Assembly: GCF_029626105.1 (NCBI RefSeq)
Contig: NZ_JARUBH010000009.1
Coordinates: 1,302,001 to 1,366,000 of the forward strand
Length of the DNA stretch: 64,000 nt
Reading direction: 5' to 3'
DNA from: Solwaraspora sp. WMMD792
Lineage (GTDB): Bacteria > Actinomycetota > Actinomycetes > Mycobacteriales > Micromonosporaceae
Positions 1-64,000 of this stretch are shown in pieces (positions within the stretch are counted from its first letter, which is position 1; each line of letters starts with the position of its first letter). The position numbers and the translations under genes were made by a program. The notes below the pieces were generated by a model. It worked only from the letters and a program-made list of their open reading frames with translations. It did no database searches and had not been told where the DNA came from.

Positions 1-122
1 CGGTGCCGCACCCCGGGTACCCGCCGGCGGCCGACGCCCTGGCCGGCGCGACGCTCGTCGTCGACCGCCTCGACGAGCTGACGGTCGACCGGGTGCTCGC
101 CCTCGCCGTCGACAGGGGATAG
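1..122 (+). CDS. C-terminal fragment of a HAD-like hydrolase (partial)
   Basis: Frame 3 is open from the left edge to a TAG at 120-122 and gives the last 39 residues of a protein. The residues PHPGYPPAADALAGATLVV followed by a DRLDEL segment resemble the end of HAD-superfamily phosphatases, where a short beta strand (ATLVV) precedes a closing LDEL/T-type helix. No catalytic motif lies in the fragment, so the family call is an inference from the tail alone. The rest of the gene lies left of the window. Confidence 0.45.
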   Translation, partial: VPHPGYPPAADALAGATLVVDRLDELTVDRVLALAVDRG

Positions 123-271
123 ATGCCACCGACGGTTCCAGCCCGGCGCGGGTGAGCCGGGTCCGCCGGGGGAGTCCCCGGGCGCCGGGCCGGATCCTCT
201 AAACTGCGCCTGGCAGCGCTCCCAGCCGACCACGAGGTCCTGGTCGGCCGCACCCCCCGGAGGTCTCCGCC

Positions 272-1099
272 GTGAGCATTGAGGAACGAGCCCCGGTCGG
301 GGTGGACACCACCCGCCCCAGCGTCGCCCGCGTGTACGACTACATGCTCGGCGGCAAGGACAACTTCGCGGTCGATCGCCAGGCCGGCGAGATGGCGCTG
401 CAGGTCACCCCCGACGGTCCGCTGGCCGCCCGGGCCAACCGCGGCTTCCTGCGCCGCGCGGTGCGGCACCTGGTCGCCGAGGCCGGCGTGCGGCAGTTCC
501 TCGACATCGGCTCGGGCCTGCCGACCCAGGGCAACGTGCACGAGATCGCCCACCAGGTCGACCCGCAGGTGCGGGTGGTGTACGTGGACAGTGACCCGAT
601 GGTGCTGGCACACGGTCGGGCGCTGCTCGACAGCTCTCCGATGACCACCGTCGTCCAGGCGGACACCCGCGACCCGGAGCAGATCCTGGCCAACCCCGAC
701 GTACAGTCGATGATCGACCTGGATCAGCCGGTCGGTCTGCTGATGCTCGGCATCCTGCACCATCTCGGTGACGACGAGGATCCAGCCGGGGTGGCGACGG
801 TCTACCGGGACGCGGTCCCGAGCGGGAGCTACCTGGCCCTGTCCCACTTCCACAACCCAGGTGACAGCCAGCCGGAGGCCGCCCGCAAGGCGCTCGTGGT
901 CGAGAAGATCTTCAACCAGACGTTGGGTACCGGTCGGTGGCGCCAACGCGACGAGATCCTTGGGTACTTCGGCGACTTCGAGATGCTCGAACCGGGCCTG
1001 GTGCCCCTTGCGGAGTGGCGTCCGGACCCTGACGACGAGCCGTCGGAGCAGACCGACACCTACTACACCTTCGTCGGCGGCGTCGCCCGCAAGCCCTGA
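272..1099 (+). CDS. SAM-dependent methyltransferase, PF04672 (DUF574) family
   Basis: This 275-residue protein belongs to the actinobacterial Methyltransf_19 (DUF574) family, predicted SAM methyltransferases whose substrates are mostly unknown. The diagnostic N-terminus is visible: TTRPSVARVYDYMLGGKDNFAVDR near residues 12-35, given here as a motif of two parts (PSVARVYDYMLGG and KDNFAVDR). A SAM-binding glycine motif (FLDIGSGLPT) and an acidic strand end (VVYVDSDPMVLAH) follow. Start is GTG at 272, chosen because GGAGG lies at 259-263. A paralogue of the same length and order sits at 20362-21207. It appears monocistronic. Function is not known. Confidence 0.9.
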   Translation: MSIEERAPVGVDTTRPSVARVYDYMLGGKDNFAVDRQAGEMALQVTPDGPLAARANRGFLRRAVRHLVAEAGVRQFLDIGSGLPTQGNVHEIAHQVDPQVRVVYVDSDPMVLAHGRALLDSSPMTTVVQADTRDPEQILANPDVQSMIDLDQPVGLLMLGILHHLGDDEDPAGVATVYRDAVPSGSYLALSHFHNPGDSQPEAARKALVVEKIFNQTLGTGRWRQRDEILGYFGDFEMLEPGLVPLAEWRPDPDDEPSEQTDTYYTFVGGVARKP

Positions 1100-1275
1100 C
1101 CCGCCGCGCCCGTCCCGTACGCCGTCGTACCGCCGCACCCTTGCCGTAGCCGGATCTGCTGGCAGACAGGGCCACACCGCGCGTGTTAGCGTCCGACAGC
1201 TGCGGGTGACCGTCGATGCCCGTGGCCGGTCGCCCTACGACCGCACCCGTGCACCTTCTGCGGAGGTACGCCCCG

Positions 1276-2814
1276 ATGACGATGGTCGACCCGGCAATGC
1301 CCCGCCCGGTGACGGTGCACATCGACCCGGCGTTCGTGGTCGCACCGGTCCGGCGCCGTACCTTCGGATCCTTCGTCGAACACATGGGCCGGTGCGTGTA
1401 CACCGGGCTCTACGAGCCCGACCATCCGACCGCCGACGAGCGTGGACTGCGCCGTGACGTGCTCGACCTGGTCCGGGAACAGGGCGTTTCGGTGGTCCGC
1501 TACCCCGGGGGCAACTTCGTCTCGGGCTACCGCTGGGAGGACGGGGTGGGGCCCCGGGACCAGCGTCCCACCCGGCTCGACCCGGCCTGGCACAGCATCG
1601 AGACCAACGCTTTCGGGCTGGACGAGTTCGTCAGCTGGGCGCGGTCCGCCGGGGTCGAGCCAATGTTGGCGGTCAACCTGGGCACCCGGGGTCCGCGCGA
1701 GGCGATGGACCTGCTGGAGTACGCCAACCATCCGGGCGGCACCCAGCTGTCCGATCTGCGCCGGGCGCACGGCCGGCAGGCCCCGTACGACATCCGGATG
1801 TGGTGTCTCGGCAACGAGATGGACGGGCCGTGGCAGCTGGGCCATCAGACCGCCGACGAGTACGGGCGACGGGCCGCCGAGACGGCCCGGGGGATGCGGA
1901 TGATCGACCCCGATCTGGAGCTGGTCGTCTGTGGCAGCTCCGGTCCCGCCATGCCGACCTTCGCGGCCTGGGAGGCGACCGTCCTGGAACACACCTACGA
2001 CCAGGTCGACTACGTCTCCGCCCATCTCTACTTCGAGGAGCAGGACGGGGACCTGACCAGTTTCCTGGCGTCGTCGGTGGAGATGGACCGATTCATCGGG
2101 GACATCGTGGCCACCTGTGACCACGTCCGGGCCAAGACCCGGAGCAGCAAGCGGATGCAGATCTCGTTCGACGAGTGGAACGTCTGGTACATGCGCCGGT
2201 TCCTTGCCGAGGGGGTGCCGACCGAGTGGGTGCGGGCGCCGTCGCTCAGCGAGGACGACTACACCGTCGCCGACGCCGTGGTGGTGGGCTCCTCGCTGAT
2301 CACCCTGTTGCGCAACAGCGACCGGGTGACCGCCGCCTGTCAGGCTCAGCTGGTCAACACGATCGCGGCCATCCGCGCGGAGCCGGGCGGTCCGGCCTGG
2401 CGGCAGACGATCTTCTACCCCTTCGCGTACACCGCCCGCCACGCCCGAGGGACGGTGCTGCGGGTCGAGTGTGGCAGCGGGCCGGTCGTGGAGACTGCGC
2501 GGTACGGCGAGGTGCCGCTGCTGGATGTCGTGGCCACCCACGACGACGACGCGGATCAGCTGGTGATCTTCGCTGTCAACCGTGGGCAGCGGGAGTCCCT
2601 CGTGCTCGACATCGACCTGCGGGCATTCCCCGGCTACCGGGTCGTTGAGCAGTGCGTGCTGACCGACCCGGACGTGCGGGCCGCCAACACGTCGGCGCAG
2701 CCGGACCGGGTCCGTCCCCAGACCCTTCCCGGCCCGGCGGTCGACCAGGGGCGGCTGTCGGTGATGCTGCCGTCCGTCTCCTGGACGATGGTGCGTCTGG
2801 CGACGTCAGGCTGA
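1276..2814 (+). CDS. Alpha-L-arabinofuranosidase, GH51
   Basis: The 512-residue protein matches family 51 glycoside hydrolases, which release terminal arabinofuranose from arabinoxylan or arabinan side chains with retention of configuration. The N-terminal TIM barrel carries RYPGGNFVSGY, the acid/base region CLGNEMDGPW (Glu181) and the nucleophile region FDEWNVWY (Glu300). A C-terminal beta-sandwich ends the protein, as is usual for GH51. No signal peptide is seen, so it probably acts on imported oligosaccharides. ATG 1276 is preferred over an upstream in-frame ATG at 1216 because GGAGG lies at 1262-1266. A probable LacI-type operator lies downstream at 2928, not upstream. Confidence 0.93.
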   Translation: MTMVDPAMPRPVTVHIDPAFVVAPVRRRTFGSFVEHMGRCVYTGLYEPDHPTADERGLRRDVLDLVREQGVSVVRYPGGNFVSGYRWEDGVGPRDQRPTRLDPAWHSIETNAFGLDEFVSWARSAGVEPMLAVNLGTRGPREAMDLLEYANHPGGTQLSDLRRAHGRQAPYDIRMWCLGNEMDGPWQLGHQTADEYGRRAAETARGMRMIDPDLELVVCGSSGPAMPTFAAWEATVLEHTYDQVDYVSAHLYFEEQDGDLTSFLASSVEMDRFIGDIVATCDHVRAKTRSSKRMQISFDEWNVWYMRRFLAEGVPTEWVRAPSLSEDDYTVADAVVVGSSLITLLRNSDRVTAACQAQLVNTIAAIRAEPGGPAWRQTIFYPFAYTARHARGTVLRVECGSGPVVETARYGEVPLLDVVATHDDDADQLVIFAVNRGQRESLVLDIDLRAFPGYRVVEQCVLTDPDVRAANTSAQPDRVRPQTLPGPAVDQGRLSVMLPSVSWTMVRLATSG

Positions 2815-2893
2815 TCCGCCGACCGGGTTCGGGTGGCGGCGTCGGTGTTGCGCCGCCCCGCGACTGTCTGTGGTCTGACGACGACGTGTGTGC

Positions 2894-2941
2894 TTGACGG
2901 CGTTCGCCGGACGCGCGTAGCGTAGTGCTTAACCGGTTAAG
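2894..2941 (+). promoter_or_regulatory. Promoter with LacI-type operator CTTAACCGGTTAAG
   Basis: A -35-like TTGACG (2894-2899) and a -10-like TAGCGT (2918-2923) are 18 bp apart. Immediately after lies the perfect 14-bp palindrome CTTAACCGGTTAAG (2928-2941), of the form bound by LacI/GalR-family repressors, placed to block initiation. A degenerate copy of the same palindrome lies upstream of the mannanase gene at 5906-5918. The promoter points towards the DedA gene at 3075. Confidence 0.6.
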
Positions 2942-2976
2942 AGATCGGGGTGACACCTCTCTGTGGTGGGGAGTAC

Positions 2977-3070
2977 GCCCGTGACGCCCCGGTGCCGCAT
3001 CCGTCGGACCGTCACGGGCACCGCCCCGCAACTGCTAACGTCGGCTCCGCAGCCCCCCGCGAGCGGGGGG
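2977..3070 (+). promoter_or_regulatory. Structured leader with two hairpins ahead of dedA-like gene
   Basis: Two inverted repeats fill the leader: GCCCGTGACG (2977-2986) pairs with CGTCACGGGC (3010-3019), and CCCCCCGC (3053-3060) pairs with GCGGGGGG (3063-3070). The second ends 4 bases before the GTG start at 3075 and would cover the G-rich stretch that is the only ribosome-binding candidate. A role in translation control or as an attenuator is an inference. Confidence 0.45.
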
Positions 3071-3074
3071 TGCT

Positions 3075-3773
3075 GTGCTGAGCGACTGGCTGCAGCGGTT
3101 GCTGTCGATGGACAGTGCGTTGATCTACCTGCTGGTCGGGCTGTTGGTCTTCGCCGAGGACGCGCTGTTCGTCGGCTTCGTGTTCCCCGGCGAGACCGCC
3201 GCGGTGCTCGGCGGCGTCGCCGCCAGCCTCGGCACCATCTCCCTGCCCGGAATCACCGTGGTCGTGGTCAGTGCGGCCGTGGCCGGCGATACCACCAGCT
3301 ATCTGATCGGCCGGGCCCTGGGGCCCCGGCTGCTGCGGATGCGCTTCCTGCGCAAGCGGCAGGCCTGGGTGCGGCGGGCGCAGCACCAGTTGGCGGTACG
3401 GGGCGGTACCGCGGTCTTCGTCGGCCGGTTCGTGACCTTCTTCCACGCGGTGATGCCCGCCCTGGCCGGCGCGGCACACATGCCGTACCGGCGGTTCTTT
3501 CTCTACAACGTCGCGGGTGCGTTGGTCTGGGGGATCGGCACGGTGCTGATCGGCTACCTGGCCGGCAGCTCGTACGCCGCGATCGAGGAGGTCGCCGGCC
3601 GGGCGGCTGCCGTCGTGGTCGCGGTGCTGGCGCTCGGGGCGCTCGTCGTCTGGCGGCTACGGGCCGCCCGTCGCGAATGTGCACCCGACGCGGCGGCTGG
3701 CCAGCCGACATCCGGCCGTCACCGGCCCGGCCGAGGCCGTGACGGCTGCGACCGGTCCGGTGACCATGCCTGA
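3075..3773 (+). CDS. DedA-family membrane protein (VTT/SNARE-associated domain)
   Basis: The 232-residue protein is a polytopic membrane protein of the DedA/VTT family, several members of which act as lipid flippases or scramblases supporting membrane homeostasis. The family signature is visible as FAEDALFVGFVFPGE near residues 26-40, followed by GDTTSYLIGRALGP and by GRFVTFFHAVMPALAGAAHMPYRRF, the region with conserved arginines and prolines. About five hydrophobic segments are present and the C-terminus is basic and hydrophilic. GTG at 3075 is the probable start. A regulated promoter at 2894-2941 and hairpins at 2977-3070 precede it. Confidence 0.9.
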   Translation: MLSDWLQRLLSMDSALIYLLVGLLVFAEDALFVGFVFPGETAAVLGGVAASLGTISLPGITVVVVSAAVAGDTTSYLIGRALGPRLLRMRFLRKRQAWVRRAQHQLAVRGGTAVFVGRFVTFFHAVMPALAGAAHMPYRRFFLYNVAGALVWGIGTVLIGYLAGSSYAAIEEVAGRAAAVVVAVLALGALVVWRLRAARRECAPDAAAGQPTSGRHRPGRGRDGCDRSGDHA

Positions 3774-3804
3774 CGACCAACCGGTAACGCCCGGCGACGA
3801 ACTC

Positions 3805-4245
3805 CTACGCCGGCACCGGTAGCAGCTCCGCCATCCGCAGCCCGTCTGCGGTCGGCGGCGACAGCGGCAGCCGGTCGATCTCGTCGATCGGCACCCACCG
3901 GATGGCGTCCGCACTGCCGCCGACCTCGGTGACCACCGGCTCGCCCGGCCCCACCCGCGCGCTGTGCAGCAGCCCGACCACGTGCCAGTCGGTGCCGTTG
4001 CGGTGCGCCAGGTACGACCGCACGTCCAGCAACCGCGACGACATCACCTCCAGCCCGGCCTCCTCCTGCAGCTCCCGGGTGAGCGCCTCGCCGGGCTGTT
4101 CGCCCGGATCGAGACCACCTCCCGGCAGATGCCAGGCACCCGGCTCGAACACCGGGGACGCCTCGGACAACCGGCTCAGCAGCACCGCCGAGTCCCGGAC
4201 GATCACCGCGTACGCGCCCACCCGTAGACGAGGACCTTCGCTCAC
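3805..4245 (-). CDS. Nudix hydrolase
   Basis: This 146-residue protein is a Nudix-fold pyrophosphohydrolase acting on a nucleoside-diphosphate-linked compound. A complete Nudix box is visible near residues 41-63: GGGLDPGEQPGEALTREL followed by QEEAGL, satisfying Gx5Ex7RExxEExG. The substrate cannot be read from the sequence; the family includes (d)NTP, ADP-ribose and 8-oxo-dGTP hydrolases. The GTG at 4245 is chosen because GGAGGT (complement of 4251-4256) sits just upstream; the frame is open further, but that extension reads antisense into the mannanase gene. Convergent with the DedA gene. Confidence 0.9.
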   Translation of the reverse strand: MSEGPRLRVGAYAVIVRDSAVLLSRLSEASPVFEPGAWHLPGGGLDPGEQPGEALTRELQEEAGLEVMSSRLLDVRSYLAHRNGTDWHVVGLLHSARVGPGEPVVTEVGGSADAIRWVPIDEIDRLPLSPPTADGLRMAELLPVPA

Positions 4246-4315
4246 CGTAAACCTCCAGCTCGTAGCGACTTGCCAGGGCCCACACCAGCTGCCAGCCGGC
4301 TCAGCGAACGACGCC

Positions 4316-4362
4316 GGTGTGCCGGTGGCCGGACGGATACCCGCCCGGCCACCGGTCACACC
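4316..4362 (-). terminator. Strong hairpin terminator of the mannanase gene
   Basis: Left arm GGTGTG plus CCGGTGGCCGG (4316-4332) pairs with CCGGCCACCGG (4345-4355) and CACACC (4357-4362), leaving a 12-base loop and one bulge. It begins 18 bases past the mannanase stop codon. There is no T tract, as is common for actinomycete terminators. Confidence 0.7.
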
Positions 4363-4379
4363 TGTGGTGGCGGCTGCGG

Positions 4380-5774
4380 CTACCGCGCGGCGCAGGACAG
4401 CGTCGGCACCGGGTTGCTGCCGGTCCAACTGCCGATGAAGCCGAAGGTCGTGCTCTGTCCGGCGCCGAGGTTGCCGTTGTAGCTGACGTTGGTCGCCGAG
4501 ACACTCGCCCCGGTGCTGGTGACGGTGGCGTTCCACGCCTGGTTGACCGACTGACCGCTGGCGAACGTCCAGCTCACCCGCCAGCCGCTGAGCGCCGAAC
4601 CGCCGGCGGTCACCCGGACCTCACCCTGGAAACCGCCCTGCCACTGACCGATCACCGCGTACGTCGCGGTGCACGCCCCTGACGGCGGCGGTGTGGTCGG
4701 GGGCGCGGTGGTGGGCGCAGCGGTAGTGGGCGGCGGGGTGGTCGGGGGCGCGGTGGTGGGCGCAGCGGTGGTCGGCGGTGGCGTCCCGCCGCTGTAGACG
4801 GTCGCCTCCCGTGCGGTCTCCCGAATCCCGTTGGTGCCGTTGAACAGCCGTTGGCCCCACGAGGTGAGGCTGTTGACGTTGAAGTTGTTCACCATGTCGA
4901 GGTATTCGACGCCGCCGCTGTTGCCGCTCCACGACCAACCGAGCCAGCCGATGCCGTGCTGCCGGGTGTAGGACAGGATCGAATCCTCGTCCGGGTTGCC
5001 GTCGGAATGGTCGTGCCCGAACTCGCCGACCGCGATCGGCAGCCCGGCCGAGCGGAACCGCCCGAGGTAGTCGCTGATCTCGGCGGCGGTGTCGAACACG
5101 CCGTACATGTGGATCGAGAAGAGCAGGTTCCGGGCCGGGTCGGCGTTCCACACCGACTGCGCGTTGTCGCGCATCGTGAAGGTCCAGTCCTGTCCCCAGT
5201 TCGGTGCGTCGACCATGATCGCGTGCTCGAAACCGGCGGCACGCAGCCGCTGCACGGCGCTCGTGGTGTGACTGGTCCAGTTCTGGTAGCCGCTGTTGCC
5301 GAACGGTTCGTTGCCGATGTTGATGACCACGTAGTTCTCCTGGCCGCGCAGCACGCTGGCCAGGCTGATCCAGTAGTCGGCGGCGGACGCCAGGGTCGCG
5401 GCGGCCCCCTCCTCGCCGTACCCGGTGGTGTCGTGCACCTCCAGGACGCAGATCAGCCGGTTGGCCTTGCACAGCGAAATGACGTTGGCGACGTCGCTGG
5501 CATCGTTGCGGGTCCACCGATGGCCGTTGCTGAGCACCACCCGGACGGCGTTCGCGCCCAGGGACTTGATGTTGGCGAAGGAAGTGGTCTGGCTGGGGTA
5601 CCAGGTGTGTGCGTGGTTGACCCCGCGCAGGACGAACGGAGTGCCGTTCGCCTCGACCAGCCGGCCGTCGCTGACGTGCAGACCGACGGCGGCGTGTGCG
5701 GGCTGGACCAGCACCACGACGGAGGTGACCAGGGCGAGCAGCGCCGCGGCCGCGACGCTCAGACGTGTCTTCAT
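4380..5774 (-). CDS. Secreted beta-mannanase, GH5 with CBM2
   Basis: The 464-residue protein is a secreted endo-beta-1,4-mannanase of the GH5_8 type, close in layout to Streptomyces ManA. Order: signal peptide 1-28 ending AHA, GH5 domain about 29-328, Pro/Thr linker about 331-365, and a family 2 carbohydrate-binding module about 366-464 with a likely Cys368-Cys461 bridge. The acid/base is Glu156 in NIGNEPFGN and the nucleophile Glu251 in IAVGEFGHDHSDG. The linker is built from two 45-bp direct repeats. Cellulase activity is a less likely alternative, since the GVNHAHTWYP and LEVHDTTGYGE segments are typical of mannanases. An operator-like palindrome lies about 130 bases upstream and a hairpin terminator downstream. 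Confidence 0.9.
   Translation of the reverse strand: MKTRLSVAAAALLALVTSVVVLVQPAHAAVGLHVSDGRLVEANGTPFVLRGVNHAHTWYPSQTTSFANIKSLGANAVRVVLSNGHRWTRNDASDVANVISLCKANRLICVLEVHDTTGYGEEGAAATLASAADYWISLASVLRGQENYVVINIGNEPFGNSGYQNWTSHTTSAVQRLRAAGFEHAIMVDAPNWGQDWTFTMRDNAQSVWNADPARNLLFSIHMYGVFDTAAEISDYLGRFRSAGLPIAVGEFGHDHSDGNPDEDSILSYTRQHGIGWLGWSWSGNSGGVEYLDMVNNFNVNSLTSWGQRLFNGTNGIRETAREATVYSGGTPPPTTAAPTTAPPTTPPPTTAAPTTAPPTTPPPSGACTATYAVIGQWQGGFQGEVRVTAGGSALSGWRVSWTFASGQSVNQAWNATVTSTGASVSATNVSYNGNLGAGQSTTFGFIGSWTGSNPVPTLSCAAR
4693..4782 (-). repeat. Two 45-bp tandem repeats coding the Pro/Thr linker
   Basis: Two nearly identical 45-bp units (4693-4737 and 4738-4782) encode the repeated linker peptide TPPPTTAAPTTAPPT. 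They join the GH5 and CBM2 domains of the mannanase; copy-number change here would only lengthen or shorten the linker. Confidence 0.85.
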
Positions 5775-5905
5775 GACCTACCTCGGGTAGCGACCCGTGG
5801 GTGACCCACGGGGACGAAAGACACCGGCTGACCTGGCCAGCACGGTGTCGGCGACTACCCGGCCCTTCGCGCAGGCATCAGCGTAGACCGGCGCGTTCCG
5901 GCTAC

Positions 5906-5918
5906 GCAACCGGTTAAG
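5906..5918 (-). promoter_or_regulatory. Probable LacI-type operator upstream of the mannanase gene
   Basis: The sequence GCAACCGGTTAAG shares its core AACCGGTT and right arm with the perfect palindrome at 2928-2941. It lies about 132 bases upstream of the mannanase start, where a substrate-responsive repressor would be expected. The left arm is degenerate, so binding is not certain. Confidence 0.5.
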
Positions 5919-5975
5919 TTGATTCGTCACTGGTATCGGTCTGCACCGCTGGCTGATCTAGCCCGGTAAACGCCG

Positions 5976-6018
5976 CTACCGGCGTCGACGCCCGGTGATC
6001 CGGGGTCGACGCCGGTAG
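5976..6018 (-). terminator. Long hairpin terminator after the LolA-like gene
   Basis: CTACCGGCGTCGAC (5976-5989) pairs perfectly with GTCGACGCCGGTAG (6005-6018), and the inner CCCGG/CCGGG (5991-5995, 6000-6004) extends the stem around a TGAT loop. It starts 14 bases past the stop codon of the minus-strand LolA-like gene. Confidence 0.75.
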
Positions 6019-6031
6019 TGGACCGGTCAAG

Positions 6032-7243
6032 TCAGCGGGTCTCGGTAGCCACCTCGTACAGCCGCTCCGGCGTCACCGCGCCGGCGAACAGCCGGCCGTC
6101 GTCGGCGATCAACGCGGTGAACAGCGCACTGGAGAACAGCCGGCCGCTGCCCCACGGCCCGTTGACCGCCGGCAGATCACCCAGCATCTGCATGACCTGG
6201 GCGCCCTCGGCGGACTCACCGGCGTGCTCCTCGGCCGCGGCCGCCGCCTCGGCCGGCGGTGTGACCACCAGGACGGTGCCCCAGCCGCTGCCGACCGTCC
6301 GGACCGCGTCCTCGCTGTCCGCCCAGCCCTGCGCCAGCTCCTCCAGCATGCCGTCGGTCTCGGCGTCGCCCGGCAGCTGGTCCGGACCCCGGGAACCGGC
6401 ACCCGGCGCCGCGACATCGTCCTCGCCCGCCTCGACGACCTCGGTGCCCGGCGGTGGGTTGAAGACGAACTGCTCCTCATCCGGTGTGTCGAAGCTGACC
6501 TGGGTGAACGCCGTCTCGATGGCGGCCCGGTCGGCGCCGACCGGATAGACCGCGAACCGCAGCGGCACGTACTCCACCGAGTCGATCGCGATCCGGATCT
6601 CCTCGACCAGCGAGTCCTCGTCGCGCGGGGTGAGCACCAGCTCGTACGCGGTCCGCCCGGCGAGCTCCGCCGAGCGGCCCACCGACACCTCGGTGCTCGG
6701 GTCGATCGCCTCCAGCACCTCGTCGGCCGCCGCCTGCGGGGTGATGGGCAGCTCCGGCGTCGGATCGGCTCCGGCCCGCTCGCCCGCCGCGTCGGCGTGA
6801 TCGCCCTCGGCCGGCAACTCGAAGTGGGTGGCCTGCTGCTGCTGGCTGGACCAGATCCAGACATCCTGCCCGTTGCGGATGACGTCGGTCTCGCCCAGCG
6901 TGCGGACCATCGCCAACCGGGCCTGGTCCGGACCGGCATACCAGACGCGCAGGGTCTGCGTACCGTTGATCAGCGAGCCGAGCCCGTTGCCGGCACCGAT
7001 CTGACCGGCCAGGTTGAGCGCCGCCGGCAGGCCCAGCTCGGCGCGGTGCACGACCGTCCCGGACATGCCGTCGACCTCGGCGGTCTGCAGGTCGACCAGC
7101 AGTTGCTCGGCGCTGCGCGGCGGCAGGACCGGGTCAGCGGACGCGGCGAGCGCCCCCACGGCAACGCCGCCGCCGACGAGCACCGCCGCCGACGCGGCGG
7201 GGACCAGCCAGCGCATCGCCGGCCGGGATGTGAATACCGACAT
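6032..7243 (-). CDS. LolA-like exported protein (DUF2092-like)
   Basis: The 403-residue protein begins with a short basic stretch and one hydrophobic segment (about residues 11-34, LVPAASAAVLVGGGVAVGALA), then a beta-rich domain with lipoprotein-carrier-like features (SGTVVHRAELGLP, LRVWYAGPDQARLAMVRTL, DVWIWSSQQQQATHFELP). Proteins of this kind in actinobacteria often flank OmpR-type two-component genes, as here, where the response regulator diverges at 7380. It may carry a lipid or sense envelope state; its function is not established. ATG at 7243 has GGAGGT (complement of 7250-7255) upstream; the open frame extends to 7339 but without a better site. Confidence 0.72.
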   Translation of the reverse strand: MSVFTSRPAMRWLVPAASAAVLVGGGVAVGALAASADPVLPPRSAEQLLVDLQTAEVDGMSGTVVHRAELGLPAALNLAGQIGAGNGLGSLINGTQTLRVWYAGPDQARLAMVRTLGETDVIRNGQDVWIWSSQQQQATHFELPAEGDHADAAGERAGADPTPELPITPQAAADEVLEAIDPSTEVSVGRSAELAGRTAYELVLTPRDEDSLVEEIRIAIDSVEYVPLRFAVYPVGADRAAIETAFTQVSFDTPDEEQFVFNPPPGTEVVEAGEDDVAAPGAGSRGPDQLPGDAETDGMLEELAQGWADSEDAVRTVGSGWGTVLVVTPPAEAAAAAEEHAGESAEGAQVMQMLGDLPAVNGPWGSGRLFSSALFTALIADDGRLFAGAVTPERLYEVATETR

Positions 7244-7379
7244 CTTCGTACCTCCTGCCACCCATCGTGCGTCGGGTGTACTGAGACGTTGCTGAGAGCC
7301 GGTGGACAAGCTGAGAGCACGCTCAGCGACGACGGGCACGGGTGACCCGGTTGCCCGCCCATGATGGCACCCTTGACCG

Positions 7380-8036
7380 GTGCGGGTGCTGGTGGTGGAG
7401 GACGAGGTCCGGTTGGCCGACGCCCTGCGGCGCGGCCTGCAGGAGGAAGGCTTCGTCGTGGACGTCGCCGCGAGCGGGCCGGCCGGGCTGGAGCTGGCCC
7501 GGCACGGGGGGTACGACGCGATGATCCTCGACGTGATGCTGCCCGGACTGTCCGGCTACCGGGTGGTGCGCCAGCTGCGGGCCGAGCAGAACTGGCTGCC
7601 GGTGCTGATCCTGTCCGCGAAGGACGGCGAGTACGACCAGGCGGACGGCCTCGACTGCGGTGCCGACGACTACCTGACCAAGCCCTTCTCGTACGTCGTG
7701 CTGCTGGCCCGGCTGCGCGCGCTGCTACGGCGCGGCGCGCCGCAGCGGCCGGCTGTGCTCACCGCCGGTGATCTGAGCCTCGACCCGGCCCGGCGGCGGG
7801 TCACCCGGGCCGATGCCGAGGTGGCGCTCACCGCCCGTGAGTACGCCCTGCTGGAGTACCTGATGCGGCGCGCCGGCGAGGTGGTCTCCAAGATCGAACT
7901 GCTCGACCACGTCTGGGACGCCAGCGTCGACACCGCGCCGAACGCCGTCGAGGTGTACATCGGGTATCTGCGCCGCAAGGTCGGCCGGGAGCGGCTGGAG
8001 ACCGTCCGGGGCGCCGGTTACCGGCTGGTCCCGTGA
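7380..8036 (+). CDS. OmpR/PhoB-family response regulator
   Basis: The 218-residue protein has an N-terminal receiver domain (acidic pocket VVEDE, phospho-acceptor Asp51 in MILDVMLPG, Lys near residue 101 in LTKPFSY) and a C-terminal winged-helix DNA-binding domain ending TVRGAGYRLVP. It receives phosphate from the histidine kinase encoded just downstream, with which it overlaps by four bases (GTGA). GTG at 7380 is the start; no strong ribosome-binding sequence precedes it. The divergent LolA-like gene at 7243 is a candidate target. Confidence 0.95.
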   Translation: MRVLVVEDEVRLADALRRGLQEEGFVVDVAASGPAGLELARHGGYDAMILDVMLPGLSGYRVVRQLRAEQNWLPVLILSAKDGEYDQADGLDCGADDYLTKPFSYVVLLARLRALLRRGAPQRPAVLTAGDLSLDPARRRVTRADAEVALTAREYALLEYLMRRAGEVVSKIELLDHVWDASVDTAPNAVEVYIGYLRRKVGRERLETVRGAGYRLVP

Positions 8037-9538
8037 CCGGCCGACGGCTTTCGGTGGCGCATCCCGGACGGTGGCGGGCGTACCTGCGGGTCCGGCTCAG
8101 CCTGCGCACCCGGCTGACCGCGATCAGCGTGCTGGGTCTCACCGCCGGCCTGGCCGCTGGGGCGATCGGGCTCACCGTCGTCCTCGCGCTGGCGTTGGAA
8201 CGCAGCGCCGACGCCGACGCCCGGACCACCGCAGACGCGATCGCCCAGCTGGTGGCCGCCGACGCGGTGCCTGACCCGTTGCCGGTGGCCGGCAACGACG
8301 TACGGGTGCAGATCGTCGACGAACGGGGACGGATACGCGCCGCGTCCATTGGCGCCGACCGACTCGTCCCGATGCTCTACGCGGGCGAGCGGGAACAGCT
8401 CGCCGCCGAACCGACCGGGGCGGTCACCGTGCCGGGTGCCCGGCTCGGTCTGCGCGGCCCGGTTCGGGTGATCGCCCAACCGGCCGGCGGGCCGGCGCAG
8501 CCGCGTACCGTGCTGGTCGCCCGGTCGATGGCCGACATCAACCGCAGCCTCGCCCTGGTCCGGGTGATTCTGCTGATGACGTTTCCACTGTTGGTGGCAG
8601 CGGTCACGGTCATCGTCTGGCGGGCCGTCGGGGCGACGCTGCGGCCGGTGGAGAAACTGCGGGCCGGCGCGGCCGAGATCACCGGTGGCGACCAGGCCGG
8701 CCACCTGCCGGTGCCGGGCGGTGGCGACGAGATTCACCGGCTGGCGGTCACCCTCAACGACATGCTCGACCGGTTGGAGGCCGCGCGGGCCCGGCAACGT
8801 GCGTTCGTCGCCGACGCCGCCCACGAGCTGCGCAGTCCGCTGACCAGTCTGCGTACGCAGCTTGAGGTGGCGCAGCGACTCGGTAGCCGCACGGACTGGT
8901 TGGCGGTCGCCGACGACCTGCTGGCGGACAGTGAACGGCTCAGCCGACTGGTCGACGACCTGCTGCTGCTGGCCCGCGCCGACCAGCAGGCCGGCCAGTC
9001 CGGTGTGGTGCTCGGCCCGGTCGGTCCGGTGGAACTGGGCGAGCTGGCCACCACGGTGGCCGCCCGGTATCCACGGCCGCCGGTGCGGGTGGTGCCGCCG
9101 GACCGGCCGCTGTGGATCGCCGGTGACCCGGACGCGCTGGTCCGGGTGCTGGCCAACCTGCTGGACAACGCGGTCCGGCACGCCCGATCCGAGGTGCTGG
9201 TGACCGCCCGACCCGCCGGGCCGCACTGGCACGAGCTGCTGGTCACCGATGACGGTCCGGGTGTCCCACCGGCCGACCGGCAACGGGTCTTCGACCGGTT
9301 CACCCGGCTCGACGACGCGCGGGCCCGCGACGCCGGTGGCGCCGGGCTCGGACTGGCCATCGTCGCGCAGTTGGTCCGCCGGCACGGCGGCACTGTCGAG
9401 CTGGCCGATGCGGGGCGGGCGGACGACGTGACGGGACGCGACGGTGATGCGGCAGGGCCCGACGGTGCCGGTACCGGACTTCAGGTTCGGGTCCGGCTTC
9501 CGGCAGACCCGGTGGACGACGAGCCCGGCCCGGCATAG
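8033..9538 (+). CDS. Sensor histidine kinase, HAMP-containing
   Basis: The 501-residue membrane kinase has two transmembrane segments (about 28-52 and 175-198) bounding an extracytoplasmic sensor of about 120 residues, a HAMP linker (about 199-250), a HisKA dimerisation domain with the phospho-acceptor His264 in ADAAHELRSPLTSLR, and a HATPase domain with the N box LANLLDNAVRHA, the G1 box VTDDGPGVPP and the G2 region GAGLGLAIV. It is co-transcribed with the response regulator at 7380 through a GTGA overlap. The signal is unknown. An insertion rich in Asp and Gly follows the G2 box near the C-terminus. Confidence 0.95.
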   Translation: MTGRRLSVAHPGRWRAYLRVRLSLRTRLTAISVLGLTAGLAAGAIGLTVVLALALERSADADARTTADAIAQLVAADAVPDPLPVAGNDVRVQIVDERGRIRAASIGADRLVPMLYAGEREQLAAEPTGAVTVPGARLGLRGPVRVIAQPAGGPAQPRTVLVARSMADINRSLALVRVILLMTFPLLVAAVTVIVWRAVGATLRPVEKLRAGAAEITGGDQAGHLPVPGGGDEIHRLAVTLNDMLDRLEAARARQRAFVADAAHELRSPLTSLRTQLEVAQRLGSRTDWLAVADDLLADSERLSRLVDDLLLLARADQQAGQSGVVLGPVGPVELGELATTVAARYPRPPVRVVPPDRPLWIAGDPDALVRVLANLLDNAVRHARSEVLVTARPAGPHWHELLVTDDGPGVPPADRQRVFDRFTRLDDARARDAGGAGLGLAIVAQLVRRHGGTVELADAGRADDVTGRDGDAAGPDGAGTGLQVRVRLPADPVDDEPGPA

Positions 9539-9589
9539 ACCGGACAGGTCACCGGGCGTTCGCTGCCCGGTCCGTGCAGACCGGGTCGG

Positions 9590-12211
<2,622 letters not shown>

Positions 12212-12269
12212 GTCCCATCGTGCGTGTCCGACGACGGTCTGTACAAGGGTCTGATGTGGGACAGTTCGC

Positions 12270-12734
12270 TCATGATGGCGGATTGTTACCGGCCAGATGC
12301 TTGACTAACGCTTCGCTGATGATCCGCAGTTGATCGACCTGTTCCGGGGTCAGCTGGTCGAACAGGTGTCGCCGAACCGCGTCGACGTGGCCGGGTGCGG
12401 CGGCGGTGAGGGCAGTGAAGCCGGGTTCGGTGAGCACCGCGAACTGACCGCGCCGGTCGGTCGGACACTCCTCGCGGCGGACCCAGCCGAACTGTTCCAG
12501 CCGGGACACGGCGTGCGACAACCGACTACGGGAGGAGTCGGTGGCGTCGGCGAGCTCGCTCATCCGCAGGGTGCGCTGGGGCGCCTCGGAGAGCCGGACC
12601 AGGATCTCGTAGTACGCGTGCGGTATCCCCGCGCTCGCCTGCAGTTCGCGGTCCAGGGTCGCGGCCAGCGTCCTGGTGGCGAAGAGATACGCGCGCCAGG
12701 TGCGCTGTTCGTCGTCGTCGAGCCAGCGGGTCAT
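12270..12734 (-). CDS. MarR-family transcriptional regulator
   Basis: The 154-residue protein has the MarR fold: a helical N-terminus, a winged helix-turn-helix (LRMSELADATDSSRSRLSHAVSRLEQFGWVRRE split here as MSELADATDSSRSRLSHAV plus SRLEQFGWVRREECPTDRRG) and a C-terminal dimerisation helix (LTPEQVDQLRIISEALVKHL). It is divergent from the VOC-family gene at 12794, with only about 60 bases between, so that gene is its likely target. MTRW at 12734 is taken as the start; ATG codons at 12743 and 12746 are alternatives. Confidence 0.92.
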   Translation of the reverse strand: MTRWLDDDEQRTWRAYLFATRTLAATLDRELQASAGIPHAYYEILVRLSEAPQRTLRMSELADATDSSRSRLSHAVSRLEQFGWVRREECPTDRRGQFAVLTEPGFTALTAAAPGHVDAVRRHLFDQLTPEQVDQLRIISEALVKHLAGNNPPS

Positions 12735-12793
12735 GACCACCATCATACCGGCAGTTGTTGAGCGTTAAACTAACTCGCGCTAACCTTCACGAC

Positions 12794-13315
12794 ATGGGAA
12801 TCCACCGTCTCAACCACGCCGTGCTGTACATCTCGAGCCTCGACCGGAGCCTGGCCTTCTACCGGGACGTGCTCGGGTTCTCCGTCGTGCCGATGACCCC
12901 CGACGGCTTCTCCGGCGCGGCCTTCCTGCAGGCCCCCGGCTCCACCAACGATCACGACCTCGGCCTGTTCGAGATCGGTGGGCACGCCGCGCCGTCCGGC
13001 GCCGGTCGCGGCACCGTCGGCCTCTACCACCTGGCCTGGGAGGTGGACACGCTCGACGAGCTCGAGGTGCTCGCCACCCGGCTCGCCGCCGCTGGCGCCC
13101 TGGTCGGGACCTCTGACCACGGGACCACCAAGAGCCTGTACGGCCGGGACCCGGACGGGCTGGAGTTCGAGGTCGTCTGGCTGGTTCCCGCCGACCGCCT
13201 CGACGAGCAGACGCTCGTCGCCCGCAAGCGGATCCGGCCGCTCGACCTGGCCCGCGAGAAGCAGCGGTACGGCGCCCGGACCCGCGGGGGCGTCGGCGTC
13301 TCGGTGCCGGGCTGA
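12794..13315 (+). CDS. VOC-family (glyoxalase/extradiol dioxygenase-like) protein
   Basis: The 173-residue protein has the paired beta-alpha-beta-beta-beta modules of the vicinal oxygen chelate superfamily. Metal-ligand positions are visible as His in LNHAVLYIS (first module), His in GLYHLAWEV (second module) and Glu in DGLEFEVVW (end). The layout is like ring-cleaving catechol 2,3-dioxygenase homologues, but short VOC proteins also include thiol transferases and resistance proteins, so the reaction is open. ATG 12794 follows with almost no leader or ribosome-binding site, so the mRNA may be leaderless. The divergent MarR gene suggests induction by a small aromatic or electrophile. Confidence 0.85.
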   Translation: MGIHRLNHAVLYISSLDRSLAFYRDVLGFSVVPMTPDGFSGAAFLQAPGSTNDHDLGLFEIGGHAAPSGAGRGTVGLYHLAWEVDTLDELEVLATRLAAAGALVGTSDHGTTKSLYGRDPDGLEFEVVWLVPADRLDEQTLVARKRIRPLDLAREKQRYGARTRGGVGVSVPG

Positions 13316-13405
13316 CCCCGTGGCCGCCGGGCCGACAGCGGCCCGCCAACGGGTCGGTCGGCCCCGCCCGTGCGGGCCGTGACCCGGGCCGGTAGAACGG
13401 ACGCC

Positions 13406-14371
13406 ATGACAGCCGAGCCGGCGGGCCGGGTCCCGCGTGACCTGTTGCTCCGCCACCTGAGCACCTGGGTTCCCGCCGCGCTGCGCCAGGCCCGCCGTGC
13501 CACCTTCGTTCAGGCGTACCAGGGCCCGCCGGGGGCCACCGCGGACGCTGCGCTGCGTGTCGTCGCCGACCACCCGGAACTGGTCACCGGCCGGCATCTG
13601 ACGGTCGTCACCGTTACGTCCTCCGGTGCCGAGGCGGACCCGACCGGGCTGCCGGCAGCGGTGACGGCACATCTGCTGCCCGGCGGTCCGGAGTTGCTCC
13701 CGGTGGCCGTGACCGCCGCCGCGGCCGCCAACGCGCCGCTGTTGTGCCACCTCGACCTGGCCGGTGGCCCGTTGCCCGGACCCGCCGTGTGGCGCGCGTC
13801 GACGGCCGGCCGCCCGGCCGAGCTGCTGGTGGTCGGAGCGGCTTCATCAGCTGAACTGCGCCCGGTGTTGACCACAGCCGGCTTTCCGCTGGTCAGCGTC
13901 GTCGAGCTGGTGCCGGGCGGCGGGGTCGGGCAGGTCGACGGTGGTACGGCGTACCCGGTCGCCTTCGCCACCGGGTCCGGCAAACGCATCGAGGCGTTCA
14001 AGGAGGCGCTCTGGGAGGTCGGTCCGGCGGGGTGGGGGCTGCGTGCCGCCGACGATCCGCGGGCGACGGCCGTCCCCGGGCCTAAGCCGGACACGGCCGT
14101 CGCCGGGCAGGAGCCGGACCACGGGCTCGCGACGTTGCGCGACCGGCTGTACGCCCATCTCGTCGAGTGCGGCTCTCGGACCGTCGCTGAGCTGCGCAGC
14201 TTCACGGTGACCGGGACGGTCCACCGGGCTGCCGACGCCAACCGGGCACTGGCCGGTATGCTCGCCGCCGACCAGGTGCGGCGCCGGCCGGCGGACGGCC
14301 GGTTGGCCGGCGACGTGGAGATCACCCCGACCGCCCCGGCTGCCGGCGGGCGTACTCCGTCCACCGCCTGA
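13406..14371 (+). CDS. TcmP-like (three-Cys-motif partner) protein, divergent
   Basis: The 321-residue protein resembles TcmP (three-Cys-motif partner) proteins in outline: an N-terminal VPRDLLLRHLSTWVPAAL helix, a FVQAYQGPPGAT strand-loop where TcmP has a DxFAGPG-type motif, a central YPVAFATGSGKRIEAFKEALWEV segment matching their FATxxPxGLEIMKEALWxVD region, and a C-terminal winged helix (DRLYAHLVECGSRTVAELRSF). The usual motif is degenerate and no three-Cys partner gene is adjacent, so the call is tentative. ATG 13406 is taken as start, with an alternative at 13370. Its last 50 bases overlap the end of the convergent potassium-channel gene. Confidence 0.5.
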   Translation: MTAEPAGRVPRDLLLRHLSTWVPAALRQARRATFVQAYQGPPGATADAALRVVADHPELVTGRHLTVVTVTSSGAEADPTGLPAAVTAHLLPGGPELLPVAVTAAAAANAPLLCHLDLAGGPLPGPAVWRASTAGRPAELLVVGAASSAELRPVLTTAGFPLVSVVELVPGGGVGQVDGGTAYPVAFATGSGKRIEAFKEALWEVGPAGWGLRAADDPRATAVPGPKPDTAVAGQEPDHGLATLRDRLYAHLVECGSRTVAELRSFTVTGTVHRAADANRALAGMLAADQVRRRPADGRLAGDVEITPTAPAAGGRTPSTA

Positions 14372-14873
14372 CCAGCAGCGACGCGCCGGTGGCGAGCACT
14401 CCGACGCTGAACACCATCTGGACGCAGACCGCCGCGCGGGCGAGTTGGCCCTCGGCGTGCACGTCGCCGTAGCCGACGGTGGTGAGCGTGCCGATCGCGA
14501 AGTAGAGCGCGTCGGTCTTCGTCGTCATGTTGACGAACTGGTCCGGGTCGCTGAACGAGATGACCAGGTCGGCCAGCGCGAACACGACCACTCCGCCGAC
14601 CAGCGCGATCGCCAGCCGGGTGAGGCGTACGTCGGACGGATCGGCGGTGATCTGGTCGCGGATCTGCTGTAGCACCAGCGCGGCCACCAGAGCCACGCCG
14701 ACGACGGTGACCACAGCGCGGACCGCGAGATGCATCCCCGTCACCCCCGGCTCCACCGGGACCAGGTAGTAGAGCAGGACCATCAGCAGGCAGATGGCAG
14801 TGGTACGCCGTACCTCGGCCCGGCGGGGACTCCGGGTACGGGACAGAGCATCATCTCCAGCTATATCGGACAT
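14322..14873 (-). CDS. Potassium channel-like membrane protein
   Basis: The 183-residue protein has four predicted membrane segments (about 24-40, 48-68, 86-106, 142-165) with a pore helix and the potassium selectivity filter TVGYGD at 132-137 between the last two. It belongs to the two-helix ion channel (Ion_trans_2) group with two extra N-terminal helices. No RCK or cyclic-nucleotide domain is attached. ATG 14873 is used as start because an AT-rich leader with a GGA precedes it. Its 3' end overlaps the convergent gene ending at 14371 by 50 bases. Confidence 0.88.
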   Translation of the reverse strand: MSDIAGDDALSRTRSPRRAEVRRTTAICLLMVLLYYLVPVEPGVTGMHLAVRAVVTVVGVALVAALVLQQIRDQITADPSDVRLTRLAIALVGGVVVFALADLVISFSDPDQFVNMTTKTDALYFAIGTLTTVGYGDVHAEGQLARAAVCVQMVFSVGVLATGASLLVRRWTEYARRQPGRSG

Positions 14874-14947
14874 AAAGTTATTATTCCTACAGAGCAAAGG
14901 CCCGGCGGGGCGATCCCGCCGAGCCTTCGACCGCTGTCCTGCGCCGC

Positions 14948-15127
14948 TCAGCTACGCGACTTGTCCTGCTTCCACGAGAACGGGCCAGGCAGGTCGTACC
15001 GGTGCCGCCTGGCTCGCGAGTTCCACGACCATCGGCCGATCCGGATGGTCCAGGACGAAAACCCGTTCTCGGTAAAGTTCAACTGGAGCGGGCCGAACCG
15101 CTTCCGCTTGCGGAACATGACGCCCAT
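14948..15127 (-). CDS. Small DUF4236-type protein
   Basis: The 59-residue basic protein (MGVMFRKRKRFGPLQLNFTE and onwards, with NGFSSWTIRIGRWSWNSR and YDLPGPFSWKQDKS) matches the short DUF4236 proteins found widely in bacteria, whose function is unknown. It is rich in aromatic and basic residues and has no membrane span. The start is ATG 15127, because GGAGGGAG lies about 8 bases upstream; an ATG at 15145 overlaps that site and is unlikely. It stands alone between the potassium channel and Rrf2 genes on the same strand. Confidence 0.72.
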   Translation of the reverse strand: MGVMFRKRKRFGPLQLNFTENGFSSWTIRIGRWSWNSRARRHRYDLPGPFSWKQDKSRS

Positions 15128-15216
15128 CGCTTGCGCTCCCTCCATCGGCCGTCAGCAGGTGGGCTGGTCAGTTCCCTGCCGCATCGATCGGCAAACCCCA
15201 CCGTCCACATGCCTGA

Positions 15217-15672
15217 CTAGCGGGACTCCCAGGCATCCGGCTTCAGCGTCAATTTGCGTACGTGCGCCGGCATCCGGCCGGTGAGTACCTCGGCGAGGCT
15301 GACCTCGTCGACCACCTCGCGCAACGCGGCGCGTACCGCGATCCAGAGCCGGGGCAGGTTCTCCGCGGCACCGGCGTACCGGGTCTCCTCCGGACGCAGT
15401 CCGCGCACCCCGGCCAGCGGCCCGTCCACCGCCCGCAGGATCATGCCGATGGTGACGTCCCCGGGTGGCTGGCTCAGCGTGTAGCCACCCTCCGCACCGC
15501 GCTGCGCCCGGACCACCCCGCCGCGGCGCAGGTCGGCCAGCACCGCCTCGAGGAATTTGCGCGGCATGTCCTGCTCGGCGGCGATCGCCTGGGTGGACAT
15601 CAGCGTCGGGTACGCGGCAGCCAGGATCAGCGCTGCTCGTACCGCGTAGTCGCCGCGCGCGGAGATCTGCAC
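15217..15672 (-). CDS. Rrf2-family transcriptional regulator
   Basis: The 151-residue protein has the Rrf2 N-terminal winged helix (MQISARGDYAVRAALILAAA, then AEQDMPRKFLEAVLADLRRG and GGYTLSQPPGDVTIG). The cysteines that bind an iron-sulfur cluster in IscR and NsrR are absent from the whole protein, so it is a cluster-free member that must sense something else. Its 5' end overlaps the end of the upstream AraC-family gene by 46 bases, and the two are probably transcribed together. Confidence 0.92.
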   Translation of the reverse strand: MQISARGDYAVRAALILAAAYPTLMSTQAIAAEQDMPRKFLEAVLADLRRGGVVRAQRGAEGGYTLSQPPGDVTIGMILRAVDGPLAGVRGLRPEETRYAGAAENLPRLWIAVRAALREVVDEVSLAEVLTGRMPAHVRKLTLKPDAWESR

Positions 15673-16613
15673 GCCACCATCATGCCGGTTGCCGCGACCC
15701 GGTCGGTCACCGGTGGGCGTTCCCGCAGGTCGGCGCGGAAGCTACCCGGGCTGCACCCCACCTCGCGCTGAAAGAAACGGCCGAAGTTCGTCGGCTCGGG
15801 GAAGCCGAGCCGCGCACCGATCTGGGCCACCGGCAGGTCGGTCGCCGCGAGCAACCGCTTGGCCTGTAGGGCCACCCGGTCGTCGATCACCTGTTTGGCG
15901 GTCCGCCCGGCCACGGTCAGACTGGCCCGGGTGAGGGTCCGGACCGCGCAGGACAGCCGTTCGGCGTACTCCTCGACCCGTCGGCTGCGCGCGTGGTCGC
16001 GCTCCACCTCGGCCCGGAACCGCCGGAAGGTGTCCCACCTCGACGAGCCGGCCCCGGTGGCCCCGTCCGCCCATGTGGGATCGTCACCGGGACGGTCATC
16101 TGCGGTGGCGGCATCGAGCGCCGGCGGGGAGTCGTACGGCAGCAGGGCGATCCGCAGCAGCAGGACCCGCAGCTCATGGCGGAGGAGTTCGTCGACGAGC
16201 GTCGTCCGCCGGGGCCGCTGGCTGTCCACGACGAGTTGGCTGACCTCGTTGATGATGGCGTCGGCGTCCTCACCGGTGAGCTGCCAGTGGGCGCGGGAGG
16301 TGGGCCGGTCCGGCATGCCTGGTGCCGCGGTCCACCGCACCAGGATCGCGTCCAGACCGTGCTGTCCGCCGGCCCGGACCACCTGCCCGGCATGGGCCCA
16401 CAGCAAGGTGCCGGGTCGGCAAGGGTACGCGACAAAGTCGATCTCGTAGCTGCCGTGACCGGCGGTGACCAGTAGCAGCTCGTCGTGGGGGAGTAGCCGT
16501 GGTCGGGGTGGTGCGTCAGCAGTCAGGCTGTCACTGAGAGTAGTCGCGCTGATCGCTGGCCCGTGGGGATCCGGGTCGGACATCCGGCGGGCGAGCTGAT
16601 CGGGCTGAACCAT
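15627..16613 (-). CDS. AraC-family transcriptional regulator
   Basis: The 328-residue protein has an N-terminal cupin-like ligand domain (LLPHDELLLVTAGHGSYEID and PGTLLWAHAGQVV) and a C-terminal AraC double helix-turn-helix (AKRLLAATDLPVAQIGARLG followed by FPEPTNFGRFFQREVGCSPG). ATG at 16613 is taken as start; the frame is open to 16739, but the extension lacks a ribosome-binding sequence and is Arg/Gly-rich. The gene runs 46 bases into the Rrf2 gene, an unusual long overlap between two regulator genes. Target unknown. Confidence 0.88.
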   Translation of the reverse strand: MVQPDQLARRMSDPDPHGPAISATTLSDSLTADAPPRPRLLPHDELLLVTAGHGSYEIDFVAYPCRPGTLLWAHAGQVVRAGGQHGLDAILVRWTAAPGMPDRPTSRAHWQLTGEDADAIINEVSQLVVDSQRPRRTTLVDELLRHELRVLLLRIALLPYDSPPALDAATADDRPGDDPTWADGATGAGSSRWDTFRRFRAEVERDHARSRRVEEYAERLSCAVRTLTRASLTVAGRTAKQVIDDRVALQAKRLLAATDLPVAQIGARLGFPEPTNFGRFFQREVGCSPGSFRADLRERPPVTDRVAATGMMVACRSPRAATTRYEQR

Positions 16614-16806
16614 CGTTCTCGACGGTAACCGCAGTACGCCGCAACCGCATCCCGACCACCGGGCGGATCGTCGCGTCGTCCCAGCGCGGAGGTGCCGGGG
16701 CGCACCGGCGGCGGCACCAGCGGCGGGAGTACGGCGCATCGCCGTACTCCCGTCACGCGAAACAGCCGCAATCCCCGCCGGGTCGGGCGGAGTCGGGCCG
16801 TTCCGA

Positions 16807-17238
16807 TCAGCGCCCGGCCAGCAGCCGGTTCACCGCGGTGTCCACGTCCAGGTGGTCGGACTCGCGGCCGCGGGGCACCACCACGTAGGTGCGGCGCAGA
16901 AAGCGGACCAGGACGCTGCGCGGCACCTCGAACAGCGCGTTACCGTCCGGGGAGCTCAGCGCGAGCGCCACGAAATCGCCCCGGGGAGTCGCCCAGGGCC
17001 AGACCCGGACGTCGCCGATCCCGGCCGGTTCGTCGAGACCGGTCACCAGAAGCTCTCGGGCGAACGACCAGCTGACCGCTTCACCGCCGGCCGACTCCGC
17101 GTGGAAGAGCACGTGGACCGCGTACGGATCACTCGGTTCGTAACGCAGGCTGGCTCGTACCGGCAGCGCAGTAGCGTCAGGCGCGATGAGCCGTAGTGAC
17201 GTCTCGACCTCGACGGTCGTTGGTCGGATGACACTCAT
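16807..17238 (-). CDS. SsgA-like sporulation/cell division regulator
   Basis: The 143-residue protein belongs to the SsgA-like (SALP) family, known only from sporulating actinomycetes, whose members help place FtsZ and the septal peptidoglycan machinery. Family hallmarks are visible: LPVRASLRYEPSDPYAVHVL, VSWSFARELLVTGL, GIGDVRVWPW and FVALALSSPDGNALFEVP. ATG 17238 is preceded by GGGGGAGAA, which decides the start. It is transcribed alone and divergent from the PGPGW gene at 17509. Confidence 0.93.
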   Translation of the reverse strand: MSVIRPTTVEVETSLRLIAPDATALPVRASLRYEPSDPYAVHVLFHAESAGGEAVSWSFARELLVTGLDEPAGIGDVRVWPWATPRGDFVALALSSPDGNALFEVPRSVLVRFLRRTYVVVPRGRESDHLDVDTAVNRLLAGR

Positions 17239-17364
17239 GGACGTTCTCCCCCCGGCACCGCTGCGGGACGCCCGCCCCGCTTTCCCCATACTCCGGCCTT
17301 GCATTTGACTACGCTCCGTCTATCGCTGATCTCACCCAGTAGAGGGAAGCGGTTCCGGGATGCA

Positions 17365-17383
17365 CTAAAAAAGTCCTTTTTAG
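17365..17383. promoter_or_regulatory. AT-rich inverted repeat between ssgA-like and PGPGW genes
   Basis: CTAAAAA (17365-17371) and TTTTTAG (17377-17383) form a perfect 7-bp inverted repeat with a 5-base centre, in a region otherwise near 70 percent GC. It lies between two divergent genes and could be an operator or a short terminator stem. Confidence 0.4.
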
Positions 17384-17508
17384 GTGGCTTGTCCGGCTCT
17401 GCTTGGGTACTGGGACGTGCCCGGCGTCGGGTGGTTCAGACGTCGACTCACTCCGGTAACGTCCAGTGGTGCCCTGTGGTGACGGGGCAGGCGACAATGA
17501 GGGGCAAA

Positions 17509-18108
17509 ATGGCCATAAAACCCTCCTCCGCCAAGCGGATGACCGAGAATTCAACACCGGGTCATGCGCCGTACGACCCGGCGGATGAGACTGTCGGACA
17601 CGCCGAGTCGGGGGGAGACCAGGTGGGCAGTGACCCGATCGGACGTCAGGATGGGAGCGGCGCTCCGGTCGCCGTCACCGATCGTCCCGAACCGGAGGCA
17701 CCGCGTACGTTGTCCGGGCTGCGCCAACGGATCCGGGTGACCCTCGCCCTGATCCGCTCAAATCCCACCGGCCGGATCGCCCTGAAGGTCGGCGTCGGCC
17801 TGCTCGGCGCCCTGATCGTGGTCCTCGGCCTGGTGCTGATCCCACTACCCGGGCCGGGCTGGCTGATCGTCTTCGGCGGACTGGCGGTCTGGGGCGTGGA
17901 GTTCCACTGGGCCAAGCGGCTGCTCGCCTTCGCCCGCCGCCACGTCCAGGGGTGGACCCGGTGGGCGACCCGGCAGAGCTGGCCGGTGCGGCTCGGCATC
18001 GCCGGGGTGGGCCTGGTCTTCGTCGCGGCCGTGGTGATCGTCTCGCTGAAGGTCGGCCTCGGCATCGACGTGATCGCCAGCTTCCTGCGCTACCTCGCCA
18101 CCACCTGA
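17509..18108 (+). CDS. PGPGW-motif transmembrane protein (TIGR02611-like)
   Basis: The 199-residue protein has a disordered acidic N-terminal 75 residues, then three hydrophobic segments. The first spans a conserved hairpin PLPGPGWLIVFGGLAVWGVE, the PGPGW signature of a small actinobacterial membrane family of unknown function; a basic segment (WAKRLLAFARRHVQGW) and a final membrane helix follow. ATG 17509 has AGGGG close upstream; ATG 17497 with GGGGCAGG upstream is an equally possible start. The tRNA gene follows 60 bases downstream. Confidence 0.8.
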   Translation: MAIKPSSAKRMTENSTPGHAPYDPADETVGHAESGGDQVGSDPIGRQDGSGAPVAVTDRPEPEAPRTLSGLRQRIRVTLALIRSNPTGRIALKVGVGLLGALIVVLGLVLIPLPGPGWLIVFGGLAVWGVEFHWAKRLLAFARRHVQGWTRWATRQSWPVRLGIAGVGLVFVAAVVIVSLKVGLGIDVIASFLRYLATT

Positions 18109-18168
18109 GCCGACCGCGACCCGGATGTGCGCCCGGGCGGGACGATCGGGTACAGTCATGCGCGCTGA

Positions 18169-18243
18169 GGGCGATTAGCTCAGCGGGAGAGCGCTTCGTT
18201 CACACCGAAGAGGTCACTGGTTCGATCCCAGTATCGCCCACCA
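18169..18243 (+). tRNA. tRNA-Val (anticodon CAC)
   Basis: A complete cloverleaf is present: acceptor GGGCGAT (18169-18175) pairs with ATCGCCC, the D arm is GCTC/GAGC, the anticodon stem CTTCG/CGAAG bounds loop TTCACAC with anticodon CAC at 18201-18203, and the T arm is ACTGG-TTCGATC-CCAGT. The discriminator is A and the 3' CCA is encoded (18241-18243). It reads GUG valine codons. Confidence 0.97.
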
Positions 18244-18255
18244 TCTATGCAGCCA

Positions 18256-18286
18256 GTAGAGGCATCCCGGACCGGGGGGCCTCTAC
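18256..18286 (+). terminator. Hairpin downstream of tRNA-Val
   Basis: GTAGAGGC (18256-18263) pairs with GCCTCTAC (18279-18286), an inner CCCGG/CCGGG can extend it, and an outer GCCAGT/ACTGGC (18252-18257, 18292-18297) partly overlaps the same stem. It starts 9-13 bases after the tRNA end, fitting a transcription terminator. Confidence 0.65.
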
Positions 18287-18329
18287 CGCTGACTGGCCTA
18301 CCAGGTTGGTCTGGGGCGGTGTTCAACCG

Positions 18330-18611
18330 CTATCGGTAGATGTTCGTGCGGTGGTCGATCCGGACGACGTTGACGATCCTGTGTTCCTCGTCGACGGAAA
18401 GGACGACACGGTATTCACCCCGACGTGCTCCTCGAAAGCCGTCTAGTTCGTCTCGTAGAGGCTTGGACACGCGCCACGGGTCCTCCCGCAGTGGCCCGTC
18501 AAGGAATTCATATACAGCGAAGGCGGCGGCCTCCGGGAGACCTCGAGGTGGTCCAACCGGCAACGCGCGGGACGCCCCTGGTGACAGCCGTACGTCATAG
18601 CGATCGCTCAC
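18330..18611 (-). CDS. RelE/ParE-family toxin
   Basis: The 93-residue basic protein has the RelE-type fold pattern: an N-terminal strand YDVRLSPGASRAL, a helix with LPEAAAFAVYEFLDGPL, then WRVSKPLRDELDGFRGARRG and the strands EYRVVLSVDEEHRIVNVVRIDHR. Family members cleave mRNA at the ribosome, with the C-terminal His/Arg contributing. It overlaps the antitoxin gene by four bases (ATGA) and so forms one operon. Close linkage to a tRNA gene is common for mobile toxin-antitoxin loci, but no integrase is seen here. Confidence 0.88.
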   Translation of the reverse strand: MSDRYDVRLSPGASRALPVGPPRGLPEAAAFAVYEFLDGPLREDPWRVSKPLRDELDGFRGARRGEYRVVLSVDEEHRIVNVVRIDHRTNIYR

Positions 18612-18901
18612 AACTCGTCAGCCTCGTCGCGGCGCCGAGCCTCAAGCGCTACCCGAGCATCGGCGAGTGTGTGGTAGCGACCCTCCTCGATGTCCCTCGC
18701 GCCTTCCCTGATGTCCTCGAGCGCGCCAGGTGTCGCGAGGATCTCGCGGGTCATCTGGAGAGACTCGAACTCGTCTACGGAGATCACCATGACGTGGGGC
18801 TTGCCGTTCCGGGTCACCACGACTCGATCGTGGGTGGCCGCGACCTCGTCGGCGATCGCGGAGAACCGGGTCTTGACCTCGTTGAGCGGAAGAATCGTCA
18901 T
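18608..18901 (-). CDS. Phd/YefM-family antitoxin
   Basis: The 97-residue protein has the Phd/YefM N-terminal DNA-binding domain (LPLNEVKTRFSAIADEVAATHDRVVVTRNG, in parts: LNEVKTRFSAIADEVA and DRVVVTRNGKPHVMVISVDEFESL) and an acidic C-terminal tail that would wrap the toxin. ATG 18901 is the start; an imperfect palindrome immediately upstream (18909-18926) is a probable autoregulatory site. It precedes and overlaps the RelE-type toxin gene. Confidence 0.9.
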   Translation of the reverse strand: MTILPLNEVKTRFSAIADEVAATHDRVVVTRNGKPHVMVISVDEFESLQMTREILATPGALEDIREGARDIEEGRYHTLADARVALEARRRDEADEL

Positions 18902-18908
18902 GACCTGA

Positions 18909-18926
18909 ATTCTAGTTGACCAGAAT
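18909..18926 (-). promoter_or_regulatory. Probable autoregulatory operator of the relE/yefM-type operon
   Basis: The 18-bp stretch has 5-bp arms ATTCT (18909-18913) and AGAAT (18922-18926) with a partly symmetric GT/AC centre. It lies 8 bases before the antitoxin ATG and overlaps a -10-like TAGAAT on the minus strand, as expected for a Phd/YefM operator. Confidence 0.55.
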
Positions 18927-19061
18927 CTTGACCACGAGGCTCCGGTGCTGCTTCCGGTGCTGCGTTCCCGGTGCCGGAACCCGCCGCCCGGGCGCTGCGG
19001 CAGGTGAGGTGCGGCCGACCCGTCCGGGTCGGCCGCACCGATGATCATCGACGTTGTCGGT

Positions 19062-19913
19062 TCAGGTCGCGCAGATCGCGTACGCGCGGGTGTACCAGTT
19101 GCCGGGGATGCCGGTCGGGTCCTCCAGCGAGATGTCGACGGCGCTGGTCAGCGCGGCGTCCGGGTAGACGCCAGCGTGGATCGCCTGGCCCACCCCGCCG
19201 GTGATCTCGGCACCCAACCCGTGCAGCCGCTTGCCGGCCGGGCACGAGGCGCCGACCACCTTGTCGGTGGAGTTGACCGCCGAGGTCGCGGTGACCAGTT
19301 GGAGTCCGGGCAGCGGGTTGGCGCAGACACCGTACGACCAGAGGCTCCAGCTGCCGGCGTAGCCGGCCTCGTCCTCGTAGCCGGTGACCGTGGCGCTGGT
19401 CAGCGCCCCGTTCGGTCGCAGATCGTCGATCACCACGTTGCCGGCACCGTTCAGGGTGCGGGCACCGACGCTGATCAACTGCTTGCCGGCCGGGCAGGTC
19501 GCCGTTGCGGCCTTGTAGCTGTCGGAGTTGCTGGCCGTCTGGAAGCTGACGTACTGCAGCCCGGCCGGCGCCCGGCCGCAGATGCCGTACGCGTACACCC
19601 GCCAGTTGCCGGCGTAGGCGCCGTTCTCCGCGGCACCGGCGGCGAACCGGTCGCTGCTACCGAGTGCCTGCAGTCGGGTGAACCCGACCTGCCGGCCGCC
19701 GCCGCTGACGTAGCCGCCGCCACCGAGGATCCGGGTGCCGGCCGGGCAGACCGCGAGGGCTTCCTTGCTGCTGGTCGAATCGAGCGCGCTGACGCCGCTG
19801 ACGAAGACCAGGCCGGGCACCGCCGACGCCGGAGCGGCCACCGCCACCCCGACCAGGGTGCTACCCGCCGCCACCAGTGCGGCCAGCGCCAGACGTACCA
19901 GTCGATTGTTCAC
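19062..19913 (-). CDS. Secreted protein with three cysteine-paired repeats
   Basis: The 283-residue protein has a signal peptide (LVRLALAALVAAGSTLVGVAV... ending ASA near residue 31) and then three tandem repeats of about 80 residues. Each repeat opens with a CPAG motif (CPAGTRILGGG, CPAGKQLISVGA, CPAGKRLHGLGA) and closes with a second cysteine (YAYGICG, WSYGVCA, RAYAICAT), suggesting one disulfide per repeat and a small beta-propeller or trefoil-like surface domain. I do not recognise a named family. GTG 19913 is chosen because GGGAGAG lies upstream. It is transcribed alone. Confidence 0.8.
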   Translation of the reverse strand: MNNRLVRLALAALVAAGSTLVGVAVAAPASAVPGLVFVSGVSALDSTSSKEALAVCPAGTRILGGGGYVSGGGRQVGFTRLQALGSSDRFAAGAAENGAYAGNWRVYAYGICGRAPAGLQYVSFQTASNSDSYKAATATCPAGKQLISVGARTLNGAGNVVIDDLRPNGALTSATVTGYEDEAGYAGSWSLWSYGVCANPLPGLQLVTATSAVNSTDKVVGASCPAGKRLHGLGAEITGGVGQAIHAGVYPDAALTSAVDISLEDPTGIPGNWYTRAYAICAT

Positions 19914-20361
19914 TGTGCTCTCCCTACTCGTGGGATCTGACACAGCTGTGAGCACGGCGCTGCCCGGCCACCAACAACTTTCCTGCAAGATCCTTTGTGG
20001 GTGGCCGAGAACCTGTCGCTGTGGCTGGGCGTCGTCGCGGTGAGCATGCTGTTCGTCTGCCCTACCGCGGGCGCCGGCGCGACGGCTGCTCAACCTACGC
20101 GTTACCGCGACGGCGGGCGGTGCCCTCCTCGCGCTGGGCGGGAGCCGCGATCCCTGGTCCGCCTACGGTTGGAGTAGACGGACAACTGCACCGAGCCGGC
20201 GGGCGGACCGGCCCGCCGGCTCGGATCGCCCGGTACCGTGCACCGACAGGGCGTCCTGACAAGGCCGGTAGACCTTCTCGGTGGCAGCTGGCCACAGTGG
20301 CCACAGCATCTCGCTATGCTGTTCTCCCTGTCACGACCGTGCCACCCTCGGGAGTCTCTTA
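19914..20361. other. Intergenic stretch, no confident gene
   Basis: About 450 bases separate the secreted-repeat gene from the second methyltransferase gene. The plus strand has a possible disrupted small membrane-protein reading: VAENLSLWLGVVAVSMLFV from 20001 in one frame and LLNLRVTATAGGALLALGG from about 20089 in another, with no shared start or ribosome-binding site. A strong hairpin lies at 20192-20223. Nothing else is supported. Confidence 0.5.
20192..20223 (+). terminator. 13-bp perfect hairpin in intergenic DNA
   Basis: CGAGCCGGCGGGC (20192-20204) pairs perfectly with GCCCGCCGGCTCG (20211-20223) around a 6-base loop. No T tract follows. It would stop any read-through towards the methyltransferase gene at 20362. 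Confidence 0.55.
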
Positions 20362-21207
20362 GTGGATAGGCGAGCCGAAAGTTCCAACGTCGACGAGGTC
20401 CAGCACTCAGAGTCCGGGCCCCCGATCGGGGTGGATATGACGGTCCCGAGCGTGGCCCGGGTCTACGACGCGCTGCTGGGCGGCAAGGACAACTTCGCTG
20501 TCGACCGGGCCGTCCGCGACAAGCTGATGGAGATCACCCCCGGTGGTGCCGACGTGCCGCTCTACAACCGGGCCGTGCTGGGCCGGGGCGTTCGGTACCT
20601 GGCCAGCCAGGGCATCGATCAATTCATCGACCTCGGCGCCGGCCTGCCGACGGTACAGAACACCCACGAGGTCGCGCAGAGCGTGAATCCGCAGGCCCGG
20701 GTCGTCTATGTCGACATCGATCCGATGGTTCTGGCCCACGGCCGCGCGTTGCTGGCCGAGAACCAGAACACCACGGTGATCACAGCCGATTTCTGCGACC
20801 CCGACTCGGTGCTGAACCATCCCGATCTGCGGGCCGTGATCGATCTCGACCGACCGGTCGGACTGCTCATGGTGGCCGTGCTTCACCACCTCGACGATTC
20901 GCAGCACCCCGGCCAGCTGGTCGCGCGTTACCGGGACGCCGTCGTGTCGGGCAGCTACCTGTTCATCACCCATTTCATCGACGGCGGCGATGAGACCGCC
21001 GAGATCGAGCGGGTGATGCTCACTGACCTGGGCAGCGGTCGGTTCCGCAGCTTCGATGAGGTCCGCGGCTTCTTCACCGGCATGGAGCTGGTGGAGCCAG
21101 GCGTTGTCTACAACCCGCTCTGGCGTCCGGACCCGACCAGCGTCGTGCCGGACCCGATGACCCTCGCCGGGAAGATCATCGGTGCCGGGTTGGGACGTAA
21201 GCCTTGA
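20362..21207 (+). CDS. SAM-dependent methyltransferase, PF04672 family (second copy)
   Basis: The 281-residue protein is a paralogue of the one at 272-1099, with the same segments in order: PSVARVYDALLGGKDNFAVD, FIDLGAGLPTVQNTHEVAQ, VVYVDIDPMVLAHGRALL and a closing NPLWRPDP. It has a longer Ser/Asp-rich N-terminus. GTG 20362 is the start because GGGAG lies at 20350-20354; the frame is open to 20281 but without a site. Substrate unknown; monocistronic. Confidence 0.9.
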   Translation: MDRRAESSNVDEVQHSESGPPIGVDMTVPSVARVYDALLGGKDNFAVDRAVRDKLMEITPGGADVPLYNRAVLGRGVRYLASQGIDQFIDLGAGLPTVQNTHEVAQSVNPQARVVYVDIDPMVLAHGRALLAENQNTTVITADFCDPDSVLNHPDLRAVIDLDRPVGLLMVAVLHHLDDSQHPGQLVARYRDAVVSGSYLFITHFIDGGDETAEIERVMLTDLGSGRFRSFDEVRGFFTGMELVEPGVVYNPLWRPDPTSVVPDPMTLAGKIIGAGLGRKP

Positions 21208-21323
21208 CCCAGGGCAGATGGCCGGTAGGTGCATCGTCCAGGTGACCCCCGGGCGGGCGATCGCCCCGGACCCGGTCGACCCGCTGTGGTTGCACTCGCC
21301 CGGCGGCTGATCTAGGGTCTCGC

Positions 21324-21337
21324 GGAAAGCGCTTGCC
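21324..21337 (+). promoter_or_regulatory. LacI-type operator GGAAAGCGCTTGCC
   Basis: The core AAGCGCTT (21327-21334) is a perfect palindrome and the flanks fit the AnCGnT-type sites of LacI/GalR repressors. It lies 20 bases before the start of the first gene of the glycan-use locus (21357), in the leader or over the transcription start, consistent with repression of that operon. Confidence 0.6.
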
Positions 21338-21356
21338 GATCCCGCCAGGAGGGCAC

Positions 21357-22145
21357 GTGACAGCCACCGACCAGGTGCTCCACAGTGGCATGTGCTCGGT
21401 GACCCTCCGGCGGGAACCGGCGCTCACCGTGCTGGACGTCGCCGCACGGGCAGGCCTGCGTCGCGTCGAATGGGGCGGCGACGTGCACGTGCCGCCCGGC
21501 GACACCCGGGCCGCCGCCCTGGTCCGCGCGGCCAGCCAGGACCGGGGCGTCGAGGTCGCCTCCTACGGCTCCTACTTCCGCGCCGGGGCCGACCCGGACG
21601 AGGACTTCGCGCCTGTACTCGCCAGCGCGGTCGCGCTCGGCGCACCCCGGATCCGGATCTGGGCCGGCACCCTAGGCTCGGCCGAGGCCAGCGCCGAGCA
21701 GCGTCGGGCAGTGGTCCGGTCCAGCCGGGCCGCCGCCGAACAGGCCGCCGCCGTCGGGGTCGAGCTCGCGTTCGAATACCACTCCGGCACGTTGACCGAC
21801 ACCGCCGAGTCGACGCTGCGGCTGCTCGCCGACGTCGACCATCCGGCCGTACGCACGTACTGGCAGCCGCCGCTCGACCTGCCCGACGCCGCCGCCGTCG
21901 CCGACCTGCGCCAGGTGCTGCCCTGGGTCGACGCGGTGCATGTCTTCTCCTGGTGGCCCGGCTACCATCGGCTGCCGTTGACCGCCCGCGACCGGCTCTG
22001 GCGCGACGTCTTCGCCGAACTGCGCGGTGCCGGCCGCGACTTTGACACCCTGCTGGAGTTCGTGATCGACGACGATCCCGCCCGGGTCGCCACCGAAGCG
22101 GCTTCGCTGGCCCAGCTGATCACTGCCGATCGGCATGACGGCTGA
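21357..22145 (+). CDS. Sugar phosphate isomerase/epimerase-like TIM barrel protein
   Basis: The 262-residue protein belongs to the xylose-isomerase-like TIM barrel (AP endonuclease 2) superfamily. Visible elements are a strand-helix start MCSVTLRREPALTVLDVAAR, GLRRVEWGGDVHVPPG, GAPRIRIWAGTLGSAEAS, the metal-region Glu in VELAFEYHSGTLTDT, the His in DAVHVFSWWPG and a late Glu in LLEFVID. Relatives isomerise or epimerise sugars or act on keto-sugar acids; the exact substrate is not readable. GTG 21357 follows AGGAGG. It leads an operon with the heparinase-like and DUF2264 genes, overlapping the next by 11 bases, and sits behind a LacI-type operator. Confidence 0.82.
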   Translation: MTATDQVLHSGMCSVTLRREPALTVLDVAARAGLRRVEWGGDVHVPPGDTRAAALVRAASQDRGVEVASYGSYFRAGADPDEDFAPVLASAVALGAPRIRIWAGTLGSAEASAEQRRAVVRSSRAAAEQAAAVGVELAFEYHSGTLTDTAESTLRLLADVDHPAVRTYWQPPLDLPDAAAVADLRQVLPWVDAVHVFSWWPGYHRLPLTARDRLWRDVFAELRGAGRDFDTLLEFVIDDDPARVATEAASLAQLITADRHDG

Positions 22146-24051
22146 GTTCGGGCCGCCGGCGACGGCCGGGCCCGGGCCGCTCGCCCGCCGGTGGGCGGCG
22201 CTGGATCCGCACCAGCGGACGGCAGCACTCGACCAGGCACGGCAGGCGATCGGAGTCACCGCCGGCACCGGTCGGTCGGCTTGGCCGCATGTCGACGACG
22301 TCACTGAGCGGGCCATCGTGGCAGCCGCCGAGGCCGACCGGGGCACCGCCTGGCCCCGACTGCTGCTGTCCGACTACGCCCGCTACTGGCGCGACGGGGT
22401 CCGCACCGCTTACGAGCAACCCGCCGGTGAGCTGCGGCGGCGTACCGCCACATCCGCGCTGGCCGCCGCGCTGCACGGCCAGCCCTACCTCGACGAGGCC
22501 GCCGACGGGCTGCTGCAGCTCTGCGAGCAGACCACCTGGTGCTGGGCGGCGCACGAGCAGTTCGCCGCCGAGGCCGGTCGGGTGGTGCCCGACGTCGACC
22601 GGCCGTACCTGGACCTCGGGGCGGCCGAGACGGTTGCCGTACTGGCCTGGGCCGACCTGATCCTCGGTACGGCGCTCGACGAACGCACCCCGGGGCTGCG
22701 CCAACGGATCCGCCGGGAGACCCGCGCCCGGGTGATCGAGCCGTTCCTGGGCAGCCGTGACTGGCACTGGCTCGGCCTGGACGGGCACCTGCACAACTGG
22801 AACCCGTGGATCCACGGCCACCTGCTGGCCGCCGCGTTGTTCCTGGTCGATGACGCGGACGTCCGGACCCGAACGGTCAATCTCGTCGTCGACGGACTCG
22901 ACCGCTACCTCGGCTCGCTGCCCGCCGACGGCGGCTGCGACGAGGGGTACGCGTACTGGTGGAACGGGCCGGCGCGGCTGGCCGAAGCCCTCGACCTGCT
23001 CGACCGGGTCCTCGGCGGCCGGCTCGACCCGTGGCGGTGGCCGCCGTTGCCGCAACTGGCCCGCTACCCGCCCCGGATGGCCCTCGGCGACGGCTGGTAC
23101 GTCAACGTCGGCGACGGGCCGGCCCGGCCGAGCGCCGCGCAGGCCTGGCAGGTGCTGCACCGCTGGGGCCGGGCCACCGGCGACCGGCAGGTGATCGACC
23201 ACGCGGCCAGCCACCGTATCCCCGGTGAGCCGGCCGTGACGCTCGCCGCCGGGCTGGGCCGGGCGGTGCTCGGCCTGACCGATCCGCAGTGGATCACCCA
23301 ACCACCGACCGCGCCGCCGTTGCCGGCCACCACCTGGCTGCCCGACCTGCAGTTGCTGGTCAGTCGGGAACGGGCCGGCAGCACCGCCGGGCTGACCGTG
23401 GCGGTCAAGGGCGGCCACAACGACGAGAACCACAACCACAACGACGTCGGCTCGTACCTGGTCGCGCTGGACGGGTGCCCGGTGCTGGTCGACCTCGGCC
23501 AGCCCACCTACACCGCGATCTCGTTCGCCGACCGCCGGTACGAGCAGTGGGTCACCCGCAGCGAGTGGCACAACCTGCCGGTCGTCGGTGGCCACGGGCA
23601 GGCCGCCGGCCGCGACTTCCGGGCAGCGTCGGTCGCCGCCGACACCGGACCCGATGCCGACGCGCTGCACCTGGACCTGGCCGCCGCGTACCCGCCGGAG
23701 GCCGGCTGCCGGTCGTGGCTGCGGCAGGTGCGGCTGGACCGCCGCCGGTCGACGGTGACCGTCACCGAGCGGTGGCAGGTCGACGACCCGGCCGACCTGC
23801 GGCTGCACCACGTCGTCGCCGGCGAGCCGCTGACCCACACCGCCGGGCGGCTCGCCGTACGGACCCTGGCCGGCGGGGACATCGTCCTCACCTGGGATCC
23901 GCTGCTCGGCGTCGGCCGGCTGGAGCGAGAGTCGGTCGACGACCCGCTGCTGCGCGACGTCTGGGGCCCAGCCGTGCACCGGCTCGTGCTCACCCTGCCG
24001 GCCCAGCGGACCGGTTCCGTCACCGTGACCGTCAACGGAGGCTCCGAATGA
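22135..24051 (+). CDS. Heparinase II/III-family protein
   Basis: The 638-residue protein has an N-terminal alpha/alpha toroid (about 1-330; WCWAAHEQFAAEAG, HLHNWNPWIHGHLLAAALF) and a C-terminal beta-sandwich, the layout of polysaccharide lyase families 12/15/17/21. The signature GGHNDENHNHNDVGSYLVA starts at residue 426 with His428, His433 and His435, where the family carries metal and substrate ligands; WVTRSEWHNLPVVGG follows. Members cleave uronate-containing glycans such as heparin, alginate or oligouronides by beta-elimination. There is no signal peptide, so it likely acts on imported oligosaccharides. It overlaps both neighbours, by 11 bases upstream and 4 (ATGA) downstream. Confidence 0.87.
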   Translation: MTAEFGPPATAGPGPLARRWAALDPHQRTAALDQARQAIGVTAGTGRSAWPHVDDVTERAIVAAAEADRGTAWPRLLLSDYARYWRDGVRTAYEQPAGELRRRTATSALAAALHGQPYLDEAADGLLQLCEQTTWCWAAHEQFAAEAGRVVPDVDRPYLDLGAAETVAVLAWADLILGTALDERTPGLRQRIRRETRARVIEPFLGSRDWHWLGLDGHLHNWNPWIHGHLLAAALFLVDDADVRTRTVNLVVDGLDRYLGSLPADGGCDEGYAYWWNGPARLAEALDLLDRVLGGRLDPWRWPPLPQLARYPPRMALGDGWYVNVGDGPARPSAAQAWQVLHRWGRATGDRQVIDHAASHRIPGEPAVTLAAGLGRAVLGLTDPQWITQPPTAPPLPATTWLPDLQLLVSRERAGSTAGLTVAVKGGHNDENHNHNDVGSYLVALDGCPVLVDLGQPTYTAISFADRRYEQWVTRSEWHNLPVVGGHGQAAGRDFRAASVAADTGPDADALHLDLAAAYPPEAGCRSWLRQVRLDRRRSTVTVTERWQVDDPADLRLHHVVAGEPLTHTAGRLAVRTLAGGDIVLTWDPLLGVGRLERESVDDPLLRDVWGPAVHRLVLTLPAQRTGSVTVTVNGGSE

Positions 24052-26048
24052 TCGCCGACGAAGAGGCAGCCGACGACTGGCGGCTGTCGCCGTTCACCGG
24101 CTACACCCGCGCGCACTGGGCGGCGGCCGCCGACCGGATGCTGCTGGCGCTGCGTCCGTACGCCTCGCCCGACCACGCCCGGATCGACCTGCCCGGCCGG
24201 TCCAGCGCCTACGGACCGGACAGCGACTCGCTCGAGGCGTTCGCCCGGTCGTTTCTGCTGGCAGCGGTCCGGCTGCACGGCGAGGCCGGCGCCGACCCGC
24301 ACGGGCTGGCCGACTGGTACGCCGCCGGGCTGCGCGCCGGCACCGACCCGACCTCGCCGACCGCCTGGCCCCGGCCGGACCGGCTGGACCAGGCCAAGGT
24401 CGAAGCTTGCTCGATCGCGTTGGGGCTGCACCTGACCCGGCCCTGGCTGTGGGACCGGCTCGACGAGGCGACCCGGCAGCGCACCGTCGACTGGCTGGCC
24501 ACTGTCGTCGGGCAGGCGTATCCGCCGATCAACTGGGTGTGGTTCCAGATCGTCGTGGAGACCTTCCTGCGCTCGGTCGGCGGCCCGTGGTCGACTGAGG
24601 ACATCGAGTCGGGGCTGCGGGTGCACGAGTCGCTGTACCGGGCCGACGGCTGGTACTCCGACGGCCCGGAGCGCGCCTACGACCACTACGTCGGCTGGGC
24701 GTTGCACGTCTACCCGCTGCTCTGGGCCGACCAGGCCGGTGAGCTGTGCCCGGACGGGCTGCGTCAGGCGTGGCGGCAGCGGCTCGCGGCGTTCCTCGAC
24801 GACGCGGTCCGGCTGGTCGGGGCCGACGGGTCGCCGCTGATGCAGGGCCGCAGCCTGGCGTACCGGTTCGCGGCGGCCGCACCGCTGTGGGTCGGGGCGA
24901 TGACCGGTGCGACCGACGTGGCGCCGGGGGTGCTACGTCGGGCGGCGAGCGGGATGCTGCGCCACTTCCATGACCACGGGGCACCGGACGGGCGTGGTCT
25001 GCTGCCCATCGGCTGGCACCACGAGTGGCCGACGATGGCCCAGTCGTACTCGGGGCCAGGGTCGCCGTACTGGGCGGCGAAGGGGATGCTGGGGCTGGCC
25101 CTGCCGGCCGATCATCCGGTGTGGACGGCGACCGAGCAGCCGTTACCGGTCGAGCGGGCGGACCTGCTGGCCGCGCTGCCGACGCCGGGCTGGCTGGTCG
25201 CCGGCACGCGGAGTGACGGCGTGGTCCGGGTGGTCAACCACGGCACCGACCACTCGGTGCCCGGCGACGAGCGCGCCGACTCGCCGCTGTACGCCCGGCT
25301 CGGCTACTCGACGGCGACGATGCCGCCGCTGACCGGGGCCACCGTCGGCGACCCGTCGGACAATTCGGTCACGGTGGTCGACGCGACGGGCCGGAGCAGT
25401 CACCGCAACGGGTTCGTGACGGTCGACTGCCGGCTGGTCAACGGGGTCGGTTGGGCGGTGTCGCGGGCCGACACCCACTGGGTCGACACCGACGACGACA
25501 CCGGCCCGGACCACGGGTCCGGCCGGCGGGGCCGGCTGCGCCGGGGCCCAGTGGTGACGGTGGCCTCGGCGGTGCGCGGCCCGACCGAGGTACGACTGGC
25601 CCGGGTCGACTCCGCCGACGGCCTCGACGACGGCACCGTGCTGGAGCTCAGCGGCTGGCCGGTCGCCGGTGACGTACCGCCGCCCGCGCGTACCGGCGAC
25701 GACCCGCCGGTGTCCGTCGTGGCCGGCGCCGCGGTCACGTCCCGGCTGGTCGGCCTGGCCGGCTTCGAGCATGCGCAGGTACGCCGGGAGCGGTCCACCT
25801 CGCCGCTGGGTGATCAGGTGGCGGTGCCGGTGCTGCGGACCGCCACCGCGCCGGCACCCGGCCGGGTGCACGTGGCGGCCGTGACCCTGACCGGCGCCGG
25901 ATCCGACCCGGCCGGTGCCGGGGGAGGTCCGGCGGATGCCGCCGCGCCGGCGGTTGCGGTGACGGCCGGCGGCCCTGGCGACACGGTCGACATCCGCTGG
26001 CCGGACGGTCACACCTCGACGATGCTGCTGCCGGCCGCGCCGGGGTGA
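24048..26048 (+). CDS. DUF2264-family protein
   Basis: The 666-residue protein matches DUF2264 in its N-terminal half: SPFTGYTRAHWAAAADRMLL, GPDSDSLEAFARSFLLAAVR, LDQAKVEACSIALGL, PPINWVWFQIVVETFLRSVG, DGWYSDGPERAYDHYVGWAL and GRSLAYRFAAAAPLWVGA. The family is helical, probably an alpha/alpha toroid related to unsaturated glucuronyl or rhamnogalacturonyl hydrolases, though activity is not proven. The C-terminal part is a beta-sandwich with a disordered Gly/Asp stretch. ATG 24048 overlaps the upstream stop (ATGA) and has GGAGG at 24037-24041. The tight coupling to the heparinase-like gene implies a joint role. Confidence 0.87.
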   Translation: MIADEEAADDWRLSPFTGYTRAHWAAAADRMLLALRPYASPDHARIDLPGRSSAYGPDSDSLEAFARSFLLAAVRLHGEAGADPHGLADWYAAGLRAGTDPTSPTAWPRPDRLDQAKVEACSIALGLHLTRPWLWDRLDEATRQRTVDWLATVVGQAYPPINWVWFQIVVETFLRSVGGPWSTEDIESGLRVHESLYRADGWYSDGPERAYDHYVGWALHVYPLLWADQAGELCPDGLRQAWRQRLAAFLDDAVRLVGADGSPLMQGRSLAYRFAAAAPLWVGAMTGATDVAPGVLRRAASGMLRHFHDHGAPDGRGLLPIGWHHEWPTMAQSYSGPGSPYWAAKGMLGLALPADHPVWTATEQPLPVERADLLAALPTPGWLVAGTRSDGVVRVVNHGTDHSVPGDERADSPLYARLGYSTATMPPLTGATVGDPSDNSVTVVDATGRSSHRNGFVTVDCRLVNGVGWAVSRADTHWVDTDDDTGPDHGSGRRGRLRRGPVVTVASAVRGPTEVRLARVDSADGLDDGTVLELSGWPVAGDVPPPARTGDDPPVSVVAGAAVTSRLVGLAGFEHAQVRRERSTSPLGDQVAVPVLRTATAPAPGRVHVAAVTLTGAGSDPAGAGGGPADAAAPAVAVTAGGPGDTVDIRWPDGHTSTMLLPAAPG

Positions 26049-26050
26049 GC

Positions 26051-27148
26051 TCAGCGCGGCGGCCGGGGCGTGGACGATTCGCGGATCACCAGTTCGGGGG
26101 TGATCAGCACCCGTTGCACCGGGCGGCGCCGGCCCTCGACCAGCCGGGCCACCATCAGCTCGACCGCCACCCGGCCCACCTGGTTCTTCGGCGGGCGGAC
26201 GGAGCTGAGCGCCGGCTCGGCCAGGTGCGCCACCTCGTCGTCGTAGGAGACCAGGGCGAGCTGGTCGGGGATCGGCACGCCCTGCTCGGCGCAGTACTGC
26301 GCGACCGACATGGCGTCCGGGTCGCCGTGCACGATCAGTGCGGTGACGCCTTCGCGGCGGCACCGCCGCAGCACGTCGCCGATGATCTCCCGGTGCCCCG
26401 GGGAGTCCAACGCGACCGCTTCCCGGATGACCAGGTCGGCGGGCAGGCCCAGGTCCGCGCAGGCCAGCGCCCAGCCCTGGGCGAGGTGGGCGGAGGTGGG
26501 ACTGCCCTTGGAGAGCACCAGGCCGATCCGACGGTGACCGTGCTCGTGCAGGTGCCGTACCGCCATCTCCAGGCCGAGGGCGTGGTCGCTGCGGACCCAT
26601 TCGAGCTGGCGCAGGGTAGGGGTCCACCGGGGGGCCTGCCGTTCGACCAGGATCGTCGGCACCGGCAGGTTGCCGATCCAGGCGATCATGTCGGCGGCAC
26701 CGTCGGTGTCCAGGCTGGGTGCCAGCAGTAGCCCCTGCACCTGTTGCGCGTCGATCAGCCGGGTGATCTGCCGGCGGTCCTCGGTCGGGTCGTAGCTCGA
26801 CCCGCGCAGCTGGATGTGTACGCCGAGCGAGGCGGCGGCGCTGCGGGCGCCGGTGACGATCTGCGGCCAGTAGTAGTCCAGTGACGGCACCACCATGCCG
26901 ATGGTGAACCGGGTCGGCGCCACCCGGGGTCGGCGCGGTGCCGGCCCGAGCTGGGTGGGCAGGGTCGCACCGCCGTGCACTCTGGTCAGCAGGTTGCTCT
27001 CGGCCAGGGCGGCGATGTCGCGGCGTACGGTCAGCTCACTCACCCCGAGCAGCGGGGCCAGGTCGGCCACCCGTACCGATCCGTGCCGGCGCAGCTCCTC
27101 CAGCAGCCGCTCCCGGCGCTGCAGGTTGAACATCCGATCCGCCGGCAT
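26051..27148 (-). CDS. Hybrid repressor: DeoR-type HTH fused to LacI-type sugar sensor
   Basis: The 365-residue protein joins a DeoR-family N-terminus (QRRERLLEELRRHGSVRVAD and LGVSELTVRRDIAALAESNL, then VHGGATLP) to a LacI/GalR periplasmic-binding-like sensor (TIGMVVPSLDYYWPQIVTGA, LVERQAPRWTP, GHRRIGLVLSKGSPTSAHLA, VSYDDEVAHLAEPALSSVRPP). The sensor half should bind a sugar, so it is the probable switch of the surrounding glycan-use genes. ATG 27148 has GGGAG upstream; the open frame beyond it would include the operator. It reads against the DUF2264 gene and away from the dehydrogenase gene, with the palindrome CGTTCGCGAACG between. Confidence 0.9.
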   Translation of the reverse strand: MPADRMFNLQRRERLLEELRRHGSVRVADLAPLLGVSELTVRRDIAALAESNLLTRVHGGATLPTQLGPAPRRPRVAPTRFTIGMVVPSLDYYWPQIVTGARSAAASLGVHIQLRGSSYDPTEDRRQITRLIDAQQVQGLLLAPSLDTDGAADMIAWIGNLPVPTILVERQAPRWTPTLRQLEWVRSDHALGLEMAVRHLHEHGHRRIGLVLSKGSPTSAHLAQGWALACADLGLPADLVIREAVALDSPGHREIIGDVLRRCRREGVTALIVHGDPDAMSVAQYCAEQGVPIPDQLALVSYDDEVAHLAEPALSSVRPPKNQVGRVAVELMVARLVEGRRRPVQRVLITPELVIRESSTPRPPR

Positions 27149-27167
27149 GGGCACTCCCGTCCATGTT

Positions 27168-27179
27168 CGTTCGCGAACG
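27168..27179. promoter_or_regulatory. Palindrome CGTTCGCGAACG between regulator and dehydrogenase genes
   Basis: The perfect 12-bp palindrome lies 20 bases upstream of the regulator start and in front of the divergent transporter operon. CATGTTC precedes it at 27162 and recurs at 27212, and GGTTAACC occurs at 27225-27232. It is the best candidate binding site for the hybrid repressor. Confidence 0.5.
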
Positions 27180-27307
27180 TTTCCGACCGAATGAGATCGG
27201 CTGGTAGCGAGCATGTTCACCGAAGGTTAACCATGTCACATCGGCGAATCCAGCAGGTCCCCACGACGTCGGACGTCGGCCGGAGATTCGCCACCAGAGG
27301 AGACACG

Positions 27308-28327
27308 TTGACGGTGCACACCCCGCCGCAGGCGCTCGTCGTGATGGACCGGGACTCCTACCGGGCCCACTTCGACGAGGCTCGGCTGGAGCGCCTCGGC
27401 GGCCTTGTCGCCCTGGCCGATCCGATCTGGGCCGACGAACTCGACTCCCCGGCGGTACGCGCCCGGCTGGCCACGGTCGAGGTGCTGGTGACGTCCTGGG
27501 GGGCACCCCCGCTGACCCGGCAGCGGCTGGACACCGCGCCCGCCCTGCGCGCCGTCTTCCACGCCGCCGGCAGCGTCCGGTCACTGGTGACCGACGAGGT
27601 GTGGCGGCGCGGCATCCAGGTCAGCACCGCCGCCGACGCCAACGCCGTGCCGGTCGCCGAGTACACCCTCGCCGCGATCATCTTCGCCGGCAAGAAAGTG
27701 CCGTTCATTGCCGCCGACCCTGACCGGGCGTACCGGGGATGGAGCCACCACCACGGGCACGGCGACCTGTCCAACTACCGCCGCACCATCGGCGTCGTCG
27801 GCTTCTCCCGGATCGGCCGCCGGGTCGTCGACCTGATCGGCTGCCTCGACTCGGCCCGCTGCCTGGTCGCCGACCCGTACGCCGACCCGGCCGAGGTCAC
27901 GCTCGCCGGCGGCACCCTGGTCGAGCTGGCCGAGCTGCTGCCGCACAGCGACATCCTCACCCTGCACGCGCCGGAGCTGCCCAGCACGTACCGCATGATC
28001 GGCGCGGCCGAACTCGCGCTGCTGCCCGACCACGCGACCGTGATCAACACGGCCCGGGGCAGCCTGGTCGACCCGGCGGCGCTCGCCGCCGAATGCCGCT
28101 CCGGCCGGCTGTACGCGATCCTCGACGTCACCGACCCCGAACCGCTACCCGTCGACGCCGCCCTGCGCGGCAGCCCGAACGTCATGGTCAGCCCGCACCT
28201 GGCCGGTTCCCTCGGCACCGAGATCCACCGGCTGACCGACCACACCCTCGACGAACTGGCCCGCTGGACCGGCGGGGAACCACTGCACGCCGAAGTCACC
28301 CCGGACGCGTTCACGCTGCACGCCTGA
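27308..28327 (+). CDS. D-isomer-specific 2-hydroxyacid dehydrogenase family protein
   Basis: The 339-residue NAD(P)-dependent dehydrogenase has the catalytic-domain N-terminus (QALVVMDRDSYRAHF), a Rossmann fold (TIGVVGFSRIGRRVVDLI) and the family active-site residues Arg in NTARGSLVDP, Glu in DVTDPEPLP and His in VSPHLAGSLG. It probably reduces a 2-keto acid or oxidises the 2-hydroxy acid formed during uronate breakdown; the substrate is an inference from context. The start is TTG 27308, decided by GAGGAGA at 27297-27303; GTG 27314 would be too far. It leads the ABC importer operon, divergent from the repressor. Confidence 0.88.
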   Translation: MTVHTPPQALVVMDRDSYRAHFDEARLERLGGLVALADPIWADELDSPAVRARLATVEVLVTSWGAPPLTRQRLDTAPALRAVFHAAGSVRSLVTDEVWRRGIQVSTAADANAVPVAEYTLAAIIFAGKKVPFIAADPDRAYRGWSHHHGHGDLSNYRRTIGVVGFSRIGRRVVDLIGCLDSARCLVADPYADPAEVTLAGGTLVELAELLPHSDILTLHAPELPSTYRMIGAAELALLPDHATVINTARGSLVDPAALAAECRSGRLYAILDVTDPEPLPVDAALRGSPNVMVSPHLAGSLGTEIHRLTDHTLDELARWTGGEPLHAEVTPDAFTLHA

Positions 28328-28384
28328 CCGGCCGGGCTCCGTACCACTAAGAAATCCCGCACCCTCCGCAAAAGGAGTCACCTG

Positions 28385-29671
28385 ATGAACCGACACACCG
28401 GCAGGATGAACCGACACCTCGGCAGGGCGGTGGCCGCCGCGACCGCACTGGTTCTCGTCACCGCCGGCTGCGGTGGTGGCGACGAGCCGGCCGTCGGCGA
28501 CGACGGCCGCGAGATTCTCACCATCGCCCTGTGGAACTACGACAGCACCCCCGAGTTCGCGGCCCTGATCGACGGGTTCGAGGCCGCTCACCCGGACATC
28601 GACGTGCAACCGGTGGACATCCTCGCCGACGACTACGCCGAGAAGGTCACCACCATGCTGGCCGGTGGCGACCAGACAGACGTGCTCACCATGAAGAACG
28701 TCACCGACTACTCCCGGTACGCGCTGCGCGGCCAGTTGGCGTCGGTGGCCGACGAGGCCGCCGACCTCGACCAGAGCAAGTACCTCAGCCTGGAGCCGTT
28801 CAACCTCGACGGGGACTACTTCGCGTTGCCGTACCGCCAGGACTTCTGGGTCCTGTACTACAACAAGGCCATGCTCGCCGACACCGGCGCCGACCTGACC
28901 AGCCTCACCTGGGCCGAGTACGCCGACCTGGCCAAGCAGCTGACCAGCGGCAGCGGCCAGGACACCGTCTACGGCACCTACCACCACACCTGGCGCTCCA
29001 TCATCCACTCGACGGCGGCGGCGCAGAGCGGCGGCGACCTGATCGGCGGCGAGTACGGCTTCCTCAAGGACCGCTACGAGATGGTCCTCGACCTGCAGGA
29101 CGCCGGCGCGACTCTGCCGTGGGCCACGGCGTCGACGCAGAAGGTCCAGTACCACACGATGTTCTCCACCGAGCAGGCCGCGATGCTGCCGATGGGCACC
29201 TGGTACGCGGCCCGGCTGATCGAGGAGAAGAAGGCCGGCAGCATCGACGTCGACTGGGGCATCGCGCCGCTGCCGCAGGTCACCGAGGGCGGCCCGGTCA
29301 CCACCTTCGGCTCGCCGACGGCGTTCGCGGTCAACAACAAGGCCCGCAACTCCGAGGCCGCCCGGACCTTCGTCGCCTGGGCCGCCGGCCCCGAGGGCGC
29401 GGCGGCGATCGCCAGCATCGGCGTCTACCCGGCCTACTCCGACGAGACGATCACCGAGACCTACTTCGGCGTCGACGGCATGACCAACGACGAGGTCGCC
29501 CAGGCGGCGTTCCAGCCCGACGAGGTGGTGCTGGAGATGCCGGTCAGCGAGAAGTCCTCCGACGTGGACGTCATCCTCACCGAGGAGCACGAGCTGATCA
29601 TGATCGGTGAGCGGGCCGTGGACGACGGGCTCGCCGAGATGGGCGAGCGGGTCACCTCCGAGGTCGACTGA
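28385..29671 (+). CDS. ABC transporter sugar-binding lipoprotein
   Basis: The 428-residue protein is an extracellular solute-binding protein of the carbohydrate (CUT1) class. A basic N-terminus and hydrophobic stretch end in the lipobox VTAGC with the lipidated Cys near residue 31; the mature part shows LTIALWNYDSTPEFAALIDG, FEAAHPDIDVQPVDI, FALPYRQDFWVLYYNKAML and AMLPMGTWYAARLI, all typical of the family. ATG 28385 has AAAGGAG upstream. The two permease genes follow directly; no ATPase gene is present, so a shared ATPase (MsiK-like) elsewhere is likely. Confidence 0.93.
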   Translation: MNRHTGRMNRHLGRAVAAATALVLVTAGCGGGDEPAVGDDGREILTIALWNYDSTPEFAALIDGFEAAHPDIDVQPVDILADDYAEKVTTMLAGGDQTDVLTMKNVTDYSRYALRGQLASVADEAADLDQSKYLSLEPFNLDGDYFALPYRQDFWVLYYNKAMLADTGADLTSLTWAEYADLAKQLTSGSGQDTVYGTYHHTWRSIIHSTAAAQSGGDLIGGEYGFLKDRYEMVLDLQDAGATLPWATASTQKVQYHTMFSTEQAAMLPMGTWYAARLIEEKKAGSIDVDWGIAPLPQVTEGGPVTTFGSPTAFAVNNKARNSEAARTFVAWAAGPEGAAAIASIGVYPAYSDETITETYFGVDGMTNDEVAQAAFQPDEVVLEMPVSEKSSDVDVILTEEHELIMIGERAVDDGLAEMGERVTSEVD

Positions 29672-29679
29672 CTCGCACC

Positions 29680-30627
29680 ATGGCGATCCACACCCCGATC
29701 GACACCGTACGCACACCGGTACCCGGCGGTCCGCCGCCGGGTACCGGTGCGGCACGTCGGCTGCGCCGACGCAACACCCTGGCCGGCTGGAGCTTCATCC
29801 TGCCGAACTTCGTCGGCTTCGCCGCGCTGACCCTGGTGCCCGTCGTCGCCGCGCTGGCGTTGGCGTTCTTGGAGTGGAACTCCTACAGCACCCCGGAATG
29901 GGTCGGGCTGGACAACTTCCGCCGGATGGTGGGCAGCGAGACGTTCTGGACCGCGCTGTACAACACCACCTACTACGCGCTCGGGCACATCCCGTTGACC
30001 CTGGTCGCCGCGCTCGGCTTCGCCGTACTGCTCAACCGGGCGCTGCGCGGCGTCCGGTTCTTCCGTACCGCGTTGTTCTTCCCCTACATCACCGCGCTGG
30101 TCGCGGTGGCCGTGGTGTGGAACATGCTGTTCAACCCCGACGCCGGGCCGGTCAACCAGCTGCTGCGGGCGATCGGCATCGACAACCCGCCGGGCTGGAC
30201 CACCTCGACGACCTGGGCGATGCCGGCGGTGATCATCACCAGTGTCTGGCGGGACATGGGCTACTACATGGTGCTCTACCTGGCCGGGCTGCAGACCATC
30301 CCGGCCGAGCTGTACGAGGCGGCCCGCACCGACGGGGCGTCGGCCTGGCAGCGGTTCCGGCACATCACCGTGCCGTCGCTGCGGCCCACCACCTTCTTCG
30401 TGCTGATCATGCTGACCATCTCCAGCTTCAAGGTGTTCGACCTGATCCAGGTGATGACCGAGGGCGGTCCGGGCCGCTCCACGCTGGTGCTGTCGCAGCT
30501 GATCTTCCGGGAGGGGATCACCCAGGGCCGGTTCGGCTACTCGTCGGCGATCGCCATGGTGCTGTTCGTGGTCGTCCTGGTGATCACGGTGGTCCAGTTC
30601 CAGCTGCAGCGGAGGGGGGAACGATGA
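29680..30627 (+). CDS. Sugar ABC transporter permease (MalF type)
   Basis: The 315-residue protein has six predicted membrane helices and the inner-membrane EAA loop (LYEAARTDGASAWQRFRHIT) that docks the ATPase. It belongs to the MalF/UgpA group of CUT1 permeases. It starts 9 bases after the binding-protein gene and overlaps the second permease by four bases (ATGA), so the importer subunits are made together. Confidence 0.94.
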   Translation: MAIHTPIDTVRTPVPGGPPPGTGAARRLRRRNTLAGWSFILPNFVGFAALTLVPVVAALALAFLEWNSYSTPEWVGLDNFRRMVGSETFWTALYNTTYYALGHIPLTLVAALGFAVLLNRALRGVRFFRTALFFPYITALVAVAVVWNMLFNPDAGPVNQLLRAIGIDNPPGWTTSTTWAMPAVIITSVWRDMGYYMVLYLAGLQTIPAELYEAARTDGASAWQRFRHITVPSLRPTTFFVLIMLTISSFKVFDLIQVMTEGGPGRSTLVLSQLIFREGITQGRFGYSSAIAMVLFVVVLVITVVQFQLQRRGER

Positions 30628-31445
30628 GCCTCGCCGTGCTGCGCCGGGCCGTCCTGCAGGTGCTGCTCACCGTCCTCGGCCTGGCCGTGCTGGTGCCGTT
30701 CGCCTGGATGCTGGTCTCCTCGGTCAAGCTGGACTCGCAGGTGCTCACCGTGCCGATCCAGTGGATCCCGCAGGAGTTCCACTTCGACAACTACGTCCGC
30801 ATCTGGGACCGGATCCCACTCGGCACCTACCTGTACAACTCGATGTTCCTCAGCGTCACCATCACGTTCCTGCAGGTGCTGACCGGCAGCTTCGCCGCGT
30901 ACGGCTTCGCGAAGATCAGCTTCCCGGGCCGTGACCTTTTGTTCCTCGCCTACATCGCCACGATCGCCGTGCCCTGGCAGGCGTACATGGTGCCGCAGTA
31001 CATCATCATGGAACGGCTCGGCCTGGTGAACACCCACCTGTCGCTGATCCTGCTGCAGGCGTTCGGCGCGTTCGGGGTGTTCCTGATGCGCCAGTACTAC
31101 CTGACCATCCCCGACGAGCTGACCGAGGCCGCCCGCATCGACGGCCTCAACGAGTACGGCATCTGGGCGCGCATCGTGCTGCCGCTGTCCAAGCCGGCGC
31201 TGGCCAGCCTGGCGCTGCTCACCTTCGTCAACACCTGGAACGACTACATGGGACCGTTCATCTATCTGACCAGCAACGACCTCTGGACCGTACAGATCGG
31301 GCTGCGAACCTTCATCGGGCTCTACGAAGCCGAGTACGCCATGATCATGACCGGTTCGGTGCTGTCGATCCTGCCGATCCTGGTCGTCTTCCTGTTCGGC
31401 CAGCGCTACTTCGTGCAGGGCATCGCCACGAGCGGGTTGAAATGA
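30624..31445 (+). CDS. Sugar ABC transporter permease (MalG type)
   Basis: The 273-residue protein has six membrane helices and the EAA motif ELTEAARIDGLNEYGIWARI, placing it with MalG/UgpE permeases, the partner of the MalF-type subunit upstream. ATG 30624 lies in an ATGA overlap with that gene, with GGAGGGGGG just upstream. The YesL-like gene follows with another ATGA overlap. Confidence 0.94.
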   Translation: MSLAVLRRAVLQVLLTVLGLAVLVPFAWMLVSSVKLDSQVLTVPIQWIPQEFHFDNYVRIWDRIPLGTYLYNSMFLSVTITFLQVLTGSFAAYGFAKISFPGRDLLFLAYIATIAVPWQAYMVPQYIIMERLGLVNTHLSLILLQAFGAFGVFLMRQYYLTIPDELTEAARIDGLNEYGIWARIVLPLSKPALASLALLTFVNTWNDYMGPFIYLTSNDLWTVQIGLRTFIGLYEAEYAMIMTGSVLSILPILVVFLFGQRYFVQGIATSGLK

Positions 31446-32152
31446 CGGCGGCCCGCATGCGTCAACCGGCCCGGCAGCCGCTGCGGCCGTCGCTGACCGC
31501 GCGGGTCAACGTCGGCGCGGACACCTGGTCGACGATCTGGTCACTGGTGCACCGGGTGCTGGTGGTCAACCTCGGGCTGGCCGTGGCCAACCTGCCGCTG
31601 CTGGTCGCGCTCGCCGTCGTCGCCCAGCCGTGGCGCTACCCGGTCTTCTTCGGGCTGCTGTCGCTCAGCGTCGGGCCGGCGGTCACCGCCGCGTTCGGCT
31701 ACCTGCGGCAGGCCGAGGACGACGACCGGGCACCGGTACGCGAGTTCTTCCGCGCGTACCGGCGGAACTTCTTTGCCGCGCTGGCCCGCTGGGCGGCGGC
31801 GACGGCGCTGGTGGCGGTCCTGGTGACCGACATCGTCTGGCTGCACGACGCCGGCACTGCGGCGGTGCTCGTACCGCTGCTGGTGGTGCTGACCGTGCTG
31901 GTTGCCGCCACGACGGTGCTGCTGTTGGCCCTGGTCGAGCTGGCCCCGGGCCTCGGCGTGCGCGCGGCCGTCCGGGCCGCGGCCTGGTCGGCGGTACGCC
32001 GGGCACCGCTGAGCCTGCTCAGCCTGGTCGTGCTGCTGGCCGCCCTGCTGTCGGTCAACCAGGCGCCGCTGCTGGCGCTGTCGACGCTGCCCGGCTGCGC
32101 GCTGCTGGTCGTCTGGGTCAACAGCCGCGCCGCGCTGGCGTCGAGTACTTGA
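31442..32152 (+). CDS. YesL-family (DUF624) membrane protein
   Basis: The 236-residue protein has five to six hydrophobic helices and the DUF624 pattern: VHRVLVVNLGLAVANLPLLV, VGPAVTAAFGYLRQAEDDDRAP, VREFFRAYRRNFFAALARW. YesL-like genes sit in carbohydrate transport loci, such as the rhamnogalacturonan yes cluster of Bacillus, and their role is unknown but probably linked to the importer. The start is in an ATGA overlap with the MalG-type gene, so it is the last gene of this operon. Confidence 0.85.
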   Translation: MTAARMRQPARQPLRPSLTARVNVGADTWSTIWSLVHRVLVVNLGLAVANLPLLVALAVVAQPWRYPVFFGLLSLSVGPAVTAAFGYLRQAEDDDRAPVREFFRAYRRNFFAALARWAAATALVAVLVTDIVWLHDAGTAAVLVPLLVVLTVLVAATTVLLLALVELAPGLGVRAAVRAAAWSAVRRAPLSLLSLVVLLAALLSVNQAPLLALSTLPGCALLVVWVNSRAALASST

Positions 32153-32164
32153 CGTACTTGACGT
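32147..32164 (+). repeat. Two 9-bp tandem repeats ACTTGACGT
   Basis: ACTTGACGT occurs at 32147-32155 and 32156-32164, spanning the stop codon of the YesL-like gene. Each copy carries a -35-like TTGACG, so the pair may form tandem promoters for the antitoxin gene at 32215. Confidence 0.45.
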
Positions 32165-32214
32165 ACGCCCCTGCCTGCGGCTTGCTTGTTCCCAAGAGGA
32201 CGAGGAGGTGCCCG

Positions 32215-32631
32215 ATGTCGGTCACGCACTATGACAGCTACACCGAGGCTCGCGCGCACTTGAAGGATCTGCTGGACGCGGCCGAGCGGGGGCGCGTGGC
32301 TACGGTCAGGCGGGATGCGGCGCGGACGGCCGTGGTGGATGTTGAACGCCTCCGTTCCTCCCTCGCATCGCTCAGTGCACACCGCGCGCAGGTCGTCGCC
32401 GAAGCGGGCGGATGGTCGGTTTTCATCCCTGGCCTGCCCATCGCGGCGGATAGCGCGACGTTCGACGAGGCGATCACTGAGATGATCGTGGCGCTGCGCG
32501 AGTACGCCGAGGACTGGCAGGAGCGCCTGCTCGACGCTCCGAATCACCGGAGCAACTGGGCGCTGGTACAGATGATCAGTCTTAGCGACGATGATCAGTT
32601 GCGAGACTGGCTTGCGGGGTCCGGCCGGTGA
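32215..32631 (+). CDS. Phd-like antitoxin with HicB-like C-terminal part
   Basis: The 138-residue protein has a Phd/YefM-type N-terminus (YTEARAHLKDLLDAAERGRV, AVVDVERLRSSLAS) followed by a HicB-like segment (GGWSVFIPGLPIAADSATFD, EAITEMIVALREYAEDWQER). Such fused proteins usually pair with a small downstream toxin. ATG 32215 is preceded by GGAGGTG and is clearly the start. It overlaps the next gene by GTGA. The partner gene is only partly toxin-like (see 32628), so this antitoxin may be an orphan. Confidence 0.78.
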   Translation: MSVTHYDSYTEARAHLKDLLDAAERGRVATVRRDAARTAVVDVERLRSSLASLSAHRAQVVAEAGGWSVFIPGLPIAADSATFDEAITEMIVALREYAEDWQERLLDAPNHRSNWALVQMISLSDDDQLRDWLAGSGR

Positions 32632-33116
32632 CTTGGCCGCCGCCCACTCGCCAGGACCACGAGAGATTCTGCGACACCGAAGGGTGGAAGCGGGTGCGTG
32701 ACGCCCTCGGCCGCGTCGAGGACGTACGGCGTCATGGTGAGAGATACGAGCCGCTGACGGTGGCGGGGCTGGGCGCGCTGCTCGTCGGCGCTGACGAGCA
32801 GCGACGGTGGCGGTTGGTGGCGGAGTTCCTTGAGGAGTACCGGTCGGAGCCAGCGGAGAATCGGACTGCTCTGCTGGAGCAGGAGCCGGCTGTCACCGGC
32901 GATGAGCGCTGGGACGTGTTCCTGGCCGCGTTGACGGAACACCTGGCGACCAAGGATGGTCGCGGGGCACCGGCATGGGCCGAGGCACGATCACTGCGCC
33001 GGTTCTGGTTCCCGTTCAACACCCGGGCCGCGCGGGTCGACGCGGTGGTGCACGCCCCGGCGGCGTTCCGCCGTCGCGGAGTCTACGTATCGCCGCAAGA
33101 ATTGAACGTCGCGTGA
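32628..33116 (+). CDS. Chimeric ORF: toxin N-terminus joined to an unrelated conserved domain
   Basis: The 162-residue product starts like the short toxins that follow Phd/HicB antitoxins (MTWPPPTRQDHERFCDTEGW, then KRVRDALGR), but after about residue 29 it switches to a different conserved sequence: LTVAGLGALLVGADEQRRWR, LVAEFLEEYRSEP, LRRFWFPFNTRAARVDAVVH and APAAFRRRGVYVSPQEL. From memory, that second part normally precedes DUF6036-type nucleotidyltransferase genes, a relation I cannot check here. The first motif implies the toxin's body was lost by deletion. GTG 32628 overlaps the antitoxin stop; a GTGA overlap at the other end leads to a truncated third gene. Confidence 0.6.
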   Translation: MTWPPPTRQDHERFCDTEGWKRVRDALGRVEDVRRHGERYEPLTVAGLGALLVGADEQRRWRLVAEFLEEYRSEPAENRTALLEQEPAVTGDERWDVFLAALTEHLATKDGRGAPAWAEARSLRRFWFPFNTRAARVDAVVHAPAAFRRRGVYVSPQELNVA

Positions 33117-33241
33117 GCGCCGCTGATCCGCTCCTGGACCGCGTAGCGATCGAGGACGCATTCCGCCGGCTCGACGACAAAACCTACCCGGGGTGTTCCC
33201 TCGACAGCCGGTACCGTGACATGAGGTGCGATCCGGGGTAG
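33113..33241 (+). pseudogene. Truncated N-terminus of a nucleotidyltransferase-like gene
   Basis: From GTG 33113 (GTGA overlap with the gene before) the frame reads SAADPLLDRVAIEDAFRRLD followed by DK, typical of the opening helix of DUF6036-type nucleotidyltransferases. After that the sequence becomes unrelated and stops after 42 residues, before any catalytic GS-x-D motif. The break falls at about 33182, exactly where a CCTACCCGGGGT element begins. It is a broken remnant. Confidence 0.6.
33183..33194 (+). promoter_or_regulatory. CCTACCCGGGGT element upstream of an Xre regulator gene
   Basis: The 12 bases match 12 of 15 of the palindrome at 34537-34551, in front of the other Xre cassette. 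Both copies lead Xre-TPR regulator genes and both are followed at short distance by TCCCTC, so a common regulator or promoter type is suggested. Confidence 0.4.
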
Positions 33242-33275
33242 CGATCGCGTTTCCATGCGATGAGGAGGTTCGGGA

Positions 33276-34487
33276 ATGGACTCCATGCCTGGTCTGACCT
33301 TCGGACAGCGTCTGAAGGTCTACCGCGAGCGGTCCGGAAAGACCCGAGCAGTGCTCGGCGGCCTCGTTGGTCGCAGTGCCGAGTGGGTCAAGGCAGTGGA
33401 AACCGATCGAATCCTGCCGCCGCGCATACACATGCTGGACCGCATCGCCCGTGTCCTGAAAGTTGATGTATCCGCGCTCATCGGGGAACTGGGTGACCAC
33501 TCGGCCGTGGTGAACGGACCGGAGCATCCAGCATTGGCATCGGTTCGCGACGCCGTGAACCGCTCAACGCTGTCCAACGACGTCGCGGTACAGCCGTTGC
33601 CTCGGATCCGGGAGCGCCTTACGGCGGCGTGGCGGGCACGCCACCAGGCATCTGATCACCGCACGGTGCTTGGTGCACTCCTGCCGGACCTGTTGCGGGA
33701 CGCGCAGCGTGCCGCGTTGATGTACGACGGCGACGAGCGTCGGCAGGCGCAGGCGCTGCTGGCAGAGGTACTGGGGCTGGCGCAGATGTTCCTGGCCTAC
33801 CAGCCGGCGGCGGAACTCCTGTGGCGCGTCGCGGACCGCGCGATGGTCGCGGCTCAGGAGTCGGGGGATCCCGAAGCATTGGCGTGCGCTGGTTGGTTCT
33901 TGTGCCAGGTGCACCGGGACGCGGGAGACTGGGACACCGCCATGGCGGTGACGCTCGATGTCGTTTCGACGTTGGAGCCGCAGGTAGCCGAGTCGAACGC
34001 AAACTTGTTCGCTCTGTGGGGAGCACTGAACTTCGAGGCTGCCTACACCGCCGCGCGCGCCGGTGAGGAAGGTCGTGCGTGGCGGTACTGGGACCGTGCC
34101 GATCAAGTCGCTCAACGACTTCCGCAGGGCTTCTACCAGCCGCAGACCTCGTTCTCCCAGATCATCATGGGCGTACATGCGGTGACGGTGGCAGTGGAGT
34201 TGCAGAAGCCCGGCGAGGCGGTGCGGCAGTCACGGCGGATCGACCCGGCTGCAATCCCGTCAAGGCCGCGTCGTGCTCGACATCTGATCGAGGTTGCTCG
34301 TGGCGCTCACAGCAGGAGTAACTACGAGGCGGCTGTGGCGGCACTTCGGCAGGCGTACGAGTCGGCACCGGAGACGATTCGCTTCAACGGCTACGCCCGC
34401 CAGATCACCCTGGACCTGCTCGACGGGCCACGGACAATGAGGAACGAGGCTCGTGACCTTGCATCGAAGGTTGGCTTGGTCGCGTAG
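33276..34487 (+). CDS. Xre-family regulator with TPR-like sensor domain
   Basis: The 403-residue protein has an N-terminal Xre helix-turn-helix (about 8-65: GQRLKVYRERSGKTRAVLGG, SAEWVKAVETDRILPPRIHM) and then about 300 residues of helical repeats of the TPR kind (LLWRVADRAMVAAQESGDPE, RAWRYWDRADQVAQRLPQGF, YEAAVAALRQAYESAPETIR). Actinomycete proteins of this build are numerous and mostly uncharacterised; some sense peptides or small signals. ATG 33276 has GAGGAGG at 33262-33268. It ends 235 bases before the next regulator cassette. Confidence 0.88.
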   Translation: MDSMPGLTFGQRLKVYRERSGKTRAVLGGLVGRSAEWVKAVETDRILPPRIHMLDRIARVLKVDVSALIGELGDHSAVVNGPEHPALASVRDAVNRSTLSNDVAVQPLPRIRERLTAAWRARHQASDHRTVLGALLPDLLRDAQRAALMYDGDERRQAQALLAEVLGLAQMFLAYQPAAELLWRVADRAMVAAQESGDPEALACAGWFLCQVHRDAGDWDTAMAVTLDVVSTLEPQVAESNANLFALWGALNFEAAYTAARAGEEGRAWRYWDRADQVAQRLPQGFYQPQTSFSQIIMGVHAVTVAVELQKPGEAVRQSRRIDPAAIPSRPRRARHLIEVARGAHSRSNYEAAVAALRQAYESAPETIRFNGYARQITLDLLDGPRTMRNEARDLASKVGLVA

Positions 34488-34536
34488 CGGAGCATCGCCA
34501 ACTAGAGATTTGTGGAGGCGCTGTTCAGCGTCCCGC

Positions 34537-34551
34537 CCTACCCGGGGTAGG
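34537..34551 (+). promoter_or_regulatory. 15-bp palindrome CCTACCCGGGGTAGG upstream of the Xre cassette
   Basis: The arms CCTACCC and GGGTAGG are perfectly symmetric around a central G. It sits about 186 bases before the 57-residue gene and is shared in part with 33183-33194. It is a probable operator, perhaps for one of the Xre regulators. Confidence 0.5.
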
Positions 34552-34722
34552 AATCGTCCCTCTTGGAAGATCGGGTTGCCCATAGCGTGCTGTGTGGGCC
34601 CGGCGTCGCATCCCGTGATCGCCCTTTTCGCGTGTCGGGCCCGCCTGCTGGGCGGCGGCTCGGGGTTGACGTGGAGAGCCACCTCGGGTCGCCGCCCTTC
34701 CAACGCTTGTTGAGGGGGGACC

Positions 34723-34896
34723 GTGTTCGGGAAGTGGTTTCAGCGTGCGGACGTACCGGTGGATGTGGTGTATCCGGTGCCGGGTCGGCGGCGGTACGCC
34801 GACCGTACGGTGCCTCCGCCGGATCGGCGGCCGGCGACCCGTACCGATCGCGCGGAGCGGCGTGGTGGTAACGCCGGCCGGCACTTCCTGCGGTGA
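34723..34896 (+). CDS. 57-residue basic protein, first gene of the Xre cassette
   Basis: GTG 34723 with GAGGGGGGA just upstream opens a 57-codon frame ending TGA 34896. The product starts MFGKWFQRADVPVDVVYPVP and continues with a very Arg-rich tail (about a quarter arginine). No family is recognised. Support for it being real: a good ribosome-binding site, and a GTGA overlap with the next gene, which itself overlaps the Xre gene. It may be a short DNA- or nucleic-acid-binding or regulatory peptide; this is speculation. Confidence 0.62.
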   Translation: MFGKWFQRADVPVDVVYPVPGRRRYADRTVPPPDRRPATRTDRAERRGGNAGRHFLR

Positions 34897-35162
34897 AGAA
34901 GCCTCGGGCTGGCGGTGGGCCGGTGCATGAGCCGGTGCGTCCATCGTGGTGCTGTGCGGTCTGTCCGGACGGGACGCCGTGGCCGTGTCCGCCGGGTCGG
35001 ACGCAGTTGGCGGAGGCGTACGTCGGGGAGCCGTTGGCGTTGTCGGTCGACGTCGGCGAGCTGCTGACCGTGGCGGCCGAGGAGGCCGGGATCACCGACC
35101 CGGCCGAGTTGTACGAGCGTTTCGTGTCGTGGACCTGGATCGACGCGGGTGGCAGGCGATGA
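34893..35162 (+). CDS. 89-residue protein with a Cys-x2-Cys motif, second gene of the Xre cassette
   Basis: The 89-residue product begins MKKPRAGGGPVHEPVRPSWC and has four cysteines, including a CCAVCPDGTPWPCPPGR stretch resembling a small zinc ribbon, followed by an acidic helical half (LLTVAAEEAGITDPAELYER). GTG 34893 overlaps the 57-residue gene (GTGA) and its stop overlaps the Xre gene (ATGA), so the three are translationally coupled. Similar short cysteine proteins accompany Xre regulators in other actinomycetes, but I cannot name the family or role. Confidence 0.7.
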   Translation: MKKPRAGGGPVHEPVRPSWCCAVCPDGTPWPCPPGRTQLAEAYVGEPLALSVDVGELLTVAAEEAGITDPAELYERFVSWTWIDAGGRR

Positions 35163-36334
35163 GCGTGGCCGTCGGGCGTCGGATCGCGCTGTGGCGGGTA
35201 CGGCGGCGGATGACCCAGCAGGTGCTCGCCGACCGGGTCGGTCGGTCGAAGAGCTGGGTGGAGAAGGTGGAGCGTGGTGTCCGGACGTTGGACCGGTTCT
35301 CGTTGATCCGGCAGGTCGCCGAGGTGCTGCGGGTCGACCCGGCGGAGTTGGTCGGCCCGGACCGGCCGTCGGGGGCCGGTGGGGCGGTCGACGGGGTGGC
35401 GGCGGTCCGAGCGGCGTTGGCCAGCTACGAGGTGTTCACCGCCGCCGACAGCGGACCGGCAGGGGAACGCGAGGTCACGCAGCGGGTGGAGCATGCGTGG
35501 TCGACGTACCAGCATGGGGATTATCCCCGGTTACTGCGGACGGTGCCGGAGTTGCTGGACGCCGCTCGGCGGCTGCACGCCACCCGGCCTGCGCCTGGGG
35601 CGGAGTTGTTGGTGCGCGCGTACCGGATCATCGCGCTCGTGCTGGTCAAGGTCGGCGAACCCGAGCTGGCCTGGTTGGCGGCCGATCGGGCGCTGGCCGT
35701 GGCCGGCGGCGATCCGGTGCTGGCCGGGTCGGCGGCGGTGCCGCTCGGGCAGGCGCTGCGTGGGTTGGGCCAGGACCGGTTGGCGATGACGACGACGGTC
35801 GCCGCCGCCGACCGCATCGCGGCGGTGTCTGTCGAGCGCGGCACGGTGTACGGGACGTTGCTGCTGCAGGCCGGGTTGGCCGCTGCCGGCTGCGGCGAGA
35901 CCCGCAGCGTCGATGAGCTGCTCGGCCGGGCCGCTGACGTCGCTGGCCGGATCGGCGACGGGCTGGACTACCGTACGGCGAGCTTCGGCCCGGCGGCCGT
36001 CGAGCTGGCGCACGTCGTGGCGGCCGTGGAGTCGGGCGACGCCCGGCAGGCGGTACGCCGACACGAGGCAGCCGCCGGGCGGCAGGCGTGGCGCGGGCTG
36101 CCGGCCGAGCACCGGGCAGCGTATCTGGTGGACGCCGCGCGGGCATACCTCGACGTCGGCGACTTCGCGGCGGCGGGACGGTGGTTGGTCGAGGCGGACC
36201 GCGTCGTACCGGCTGAGATTCGCTGCCGGCCTTCCGCCCGTACGGTCGTGGCTGAGATTGCCCGGTGCGGGCCGGACACTGCCGGCGTCGCTCGGCTGGC
36301 GACGGCCCTCGGCCTGACGACCGGCGTTCCGTGA
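35159..36334 (+). CDS. Xre-family regulator with TPR-like sensor domain (third gene of cassette)
   Basis: The 391-residue protein has an N-terminal Xre helix-turn-helix (about 5-60: RRIALWRVRRRMTQQVLADR, VGRSKSWVEKVERGVRTLDR) and a TPR-like remainder (GAELLVRAYRIIALVLVKVG, LAWLAADRALAVAGGDPVLA, AAYLVDAARAYLDVGDFAAA). ATG 35159 overlaps the 89-residue gene's stop. The stop codon opens a hairpin (36333-36393). A broken copy of its C-terminal part with the same following hairpin lies at 58520-58720. The operon probably senses an unknown signal and controls itself or the nearby palindrome at 34537. Confidence 0.88.
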   Translation: MSVAVGRRIALWRVRRRMTQQVLADRVGRSKSWVEKVERGVRTLDRFSLIRQVAEVLRVDPAELVGPDRPSGAGGAVDGVAAVRAALASYEVFTAADSGPAGEREVTQRVEHAWSTYQHGDYPRLLRTVPELLDAARRLHATRPAPGAELLVRAYRIIALVLVKVGEPELAWLAADRALAVAGGDPVLAGSAAVPLGQALRGLGQDRLAMTTTVAAADRIAAVSVERGTVYGTLLLQAGLAAAGCGETRSVDELLGRAADVAGRIGDGLDYRTASFGPAAVELAHVVAAVESGDARQAVRRHEAAAGRQAWRGLPAEHRAAYLVDAARAYLDVGDFAAAGRWLVEADRVVPAEIRCRPSARTVVAEIARCGPDTAGVARLATALGLTTGVP

Positions 36335-36393
36335 CGAGGGAACCTGTATGACCCTCAACCCGCCAGTTTTACGACAACACAGGTTCCCTCGTC
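36333..36393. terminator. 61-bp inverted-repeat element (bidirectional hairpin), copy 1
   Basis: GACGAGGGAACCTGT (36333-36347) and ACAGGTTCCCTCGTC (36379-36393) are perfect 15-bp arms around a 31-base centre. The left arm overlaps the stop codon of the Xre gene, and the right arm encodes the end of the converging small gene at 36355-36546. A related element occurs at 58662-58720. It probably terminates transcription from both sides, and may be mobile. Confidence 0.75.
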
Positions 36394-36546
36394 GGCGTCA
36401 GGCGGGCGGGCTGCGTCACCGCGTTCCTCGGTGAGGTGGAAGGCACTGATCCATGCCTCGGTACGCGCACGTTCCGTCGCCAGCGCGGCGTCGTCCCCGT
36501 CGTGTAGTTCGCTGCGGACGTCGTCCCAGTCGTGGAACTCGGTCAT
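36355..36546 (-). pseudogene. Truncated Xre-type antitoxin-like gene
   Basis: The 63-residue product starts MTEFHDWDDVRSELHDGDDA with an acidic helix and TERARTEAWISAFHLTEERG, the typical opening of HigA/Xre-type antitoxins, where the helix-turn-helix normally follows. Here, right after TEERG, the frame instead enters the inverted-repeat element and ends TCVVVKLAG, so the DNA-binding domain is missing. It may still be expressed as a short protein. The ATPase gene at 36648 is divergent, with a large palindrome between. Confidence 0.6.
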
Positions 36547-36596
36547 TGACTCTCCTGTCAGCGGGTCAAGGGGTAAACCATACGGGCGGGCAAGAT

Positions 36597-36625
36597 GTAA
36601 GTATAGTTATAGTAACTACGCTTAC
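36597..36625. promoter_or_regulatory. 29-bp AT-rich palindrome upstream of the ATPase gene
   Basis: GTAAGTATAGTTA (36597-36609) and TAACTACGCTTAC (36613-36625) are inverted repeats matching at 11 of 13 positions around TAG. It is an AT-rich island in a high-GC region, lies 22 bases before GTG 36648 and between divergent genes, and so looks like an operator overlapping a promoter. Confidence 0.6.
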
Positions 36626-36647
36626 ACTAGCGTGGCGGGGTGGTGGG

Positions 36648-38123
36648 GTGGAGAAGCCGGCGGAGATTTTCGACCGTGACGTCGAGTGGGACGAGTTGGT
36701 CCGGTTCGCGTGCCTTCCTCAGGGCGGCGCGACGCTGGGAGTGGTCTCCGGTCGTCGTCGTCAGGGCAAGACGTTCCTGCTCGACGCACTGGTACGGGCG
36801 GCCGGCGGATTCATGTTCACGGCCACGGAGTCGTCCGAGGCTGACGCGTTGCGCCAGTACGGAGAGGCGCTCGGCGGCTATCTGGGTGAGGCGACGCCGC
36901 TGCGGTTCGCGAACTGGGACGAGGCGGTCATCCGGACGATGACACTCGCCCCTGCCGGGCCACTTCCGGTGGTGATCGACGAGTTTCCGTTCCTGGCCCG
37001 AGTCAGTCCGGCGCTGCCCTCGATCATCCAGCGGGCGCTCGACCCGGCTGGACAGCGGTCGAACACCCAGGTGCGGCTGCTGTTGTGCGGTTCGGCGTTG
37101 TCGTTCATGGGCGGCCTGCTGGCCGGCACCGCGCCGCTGCGCGGACGGGCCGGCCTGGAGTTGGTGGTCCGCACGCTCGACTACCGGGCAGCGGCCCGGT
37201 TCTGGGGGATCGCCGACCCACGCACCGCCCTGCTGGTCAACGCGATCGTCGGCGGCACCCCCGCCTACCGGCACGAGTTTACGCAGGACGACTCGCCGGC
37301 CGGACCGGACGATTTCGACGACTGGGTGGTGCGGGCCGTGTTGAACCCGGCCCGCCCGTTGTTCCGGGAGGCCCGCTACCTGTTGGCGGAGGAGCCCGAC
37401 ATCCGCGACCCAGCGTTGTACCACTCGGTGCTGGCGGGGATCGCGGACGGTCGTACCCGGCGTGGGGAGATCGCGAACTTCCTGGGTCGGCAGCCGTCCG
37501 ACCTGGCCCATCCGCTGGGTGTGCTGGAGGACGTCGGCCTGGTCGTGCGGGAGACCGACGCGTTCAAGAGCAACCGGGGCGTCTACCGGATCGCTGAGCC
37601 ACTGCTCGTCTTCTACCACGCCGTGATGCGTCCGGCCTGGGGCGATCTGGAGCGTGCGGGTCGGTCGCGGCAGGTCTGGCCTCGGCTGCAGCGCACGTTC
37701 CTGAGCAAGGTCGTCGGTCCGCACTTCGAAACGATCTGCCGCGAATGGGCCCGCTGGGAAGCCGATCCGGACGTTCTCGGCGGCTTTCCGACCCGGGTCG
37801 CGGCCGGTGTCGTCAACGACCCCGCCGCCCGCAGTCAGCACGAGGTGGACGTGGCGGTCTTCGGTCGCGACGAGCAGGGCAGCGAGGAGCTCCTCGCGAT
37901 CGGCGAGGCCAAGTGGCGCGAGACCGTCGGCACCGGCCACCTGCGACGCCTGGCGCACATCCGTGACCTGTTGCGTGGCCGCGACAGCGTCCGGGTCGAC
38001 CGGTGCCGGCTGCTGCTGTTCAGCGGCGGTGGCTTCGCCGACGACCTTCGCGCCGTGGCGGCCACGGACCCCGGCGTCCAGCTCGTCGACCTGGACCGCT
38101 TGTACGCGGCGGACCGATCCTGA
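36648..38123 (+). CDS. AAA ATPase with C-terminal DUF234 nuclease-like domain
   Basis: The 491-residue protein has an archaeal-type ATPase N-terminus: Walker A in SGRRRQGKTFLLDALV, Walker B in LPVVIDEFPFLA, sensor region LLLCGSALSFMGGLL. A winged helix follows (TRRGEIANFLGRQPSDLAHP, LEDVGLVVRETDAF). The C-terminal DUF234-type domain carries HEVDVAVFG and LAIGEAKWRE, a pattern like the D-(x)n-ExK core of PD-(D/E)XK nucleases. Such proteins are common in archaea and accessory bacterial DNA; roles in defence or mobile DNA are suspected, not shown. GTG 36648 is the likely start; an AT-rich palindrome lies just upstream. Confidence 0.85.
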   Translation: MEKPAEIFDRDVEWDELVRFACLPQGGATLGVVSGRRRQGKTFLLDALVRAAGGFMFTATESSEADALRQYGEALGGYLGEATPLRFANWDEAVIRTMTLAPAGPLPVVIDEFPFLARVSPALPSIIQRALDPAGQRSNTQVRLLLCGSALSFMGGLLAGTAPLRGRAGLELVVRTLDYRAAARFWGIADPRTALLVNAIVGGTPAYRHEFTQDDSPAGPDDFDDWVVRAVLNPARPLFREARYLLAEEPDIRDPALYHSVLAGIADGRTRRGEIANFLGRQPSDLAHPLGVLEDVGLVVRETDAFKSNRGVYRIAEPLLVFYHAVMRPAWGDLERAGRSRQVWPRLQRTFLSKVVGPHFETICREWARWEADPDVLGGFPTRVAAGVVNDPAARSQHEVDVAVFGRDEQGSEELLAIGEAKWRETVGTGHLRRLAHIRDLLRGRDSVRVDRCRLLLFSGGGFADDLRAVAATDPGVQLVDLDRLYAADRS

Positions 38124-38133
38124 GCGAACGACG

Positions 38134-38709
38134 TCAGCTCGACCGGCCGGCCTGACGCAGCACCCGGAGCAGGTCCTCGACCAGGTCCTCGGCGCTGGCC
38201 CGGCCCTTTCCGTCGGCCGCCAGGTGGCCGGTGATGGACAGGTCGGCGGCGCCGTGCGCCAGCGCGCGGACCAGCGCGGCGGCCCGTTCCGGGTCGCCGG
38301 CGGGCAGCGCCCCGGCGGCCTGGGCCTCGGCGGTCAGCTCGACGAGTCGCCGCCAGGTGGCGCCGGCCCGCTCGTGCAGGTCCGCGGAGGCGTTCATCGA
38401 CCATCCGTAGACCAGCGCGAACCGACGCGGGTGCCGCTGCGCCCAGCGTACGTAGTCGAGCATGACGCGCCGCAGCAGCGCGGCGGCCTCGGCCCGTGGC
38501 GACGGTGTCGCCGTCATGACCCGTTCGAGCCGGTCGAACTCCTGGATGGCGACGGCCTCCAGCAGGGCCTGCTTGTCGGTGAAGTGCTTGTACGGCGCGT
38601 TGTGCGACACACCGGCACGACGGCCGACCTCCCGCAGGGTGACCCGCTCCGGGCCGCCCTCGTCGAGTAGTGCGGTCGCCGCGGCGACCAGGTCGTCCCT
38701 GGTGCTCAT
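38134..38709 (-). CDS. TetR-family repressor
   Basis: The 191-residue protein has a TetR N-terminus (ATALLDEGGPERVTLREVGR, RAGVSHNAPYKHFTDKQALL) and a helical ligand-binding half of the WHG kind (VRWAQRHPRRFALVYGWSMN). It is divergent from the SDR gene at 38797, with two 21-bp operator-like inverted repeats in the 87-base gap, so it almost certainly controls both genes. ATG 38709 start. Confidence 0.94.
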   Translation of the reverse strand: MSTRDDLVAAATALLDEGGPERVTLREVGRRAGVSHNAPYKHFTDKQALLEAVAIQEFDRLERVMTATPSPRAEAAALLRRVMLDYVRWAQRHPRRFALVYGWSMNASADLHERAGATWRRLVELTAEAQAAGALPAGDPERAAALVRALAHGAADLSITGHLAADGKGRASAEDLVEDLLRVLRQAGRSS

Positions 38710-38724
38710 CGCCCGATCCTAGAT

Positions 38725-38745
38725 CAGGTTGACGCTGTCAACCTG
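38725..38745. promoter_or_regulatory. TetR operator 1
   Basis: Perfect inverted repeat: arms CAGGTTGAC (38725-38733) and GTCAACCTG (38737-38745) with a 3-base centre. It lies 16 bases upstream of the TetR start codon. A second, near-identical site is centred 34 bases away. Confidence 0.8.
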
Positions 38746-38758
38746 AACGACGTAGGGT

Positions 38759-38779
38759 CAAGTTGACAACGTCAACCTG
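38759..38779. promoter_or_regulatory. TetR operator 2
   Basis: Arms CAAGTTGAC (38759-38767) and GTCAACCTG (38771-38779) with centre AAC; one mismatch to operator 1. It ends 17 bases before the SDR start codon. The 34-bp centre-to-centre spacing is just over three helical turns. Confidence 0.8.
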
Positions 38780-38796
38780 TCGAAGGGTGCACACCG

Positions 38797-39714
38797 ATGA
38801 GAACCGTCGTCATCACCGGAGCCACCACCGGCCTCGGGCTGCGCGTCGCCGCGCGGCTCGCCGCCCAGGGCTGGCACGTCGTGCTCGGCCACCGGTCAGA
38901 GAGCCGGGGAGAGGCGGCGGCCCGGCAGATCCGTCGCCGGACACCCGCGGCGAGCCTCGAACTGCTCCGGATCGACCTGGCCGACCTGAAATCGGTGGCC
39001 GACGCGGCCGGGGCACTGCGCCAGTCCGGGCAGCGTCCGCCGCTGCACGCCATCGTCGGCAACGCCGGCATCCAGGTCATCGACGGGGTACGCCGGTCCG
39101 CCGACGGCTACGAGCTCACCTTCGCCACCAACCACCTCGGTCACCACCTGCTCGTCACCGGGCTGCTGGACGACCTGCCCGCCGGGGCCCGGATCGCGAT
39201 CGTCAGCAGCGGCACCCACTGGCGGGAGAAGAGCATGGGCTTTCCGGAGCCGCGCTGGACGAGCGCCCGCGAGCTCGCCGACCCGCCGCCGGATGCCGAT
39301 TCGACCCCGACGGCGGGGCGGGTCCGCTACTCCACCTCGAAGCTGGCGAACATCTACTTCGTGTACGAGCTCGCCCGCCGACTGGACGGACGGCCGATCA
39401 GCGTCAACGCGTACGACCCGGGGCTGATGCCCGACACCAGCCTGTCCCGCGACTACCCGGCGCTCGCCCGGGCCGGATACCGGATGGCCGCCCCACTGAT
39501 CAGCGCGCTGCTGCCCGGCGCCCGCAGCTCCCGGGCCTCCGCCCGGCACCTGGCAGACCTGGTCGGCGACGCCCGGTTCGACGGCACCACCGGGGCGTAC
39601 CTGGAAGGGCCGAAGATCGCCCGGTCGTCACCCGAGTCGTACGACGTCGCCCGGGCGCGGCAGCTCTGGGCCGACAGCGAGTGGCTGATCGACCAGGCGC
39701 TCGCCCGCCGCTGA
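38797..39714 (+). CDS. Short-chain dehydrogenase/reductase
   Basis: The 305-residue NAD(P)-dependent oxidoreductase has the classical SDR features: cofactor motif TGATTGLG near residue 7, NAG at 89-91, Ser138 in IVSSGTH, and Tyr178/Lys182 in YSTSKLAN. It is of the retinol-dehydrogenase/protochlorophyllide-reductase-like kind with an insertion after the catalytic Ser. Substrate unknown. It is under the control of the divergent TetR repressor through the two operators upstream. Confidence 0.93.
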   Translation: MRTVVITGATTGLGLRVAARLAAQGWHVVLGHRSESRGEAAARQIRRRTPAASLELLRIDLADLKSVADAAGALRQSGQRPPLHAIVGNAGIQVIDGVRRSADGYELTFATNHLGHHLLVTGLLDDLPAGARIAIVSSGTHWREKSMGFPEPRWTSARELADPPPDADSTPTAGRVRYSTSKLANIYFVYELARRLDGRPISVNAYDPGLMPDTSLSRDYPALARAGYRMAAPLISALLPGARSSRASARHLADLVGDARFDGTTGAYLEGPKIARSSPESYDVARARQLWADSEWLIDQALARR

Positions 39715-39765
39715 GCCGGGTGGACCGGTGCGGGTCGGTTCACCAGCCGCCGTGTTACGGTTGAT

Positions 39766-39840
39766 GTTCGGGAAGTCCTGAACGTTCGTGATAATGGCGT
39801 TCCTCGATGGTGGCGTTCCTCATGGTGGGGCGTTCTCGGT
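39766..39840 (+). promoter_or_regulatory. Palindrome and direct repeats upstream of the MarR-like gene
   Basis: GTTCGGGAAGTCCTGAAC (39766-39783) is an imperfect 18-bp palindrome. It is followed by three short repeats of the GGCGTTCCTC type (about 39796, 39811 and 39828). They lie upstream of GTG 39857 and may be operators of the regulator encoded there. Confidence 0.4.
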
Positions 39841-39856
39841 GGCGAAGGAGATGTGC

Positions 39857-40318
39857 GTGGACCCGGACGCCGGGCGGCGGTACGCCGAAGAGGTCGGGGT
39901 CGCCCTCGCTCAGATGGGTACCACCCCGGCCTTCGGCAAGCTGCTCGGCTGGCTGCTGATCTGCGACCCGCCGGGCCAGACCACCGCGCAACTGTGCCAG
40001 GCGGTCGGGCTGTCCAAGGCCTCCGTCTCGGCCGGGATGCGGGCCCTGGAGCAGTCCGGCATGGTGCGTCGGGTGCCGACCAGCGGCCGGGGCCACGCGT
40101 ACGAGATGCACCCGGACGCCTTCGCCCGGGCGATCGACCCCACCGACAAGATGCGCACCTTCATCGACCTGATGCAGCGCGGCATCGACCTCGTCGGCGA
40201 CGCCGACGCCCCGGAGGCGGACCGGCTCCGGCACACCCGCGACTTCTACACATTCATGATCGAACGGACGCCCGCGCTGATGGAGGAGTTCCGGCGGCAG
40301 ACCGAACGGGACGTGTGA
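39857..40318 (+). CDS. GbsR/MarR-type transcriptional regulator
   Basis: The 153-residue protein has a winged helix (GQTTAQLCQAVGLSKASVSA, GMRALEQSGMVRRVPTSGRG) and a long C-terminal helix, in the style of GbsR-like MarR relatives. The start GTG 39857 is chosen because AAGGAG at 39845-39850 gives proper spacing; the ATG at 39851 directly abuts it. The glycosyltransferase gene overlaps its end, so they form an operon and the regulator may respond to the compound that is glycosylated. Confidence 0.85.
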   Translation: MDPDAGRRYAEEVGVALAQMGTTPAFGKLLGWLLICDPPGQTTAQLCQAVGLSKASVSAGMRALEQSGMVRRVPTSGRGHAYEMHPDAFARAIDPTDKMRTFIDLMQRGIDLVGDADAPEADRLRHTRDFYTFMIERTPALMEEFRRQTERDV

Positions 40319-41595
40319 CGGTGCGGGTCCTGATCGTCACCGTCGGATCCCGCGGCGACGTCCAGCCGTACCTGGCGCTCGGCACCGGGCTGCAGGCGGC
40401 CGGCCACGACGTCACCCTGGCCACCTGCGCCAGGTTCCGGTCCTTCGTCACCGACCACGGCCTGGTGTACGGCCACCTCGGCGATGACATCCTGCAACTG
40501 CTCGATTCGGCGGCGGGCCGCGCCGCGATGGAGGACACCACCGGGCTTCTCGGCTCGATCAGGACCAACATCAGGCTGGCCCGGCAGGCCAACCCGATCA
40601 ACCGGGGGCTGCTGGCCGACGTCTGGCAGGCGGCCCGCCAGGCCGACCCGGACGTGATCGTCTACCACCCCAAGGCGCTGGCCGGCCCGCACGTCGCCGA
40701 GAAACTCGGCGTGCCGGCAGTGCAGGCGGTGCCCGTACCGATGTCCGTGGCGACCGGCGACTTCCCGATGATCGGCATGCCCGCGTTGCCGCTCGGCCGC
40801 CGGTACAACCGGCTCACCTACCGGCTCGCCGGTGCCGGCTACCGGATGTACGACGGCATGGTCAACACCTTCCGGCAGGAGACGTTGGGGTTGGCCAGGA
40901 GCAGCGGCGCGGCCCTGGCCACCCGGCTGCCCGACGGGCGGCCGATCCCGGTGCTGCACGCGATCAGCGGCCACGTCGTGCCGCGCCCCGCCGACTGGCC
41001 CGGCCACGCCCAGCTCACCGGATACTGGTTCCTCGATGATGCCACCGGCTGGCAGCCACCGGCCGAGCTGATCGACTTCCTCGACGCCGGTGACCCACCG
41101 GTGTACATCGGCTTCGGCAGCATGGCCGGGCGGGACCCGCGGCGCCTCACCCGGGCCGTCACCGCAGCGCTGCGCCTGGCCAACGTACGCGGCGTCGTCG
41201 CCACCGGCTGGGGTGGGCTGGACGCGGCGGACCTGCCGGACACCGTCCTGCCCATCACCCAGGCACCGCACGACTGGTTGTTTCCCCGGGTGTCCGCCGT
41301 GGTGCATCACGGCGGGGCCGGCACCACCGCTGCCGCCCTGCGCGCCGGCCGACCGTCGGTGATCTGCCCGTTCATCCTGGACCAGTTCTTCTGGGGTCGG
41401 CGGGTCGCCGCGCTCGGCGCGGGCAGCGCCCCGGTGCCGCAGTCCACGCTCACCGGGCAGCGGCTCGCCGCCGCGATCCGCCAGGTCACCACCGACGCCG
41501 ACATCCAGGAGGCGGCGGCCGGGTTGGGGCGGCGCATCACGGCCGAGGACGGCGTCGCGAGCGCGGTGGCGCGGATCGAAGCCGCAGCGGCGTGA
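40315..41595 (+). CDS. Glycosyltransferase family 1 (UGT/MGT-like)
   Basis: The 426-residue protein has the GT-B fold of family 1: N-terminal VLIVTVGSRGDVQPYLALGT and a C-terminal donor-binding signature VSAVVHHGGAGTTAAALRAG, RPSVICPFILDQFFWGRRV. The motif set matches sterol/lipid glucosyltransferase-like and macrolide-type enzymes. It probably transfers a sugar from an NDP donor to a hydrophobic acceptor, for detoxification or a secondary metabolite. GTG 40315 overlaps the upstream stop (GTGA); GTG 40321 is an alternative start. Confidence 0.92.
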   Translation: MTVRVLIVTVGSRGDVQPYLALGTGLQAAGHDVTLATCARFRSFVTDHGLVYGHLGDDILQLLDSAAGRAAMEDTTGLLGSIRTNIRLARQANPINRGLLADVWQAARQADPDVIVYHPKALAGPHVAEKLGVPAVQAVPVPMSVATGDFPMIGMPALPLGRRYNRLTYRLAGAGYRMYDGMVNTFRQETLGLARSSGAALATRLPDGRPIPVLHAISGHVVPRPADWPGHAQLTGYWFLDDATGWQPPAELIDFLDAGDPPVYIGFGSMAGRDPRRLTRAVTAALRLANVRGVVATGWGGLDAADLPDTVLPITQAPHDWLFPRVSAVVHHGGAGTTAAALRAGRPSVICPFILDQFFWGRRVAALGAGSAPVPQSTLTGQRLAAAIRQVTTDADIQEAAAGLGRRITAEDGVASAVARIEAAAA

Positions 41596-41616
41596 CCGAC
41601 CCCGGGTCGTCGACGT

Positions 41617-42240
41617 TCACGGTCCCGAGTCGGGTTTCGGCCGCACGATGAACCAGATCGCGTGCACGTCCTGGTCGCTGCGGTTCTCCAGCAGGTGCGG
41701 GCGGGACGAGTCGAACACCATGCTGTCCCCGGCGCCGAGCACGACCTCCTGGAAGCCGACCTGACAGGTCAGCTCACCCTCCATGATGTAGGCGTGCTCG
41801 TGGCCGGTGTGCCGCTGGAACCGGCCGGACACACTGGACTTCGCACCGGGCGGGTAGGTGACCCGCAGGAACTCGGTGCCGGACCCGGTCGCCGGGCCGA
41901 GCTGCTCCCAGACGACACCGCTGTCCATCTCGATCCGTCGACCCTGGTCGCGGCGCACGATCGCCACCTCGGTGTCCAGCCGGGCCTCGATGGTGGCGGC
42001 GGCGGGGACCGGTGCGGAGCCGTTCGGCGACGGCGGGGTGTCGAACAGGTCGACCATCGACATGTCGAGGGCTTCGACGATCGCGTACAGCGTGCTCACC
42101 GAGGAGCGGGACCGGCCTGTCTCCACCAGTGAGAGCATGCTCGCTGAGACGCCGACCTTCTTGGCGAGCGCCCGCAGCGACATACCGCGTGCCTGGCGGG
42201 CGGCGCGGATCCGCCCACCCAGGTCTTCCGCCTCAGACAA
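41617..42240 (-). CDS. Xre-family regulator with C-terminal cupin
   Basis: The 207-residue protein has an Xre helix-turn-helix (GRIRAARQARGMSLRALAKK, VGVSASMLSLVETGRSRSSV) and a cupin sensor (FQRHTGHEHAYIMEGELTCQ, VVLGAGDSMVFDSSRPHLLE), the build of PuuR/SutR-like repressors. No ATG or GTG is well placed; TTG 42240 with GGGGTGG upstream is the best start and TTG 42246 an alternative. It is divergent from the amidohydrolase gene and is the natural regulator of the 42-56 kb island. Confidence 0.88.
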   Translation of the reverse strand: MSEAEDLGGRIRAARQARGMSLRALAKKVGVSASMLSLVETGRSRSSVSTLYAIVEALDMSMVDLFDTPPSPNGSAPVPAAATIEARLDTEVAIVRRDQGRRIEMDSGVVWEQLGPATGSGTEFLRVTYPPGAKSSVSGRFQRHTGHEHAYIMEGELTCQVGFQEVVLGAGDSMVFDSSRPHLLENRSDQDVHAIWFIVRPKPDSGP

Positions 42241-42466
42241 TGTCAAGCCACCCCAAACAGCCCAATCAGTCGATCTCTGTGAATCTACCCGATCACGCCC
42301 GGTGTCGGCTAGCTGATGCCGGGGTTTCGGTGAGTCCTGTTGAACGAAGTGTTGACTGAGGCTTGACACTGGCGTGGTGTGCGTCTCATCCTGGGCAGAC
42401 ACATTTCCTGGACGAGTCACCTGGGTTTCAACGACGTTCACGTAGTTCGACGAAGGGACGGCACCG

Positions 42467-43855
42467 ATGACAGGCAACGTCCTGCTCGCGGGAGGAATAG
42501 TTGTCACGTGCGCCGGGGCAGACGAGGTGCTCTGGCCGGCGGACGTACTGATCGACAACGGGGTGATCACGGCGATCGGTCGTGACCTGCCCGCCGGTCA
42601 CGCGCAGCGGGTCGACGTGTCCGGGCGCATCGTCATGCCCGGTCTGGTCGACACCCACCGGCACACCTGGCAGGCAGTGGTCCGCAACATCGCCTCGGAC
42701 TGGACCCTGGACCAGTACCTGGTCGGCCTGCACGTCGGGCTGAGCCGCTACTTCCGGCCGGAGGACACCTACGCCGGAACGCTGATCGGCGCCCTGGAAG
42801 CGCTCGACGCCGGCGTCACCACCCTGCTCGACTGGTCACACAACCTGTTCACCCCCGACCACACGGACGCCGCCGTGGACGCCCTCACCGACGCCGGACT
42901 CCGCGCGGTGTTCGCCCACGGCGGGGGCGCGCAGCAGTGGGGCGGGGAGATGCCCTCACCGGTGCCGCACCCCGAGGCCGACGTACGCCGGTTGCGCGCC
43001 GGCCGGTTCGCCGACAACACCGGCCTGGTCACCATGGGGCTGGCGCTGCGCGGACCGCAGTTCAGCACCCTGGAGGTCACCAAGGGCGACTTCCAGCTCG
43101 CCCGCGAACTGGACCTGCGGGTGTCGGTGCACGTCGGCGACGGACACTGGGGCAAGATCAAACCGATCCACCAGATGAACGGCGAGGGCCTGCTCAGCGA
43201 CCAGGTCACCTACGTGCACTGCAACACGCTCGCCGACGACGAGCTGCGGCTGATCGCCGACACCGGCGGCACCGCGTCGATCGCCCCCGACGTGGAAATG
43301 CAGATGGGGCACGGCTGGCCGGCCACCGGGCGGCTGCTCGACCTCGGCGTACGGCCGTCGCTGTCGGTCGACGTGTGCAGCTCCATCGGCGGCGACATGT
43401 TCACCACCATGCGTACCGCCCTCGCCGTGCAGCGGGCCACCGACAACAGCGCCGCGGTCGCGGCCGGCGAGGCCCCCGAGCGGGTCCGACTGTCCTGCGC
43501 CGACGTGCTGCGCTTCGCCACCATCGACGGCGCGCGGGCCAACGGACTCGACGCGGTCACCGGCTCGCTGGAGGTCGGCAAGGCGGCGGACATCGTCATC
43601 CTGGCCGGCGACTCACTCGCCACGATGCCGATGAACAACCCGGTCGCCTCCATCGTCTACGCCGCCCACCCCGGAATGGTCCGCGACGTGCTGGTGGCCG
43701 GCCGGTTCGTCAAGCGCGACGGCAAGCTCGTCGGGGTGGACCTCGACCGGCTGCGGGGCCTCGCCGAAGCCTCCCGCGACCACGTCATCTCCTCGCTCGA
43801 CGGCGCGGCGATCGGCGGCGGCTGGCAGCCCGACCCGAAGCTGCTGCTGGCATGA
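42467..43855 (+). CDS. Amidohydrolase, ATZ/TRZ (cytosine/guanine deaminase-like) family
   Basis: The 462-residue protein is a metal-dependent hydrolase of the amidohydrolase superfamily. Metal ligands are visible: HRH in GLVDTHRHTWQA, His in RVSVHVGDGHWG, His in VTYVHCNTL and Asp in SLSVDVCSSIGG. Small flanking beta segments are present at both ends (WPADVLIDNGVITAIG and GKAADIVILAGD). The group includes guanine, 8-oxoguanine and hydroxyatrazine-type deaminases; the true substrate is unknown, and the context suggests a nitrogen-containing small molecule. ATG 42467 has GAAGGGACGG upstream. ATGA overlap with the permease gene. Confidence 0.88.
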   Translation: MTGNVLLAGGIVVTCAGADEVLWPADVLIDNGVITAIGRDLPAGHAQRVDVSGRIVMPGLVDTHRHTWQAVVRNIASDWTLDQYLVGLHVGLSRYFRPEDTYAGTLIGALEALDAGVTTLLDWSHNLFTPDHTDAAVDALTDAGLRAVFAHGGGAQQWGGEMPSPVPHPEADVRRLRAGRFADNTGLVTMGLALRGPQFSTLEVTKGDFQLARELDLRVSVHVGDGHWGKIKPIHQMNGEGLLSDQVTYVHCNTLADDELRLIADTGGTASIAPDVEMQMGHGWPATGRLLDLGVRPSLSVDVCSSIGGDMFTTMRTALAVQRATDNSAAVAAGEAPERVRLSCADVLRFATIDGARANGLDAVTGSLEVGKAADIVILAGDSLATMPMNNPVASIVYAAHPGMVRDVLVAGRFVKRDGKLVGVDLDRLRGLAEASRDHVISSLDGAAIGGGWQPDPKLLLA

Positions 43856-44886
43856 GCACCCAGACCGTGGCGGGCGCACCGCCGACACCGACGACACCGG
43901 CCGTGCGGCTGGCCGACCCGCTGCGGGTGCAACTCGCCGGCTGGCCCGCGAGCCGCGCCCTGGCCGCGGTCGTGGTGCTCTTCGCCGCCAGCGCGATCAT
44001 CTCGCCGGCCAGTGTCGGCAGCACGGCGCTGCTGGCCATGCTGCCGTTCGCCGCGCTGACCATGGTGGTCTCGCTCGGCCAGACCCTGGTCGTGCAGCAG
44101 GCCGGCCTCGACCTGTCGGTGGCCGGTGGCATCGCCCTCGGCGCGCTCGTCGTCGCCCGCTACGGCGGCGCGGACGCTCTCGGGCTCGCCCCGGCGATCG
44201 GGCTGGCGCTGCTCGTCGCGGCGGTCGCCGGACTGGCCAGCGGGCTCGTGGTGACGTACCTGGGGCTGCCCGCCCTGGTCGTCACCCTCGCGATGAACGC
44301 GGTGCTGCTCGGCTTCGTGCAGTACCTGTCCGGCGGCTACAGCGCCCAGGTCACCGAGTCGTTCGCCGGCTTCGCGGTCGGCCGTACCCTCGGCCTGCCC
44401 AACCTGCTCTACCTGGCGGTGGCGCTGGTCGCCGTCGCCCAACTCGTCCTCAAGACCACCGTGATCGGCCGCCGGTTCGAGCTGGTCGGCGCGAACCGGC
44501 GGGCCGCACACGCGGCCGGCATCAACACCCGGCGCTACACGGTCGCCGCCTATCTGCTGTCCGGGCTGCTCGCCGGGGCCACCGGGGTGCTGCTCGCAGG
44601 CTTCCTGCGCACCACCACGCTCAGCGCGGGGGACAGCTACCTGCTGCCGTCGGTGGCTGCCGTCGTGCTCGGCGGCACCGCACTCACCGGCGGCCGGGGG
44701 AGTCTCGTCGGCACCGCCCTGGGTGCGCTGTTCCTCGGTCAGCTCAACCAGCTGGTGCAGACGTACAGCCAGACCGCCGCGATCCAGAACATCGTCCAGG
44801 CCGTGATCATCGGCGTGGGCGTGGTGGTCCAACTCAGCCTCGCGGCGCGGCTGCGCCAACGGGCGATCAGACGTACCAGCGGATAG
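43852..44886 (+). CDS. ABC transporter permease, ribose/nucleoside (RbsC) type
   Basis: The 344-residue protein has eight to ten membrane helices and the BPD_transp_2 signature (QTLVVQQAGLDLSVAGGIAL; RFELVGANRRAAHAAGINTR). It belongs to the RbsC/XylH/YtfT permeases of sugar and nucleoside importers. It starts in an ATGA overlap with the amidohydrolase gene, and would pair with the fused ATPase-permease at 46259 so that the importer is a heterodimeric channel. Confidence 0.92.
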   Translation: MSTQTVAGAPPTPTTPAVRLADPLRVQLAGWPASRALAAVVVLFAASAIISPASVGSTALLAMLPFAALTMVVSLGQTLVVQQAGLDLSVAGGIALGALVVARYGGADALGLAPAIGLALLVAAVAGLASGLVVTYLGLPALVVTLAMNAVLLGFVQYLSGGYSAQVTESFAGFAVGRTLGLPNLLYLAVALVAVAQLVLKTTVIGRRFELVGANRRAAHAAGINTRRYTVAAYLLSGLLAGATGVLLAGFLRTTTLSAGDSYLLPSVAAVVLGGTALTGGRGSLVGTALGALFLGQLNQLVQTYSQTAAIQNIVQAVIIGVGVVVQLSLAARLRQRAIRRTSG

Positions 44887-44888
44887 CC

Positions 44889-44992
44889 CGACCGGACCAA
44901 CGGACAGCACGCCCGGACCCGAGAGCGCGACCGGACCAACGGACAAGACCAGCCCTTGACGGACCGACCCCCGTCGGCGGAAGACCTCCGCC
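44889..44992 (+). promoter_or_regulatory. Direct repeats and hairpin between permease and binding-protein genes
   Basis: CGACCGGACCAACGGACA occurs at 44889-44906 and again at 44928-44945. A hairpin follows: GGCGGA (44976-44981) with TCCGCC (44987-44992). The segment from 45010 to 45060 is unusually AT-rich for this genome. Together these suggest partial termination or processing and a separate promoter for the binding protein. Confidence 0.45.
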
Positions 44993-45074
44993 GGCCGGCC
45001 CACTGTGGCCATATCAAGATGAATTTTCACTCTATTTCATGATCCTGATCCATCATCAAGTCAGGAGAATCTCG

Positions 45075-46253
45075 ATGACCCGAACAACCAACCTGCGCCG
45101 CCACCGGCGGTCCGCAGCCGTCACCTTGTTCGCCACCGCCTGCCTCACCGTCACCGCCTGCTCGTCGACCGCCGCCCCGAACGAGGAGACCGGCACCGAC
45201 GGCGGCACCGTCGCCATCGGCAACACCGGCCCGCTGTCCGACCTGATCGACATGAGCGAGGTCTGCGGCGACGAGCCGGTCACCGTCGGCCTGGTCGACG
45301 GCTTCGGCACCAACTCGTGGTCGCGGATCCTGCGCGCCGAGATCGAGGACGAGGCAGGCAAGTGCCCGGCGATCGAGGGCGTCGAGTACGCCGCCGGCCG
45401 CGGCGACCTGCAGGCCACCCTCTCGGCCATCACCGGCATGACCGCCAAGGGCGTCGACATCCTGCTCGTCGTGCCGTCCGCCGGACCGGGCGCGTCGCAC
45501 CTGCCGGCGATCCAGGCCGCCCACGCCGCCGGCGTGGTCGTCGTCCCGATCGCCGCCGACCCCACCGGTACGCCCGGCACCGACTACTTCGACTACGTCG
45601 ACTGGGACACCCGGCACGACGGCGTGCTGTGGGCACAGTGGATGGTTGACCGGCTCGGAGCGGAGGGCGGCAACGTCGTCCTGCTCGGCGGCCCGGCCGG
45701 CAACGCGGTCAGTCAGCAGGAACTCGAAGGCATCAACGAGGTCTTCGCCACCGCCCCGCAGATCAACGTGCTGACCCCGGAGCCGGTCACCACCAACTGG
45801 GACCCGGCCATGACCCAGCAGGCGATGGCCGGTCTGCTCGCCAAGTACCCGCAGATCGACGGCGTGATCAGCGACTACGGCACCGCCACCATGGGCGCCA
45901 TCCGGGCGTTCCAGAGCGCCGGCCGGCCGCTGGTGCCGATCGCCACCACCGACGACAACGAACTGAGCTGCCTGTTCGACGACGCCAAGGCCGACAACCC
46001 GGACTTCGAGCTGGCCACCGTGTCGGCCCGTACCTGGATCGGCCGGGTCGGGCTGCGCAAGGCACTCGCGCAGATCAACGGCCTGGACAACCCGGAGCCG
46101 TCGCTGATCCAGCTCAGCCTCTACGAGGACTCCACCGGAGCCGCCGACGGCGCGGTCACCCCCGCCGACGCCTGCCAGCCGGCGCTGCCGCCGGGTGCCT
46201 CGCCCTCGTCGCAGCTGTCCGCCGACGACCTCGCCGCGCTGTTCGAGGGCTGA
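45075..46253 (+). CDS. ABC transporter substrate-binding lipoprotein (ribose-binding type)
   Basis: The 392-residue lipoprotein has a signal with lipobox VTAC (lipidated Cys near residue 29) and a Peripla_BP_4-type fold: VTVGLVDGFGTNSWSRILRA, GVDILLVVPSAGPGASHLPA, GGNVVLLGGPAGNAVSQQEL, IDGVISDYGTATMGAIRAFQ. It captures the substrate for the two permease-bearing genes around it. ATG 45075 follows AGGAGA. Ligand unknown; the family binds pentoses, hexoses, nucleosides and autoinducer-2. Confidence 0.92.
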   Translation: MTRTTNLRRHRRSAAVTLFATACLTVTACSSTAAPNEETGTDGGTVAIGNTGPLSDLIDMSEVCGDEPVTVGLVDGFGTNSWSRILRAEIEDEAGKCPAIEGVEYAAGRGDLQATLSAITGMTAKGVDILLVVPSAGPGASHLPAIQAAHAAGVVVVPIAADPTGTPGTDYFDYVDWDTRHDGVLWAQWMVDRLGAEGGNVVLLGGPAGNAVSQQELEGINEVFATAPQINVLTPEPVTTNWDPAMTQQAMAGLLAKYPQIDGVISDYGTATMGAIRAFQSAGRPLVPIATTDDNELSCLFDDAKADNPDFELATVSARTWIGRVGLRKALAQINGLDNPEPSLIQLSLYEDSTGAADGAVTPADACQPALPPGASPSSQLSADDLAALFEG

Positions 46254-46258
46254 CCGCG

Positions 46259-48808
46259 ATGACGACGTCGGTCCGCCACGACACCGTGTTGACCCTGCGC
46301 GGGATCGTCAAGACCTATCCGGGCGTACGCGCCCTCGACGGGGTCGACCTGACCGTGCGGGCCGGCGAGGTGCACGCCGTCCTCGGTGAGAACGGGGCCG
46401 GAAAGTCCACCCTGGTCGGGGTCGCCGCCGGCGCGGTGGCCCCCGACTCGGGCACCATCACCCTGCTCGGGCGCGAGCACCGGCGGCTGACCCCGGCGCT
46501 GGCCCGCGACGACGGCCTGGCGCTGGTCTACCAGACGCCGGTGCTCGTCGGCAGCCTCACCGTCGCCGAGTCGATGCTGATGCTGCTGCCCGAGCGGGTC
46601 CGGCCCGGCGTCGACCAGGTGGCCACCTGGACCCGCCGCCACCTCGACGAACTCGGCCTGCCCATCGACGCCGACACCCTGGTCGCCGACCTCACCCCAC
46701 GCCAGGCGCACCTGGTCGAGATCGCCGCCGCGCTCGGCAGCGAACCGCAGGTGCTCGTCCTCGACGAGCCCACCGAGGCGCTCGGGCCGGACGAGACCGA
46801 GTGGCTGTTCGAGCAGGTCCGCCGGCTGGTCGCGGCCGGCGGGGCGGTCGTCTACATCACCCACCGGATCCCGGAGATCCGCCAGATCGCGCAGCGGCTG
46901 ACCGTGCTGCGTGACGGCCGGGTGGTCGACAGCGGCGACGTCGGGGCGCAGACCGACGAGGAGATCGTCGAGCTGATCGTCGGGCGCTCGCTGGAGACCA
47001 CCTTCCCGCCAAAGGCCGATCTGCCCGCTGGGCGGGCCGCCGCCGACCTGCCTGCAGCCGGGCAGGCGGACCCCGACCCGCCGCTGCTGACCTTCGACGG
47101 TCTCACCGGCACCGGGTTCCGGGGCGTCGACGGCGGGGTACGCCGCGGCGAGATCCTCGGCCTCGCCGGGGTCGAGGGCAACGGGCAGCGGCAGTTCCTG
47201 CGGGCGCTCGCCGGCCTGGTGCCGGCGAGCGGCCGGGTGGCGGTCGACAGCCGGCCGGTACGGCTGACCGGGCCGGCCGCCGCCGCCCGCCACGGCATCG
47301 TCTTCCTCTCCGGCGAACGGCTCGCCGAAGCGATGTTCGGCCAGCTCAGCGTCCGGGAGAACGTGGCCGCGACGCACCTGCCGGCGGTGTCGATCGGCAA
47401 GGTGCTGCCCCGGCGGGGCGCGGAGCGGCAGACGGTGGCCGCCGCGGTGACGTCGCTGCGGGTCAAGACGGCCACCCTGGACAGTCCAGTCGGCGCGCTG
47501 TCCGGCGGCAACCAGCAGAAGGCGCTGCTGGCCCGGGCAGCGCTCGGCGAGCCCGCCGTACTGCTGGTCGAGGACCCCACCCAGGGTGTCGACGCCGGCG
47601 CCCGGGTGGAGATCTACCGGGTGCTGCGCGAGATGGCCGCGCGCGGCACCGCCGTGGTGGTGCTGTCCACCGACGCGGTCGAGCTGGAAGGGCTCTGCGA
47701 CCGGGTGCTGGTCTTCTCCCGGGGCCGGGTGCAGGCCGAACTGGCCGCCGACACGCTCTCCGAGCGGCACGTCACCGGCGCCGCCGTGCTCGCCACCGAA
47801 GCGGCGGTCGAGCATGGCGCCAACCGGGCCCGTCCGCCCCGGCGGCGGCTGTTCGGCGGCGAGACGCAGACCCTGGCGGTGCTGGCGATGACCGTCGTGG
47901 GCGCAGCGGTCACCGCCGCGTCGTCGCCGGCCTTCCTGAGCCTGATCAGCCTGCAGCAGCTGCTGGTCGCCGCCGCGTCGCTGGCCCTGGTCGGCCTCGC
48001 CCAACTGGTCGTCGTCCTGACCGGCGGGATCGACCTGTCGGTCGGCTCGACGGTGGCGGTCGCGGTGGTCGTCGTGTCGTTCTTCGCCGACGGCGCACCC
48101 GCCGCCTTCGCTGTCGGGATCGTCGCGGCTGTCGGCGCCGGCGTCCTGGTCGGCCTGATAAACGGGACCCTGGTGACCGCCGTCGGGCTGCCCCCGGTGG
48201 TGGCCACACTGATCACCGGGATCGGCGTACTCGGGGTGGCGCAGCTGCTGCGGCCGCTGCCCGGCGGGGCGGCCAGCGGCGCGCTGCGGACCCTGCTCGG
48301 CACCACGATCGCCGGCGTACCGCTGACCTTCCTGGTGGCGGTCGTCGCCGGCGTCGCCGGGCACCTGCTGCTGCGCCGCTCGCGCCTCGGCCGGGCGCTG
48401 CGGGCCACCGGCTCCGACCCGGTGCGGGCCGCGCGGATGGGCGTCGACACCACCCGGACCAAACTCACCGGGTACGCCCTCGCCGGCGCGCTGGCCGCGC
48501 TCGGCGGGGTGGTGCTGTACGCGCAGACCGGAGTCGGCAACGCCGCCGTCGGCCAGGCGCTCACCCTCGCCTCCGTGGCGGCGGTGGTGCTCGGCGGGGC
48601 GAGCATCTTCGGCGGCTCCGGTTCGGCGCTGGCCACCGTCGCCGCCGCCCTGTTCCTGCAGACCGTCACCAGCGCGATCAGTTTCCTGTCGTTCAGCCTC
48701 GCCTGGCAGTTCTGGATCCAGGGCGTCCTGGTGGTGGCCGCCGCCTCGTTCCCGCTGCTGCGCAGCCGGCGACGCAGGCGGGCCGTCGTCGCACTCGCCG
48801 CCGACTGA
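46259..48808 (+). CDS. Fused ABC ATPase-permease (RbsA-RbsC fusion)
   Basis: The 849-residue protein combines a double ATPase of the RbsA type with a permease. First nucleotide-binding domain: Walker A GENGAGKST at 43-51, Walker B VLVLDEPTEALG. Second: the degenerate Walker A GVEGNGQRQ usual for RbsA, signature LSGGNQQKALLARAAL, Walker B LLVEDPTQGVD. From about residue 530 a BPD_transp_2 permease follows (VVVLTGGIDLSVGSTVAVAV; TRTKLTGYALAGALAALGGV). The fusion makes a full half-transporter in one chain. It starts 5 bases after the binding-protein gene. Confidence 0.92.
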   Translation: MTTSVRHDTVLTLRGIVKTYPGVRALDGVDLTVRAGEVHAVLGENGAGKSTLVGVAAGAVAPDSGTITLLGREHRRLTPALARDDGLALVYQTPVLVGSLTVAESMLMLLPERVRPGVDQVATWTRRHLDELGLPIDADTLVADLTPRQAHLVEIAAALGSEPQVLVLDEPTEALGPDETEWLFEQVRRLVAAGGAVVYITHRIPEIRQIAQRLTVLRDGRVVDSGDVGAQTDEEIVELIVGRSLETTFPPKADLPAGRAAADLPAAGQADPDPPLLTFDGLTGTGFRGVDGGVRRGEILGLAGVEGNGQRQFLRALAGLVPASGRVAVDSRPVRLTGPAAAARHGIVFLSGERLAEAMFGQLSVRENVAATHLPAVSIGKVLPRRGAERQTVAAAVTSLRVKTATLDSPVGALSGGNQQKALLARAALGEPAVLLVEDPTQGVDAGARVEIYRVLREMAARGTAVVVLSTDAVELEGLCDRVLVFSRGRVQAELAADTLSERHVTGAAVLATEAAVEHGANRARPPRRRLFGGETQTLAVLAMTVVGAAVTAASSPAFLSLISLQQLLVAAASLALVGLAQLVVVLTGGIDLSVGSTVAVAVVVVSFFADGAPAAFAVGIVAAVGAGVLVGLINGTLVTAVGLPPVVATLITGIGVLGVAQLLRPLPGGAASGALRTLLGTTIAGVPLTFLVAVVAGVAGHLLLRRSRLGRALRATGSDPVRAARMGVDTTRTKLTGYALAGALAALGGVVLYAQTGVGNAAVGQALTLASVAAVVLGGASIFGGSGSALATVAAALFLQTVTSAISFLSFSLAWQFWIQGVLVVAAASFPLLRSRRRRRAVVALAAD

Positions 48809-48866
48809 GGCCGGCAGGCCCGACCGGGGCCAGCAGACCTGCGTACGGAAGAAGGGGGATCAGCAC

Positions 48867-49865
48867 ATGTACGGGGATCAGCGCGTCTACCACGTGACCC
48901 GAATGGACGACGAGCGGGCGGTCACGCCGCCCGGGTACGCCGAGCACAGCACCGGCTTCCGACGCCAGGACCTGATCGGCCGGGAAACCGGCTCGCACCA
49001 CATGACGATGAGCACCGGCATCCTCGACCCGGGCGGTGCCATCGCGGTCACCGTTCACTCGTACGAGAAGAGCCTGTGGATCTGGTCCGGTGAACTGACC
49101 CTGACCATGCTCGGCCAGCGGCTGACCCTGCGGGCCGACGACTGCGCGTTGGTGCCGGTGGCGGTGGCGCACCAGCTCACCGCCGGGCGCGCCGGTGCCC
49201 GGTGGTTGGAGATGTCCGCGCCGGTGCGGCTGCTGCCCGGCGACCACCGCCGGGACACCTTCTTCGTCCCCGGTGAGCTCACCGGCGGCGAGTTCGGCGG
49301 CGAGGCCGGCGGGGTCGACCTGCGCGACCCCCGCAACCGGCACTCCTTCCGCTTCGACAGCTCCTCGATGGACCTGCGCCGGCTGGCCCGGGGCAGTGAC
49401 CCGAACGCCCCGGAGGTGTCCGCCAGCATGGCCACCGCGCTGCTCGCGTACAGCGGCATCGGCATCCGGATGCTCGCCGACCAGCGGGTCGGTGCGCAGC
49501 TGCACACCATGTTCATGGTCGAGTACCAGCCGACCGCGGTCGCCCACCCGCACGACCACCCGTTCGAGGAGGCGTACGTGTTCACCGAGGGACGCACCGA
49601 GGCGGTGGTGGCCGGCGGCGTCGAAGTCAGCCTCGAACCCGGCGACGTGCTGTGGACCGGCTCCGGCTGCGACCACGCCTTCTACAACCGCACCGACGGG
49701 CGGACCCGGTGGATCGAGACCCAGTCGCCGCAGCCGCCCGCCCAGCACTCGTACCGGTTCAACCGCGACTGGGAGTACCTCGACCGGCAACTCTGCGCCG
49801 GAGTCCGGGTCGATCCGCGGTCGACCGGGGCCGCGCCGGACGACACCGGGACGGCTCCGCGATGA
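48867..49865 (+). CDS. Bicupin protein, (S)-ureidoglycine aminohydrolase-like
   Basis: The 332-residue protein has two cupin domains. The C-terminal one carries a full metal-site pattern, VAHPHDHPFEEAYVFTEGRT followed by WTGSGCDHAFYN; the N-terminal one has VHSYEKSLWIWSGELTLTML. The layout is like ureidoglycine aminohydrolase (UGHY/AllE), a manganese enzyme of ureide breakdown, but the substrate-binding residues cannot be assigned here. With the amidohydrolase, it points to a ureido- or amino-compound as island substrate. It overlaps the next gene by ATGA. Confidence 0.8.
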   Translation: MYGDQRVYHVTRMDDERAVTPPGYAEHSTGFRRQDLIGRETGSHHMTMSTGILDPGGAIAVTVHSYEKSLWIWSGELTLTMLGQRLTLRADDCALVPVAVAHQLTAGRAGARWLEMSAPVRLLPGDHRRDTFFVPGELTGGEFGGEAGGVDLRDPRNRHSFRFDSSSMDLRRLARGSDPNAPEVSASMATALLAYSGIGIRMLADQRVGAQLHTMFMVEYQPTAVAHPHDHPFEEAYVFTEGRTEAVVAGGVEVSLEPGDVLWTGSGCDHAFYNRTDGRTRWIETQSPQPPAQHSYRFNRDWEYLDRQLCAGVRVDPRSTGAAPDDTGTAPR

Positions 49866-50767
49866 GGATCGGCCAACTGGGCACCGGGCGGATGGGCACC
49901 GCGATCGCGCGGCGGCTGATCGACGCCGGCCACCAGGTCACCGTCTGGAACCGCACCGCGGCCAAGGCCGCGCCGCTGGTCGAGCAGGGAGCGGTACCCG
50001 CGGCGACGCTCGCCGACCTGGCCGGCTGCCCGGTGGTGTTCGTCTCGGTCTCCTCCTCCGACGACCTGCTCGCCGTGCTCGACCCCGGCGACGGGTTGCT
50101 GTCCGCAGCCGACGGGGGGTTGCGGACCGTGGTGGACTGCTCCACCGTCGCGGTCGAGGCGTCCGCCGCCGCCCGCGAACTCTGCGCACAGGCCGGCGTG
50201 GCGTTCCTCGCCGCGCCGATCAGCGGCAACCCGGAGGTGGTCGGCTCCGGGCGGGCCTGCCTGGTCGCCTCCGGGCCGGCGGGCACCTTCGCCGACGTCG
50301 AGCCGCTGCTGCGGGCCGTCGGCCGGATCGCGGTGCACGCCGGGGAGCAGGAACAGGCCCGGCTGGTGAAGCTGGCCCACAACCTCTACCTGGGCGCGCT
50401 CGCGCAGGCACTGGTGGAGGTGACCACGCTGGTCGAGAAGGCCGGCACCGACCGTCGGGCGTTCCTCGACTTCCTCGGCAACGCCGTCGTCGGCTCCGAG
50501 TGGGTGCGCCAGCGTACCCCCGATCTGGCCGACCGGGACTGGACGCCCACCTTCACCGGCGTCCTGTTGCGCAAGGACCTCGACCTGGGCCTGGCCGCCG
50601 CCCGCGACCACGAGGTGCCGATGCCGGTGGTGTCCATGGTGCACCAGCTGGTGCAGCAGGCCGTCGGCAACGGCTACGGCGAGCAGGACCTGCTCGCCCT
50701 CTACGAGATCCAGGCCGCCGCCGCCGGCCTGACCGACCACCAGATGCAGGAAAGGAGTGCCCGATGA
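49862..50767 (+). CDS. NAD(P)-dependent 3-hydroxyisobutyrate dehydrogenase-like oxidoreductase
   Basis: The 301-residue protein is a beta-hydroxyacid dehydrogenase: Rossmann motif IGQLGTGRMGTAIARRLIDA, substrate region VDCSTVAVEA, AAPISGNPEVVGSGRACLVA and the catalytic Lys in RLVKLAHNLYLG. Relatives oxidise 3-hydroxyisobutyrate or interconvert tartronate semialdehyde and glycerate. Note that the usual DAPVSGG motif reads AAPISGN. It is coupled on both sides by ATGA overlaps (49862 and 50764). Confidence 0.87.
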   Translation: MRIGQLGTGRMGTAIARRLIDAGHQVTVWNRTAAKAAPLVEQGAVPAATLADLAGCPVVFVSVSSSDDLLAVLDPGDGLLSAADGGLRTVVDCSTVAVEASAAARELCAQAGVAFLAAPISGNPEVVGSGRACLVASGPAGTFADVEPLLRAVGRIAVHAGEQEQARLVKLAHNLYLGALAQALVEVTTLVEKAGTDRRAFLDFLGNAVVGSEWVRQRTPDLADRDWTPTFTGVLLRKDLDLGLAAARDHEVPMPVVSMVHQLVQQAVGNGYGEQDLLALYEIQAAAAGLTDHQMQERSAR

Positions 50768-52137
50768 GCACCGCCACCTTCGGGTTGAACGTCGTCGACT
50801 GGGAGGCCCGGGTCGACCCGGCCCGGCTGCGCCGTGAGCGGCTGGCGCGGCTGCGCCGCCAACTCGACGCGTCGTCGGTCGGGGCACTGCTGACCTTCGA
50901 CTTCCACAACATCCGCTACATGACCGCCACCCACATCGGCACCTGGGCGATGGACAAGCTGATCCGCTTCGCGCTGCTGCCGCGCGGGGGGGAACCCGTA
51001 CTGTGGGACTTCGGCTCCGCCGCCCGCCACCACGAGCTGTACGCGCCGTGGCTGGACTACCGGGGCGCGACCGACGGCGAGGGCCGGCCGATCGCCCCCG
51101 CCGCGCAGGGCACCAGTGGCTCCCGGGCCGGCATCTCGGTGCTGCGCGGCGCCTTCCACCCCGACGCCGGCGTCGCCGAGGCGGTCGCGGACAAGATCTA
51201 CGCCGAACTCGACCGGTACGGGCTGACCGACGCCCCGCTCGGCGTCGACATGCTCGAACTGCCGATCCTGACCGCGTTGCAGGCCAGAGGCATCGAGGTC
51301 GTCGACGGCCAGCAGATCTTCCTGGAAGCCCGGCGGATCAAGACCCCCGACGAGATCGCGCTGCTCACCACGGCCGCGTCGATGGTCGACGCCGCCTACG
51401 ACGACCTGTACGCGTTCCTACGCCCCGGCGTACGGGAGAACGAAACCGTCGGGCTGGTCGCCAAGAAACTGTTCGACCTCGGCTCCGAACACGTCGAAGG
51501 GGTCAACGCGATCTCCGGGGAACGCTGCTCGCCGCACCCGCACGTGTTCAGTGACCGGCTGATCCGCCCCGGCGACCCGGCGTTCTTCGACATCCTGCAC
51601 AGCTTCATGGGCTACCGCACCTGCTACTACCGCACCTTTGCGGTGGGCAGTGCCTCCCGGGCCCAGGTCGACGCCTACCAGCGGTGCCGCGACTACATGG
51701 ACCAGGCGATCGAGCTGGTCAAGCCGGGCGCGACCACCGCCGACATCGTCTCGGTCTGGCCGACCGCGCAGGAGTTCGGCTTCGCCGACGAGGAGGCCGC
51801 GTTCGGCCTGCAGTACGGCCACGGCGTCGGACTGTCCATCTGGGAGAAGCCGATCTTCAGCCGACTCGTCTCACTGGAGCACCCCGAGGTGATCGAGGAG
51901 GGCATGGTCTTCGCGCTGGAGACCTACTGGCCGGCCGCCGACGGCTGGGGTGCCGCCCGGATCGAGGAGGAACTGGTCGTCACCGCCGACGGTGCCGAGG
52001 TGATCACCAAGTTCCCGGCCGAGCAGCTGCTCGTGGCCGGTCAGCGCTACTTCACCACCGGCGGGGCGCTGCCGCTGCAGCGGCACAGCCAGTCGCACAT
52101 CAACAACCGGCCCGGTGCGGACGGAGTGGACCGATGA
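50764..52137 (+). CDS. M24-family (creatinase/prolidase-fold) hydrolase, altered metal site
   Basis: The 457-residue protein has a creatinase N-terminal domain and a pita-bread C-terminal domain. Compared with the M24 metal set, the first Asp (PAFFDI), the His (QYGHGVGLS), and two Glu (VFALETYW, RIEEELVV) are present, but the second Asp, normally in SDITRTF, is Cys in RTCYYRTF. Creatinase and ectoine hydrolase are M24 members that hydrolyse non-peptide C-N bonds with changed metal sites, so a similar non-peptidase role is likely. ATGA overlaps at both ends tie it to the dehydrogenase and E1 alpha genes. Confidence 0.85.
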   Translation: MSTATFGLNVVDWEARVDPARLRRERLARLRRQLDASSVGALLTFDFHNIRYMTATHIGTWAMDKLIRFALLPRGGEPVLWDFGSAARHHELYAPWLDYRGATDGEGRPIAPAAQGTSGSRAGISVLRGAFHPDAGVAEAVADKIYAELDRYGLTDAPLGVDMLELPILTALQARGIEVVDGQQIFLEARRIKTPDEIALLTTAASMVDAAYDDLYAFLRPGVRENETVGLVAKKLFDLGSEHVEGVNAISGERCSPHPHVFSDRLIRPGDPAFFDILHSFMGYRTCYYRTFAVGSASRAQVDAYQRCRDYMDQAIELVKPGATTADIVSVWPTAQEFGFADEEAAFGLQYGHGVGLSIWEKPIFSRLVSLEHPEVIEEGMVFALETYWPAADGWGAARIEEELVVTADGAEVITKFPAEQLLVAGQRYFTTGGALPLQRHSQSHINNRPGADGVDR

Positions 52138-53198
52138 CCCTGCCGCTGCAACACCACCTGTACGGCGAGCACGACGCCGTCCTGCCGCCGGGTGACGTGA
52201 CCCGGCACGACAGCGCGCCGATCGACCTGGACACCCGGCTGCACCTGTACCGGCGTCAGCAGGAGATGCGCCAGTTCGAGAAGCGGGCGTACGACCTGTT
52301 CATGCAGCAGCTGGTGAAGGGCACCAGCCACCTGTCGCTGGGGATGGAGGCGATCGCCGCCGGCTTCGGTGTGGCGATGCGCGCCGACGACTACAGCTTC
52401 GCCACCTACCGGGGTCACGCGCACACCCTGGCCCGGGGCGTCGGGATGACCCCGGTGCTGGCCGAACTGCTCGGCCGGGCCAACGGCCTGCTCGGCGGCA
52501 AGGGCGGCTCGATGCACCTGACCAGCGTCGAGCACGGCATGCTGGGCTCGTACGCGATCATCGGCGCGCATCTGACGATCGCCAACGGCGCGGCCTGGTC
52601 CGCCCAGTACCGGGGCTCCGGGCAGGTCGCGGTCTGCTTCTTCGGCGACGGCACCACCAACATCGGGGCGTTCCACGAGGCGCTCAACTACGCCGCCGTG
52701 TACCGGCTGCCGGTGGTGTTCGTCTGCGAGAACAACCTGTACATGGAGTACACGGTCACCAGCGACATCACCGCGGTGCGCCGGCCGGCAGCCGACCGGG
52801 CGGCGGCGTACGGGATGACACCGATCGAGATCGACGGCAACGACGCCGACGAGGTCTACCAGACGGCCGTGGCCGCCCTGGCCCGGGCCCGGTCCGGCGC
52901 GGGACCGTCGCTGGTGGAGGCGGTCACCTACCGCCACGGCGGGCACTCCCGTGCCGACCCGGGCAAGTACCGGCCGGCGGCCGAGGTGGACGCCTGGAAG
53001 GCGTACGACCCGGTGGCGATCTACCGGGGCCGGCTGCGGCGTCTCGGCGTCGACCCGGCGCAGCTGGACCGGATCGACAAGGAGGTGGCCGACGCGGTCG
53101 ACGAGGCGACCGAGCAGGCCAGCGCCGGTGAGCTGCCCCCACCGGGCAGCGCGATGACCGAGCTGTGGGCGGATGGAGGATCGTCATGGCGCAACTGA
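52134..53198 (+). CDS. 2-oxoacid dehydrogenase E1 component, alpha subunit
   Basis: The 354-residue protein is the thiamin-diphosphate-binding alpha chain of a pyruvate/acetoin/branched-chain type dehydrogenase. The ThDP motif runs from GDG at 171-173 (FFGDGTTNIGAFHEALNYAA) to Asn200-Asn201 (VVFVCENN); the phosphorylation-loop region YRHGGHSRADPGKY is present. The substrate could be pyruvate, acetoin or another 2-oxoacid; acetoin-type AcoA is a close look-alike. It overlaps the beta gene by 13 bases. Confidence 0.92.
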   Translation: MTLPLQHHLYGEHDAVLPPGDVTRHDSAPIDLDTRLHLYRRQQEMRQFEKRAYDLFMQQLVKGTSHLSLGMEAIAAGFGVAMRADDYSFATYRGHAHTLARGVGMTPVLAELLGRANGLLGGKGGSMHLTSVEHGMLGSYAIIGAHLTIANGAAWSAQYRGSGQVAVCFFGDGTTNIGAFHEALNYAAVYRLPVVFVCENNLYMEYTVTSDITAVRRPAADRAAAYGMTPIEIDGNDADEVYQTAVAALARARSGAGPSLVEAVTYRHGGHSRADPGKYRPAAEVDAWKAYDPVAIYRGRLRRLGVDPAQLDRIDKEVADAVDEATEQASAGELPPPGSAMTELWADGGSSWRN

Positions 53199-54163
53199 GC
53201 TACCGCGAGGCGGTCGCCCGGGGCATCGCCCAGGAGATGGACCGCGACGAGCGGGTGGTGCTGGTCGGCGAGGACGTTGCCGGTGCCGGCGGGGTGTTCA
53301 AGACGACCGCCGGGCTGCTCGACCGGTTCGGGCCGCGCCGGGTCGTCGACACCCCGATCTCCGAGCAGGCCATCCTCGGCGCGGCGATGGGTGCGGCGAT
53401 GACCGGGCTGCGCCCGGTCGCCGAGATCATGTTCTCCGACTTCTTCGCGGTCTGCTGGGACATCGTGGTCAACCAGATCGCCAAGACCCGGTACATGACC
53501 AACGGCCAGGTCAGCCTGCCGCTGGTGATCAAGTCCGGCAACGGCGGAAGTCTGCGGTTCGGTGCCCAGCACTCGCAGTCGGTGGAGAACTGGGCGATGG
53601 CCGTACCCGGTCTGAAGGTGGTCAGCCCGTCCACCCCGACCGACGTGGTCGGCCTGATGGCCGCCGCCGTCCGCAGCGACGACCCGGTGCTGTTCTTCGA
53701 ACACAAGGGACTGTACGCGGGGCGGGCCGAGGTGCCCGACGGGGAGATCGTCGACACCCTCGGCACCGCGAAGATCCGCCGGCCGGGCCGGGACGCCACC
53801 GTCGTCGCGCTCGGTCTGATGGTGCCCCGGGCGCTGCAGGCCGCCGACGAACTCGCCGGGCGGGGCATCGACGTCGAGGTCATCGACGTCCGGTCGCTGG
53901 TGCCGCTGGACGTGACCACCATCCTGGACTCGGTGCACCGCACCGGGCGGCTGTTCACCGTCGAGGAGAACCCGCGGCTGCTCGGCTGGGGCGCGGAGAT
54001 CGCCTCGATCGCCGTCGACGAGGCGTTCTGGGACCTGGACGGGCCGGTCCAGCGGATCACCACCCCGCACATTCCACTGCCGTCCGCCGATTCGCTGGAG
54101 GACCTGGTCATCCCGTCGGTGGAGAGCATCGGGCAGACCATCGAGAAGGCGCTGCAGTCGTGA
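53186..54163 (+). CDS. 2-oxoacid dehydrogenase E1 component, beta subunit
   Basis: The 325-residue protein is the partner beta chain: REAVARGIAQEMDRDERVVL, GEDVAGAGGVFKTTAGL with the ThDP-activating Glu, TPISEQAILGAAMGAAMTGL, GAQHSQSVENWAMAVPGLKV and the C-terminal domain VIDVRSLVPLDVTTILDSV. ATG 53186 is preceded by GGAGGA and lies inside the end of the alpha gene. GTGA overlap with the E2-like gene follows, so the three proteins should be made in equal amounts. Confidence 0.93.
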   Translation: MAQLSYREAVARGIAQEMDRDERVVLVGEDVAGAGGVFKTTAGLLDRFGPRRVVDTPISEQAILGAAMGAAMTGLRPVAEIMFSDFFAVCWDIVVNQIAKTRYMTNGQVSLPLVIKSGNGGSLRFGAQHSQSVENWAMAVPGLKVVSPSTPTDVVGLMAAAVRSDDPVLFFEHKGLYAGRAEVPDGEIVDTLGTAKIRRPGRDATVVALGLMVPRALQAADELAGRGIDVEVIDVRSLVPLDVTTILDSVHRTGRLFTVEENPRLLGWGAEIASIAVDEAFWDLDGPVQRITTPHIPLPSADSLEDLVIPSVESIGQTIEKALQS

Positions 54164-54945
54164 CCCGCCAGCAGCACAGCCCCCGGGTGCGGCGGCTCGC
54201 CGGCGAACACGGTGTCGACCTGGCCGGCCTGCGCGGGAGCGGCCCGGCCGGTCGGGTACGCCCCGCCGACGTGCTCGCCGCCGCGCAGCCGGCCACCCGG
54301 TCGGCATCGACAGCCGCGACCGCCGCCGTGCCGAGTGCCGCCGCCGTCGTCGTGCCGGCGGCCGGCTCCGGCCGTACGGTGGCAGCCGCGGTGGTCGAAG
54401 CCCAGCTCGGCGTCGCCGACGATCGTCCGGTCGGGCCGCTCGCCGCCGTCGCGCTGCTGCGGGCGCTGCGCCGCACCCCGCTGGCCGACGCCGACGGACG
54501 GCACCTGGCGGTGCTTGTCGACGGCGCGGACGGCAGACGCGGCGTACGGGTGCTGCGCGACGCCGGGGACCTCAACCCGGCGGCCGTCGCCCGCCATCTC
54601 GCCGACCCGGACGGTCTCGCCGAGGAAGCGTCCGCCGCCGGCGACGGACCGGCACCGGCTGTCGCGCTGTGCGACAGCGCCGCCGCCGGCCTGCTGCACG
54701 AGGTCCCGCAGCTGCCGGCCGGGCTGGCGGCGGTAGTCAGCGTCGGAGTACCCGTCGAGCGACCCACCGTGGTGCGCCACGACGGTCAACCGATGCTGGC
54801 CATCGGCGCGGTCAGCACCGTCGGCATCGTCCACGACCCGGCGCGGATCGCACCCGCCGCCGCCCACGCGCTGCTCGGTGCCGTACGCGCCGAACTGGAA
54901 ACCCTCCGCTCGACGACGAACCCGACGACGAACAGGAACCGTTGA
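54160..54945 (+). CDS. Degenerate E2-like protein: subunit-binding domain, no lipoyl domain
   Basis: The 261-residue protein begins directly with a peripheral subunit-binding domain (SPRVRRLAGEHGVDLAGLRG, SGPAGRVRPADVLAA), then an Ala-rich linker and an acyltransferase-like fold (LAAVALLRALRRTPLADADG, RRGVRVLRDAGDLNPAAVAR, VERPTVVRHDGQPMLAIGAV). The N-terminal lipoyl domain of a normal E2 is absent, and the catalytic HxxxDG near the end is replaced by HDPARIAPAAAHALL. GTG 54160 overlaps the E1 beta stop; the codons upstream are the E1 gene, so no lipoyl domain was missed. It may tether E1 to another partner rather than transfer acyl groups. Confidence 0.8.
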   Translation: MTRQQHSPRVRRLAGEHGVDLAGLRGSGPAGRVRPADVLAAAQPATRSASTAATAAVPSAAAVVVPAAGSGRTVAAAVVEAQLGVADDRPVGPLAAVALLRALRRTPLADADGRHLAVLVDGADGRRGVRVLRDAGDLNPAAVARHLADPDGLAEEASAAGDGPAPAVALCDSAAAGLLHEVPQLPAGLAAVVSVGVPVERPTVVRHDGQPMLAIGAVSTVGIVHDPARIAPAAAHALLGAVRAELETLRSTTNPTTNRNR

Positions 54946-54947
54946 CC

Positions 54948-56321
54948 ATGCCCATCGCCACCGTGAACCCGGCCACCGGCGAGACCGTACGGACGTACCC
55001 GTCGATGAGCGACGACGAGATCGAGCAGGCCCTCGCGGCTGCGGCCGCCGCCCGGCCGCCGATGCGGTCCGCCAGCTTCGCCCAGCGGGCGTCCTGGCTG
55101 CGGGCCGCCGCCGACCTGCTCGACGCCGACGCCGACGAGCTGGCCGCCACCATGACCCTGGAGATGGGCAAGCCGATCGGCGCGGCGCTGGCCGAGGTAC
55201 GCAAGTCGGCGGCCGGTTGCCGGTTCTACGCCGAGCAGGCCGAACGGATGCTCGCCGACGAGCCGGTCGACCCGGCGGCGGTCGGCGCGCGCAGCGCGTA
55301 CGTGCGCTACGAACCGCTCGGCGTGGTGTTGGCCGTGATGCCGTGGAACTTCCCGCTGTGGCAGGCGCTCCGGTTCGCGGCACCGGCGTTGATGGCCGGC
55401 AACGTCGGCCTGCTCAAGCACGCCTCCAACGTGCCGCAGACCGCGGTCTACCTGGTGGAGCTGTTCACCCGGGCCGGGTTCCCGGCCGGGGCGTTCCAGA
55501 GCCTGCTGATCGGCGCGTCGACGGTGGACCGGGTGATCCGCGACGACCGGGTGGCGGCGGTGACCCTCACCGGTAGTGAGGCGGCCGGGCGGGCGGTGGC
55601 CGCCGCCGCCGGGCAGGCGCTGAAGAAGACGGTGCTGGAGCTGGGCGGCTCGGACCCGTTCGTCGTGCTGCCGTCGGCGGACGTGACTCAGGCGGCGGCG
55701 GTCGCCGCGCGGGCCCGCTGCCAGAACAACGGGCAGTCGTGCATCGCGGCGAAACGGTTCATCGTGCACCGGGCGGTGCTCGACGAGTTCACCGGCGAGT
55801 TCGTGGCCCGGATGGCGGCGCTGGTGGTCGGTGACCCGGCCGACCCGGCGACCGAGGTCGGGCCGCTGGCCACCGCGCAGACCCGGCAGGACGTGGCCGA
55901 CCTGGTCGACGACGCGGTGGCCCGGGGAGCGACCGTGCTGACCGGCGCGAAACTGCCGGACGGGCCGGGCTGGTTCTACCCGCCGACGGTGCTCACCGGC
56001 GTCGACCCGACCATGCGGCTGTACGCCGAGGAGGCGTTCGGCCCGGTCGCGGTGATCTACCCGGTCGACTCCCTCGACGAGGCGATCGCGGTGGCCAACG
56101 GCACCGCGTTCGGGCTCGGCTCGGTCGTCTGGACCGGCGACCCGGCCGAGCAGCGCCGCTGCGTCGACGAACTGGCGGCCGGCAGCGTCACGGTCAACGG
56201 AATGACGGTGTCCTACCCGGAGCTGCCGTTCGGCGGCATCAAGACCAGCGGGTACGGCCGGGAGCTGTCGGTGCACGGCATCCGCGAGTTCTGCAACGTC
56301 AAGGCCGTCTGGCAGGGCTGA
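54948..56321 (+). CDS. NAD(P)-dependent aldehyde dehydrogenase (succinate-semialdehyde type)
   Basis: The 457-residue protein has the ALDH landmarks: oxyanion-hole Asn in MPWNFPLWQ, cofactor motif TLTGSEAAGRAV, Glu231 in LELGGSDPF and the catalytic Cys265 in NNGQSCIAAKR. The sequence is nearest to GabD-like semialdehyde dehydrogenases. It probably oxidises an aldehyde made earlier in the island. ATG 54948 starts two bases after the E2-like gene's stop; it is the last gene of the operon. Confidence 0.92.
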   Translation: MPIATVNPATGETVRTYPSMSDDEIEQALAAAAAARPPMRSASFAQRASWLRAAADLLDADADELAATMTLEMGKPIGAALAEVRKSAAGCRFYAEQAERMLADEPVDPAAVGARSAYVRYEPLGVVLAVMPWNFPLWQALRFAAPALMAGNVGLLKHASNVPQTAVYLVELFTRAGFPAGAFQSLLIGASTVDRVIRDDRVAAVTLTGSEAAGRAVAAAAGQALKKTVLELGGSDPFVVLPSADVTQAAAVAARARCQNNGQSCIAAKRFIVHRAVLDEFTGEFVARMAALVVGDPADPATEVGPLATAQTRQDVADLVDDAVARGATVLTGAKLPDGPGWFYPPTVLTGVDPTMRLYAEEAFGPVAVIYPVDSLDEAIAVANGTAFGLGSVVWTGDPAEQRRCVDELAAGSVTVNGMTVSYPELPFGGIKTSGYGRELSVHGIREFCNVKAVWQG

Positions 56322-56352
56322 CTCCCTCGCGCCAGCGGTGCCGTGTTCATCG

Positions 56353-56655
56353 TCAACTGCTCAACCTTTTCAAGCGCATCTGCTTGGCGAGCTGAAACGC
56401 CTTCCTCCACGGGAACACGGTTCGTCGGTCGGTGCCGGTGCCTGGTGGGTGTGGTGTCCAATCGTCGTCCGGGCCGGAGATGACCCGGACGCCTTCGGCC
56501 CGCAGGCCGGCGATGGAGCGTTGGTACGGGGCACGGGCGGCTAGTGCGGCGTTGACGAACGGCACGACGACGGTGGGGACGCCGCGTCCGATCAGTTCGG
56601 CGGTCGAGGTGAGCGGGTAGGTGTCGGCAACGCCGCTGGCGAGACGGCAGGGGCG
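56353..56655 (-). pseudogene. C-terminal remnant of a flavoprotein gene
   Basis: The open frame reads GVADTYPLTSTAELIGRGVP, then VVVPFVNAALAARAPYQRSI and AGLRAEGVRVISGPDDDWTP, characteristic of the C-terminal half of the flavin-binding decarboxylase-like proteins encoded next to Xre regulators in actinomycetes. The N-terminal flavin-binding half is missing: upstream the sequence runs into an Xre-TPR remnant in another frame. It is a remnant; it may still yield a 70-residue product from GTG 56565. Confidence 0.7.
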
Positions 56656-57150
56656 TCGATGAGTCGAGTGCGCTGGCGGTGGCGGCGAACTCGGTTACGG
56701 TCCGTAGTGCCGACAGTCCTTGCTCGTGTCGTCCCCACTGGACGTAGGCCGGAGCGACGTCGACGAACAGGGCTGCTTTGCGTTCGGTCAGGGTGATCTT
56801 GCCGATCCTACTTGGCGGGCGTAGGTGATGGTGGTGCCGGCGTCGCCTGTGGTGAGGGCGATGTTGACTCGGTGCTGCAGCACGTTGGTGGGGCCGAAGC
56901 CGGTCCACCGGTCGTTACCGTCGTGCCCCAGTCGGTTGGCGGCCTGCGTCGCCTCGTCCAGCATGGTGGTGGCAGCGTCGCGGTCATAGCGTCGCGGTCA
57001 TCGAGCCGGGCGGCGGCGGATGCCTGCGCGAGGGTGACGGCTTGTCGGGTGTGGCCGTTGCTGATCGGTGCGTGGGTCATGATCCGTGCGTTGGTGCCGA
57101 CCGCGAGGGGGTCGCCGCTGTCCGTATCGGGTGTCACCGACCAAAGGCAT
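56650..57150 (-). pseudogene. Xre-TPR regulator remnant with frameshifts
   Basis: Three frames carry successive pieces of one protein: GDPLAVGTNARIMTHAPISN and GHTRQAVTLAQASAA (near 57110-57000), then LDEATQAANRLGHDGNDRWT and GFGPTNVLQHRVNIALTTGD (56990-56830), then ITLTERKAALFVDVAPAYVQ and WGRHEQGLSALRTV (56800-56700). All are TPR-region signatures of Xre regulators. A 14-bp tandem duplication at 56974-57001 causes one of the frameshifts. The DNA-binding N-terminus is gone. Confidence 0.8.
56974..57001. repeat. 14-bp tandem duplication (AGCGTCGCGGTCAT)
   Basis: AGCGTCGCGGTCAT occurs at 56974-56987 and immediately again at 56988-57001. It is not a multiple of three and shifts the frame of the Xre-TPR remnant, so it is a visible inactivating lesion. 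Confidence 0.9.
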
Positions 57151-57157
57151 CTCGACG

Positions 57158-57313
57158 CTACTGCCGTTCGCCTGACCGACGCCGGTCGGCGTCTCGGATG
57201 GCGTGCCGGACAGCAAGGCGGATGACCCAGTAGAGGGCGACGAACCCGACCGCGTAGATGACGAGGGCACCAATGGGGACGGCGAGGGAGCCGATCTGCA
57301 GGACGTCGGACAC
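57158..57313 (-). CDS. 51-residue membrane protein
   Basis: GTG 57313 opens a 51-codon frame: MSDVLQIGSLAVPIGALVIY, AVGFVALYWVIRLAVRHAIR, then a basic tail ending SGERQ and TAG at 57158-57160. One hydrophobic helix of about 23 residues is followed by a positively charged end, as in a single-pass membrane peptide with the tail in the cytoplasm. It is intact although it stands between gene remnants and the RNase P RNA gene. Family not recognised; the ribosome-binding site is weak. Confidence 0.6.
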   Translation of the reverse strand: MSDVLQIGSLAVPIGALVIYAVGFVALYWVIRLAVRHAIRDADRRRSGERQ

Positions 57314-57410
57314 GGCACCGACGATAGGGGGTTGGCGCCAACGTCGATGCCCGCTGTGCTGACGTCGCCGCCGGTACGCGCGTGGCCCACTCTATCCCTG
57401 AACTGGGGTG

Positions 57411-57839
<429 letters not shown>

Positions 57840-57915
57840 GAGCATCAATCGTACGCAGCCCACGATCATTCCCGCCCGCAGGCCCGGCGGGCCACCTCGA
57901 CCAGCCCAGAACAGT

Positions 57916-57962
57916 GATCTAGAAGAACTATGGTCGATATACCGGCCAAATCCTTCTAGATC
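57916..57962. promoter_or_regulatory. Inverted repeat GATCTAGAAG/CTTCTAGATC upstream of rnpB
   Basis: Perfect 10-bp arms (57916-57925 and 57953-57962) with a 27-base spacer lie about 80 bases upstream of the RNase P RNA 5' end, in an AT-rich pocket that contains TATATCGACC on the minus strand. It may be a binding site in the rnpB promoter region or a scar at the end of the phosphatase remnant. Confidence 0.4.
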
Positions 57963-58375
57963 CACCGCTCGGAAGCTGACCAGGGTCGGCGGAGCGTCGC
58001 TGCGCCACTGCACGATCGTCAACCCGCAGTTGAACTGGTTCAACCCGAGCCACCGCCAGTACGGCGCGTGCAGCGCGTGCCGGACCGCCCAGCCGATCAC
58101 GAAGTTGTGCGTCACCACCAGTTCGTGCCGGTCGACGTCGCCGACCCGCCCCCAGCGGTTCGCCGCTGCCTGTGCCCGTACCGCGCCGGCCGCGAACCGA
58201 CACTCGTGCACCGCGACCCGGGCAGGGCGGCGACGATCTCCTCGGCGGTCTGCACGGCCCGCGTCGCCGGACGTGGTGTGGTGGACGGCATTCCGGCCGC
58301 CGTCGCCGTCAGCGGGCTCTGGGCGCACGAGTTGGTGCACGAGTTGAAGGTCAGCGACCTCGCAAGCGGCAGATA
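57955..58375 (-). pseudogene. Histidine phosphatase (phosphoglycerate mutase-like) remnant
   Basis: One frame carries a C-terminal half (DRHELVVTHNFVIGWAVRHA, PYWRWLGLNQFNCGLTIVQW, SDAPPTLVSF) with the conserved His of VTHN; another frame upstream carries PLTATAAGMP and RAVQTAEEIVAALPG, the middle of the same fold. The N-terminal LIRHGQ motif is not found. At least one frameshift and the loss of the 5' end make it a pseudogene. It ends just before the rnpB promoter region. Confidence 0.75.
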
Positions 58376-58519
58376 GGGTATCTGGCCTTCAACTCGAGCG
58401 CGGAGGCCAACCCCAGCGTGGATGGAACCGGCAGGACGGCGGTCGGCGCAGGGCGCGGGTCAGCGCAGGGCGCGGACCAGCAGCAGGTCGCCGATACCGA
58501 CGCCGAGGAGGCCGATGTC

Positions 58520-58628
58520 GACGCCGGCGGAGCATCGGGCGGCGTACCTGGTGGACGCGGTGCGGGCACACCTCGACGTCGGTGACTTCAAAGCGGCGGG
58601 TCGGTGGGTGGTCGAGGCGGACCGCTGA
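58520..58628 (-). other. Opposite strand of an Xre-TPR remnant (see plus-strand entry)
   Basis: Nothing is supported on the minus strand here; the entry only marks that the stretch between the phosphatase remnant and the MOSC gene holds a plus-strand remnant. Confidence 0.3.
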
Positions 58629-58662
58629 GATCCGCGATCGGGCTGACGACCGGCACCTCACG
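58520..58662 (+). pseudogene. C-terminal remnant of the Xre-TPR regulator
   Basis: The plus strand reads AEHRAAYLVDAVRAHLDVGD and FKAAGRWVVEADR, then a stop at 58626. This matches the tail of the intact regulator at 35159-36334 (AEHRAAYLVDAARAYLDVGD, FAAAGRWLVEADR) with few changes. In the DNA the match continues past the stop with a deletion (GCTGAGAT and CTGACGACCGGC) up to the shared hairpin at 58662. No upstream part of the gene is present. Confidence 0.8.
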
Positions 58663-58720
58663 ACGAGGGAACCTGTATGACCCTTAAACCGGCGGGTTGA
58701 GGGCCATAGCGGTTCCCTCG
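58662..58720. terminator. Inverted-repeat element (bidirectional hairpin), copy 2
   Basis: CGAGGGAACC (58664-58673) pairs with GGTTCCCTCG (58711-58720), and TATG-CCCT/AGGG-CATA plus AACC/GGTT extend it to an almost continuous hairpin. Its left 30 bases match copy 1 at 36333-36363 nearly exactly. The minus-strand MOSC gene ends inside it (stop at 58684-58686). Confidence 0.75.
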
Positions 58721-59322
58721 GTGGCGTCGGCCGGGCCGAGTACCCGGATCTGGTCGCCGGGCCGGATGACGCCCCCGACCACGACGCGGGCGTAGAGGCC
58801 ACGCAGCCGGGCCTGGCGACCCTGCTCACTCCAGACCAGTTTGTGCGCGTCGCGTCCGTAGCGGTTGGCGAACTTCGCGCACCCGGTGTGCGGTTCGGCC
58901 GTCACCTCGATGACCGCCTCGTCGCCGACCGCCAGCCGGGTGCCGGCGGGCAGCGCGTCGGTGTGCAGGTCGAGATCGGCGAAGAGCTGGTCGCCGGCCA
59001 GCCCCCAGTGCTGCGGGTCGTCGCCGGCGACCAGCCGGACGAACCGGGAGTTCATCACGGTGAGCTGCCGGTCCGGGTGCGCCGAACCGTCGCCGGTCGC
59101 CGAGCTGCCGCGCTGCGCCCAGCTGTCGCCGACCAGCCCGTCGGTGATGTCGAGCGTCCCTTCGGCGAGCAGTTCCCGCTCGTCGACGGCCGGCCGGCGG
59201 ACGACGAGGTCCAACGTGCCGGAGCCGCGTGGGGAGCGGGCCACCTCGGTGAGCCCGGCGGTGAGCTCGGCGGTGGGCAGGTGACGGGGCGCCGTGGTGT
59301 CCATCGGGGGGTGGTGGTCCAT
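58684..59322 (-). CDS. MOSC-domain protein
   Basis: The 212-residue protein has the MOSC (molybdenum cofactor sulfurase C-terminal) fold: RRPAVDERELLAEGTLDITD, QLTVMNSRFVRLVAGDD, HWGLAGDQLFADLDLHTDAL, and the conserved Cys in EPHTGCAKFANRYG. MOSC proteins bind molybdenum or carry reactive sulfur, for example in detoxifying N-hydroxylated compounds. ATG 59322 is taken as start, with ATG 59304 possible. Its last residues (TEGTAMALNPPV) are encoded by the inverted-repeat element and look like an added tail after the natural GDQIRVL end. Confidence 0.88.
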   Translation of the reverse strand: MDHHPPMDTTAPRHLPTAELTAGLTEVARSPRGSGTLDLVVRRPAVDERELLAEGTLDITDGLVGDSWAQRGSSATGDGSAHPDRQLTVMNSRFVRLVAGDDPQHWGLAGDQLFADLDLHTDALPAGTRLAVGDEAVIEVTAEPHTGCAKFANRYGRDAHKLVWSEQGRQARLRGLYARVVVGGVIRPGDQIRVLGPADATEGTAMALNPPV

Positions 59323-59401
59323 GTCCGGAGTGTGGCAGAGCGTACGCACGCCGTCGATAGGATTCACCGCACGCCGGTGCCGCATCGCGGCATCGAACAC
59401 G

Positions 59402-60058
59402 TCAGGTCAGCCCGGCCTCCTTAGCGAGGATCGCGGCCTGCACCCGCGAGGCGCAACCGAGCTTGGCCAGCACCCGCGAGACGTGGGTCTTCGCGGTCGC
59501 CTCGGTGATCGCCAACGATGCCGCGATGTCGGCGTTGGACAGCCCGCGGCCGAGCGCGGCGAGCACGTCGCGTTCCCGGCTGGTGAGCGCGTCGAACGAG
59601 GGACGCGTCGATGACACCTCAGGTACGGCGGCGGAGACGAAGGCAGTGAGGAGCCGACGGGTCACCTCGGGCGCAATCACCCCGTCGCCAGCCGCGACCC
59701 GGCGGACCGCGTCCACCAGAGCCACGGGCTCGACCGACTTCAGCAGGAAACCGGCCGCTCCCGCCCGGAGTGCTCCGAACAGGTACTCGTCGATGTCGAA
59801 GGAGGTCAGGACGAGCACGTCGGCCACTCCCGCCGAGGTGATCGCCCGCGTCGCGGCGATGCCGTCGGTGCCGGGCATCCGGATGTCCATGACCACGACG
59901 TCGGGGCGCAGCGCGCACGCCTGCCGGATCGCCACCGTACCGTCGGCGGCCTCGCCGACGACGGCGATGTCGGCGGCCTGCTCCAGCATCAGCCGTAGTC
60001 CGGCGCGGATCGCGGCGTGGTCGTCGGCGAGGACGACGCGGATCCGGGCCGCCGTCAC
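59402..60058 (-). CDS. NarL/LuxR-family response regulator
   Basis: The 218-residue protein has a receiver domain (VVLADDHAAIRAGL, phospho-acceptor Asp58 in VVMDIRMPG, Lys in FLLKSVEP) and a LuxR-type helix-turn-helix (LTSRERDVLAALGRGLSNAD, IAASLAITEATAKTHVSRVL). It is co-transcribed with, and overlaps by ATGA, the histidine kinase gene upstream on the same strand. Confidence 0.95.
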   Translation of the reverse strand: MTAARIRVVLADDHAAIRAGLRLMLEQAADIAVVGEAADGTVAIRQACALRPDVVVMDIRMPGTDGIAATRAITSAGVADVLVLTSFDIDEYLFGALRAGAAGFLLKSVEPVALVDAVRRVAAGDGVIAPEVTRRLLTAFVSAAVPEVSSTRPSFDALTSRERDVLAALGRGLSNADIAASLAITEATAKTHVSRVLAKLGCASRVQAAILAKEAGLT

Positions 60059-61299
60059 CGTAGCCCTCCGGCCGGCCGCGCCACCGGCACCTCGACCGTC
60101 GGGTGCCGGGGCAGCGTCGCCCGGACCCGCCAGTGGTCGCCGTCACGGCCCGCGCTCAGGGCACCGCCCAGCAGGGCGGCGCGCTCACGCATCGACGCCA
60201 GACCGGTGCCGGAGCTCAGCGTGGGATGGCCGAGGTCGACGGCCCGGATCAGGGTGTTGGTGACCGTTACGGTGACATGATCCGCCGCCTCGGCCACCTC
60301 GACCCGTACCTGGGATCCCGGCGCGTGTTTGCCGGCGTTCGTCAACGCCTCACGGACGATCCGGTAGGCGGCGTGCCCCACCAGCGCGGGGACCTGCGGT
60401 ACGGCGGCCATGCTCAGGTCGACCCGCAGGCCGCCCGCCTCAGCCGCATCCGCCAGCTCCGGCAGGCGGTCCAGGCCGCCGGGTGCGGTGGCGTCGGCGG
60501 CCGGGAAACCGTCCGCCCGCAGTAGGAAGATCATCGACCGCATCTCCTCCAGCGCGGCGAGGCTGCTGGTGCGCACCGCCCGCAGCGCCGCCCGATCGTG
60601 TTCGGCGTCCGGCGGTCGCGCGAGTGCCGCGCCGGAGTGGATCGCCGTTGTGGACAGGTGGGCGGCGATGACGTCGTGCAGGTCCCGGGCCACCGCGGCA
60701 CGTTCGGCGAGCACTGCCTCCCGGGCGGTCCGCTCGGCGGTGAGTACGCCCAATATGCGCTGCTGGCGGAGGTTCGCCGACCACCACAGCGGCACGAACA
60801 GCAGTGTGGTCAGCTGCAGACCGATGAAGACCGCGGCCCGGAACTCGCCGATGGCCAGGCCGCCGACGACGCTCGCCGTGCCGATCAGCACGAACACGAC
60901 GGTCGTCACCGCGGCGCGGGCGCGGGCGGACGCGAACTGCCCTGCCGAGAAGAGCAGGTCGAACAGGACCAGAACGATCGCGATACTGCCGCCGAGGATG
61001 GCATCGGCGGCGACCACGCCGGCACCGACGCCCAACGCACGCATCGGATGCCGGCGTTTGCCCAGCATCGCGAGGCAGCCGACGGCCAGCAGGACCGAGT
61101 GCCACCACCCCTGCGTCGGACCGGCAAGGTGCCCGTCCAGCACGTCGAGGTCGTGCCAGACGTCGGTCAGCCCGACCAGGTTCAGCACCACACCGACGGC
61201 GAAGGTGGTCACGGCGGTGAGGTTGTCCTGCAGCTGGGTGCTGCCCCGCCAGCGTTCGGCCAGCCTGTGCCGCAGTCCTGGCTCCGTCACGCGGTCCAT
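60055..61299 (-). CDS. Sensor histidine kinase, HisKA_3 (NarL partner) type
   Basis: The 414-residue kinase has four to five N-terminal membrane helices (about 27-180) without a large external domain, then the HisKA_3 dimerisation segment with phospho-acceptor His208 (AVARDLHDVIAAHLSTTAIH) and a HATPase domain (REALTNAGKHAPGSQ, GTGLASMRERAALLGG). It resembles envelope-stress or antibiotic-sensing kinases of actinomycetes. ATG 61299 is taken as start because it follows directly on GATGGG; the frame is open to 61398. Confidence 0.93.
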   Translation of the reverse strand: MDRVTEPGLRHRLAERWRGSTQLQDNLTAVTTFAVGVVLNLVGLTDVWHDLDVLDGHLAGPTQGWWHSVLLAVGCLAMLGKRRHPMRALGVGAGVVAADAILGGSIAIVLVLFDLLFSAGQFASARARAAVTTVVFVLIGTASVVGGLAIGEFRAAVFIGLQLTTLLFVPLWWSANLRQQRILGVLTAERTAREAVLAERAAVARDLHDVIAAHLSTTAIHSGAALARPPDAEHDRAALRAVRTSSLAALEEMRSMIFLLRADGFPAADATAPGGLDRLPELADAAEAGGLRVDLSMAAVPQVPALVGHAAYRIVREALTNAGKHAPGSQVRVEVAEAADHVTVTVTNTLIRAVDLGHPTLSSGTGLASMRERAALLGGALSAGRDGDHWRVRATLPRHPTVEVPVARPAGGLR

Positions 61300-61407
61300 C
61301 CCATCACGGCCGGTGCGACGCCGCGTCCGTCGAAGGAGGTACGCGGGCCGGGGCCGGACAACTTTCGGCCGACGCGCCGACCTGACCGCAGCCGGCACCT
61401 TACGGCA

Positions 61408-62097
61408 ATGGACTTTGCGCTTCTGGGGTCACTGGTCGTTCTCGCGTTGATCGACTCCACCAGTTTCGGCACGCTGCTCATCCCGATCTGGCTGCTGCTG
61501 CACCCGGGGCGGATCCGTCCCGGTCGGATCCTGGTCTTCCTCGGCACCGTCGCCGCCTTCTACTTCCTGATCGGCGTCGCCGTCGCCTCGGGCGCCGAAG
61601 CGTTCCTGCCGCAGGTCAGCCGCCTACTCGACGCCCGGCCGGTGAGGTGGGCGCAACTGGTCGTCGGCGTCGCGCTGTTCTTCTGGAGCTTCCGGCTGGA
61701 CCGCAAGAACAAGCCAGCTGCTCGGGAAGGCCGATTGCAGCGCTGGCGGCAGCGGGCGCTGACCGCCGACGTGTCCGGTCTGGTCGGCTTGGCGCTCGCC
61801 GCCGCAGCGGTCGAGGTGACCACGATGCTGCCGTATCTGGCCGCTATCGGGCTGCTGACCACGGCAGGGCTCCCGCCGGGACAGTTGGCGCTGGTGATGG
61901 CCGGCTACTGCCTGCTGATGATCACTCCGGCGGTGGGGCTGCTGGTGCTGCGTGGCGCCGGTGGCCGCCGCCTGACACCACTGCTGGGCCGGATCAGCGA
62001 CTGGATGGCCAGCAACAACGCCCTGTCGTGGATCGTCGGGATCGTCGGGTTCCTGCTTGCCCGCGACGCGCTGGTCCGTCTCGACGTTCTCGACTGA
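61408..62097 (+). CDS. GAP-family (Sap/sulfolipid-addressing-like) membrane protein
   Basis: The 229-residue protein has six predicted membrane helices with the family start FALLGSLVVLALIDSTSFGT and LLIPIWLLLHPG, a cytoplasmic basic loop (RLDRKNKPAAREGRLQRWRQ) and AAAAVEVTTMLPYLAAIGLL. It belongs to the GAP/Sap group, which includes a mycobacterial protein needed to place sulfolipid at the surface, and is distantly related to LysE/DsbD-type transporters. ATG 61408 start. The divergent kinase operon next to it could regulate it. Confidence 0.85.
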   Translation: MDFALLGSLVVLALIDSTSFGTLLIPIWLLLHPGRIRPGRILVFLGTVAAFYFLIGVAVASGAEAFLPQVSRLLDARPVRWAQLVVGVALFFWSFRLDRKNKPAAREGRLQRWRQRALTADVSGLVGLALAAAAVEVTTMLPYLAAIGLLTTAGLPPGQLALVMAGYCLLMITPAVGLLVLRGAGGRRLTPLLGRISDWMASNNALSWIVGIVGFLLARDALVRLDVLD

Positions 62098-62137
62098 GCG
62101 CCGACTGGGCACCGGGACCGGTCACGCCGGGAGCGTC

Positions 62138-64000
62138 TCACCGACCGAGCGCCGCGTCGAGGTCGTCGAGGTGACCGGCGACCGGGCCGACGGTGAGCAT
62201 GCCGCTGCCGGCCCCGGCCAGCTCACCGACGGCCGGCGCGAGTGCGGTCCGGGCGCGGCGCATCGCCGTACGGTCGTCGAGGGCGATCGCGGCCCGCGCG
62301 GTGAGGCACCACAGCGCCTCGGCCAGCAGGTCGCGCGGTGGGTCCGGGGTCTGCCGCAGTGCCGTCGCGGCGTCGGCCGGTCGGCCCCGCGCCAGCAGCA
62401 GGATCGGTCGCGCCCAGGGCCGGTAGGGACCCCAGTCGGTGTCGTCGTCGAAGCGGATCGCCCCGCCGCGCCAGACCCGCAGGCACAGCAGCGCCAGCGG
62501 GAGCAGACCCCGCTCGACGCCGGGCATGCCGGCGGTGGCGAGCCGCGCCGCCGCGTCACGGTAGGCGGCCTCGGCGGCGGCCGACGACGACCCGGTCGCG
62601 GCCAGCCGCAGCGCCCGGTACCACCCGGTGAACACCCCGACCAGCGGGCGGTCGTGCCGCTGCCCGAGCCGGTCCGCGGCGGCGGCGTGCCGGTCGGCGG
62701 CGGCGAAGTCGGCGAGCCCGCTGCGGGCCTGCAACCGGACGAGATGACCGAGGATCTCGTACGTCGCCAGACCGTTGCGGGCGCAGAGCGCGACCAGTTC
62801 GGCACCGATCTCGTCCCGCTCGGCGGCCAGACCGGTCCGGTGGAAGGTCTGCATGAACACGCCGTTGAGCGCGAACGCCAGCAGGGCCGGATCGCCCAGC
62901 CGCCGCGCGATCCGCTCCGCCTCCCGGGCCGCCTCGAACCCGCGTGCCGCGTGCGTGCCGCGTGACTCCACTGCGACCGTGGCCAGCAGCCGGGCCCGGA
63001 TGGCGTCAGACAGCCCGGGACGGGCGGTGGCCAGGGCCCGCTCGGCGGCCGTGACGATCTGCGTCGCCTGCGCCGGGTCGTCCGAGCGGGTCCAGATCGC
63101 GGGTACGTCGTACCCGCCGATCACCCGGGCGGCGAGCTCAGGATCGCCCAACTGCTCGGCCACGGTGATGGCAGTGATCCGCTGCTCCCGTGCCGCTTCG
63201 AGACCGCTCGCCCCGGTCACGGCGAGACTGCGCAGCAGACCGACCGTCGACTCCAGCCGGGCTCCGGAACCGGACGGCACGCTCCGGTCGTACGCCGCCG
63301 TGGCCTCCGCCCAGAGCCGTTCCGGCGCGGCCGGACCCGGACCGTCGTCGACCCGTTCGGTCTGGCGCAGGATGTCGGCCTCCAGGTGCCGCAGTCGCGG
63401 GCCCGGATCGATGCCCAGCTCGTCGAGCAGCAGCCGGCGGGCCCGGCGCAGGACGGCGAGCGCGTCGCCTTGGCGGCCGGCCCGGTACAGCGCGAGTGCC
63501 AGCAGCCGCCACGCCTCCTCCCGCCACGGATGCCCGGCCACGTGGGCGTCGAGATCCGGTACGGCGTCGGCGGCCCGCCCGAGGCCCAACAGCGCCTCGG
63601 CCCGCTGCTCGACGGCGTTGAGCCGGAGCTGATCGAGACGGGACCGCTCGACCTGCGCCCACGGCTCGTCGTCGAATCCGGCGTACGCGGGCCCGCGCCA
63701 CCAGCTCAGCGCACGATCGAGCTGGTCGAGCGCCGGGCGTGGGGCAGCCGAGGGCGTGGCAGCGACCGTGTCCTCGAACCGCCAGGCGTCGACCGCCTCC
63801 GGCGTCGGCCGCAGCGCGTACCCCGGGCCCTCGGTGACCAGCAGCCGGGCCGGCGACCGCGGCGGACGCTGCGGCTCCAGCGCGCGCCGCAACGCCGCGA
63901 CGAAGGTTCGTACGGCGCTCACCGCGCCCGGCGCGGGCTCCGGCCACAGATCGTCGACGAGGCGGTCGACCGGGACGACCCGGCCCCGGGCGACGACGAG
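62138..64000 (-). CDS. BTAD-domain (SARP/AfsR-like) transcriptional regulator, 5' end outside window
   Basis: The frame is open from the right edge to a stop at 62138 and gives 620 residues. The first visible part is the end of a winged helix (VVARGRVVPVDRLVDDLWPE, VSAVRTFVAALRRALEP, GPGYALRP), then the bacterial transcriptional activation domain (AWRFEDTV, LSWWRGPAYAGFDDEPWAQV, WREEAWRLLALALYRAGRQG, LRRARRLLLDELGIDPGPRL) and about 400 residues of TPR-like helices. No NB-ARC ATPase is present. SARP-like regulators usually switch on secondary metabolism or nearby genes; the target is not visible. Confidence 0.88.
   Translation of the reverse strand, partial: LVVARGRVVPVDRLVDDLWPEPAPGAVSAVRTFVAALRRALEPQRPPRSPARLLVTEGPGYALRPTPEAVDAWRFEDTVAATPSAAPRPALDQLDRALSWWRGPAYAGFDDEPWAQVERSRLDQLRLNAVEQRAEALLGLGRAADAVPDLDAHVAGHPWREEAWRLLALALYRAGRQGDALAVLRRARRLLLDELGIDPGPRLRHLEADILRQTERVDDGPGPAAPERLWAEATAAYDRSVPSGSGARLESTVGLLRSLAVTGASGLEAAREQRITAITVAEQLGDPELAARVIGGYDVPAIWTRSDDPAQATQIVTAAERALATARPGLSDAIRARLLATVAVESRGTHAARGFEAAREAERIARRLGDPALLAFALNGVFMQTFHRTGLAAERDEIGAELVALCARNGLATYEILGHLVRLQARSGLADFAAADRHAAAADRLGQRHDRPLVGVFTGWYRALRLAATGSSSAAAEAAYRDAAARLATAGMPGVERGLLPLALLCLRVWRGGAIRFDDDTDWGPYRPWARPILLLARGRPADAATALRQTPDPPRDLLAEALWCLTARAAIALDDRTAMRRARTALAPAVGELAGAGSGMLTVGPVAGHLDDLDAALGR

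Follow-up and report, generated by a model that had tools for sequence, protein, structure and literature searches.

A predicted catabolic operon in Solwaraspora sp. WMMD792 pairing a cysteine-site M24 family with a two-subunit ThDP-dependent E1

Results

The window analysed here is a stretch of 64,000 nucleotides from Solwaraspora sp. WMMD792. Within it, eleven plus-strand genes span positions 42467 to 56321 behind a divergent Xre-cupin regulator, and this arrangement, described in the initial annotation, was confirmed when we checked open reading frames, starts and junctions. The statement that most genes are joined by four-base overlaps was slightly generous: such overlaps occur at 5 of the 10 junctions and a 13-base overlap at one, the rest being gaps of 188, 5, 58 and 2 bases. 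The 188-base gap (44887 to 45074) separates gene 2, the first permease, from the gene for the substrate-binding protein (SBP). The earlier family assignments were upheld by Pfam for ten proteins and by NCBIfam for E1 alpha and the semialdehyde dehydrogenase (ALDH).

The regulator REG (41617 to 42570, minus strand) carries an Xre-type helix-turn-helix and a cupin domain (Pfam HTH_3, HTH_31, Cupin_2). The position of its 5' end is in doubt, since the longest open reading frame, starting at 42570, would run over the amidohydrolase start and the codon-usage call begins at 42183. It scored 59.1 bits against the NCBIfam PuuR model, under the cut-off of 211. In a search for riboswitches, neither the operon nor the related loci L090, L048 and L088 gave any Rfam match at gathering score; elsewhere in the window Rfam matched only RNase P and a tRNA. 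A promoter scan found no sigma-70-like site, terminator-like sites were no commoner than chance, and three intergenic stretches and the downstream region held only short, imperfect inverted repeats.

The first gene (42467 to 43855) encodes an ATZ/TRZ-like amidohydrolase (AH) of the PRK08204 subfamily (NF006056, 536.7 bits; cut-off 391). Its metal ligands H64, H66, H222, H251 and D302 are invariant in all 54 aligned relatives, which are those of 400-560 residues among 62 family members. ATZ/TRZ-type deaminases have a His-x-x-Glu motif after the fifth strand, and its Glu is typical of the deaminases of this group. This motif is absent from AH, which reads HVGD in the window and HVVG in L090. A nitrogen-containing substrate, as suggested earlier, is thus not established by AH, which keeps the metal ligands and lacks the deaminase Glu; polyol-type dehydrogenases adjoining related M24-E1 modules point the same way.

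Three genes encode the importer: a permease (43852 to 44886; PF02653), SBP (45075 to 46253, with a possible alternative start at 45039; PF13407) and a double ATPase fused to a second permease (46259 to 48808; PF00005 in two stretches, PF02653 at 566-828). The double ATPase, the BPD_transp_2 permeases and the Peripla_BP_4 binding protein place it in the CUT2/ribose class, so the ribose-type assignment stands on Pfam and NCBIfam grounds. We assign no sugar specificity because, among the models listed, every sugar-specific one scored under its cut-off. The PDB entries closest to SBP are 4rsm, 4rs3 and 5hko, the last two named as CUT2 sugar-binding proteins. Naming the substrate through SBP was dropped, the nearest entries being CUT2-type sugar binders of low similarity. 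Mycosporine-type enaminones and other named compounds were also considered as substrates and set aside.

The bicupin BIC (48867 to 49865; PF07883) had been called ureidoglycine-aminohydrolase-like, a label that now looks doubtful. Its only NCBIfam match at E <= 0.001 was the mandelonitrile lyase model NF049940, below cut-off; no ureidoglycine aminohydrolase model, which NCBIfam presumably includes, matched at that threshold. The manganese site of ureidoglycine aminohydrolase is Glu-His-His-Gln. BIC instead has a putative set of three His and one Glu in its C-terminal cupin (H229, H231, E235, H270), which does not vary among the 42 aligned sequences. A fold search with its AF2 model (mean pLDDT 87.1) matched many bicupins and singled out no family: a quercetinase ranked first (TM 0.60 by target and by query), and the ureidoglycine aminohydrolase 4e2q ranked 23 by E-value (TM 0.72 by target, 0.56 by query). 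The 'glyoxylate-induced protein' 1sq4 ranked fourth in a profile search.

The next gene (49862 to 50767; PF03446, PF14833) encodes a beta-hydroxyacid dehydrogenase resembling 3-hydroxyisobutyrate dehydrogenase (HIBADH) and tartronate semialdehyde reductase. Its best NCBIfam model is the latter (TIGR01505, 130.1 bits; cut-off 340.75), and TIGR01692 (3-hydroxyisobutyrate dehydrogenase) gave 125.1 bits, also under its cut-off of 291.6. Residue K170 is invariant in 39 of 39 aligned sequences.

The gene at 50764 to 52137 encodes an M24 enzyme of the pita-bread fold (PF00557, 123.3 bits; gathering score 23). The top four Foldseek matches of its AF2 model (mean pLDDT 82.0) were the DddP entries 4s01, 4b28, 4rzy and 4s00 (TM about 0.74), and in a plain sequence search prolidases came slightly ahead of DddP. 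In NCBIfam, the M24 proteins encoded in the window, L090 and L155 likewise matched the DddP model NF043017 best (108.2, 111.0 and 111.1 bits), below its cut-off of 600. The invariant ligands of DddP are given as D295, D297, D307, H371, E406 and E421 in the available excerpt of one study (PMC4108388). When aligned to the ligands in that excerpt, M24 keeps D276, H353, E386 and E401, has a gap at Asp297, and places Cys287 at Asp307, the position of the second metal Asp; DddP Asp377, mutated in 4s01, aligns with Ser358. On these ligand differences, a role as a DMSP lyase was rejected. Cys287 is invariant in all 57 relatives of 380-500 residues (family n = 62) and in 33 of 33 members of an overlapping set. 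The M24 protein belongs to a sister family of DddP in which a Cys invariably takes the place of a metal-binding Asp.

Relatives of M24 with E-values of 1e-60 or better were found in 30 of 296 genomes sampled across the phylum, counting the window's own, and the annotated plasmid records listed name the protein only 'peptidase'. The M24-bearing Paenarthrobacter plasmids stem from sulfonamide degraders. We treat this link as coincidence, because the M24 family is far wider and the sad cluster has other genes, namely two monooxygenases and a flavin reductase in the available excerpt of its description (PMC10873849).

E1 alpha (52134 to 53198) has the ThDP-type GDG...NN motif. The model TIGR03182 gave 308.1 bits and TIGR03181 gave 223.7, below these pyruvate dehydrogenase cut-offs of 393.85 and 411.35. 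E1 beta (53186 to 54163; PF02779, PF02780) passes the pyruvate dehydrogenase E1 beta subfamily model NF006667 (347.1 bits; cut-off 321) and fails the equivalog NF008854 (335.9 vs 454). In a tree, E1 alpha fell within a 33-member clade (support 0.994) that excluded the window genome's own four clear paralogues of E1 alpha. All 33 clade loci have M24 and E1 beta in the same stretch, and in 29 M24 lies within two genes; the bicupin alone had led to 14 of these loci and M24 to 18.

The following gene (54160 to 54945) encodes an E2-like scaffold protein with an E3-binding domain (PF02817 at 7-39, its only Pfam match) and what seems to be a degenerate acyltransferase domain. It has no lipoyl domain or motif, and HDPARIA stands where HxxxDG would be expected. 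The step of oxidative decarboxylation suggested earlier is therefore doubtful. No E3 gene was recognised among the operon genes. The sampled stretches of 25 of the 33 clade loci lack an E2-like protein and those of 18 lack both ALDH and E2; contig ends cut many of these stretches. An E2, lipoyl or E3-binding protein occurs in 18 of the 22 bicupin loci with an E1, some with HxxxDG intact, so an acyl-CoA route is favoured in those loci.

The last gene (54948 to 56321) encodes ALDH. It passes NF006915, the NADP-dependent succinic semialdehyde dehydrogenase model (768.6 bits; cut-off 730), and has the catalytic Cys and Glu motifs GQSC and ELGG. By model and motifs ALDH is a predicted succinic-semialdehyde-type dehydrogenase. 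Five ALDHs from other module loci all matched the succinic semialdehyde dehydrogenase (SSADH) model TIGR01780 best, below cut-off.

Neighbourhoods were collected in two ways. Loci found with the bicupin alone (80 kept of 330) held M24 in 51, AH in 51, both in 41, an SDR in 64, the HIBADH-like enzyme in 26, an E1 in 22, ALDH in 5 and the REG family in 59. Stretches found with M24 alone in an even sample of the phylum (n = 29) held the E1 alpha/beta pair in 19, ALDH in 9, the bicupin in 11 and AH in 9. AH, bicupin, M24 and E1 are all present in 12 of the 80 bicupin-anchored loci (some with a distant E1 only), in 8 of the 11 family loci and in 9 of the 29 M24-anchored stretches, in varying order and strand. 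As several operon families recur together far outside the genus, their grouping goes beyond chance. Among the loci clustered, the E2-like protein appeared as a whole protein only in the window and two congeners.

The association is not uniform. The small clusters L155, L161 and L163 consist of a transporter, a LacI-type regulator, M24, E1 alpha, E1 beta and ALDH. E1 is absent from the sampled stretch in 30 of the 51 bicupin loci that carry M24 (mostly of Acidimicrobia type) and in 10 of the 29 M24-anchored stretches, and with all loci pooled an E1 lies no more than two genes away for only 44 of the 102 M24 genes. Only 5 of the 22 E1-bearing bicupin loci (L039, L048, L083, L090, L101) lie inside the 33-member clade, the other 17 having more distant E1 proteins or falling outside the tree set; ALDH is found in 3 of the 22. 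Sixteen of the 80 bicupin loci had none of AH, M24, E1 or the HIBADH-like enzyme in the sampled stretch. As 14 of these 16 are proteobacterial by title, the bicupin-SDR pair may serve something else there. The bicupin has intradiol ring-cleavage genes nearby in L072, L091 and L097, but these cases are too rare to draw on.

Discussion

We consider it very likely that the eleven genes form one dedicated pathway. The initial annotation had reasoned this from overlaps and shared strand, and co-occurrence in distant bacteria now backs it. The pathway is probably a real, still undescribed breakdown route: full-text literature searches combining the family names found no operon of this kind, which agrees with the earlier remark that no described pathway with this set was known. 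The best explanation as a whole is a substrate-induced catabolic operon, an interpretation to which we give a little under an even chance.

Based on the gene set, which is read from the DNA itself and in which AH, the bicupin, the HIBADH-like enzyme, M24 and ALDH are the five candidate catabolic enzymes, we infer the order and chemistry of the steps as follows. The cupin of REG would sense the substrate or an intermediate. The importer would take up a polar ring or amide compound, which AH and the bicupin would hydrolyse or isomerise, and the HIBADH-like enzyme would oxidise or reduce a beta-hydroxy acid. M24, acting as a hydrolase or lyase, would yield a 2-oxo acid (or ketol). E1 would then remove CO2 (or cleave the ketol) and release an aldehyde, at least in this operon, and the succinic-semialdehyde-type dehydrogenase would convert the aldehyde to a dicarboxylate for the TCA cycle. 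The sequence M24, then E1, then ALDH is put forward tentatively. Aldehyde release is the most likely outcome for E1 here because no lipoyl E2 is encoded; as a choice over acyl-CoA formation it is held with some reserve.

Judged by gene content across loci, M24, E1 alpha and E1 beta make up the core downstream module, with ALDH next in part of the loci and upstream genes that vary by lineage. More speculatively, this module may be widespread, with a new Cys-site M24 family catalysing a new reaction on a small molecule and so supplying a two-subunit ThDP E1. In many lineages the E1 would lack a lipoyl E2 of its own and work as a decarboxylase or ketol-cleaving enzyme. Lineage-specific upstream genes (AH, bicupin and a YxxxT SDR; flavin monooxygenase-type; polyol-type dehydrogenases) would bring different compounds to one shared intermediate. 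If the module is real, it would be an unrecognised breakdown route for some common nutrient, a family annotated as a peptidase would be a catabolic enzyme, and the substrate could be tested directly with small clusters like L155 and L163.

Alternatively, E1 could resemble acetoin dehydrogenase and cleave a hydroxyketone, which M24 and the dehydrogenases would supply, into an acid or acyl-CoA and a semialdehyde for ALDH. In roseobacter-group plasmid loci, M24-E1-E2-ALDH is flanked by SDRs, which one record annotates as 2,3-butanediol and sorbitol dehydrogenases; ALDH follows E1 in L155, L161 and L163; and some loci, such as L090, have a complete E2 with HxxxDG. However, the model matches are of the pyruvate dehydrogenase type, below cut-off for E1 alpha and above it for E1 beta, and the E2-like protein of the window is unable to carry lipoate. 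We regard this ketol cleavage as unlikely.

It is less likely still that the operon has two functions, a transport and scavenging island and a dehydrogenase block unrelated to it, brought together by chance or by selfish-operon transfer. The 188-base gap behind the first permease would fit such a junction, as would the loci that have M24-E1-ALDH without AH and bicupin, AH-bicupin-M24 without E1, or (in proteobacteria) bicupin-SDR without M24. Yet AH, bicupin, M24 and E1 recur together in all three sets of loci, and their varied orders and strands are not expected from one transferred block.

A ureide- or purine-type pathway, with the bicupin as ureidoglycine aminohydrolase, AH as a ring deaminase or ureidase, and tartronate semialdehyde as the substrate of the HIBADH-like enzyme, is highly improbable: the fold shared with 4e2q (by target, a higher TM than the quercetinase), the 1sq4 match and the sub-threshold tartronate semialdehyde reductase match are compatible with it, but the bicupin has neither the model match nor the ligands, the operon has no recognisable allantoinase, urease or ureidoglycolate gene, and M24, E1 and SSADH would be left without a role.

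Comparison with known systems

Several of the encoded proteins resemble characterised enzymes in part. BIC has a two-cupin fold in common with ureidoglycine aminohydrolase (AllE), as with many other bicupins, but differs in model match and metal ligands. Ectoine hydrolase DoeA and creatinase, M24 enzymes for small-molecule C-N hydrolysis, have the same fold as M24; however, M24 scored only 54.2 bits against TIGR02993 (cut-off 613) and 59.1 against NF038259 (cut-off 575). Ectoine and creatine use have characteristic partner genes, none of which was recognised in the operon. DddP is the nearest fold and top NCBIfam model, and its N-terminal domain aligns in part, but identity is 24-25%, the metal ligands differ and the score is far below cut-off.

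The operon resembles pyruvate and acetoin dehydrogenase complexes in having E1 alpha/beta with a ThDP motif and a neighbouring E3-binding-domain protein. It differs from them in its low-scoring E1 alpha and in lacking the lipoyl domain and HxxxDG. Finally, some TCA cycles use a 2-oxoglutarate decarboxylase and SSADH, a route for which the available excerpts of two reports name succinic semialdehyde as product or intermediate (PMC10418658, PMC2773412). As in that route, so far as those excerpts describe it, a ThDP-dependent 2-oxo acid enzyme would here be followed by an SSADH-type enzyme, whereas the E1 of the operon is of the two-subunit pyruvate dehydrogenase type and is encoded together with an importer and M24.

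Layout of the operon

The eleven plus-strand genes at 42467-56321 and the divergent Xre-cupin regulator on the minus strand, which ends at 41617, are present as the initial annotation had described them, with open reading frames, starts and junctions checked. Together the genes are a real, conserved, predicted catabolic operon. Four-base overlaps had been reported at most junctions, but they are found at five of the ten; the remainder are a 13-base overlap, which joins E1 alpha (52134-53198) to E1 beta (53186-54163), and gaps of 188, 5, 58 and 2 bases. The widest gap, of 188 bases, separates the first permease (43852-44886) from the substrate-binding protein (45075-46253) and is the likeliest site for an internal start. 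When the operon was scanned for promoters and terminators, no sigma-70-like promoter was seen, and terminator-like sites occurred only at the frequency expected by chance. Family assignments were supported by Pfam for 10 of the 12 proteins; for E1 alpha and the aldehyde dehydrogenase (ALDH, 54948-56321) NCBIfam was used. About 1.1 kb 3' of the operon, on the opposite strand, lies a class A RNase P RNA (57414-57832, minus strand, 273.7 bits).

Loci anchored on the bicupin

A profile built from eight aligned bicupin sequences (window gene at 48867-49865) was searched against genome contigs and found 330 stretches with a relative. The best 80 were analysed, with genes called by codon usage and grouped into families by BLAST. 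In these 80 loci, whose counts are biased to close relatives because the best 80 of 330 were taken, we found the SDR family in 64, the Xre-cupin regulator in 59, the amidohydrolase in 51 (41 together with M24), the hydroxyisobutyrate-dehydrogenase-like enzyme (HIB) in 26, E1 in 22 and ALDH in 5. Many of the 80 are of the Acidimicrobia type with a single gene order and are not independent. Co-occurrence of the bicupin, M24 and an E2-like protein had been put forward earlier as a check; of the best 80, M24 is present in 51 and E2 in 18. The stretch examined lacked E1 in 30 of the 51 loci bearing M24, and 16 of the 80 lacked amidohydrolase, M24, E1 and HIB alike; 14 of those 16 carry proteobacterial titles.

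The best 80 carry titles naming Dactylosporangium, Micromonospora, Virgisporangium, Acidimicrobiaceae, Solirubrobacterales, Thermoleophilia, Rhizobiaceae, Bradyrhizobiaceae and Betaproteobacteria, among others. The distribution of the operon is patchy, as for an accessory trait. Of 61 genomes (the operon's own and 60 relatives), 12 had a strong match to the bicupin, at E 3.3e-38 or better, two of the six other genomes of the genus among them, and 16 had a match at E 0.001. One proteobacterial metagenome-assembled genome (MAG) locus, L090, carries bicupin, SDR, amidohydrolase, HIB, M24, E1 alpha, E1 beta, ALDH and a full E2 contiguously. Three MAG contigs titled Acidobacteria (L035, L059 and L060) have a gene order close to that of the Acidimicrobiaceae loci, reflecting either transfer or mis-binning. 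A catechol-type intradiol dioxygenase family was seen on three bicupin stretches (L072, L091 and L097), the L072 protein falling below every model's cut-off.

The M24-E1 core

M24 (50764-52137) with E1 alpha and E1 beta is the most constant part of these loci; an SSADH-type ALDH (SSADH, succinic semialdehyde dehydrogenase) is present in some, and the upstream part is variable. When M24 alone was searched in 296 genomes across the phylum at E 1e-60, 30 genomes had a match, the operon's own included. From 26 of the 29 others we obtained 29 stretches, two genomes and one 3.7-kb contig standing outside the counts. Both E1 subunits were present in 19 of the 29 stretches, bicupin in 11, ALDH in 9 and amidohydrolase in 9; an E2, lipoyl or E3-binding protein was seen in none of the 19 that bear E1. 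Over all loci, an E1 gene lies within two genes of M24 for 44 of 102 M24 genes. The pairing also appears in three small clusters (L155, L161 and L163), where an importer and a LacI-type regulator accompany M24, E1 alpha, E1 beta and ALDH; L161 has additional SDRs. A TauE/SafE-like permease, so labelled from sequence, lies near M24 in L148, L150, L151 and L160, which hold four of that family's five members.

Plasmids gave 49 records with an M24 match, and E1 was present in 7 of the 11 stretches examined. Five roseobacter-group records carry SDR, M24, E1 alpha, E1 beta, a lipoyl protein, SSADH and E2, with a ribose-type importer alongside, and a Streptomyces YIM 121038 plasmid carries HIB, M24, SSADH, VOC, E1, E2 and a flavin reductase/LLM pair. 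M24 occurs without E1 on three Paenarthrobacter plasmids from two strains (L105, L106 and L114), together with RidA, HIB, crotonase and flavin reductase genes, and on Rhodococcus opacus pR1CP1, which also lacks HIB. The Paenarthrobacter hosts are sulfonamide-degrading strains. On a Natrialba magadii plasmid (L113:5736-10242) a more distant M24 relative (~35%) has a one-chain ThDP-binding protein, an MFS transporter and an LLM oxidoreductase in its vicinity, a hint that M24 may pair with ThDP enzymes beyond the E1 type.

A FastTree phylogeny was built from 51 E1 alpha sequences (7 of the family's 58 were dropped for length) and four paralogues from the window's own genome; a fifth, very weak match in that genome was omitted. 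The window E1 alpha sits in a clade of 33 members (support 0.994) that includes none of the four paralogues. Besides the window, 14 clade loci came from the bicupin search alone and 18 from the M24 search. In every one of the 33 loci, E1 beta and M24 share the stretch with E1 alpha, and in 29 M24 is within two genes; HIB is present in 26, bicupin in 25, amidohydrolase in 22, SDR in 21, ALDH in 11 and an E2-like protein in 8, and 18 have neither of the last two on the stretch examined. Only 5 of the 22 E1-bearing bicupin-anchored loci fall inside the clade. The E1 proteins of the roseobacter, Thermoleophilia and Rokubacteria loci lie outside it; thus, the partnership of M24 and E1 either predates the clade or arose more than once.

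Proteins whose family names mislead

A fold search with M24 placed four structures of the DMSP lyase DddP first and prolidases below them, whereas a plain sequence search placed prolidases first. For M24 of the window and of the loci L090 and L155, the top NCBIfam model was that of DddP, each score falling far short of its cut-off. Aligned on the RdDddP metal ligands given in PMC4108388, M24 retains the His and two Glu ligands, while Asp295 corresponds to D276, Asp307 to C287 and Asp297 to a gap. C287 is invariant in two overlapping sets of aligned relatives (57/57 and 33/33). We read M24 as a family sister to DddP. On its metal ligands we reject it as a DMSP lyase, and we do not read it as an ordinary prolidase either.

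The bicupin had been called ureidoglycine-aminohydrolase-like, a label that we could not support. Its C-terminal cupin has a 3-His/1-Glu set, and the fold search singles out no reaction: ureidoglycine aminohydrolase comes after quercetinase and oxalate decarboxylase when hits are sorted by E-value, whereas TM-score over the target reverses this order (0.72 for ureidoglycine aminohydrolase, 0.60 for quercetinase). A divergent SDR family adjoins the bicupin in most relatives (L043:9228-9968 and 69 relatives) but has no member in the window operon; all 70 aligned sequences carry YxxxT. The usual SDR motif is YxxxK, so these proteins may not be ordinary dehydrogenases. The amidohydrolase (42467-43855) belongs to the PRK08204 subfamily and keeps five of five metal ligands, with HVGD at the position where related deaminases carry HxxE.

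The window E2-like protein (54160-54945) has an E3-binding domain and HDPARIA at the expected HxxxDG position; the rest looks like an eroded acyltransferase domain. A 264-residue E2 on a Streptomyces plasmid (L110:17592-18386) parallels it in the loss of the lipoyl domain and of the motif His, with DPRAVDG for HxxxDG. The window ALDH exceeds the cut-off of one NCBIfam SSADH model; for the five ALDHs tested from other loci with the module, the best hit is a different SSADH model, whose cut-off they do not reach.

A model for the pathway

On the simplest reading, M24 would release a 2-oxo acid or a ketol, E1 would decarboxylate the former or cleave the latter, and ALDH would oxidise the resulting semialdehyde. 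That SSADH-type ALDHs matching different models recur points to an omega-carboxy aldehyde. Release of a free aldehyde by E1 is favoured by gene content, since the window operon has no lipoyl-bearing E2 and 25 of the 33 clade loci have no E2-like protein of any kind on the stretch examined. Formation of an acyl-CoA is suggested for other lineages by the full E2 in L090 and others and by the E2-like proteins in 18 of the 22 E1-bearing bicupin loci. Both outcomes may occur. The window E1 might also draw on a housekeeping E2.

Of the whole operon, we find the M24-E1-ALDH core the most interesting. In full-text searches, where coverage is thin for subscription journals that may hold such a description, we found no operon with this combination of families. 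The predicted passage from E1 to ALDH resembles the route from 2-oxoglutarate decarboxylase to SSADH; this likeness is one of analogy, not homology.
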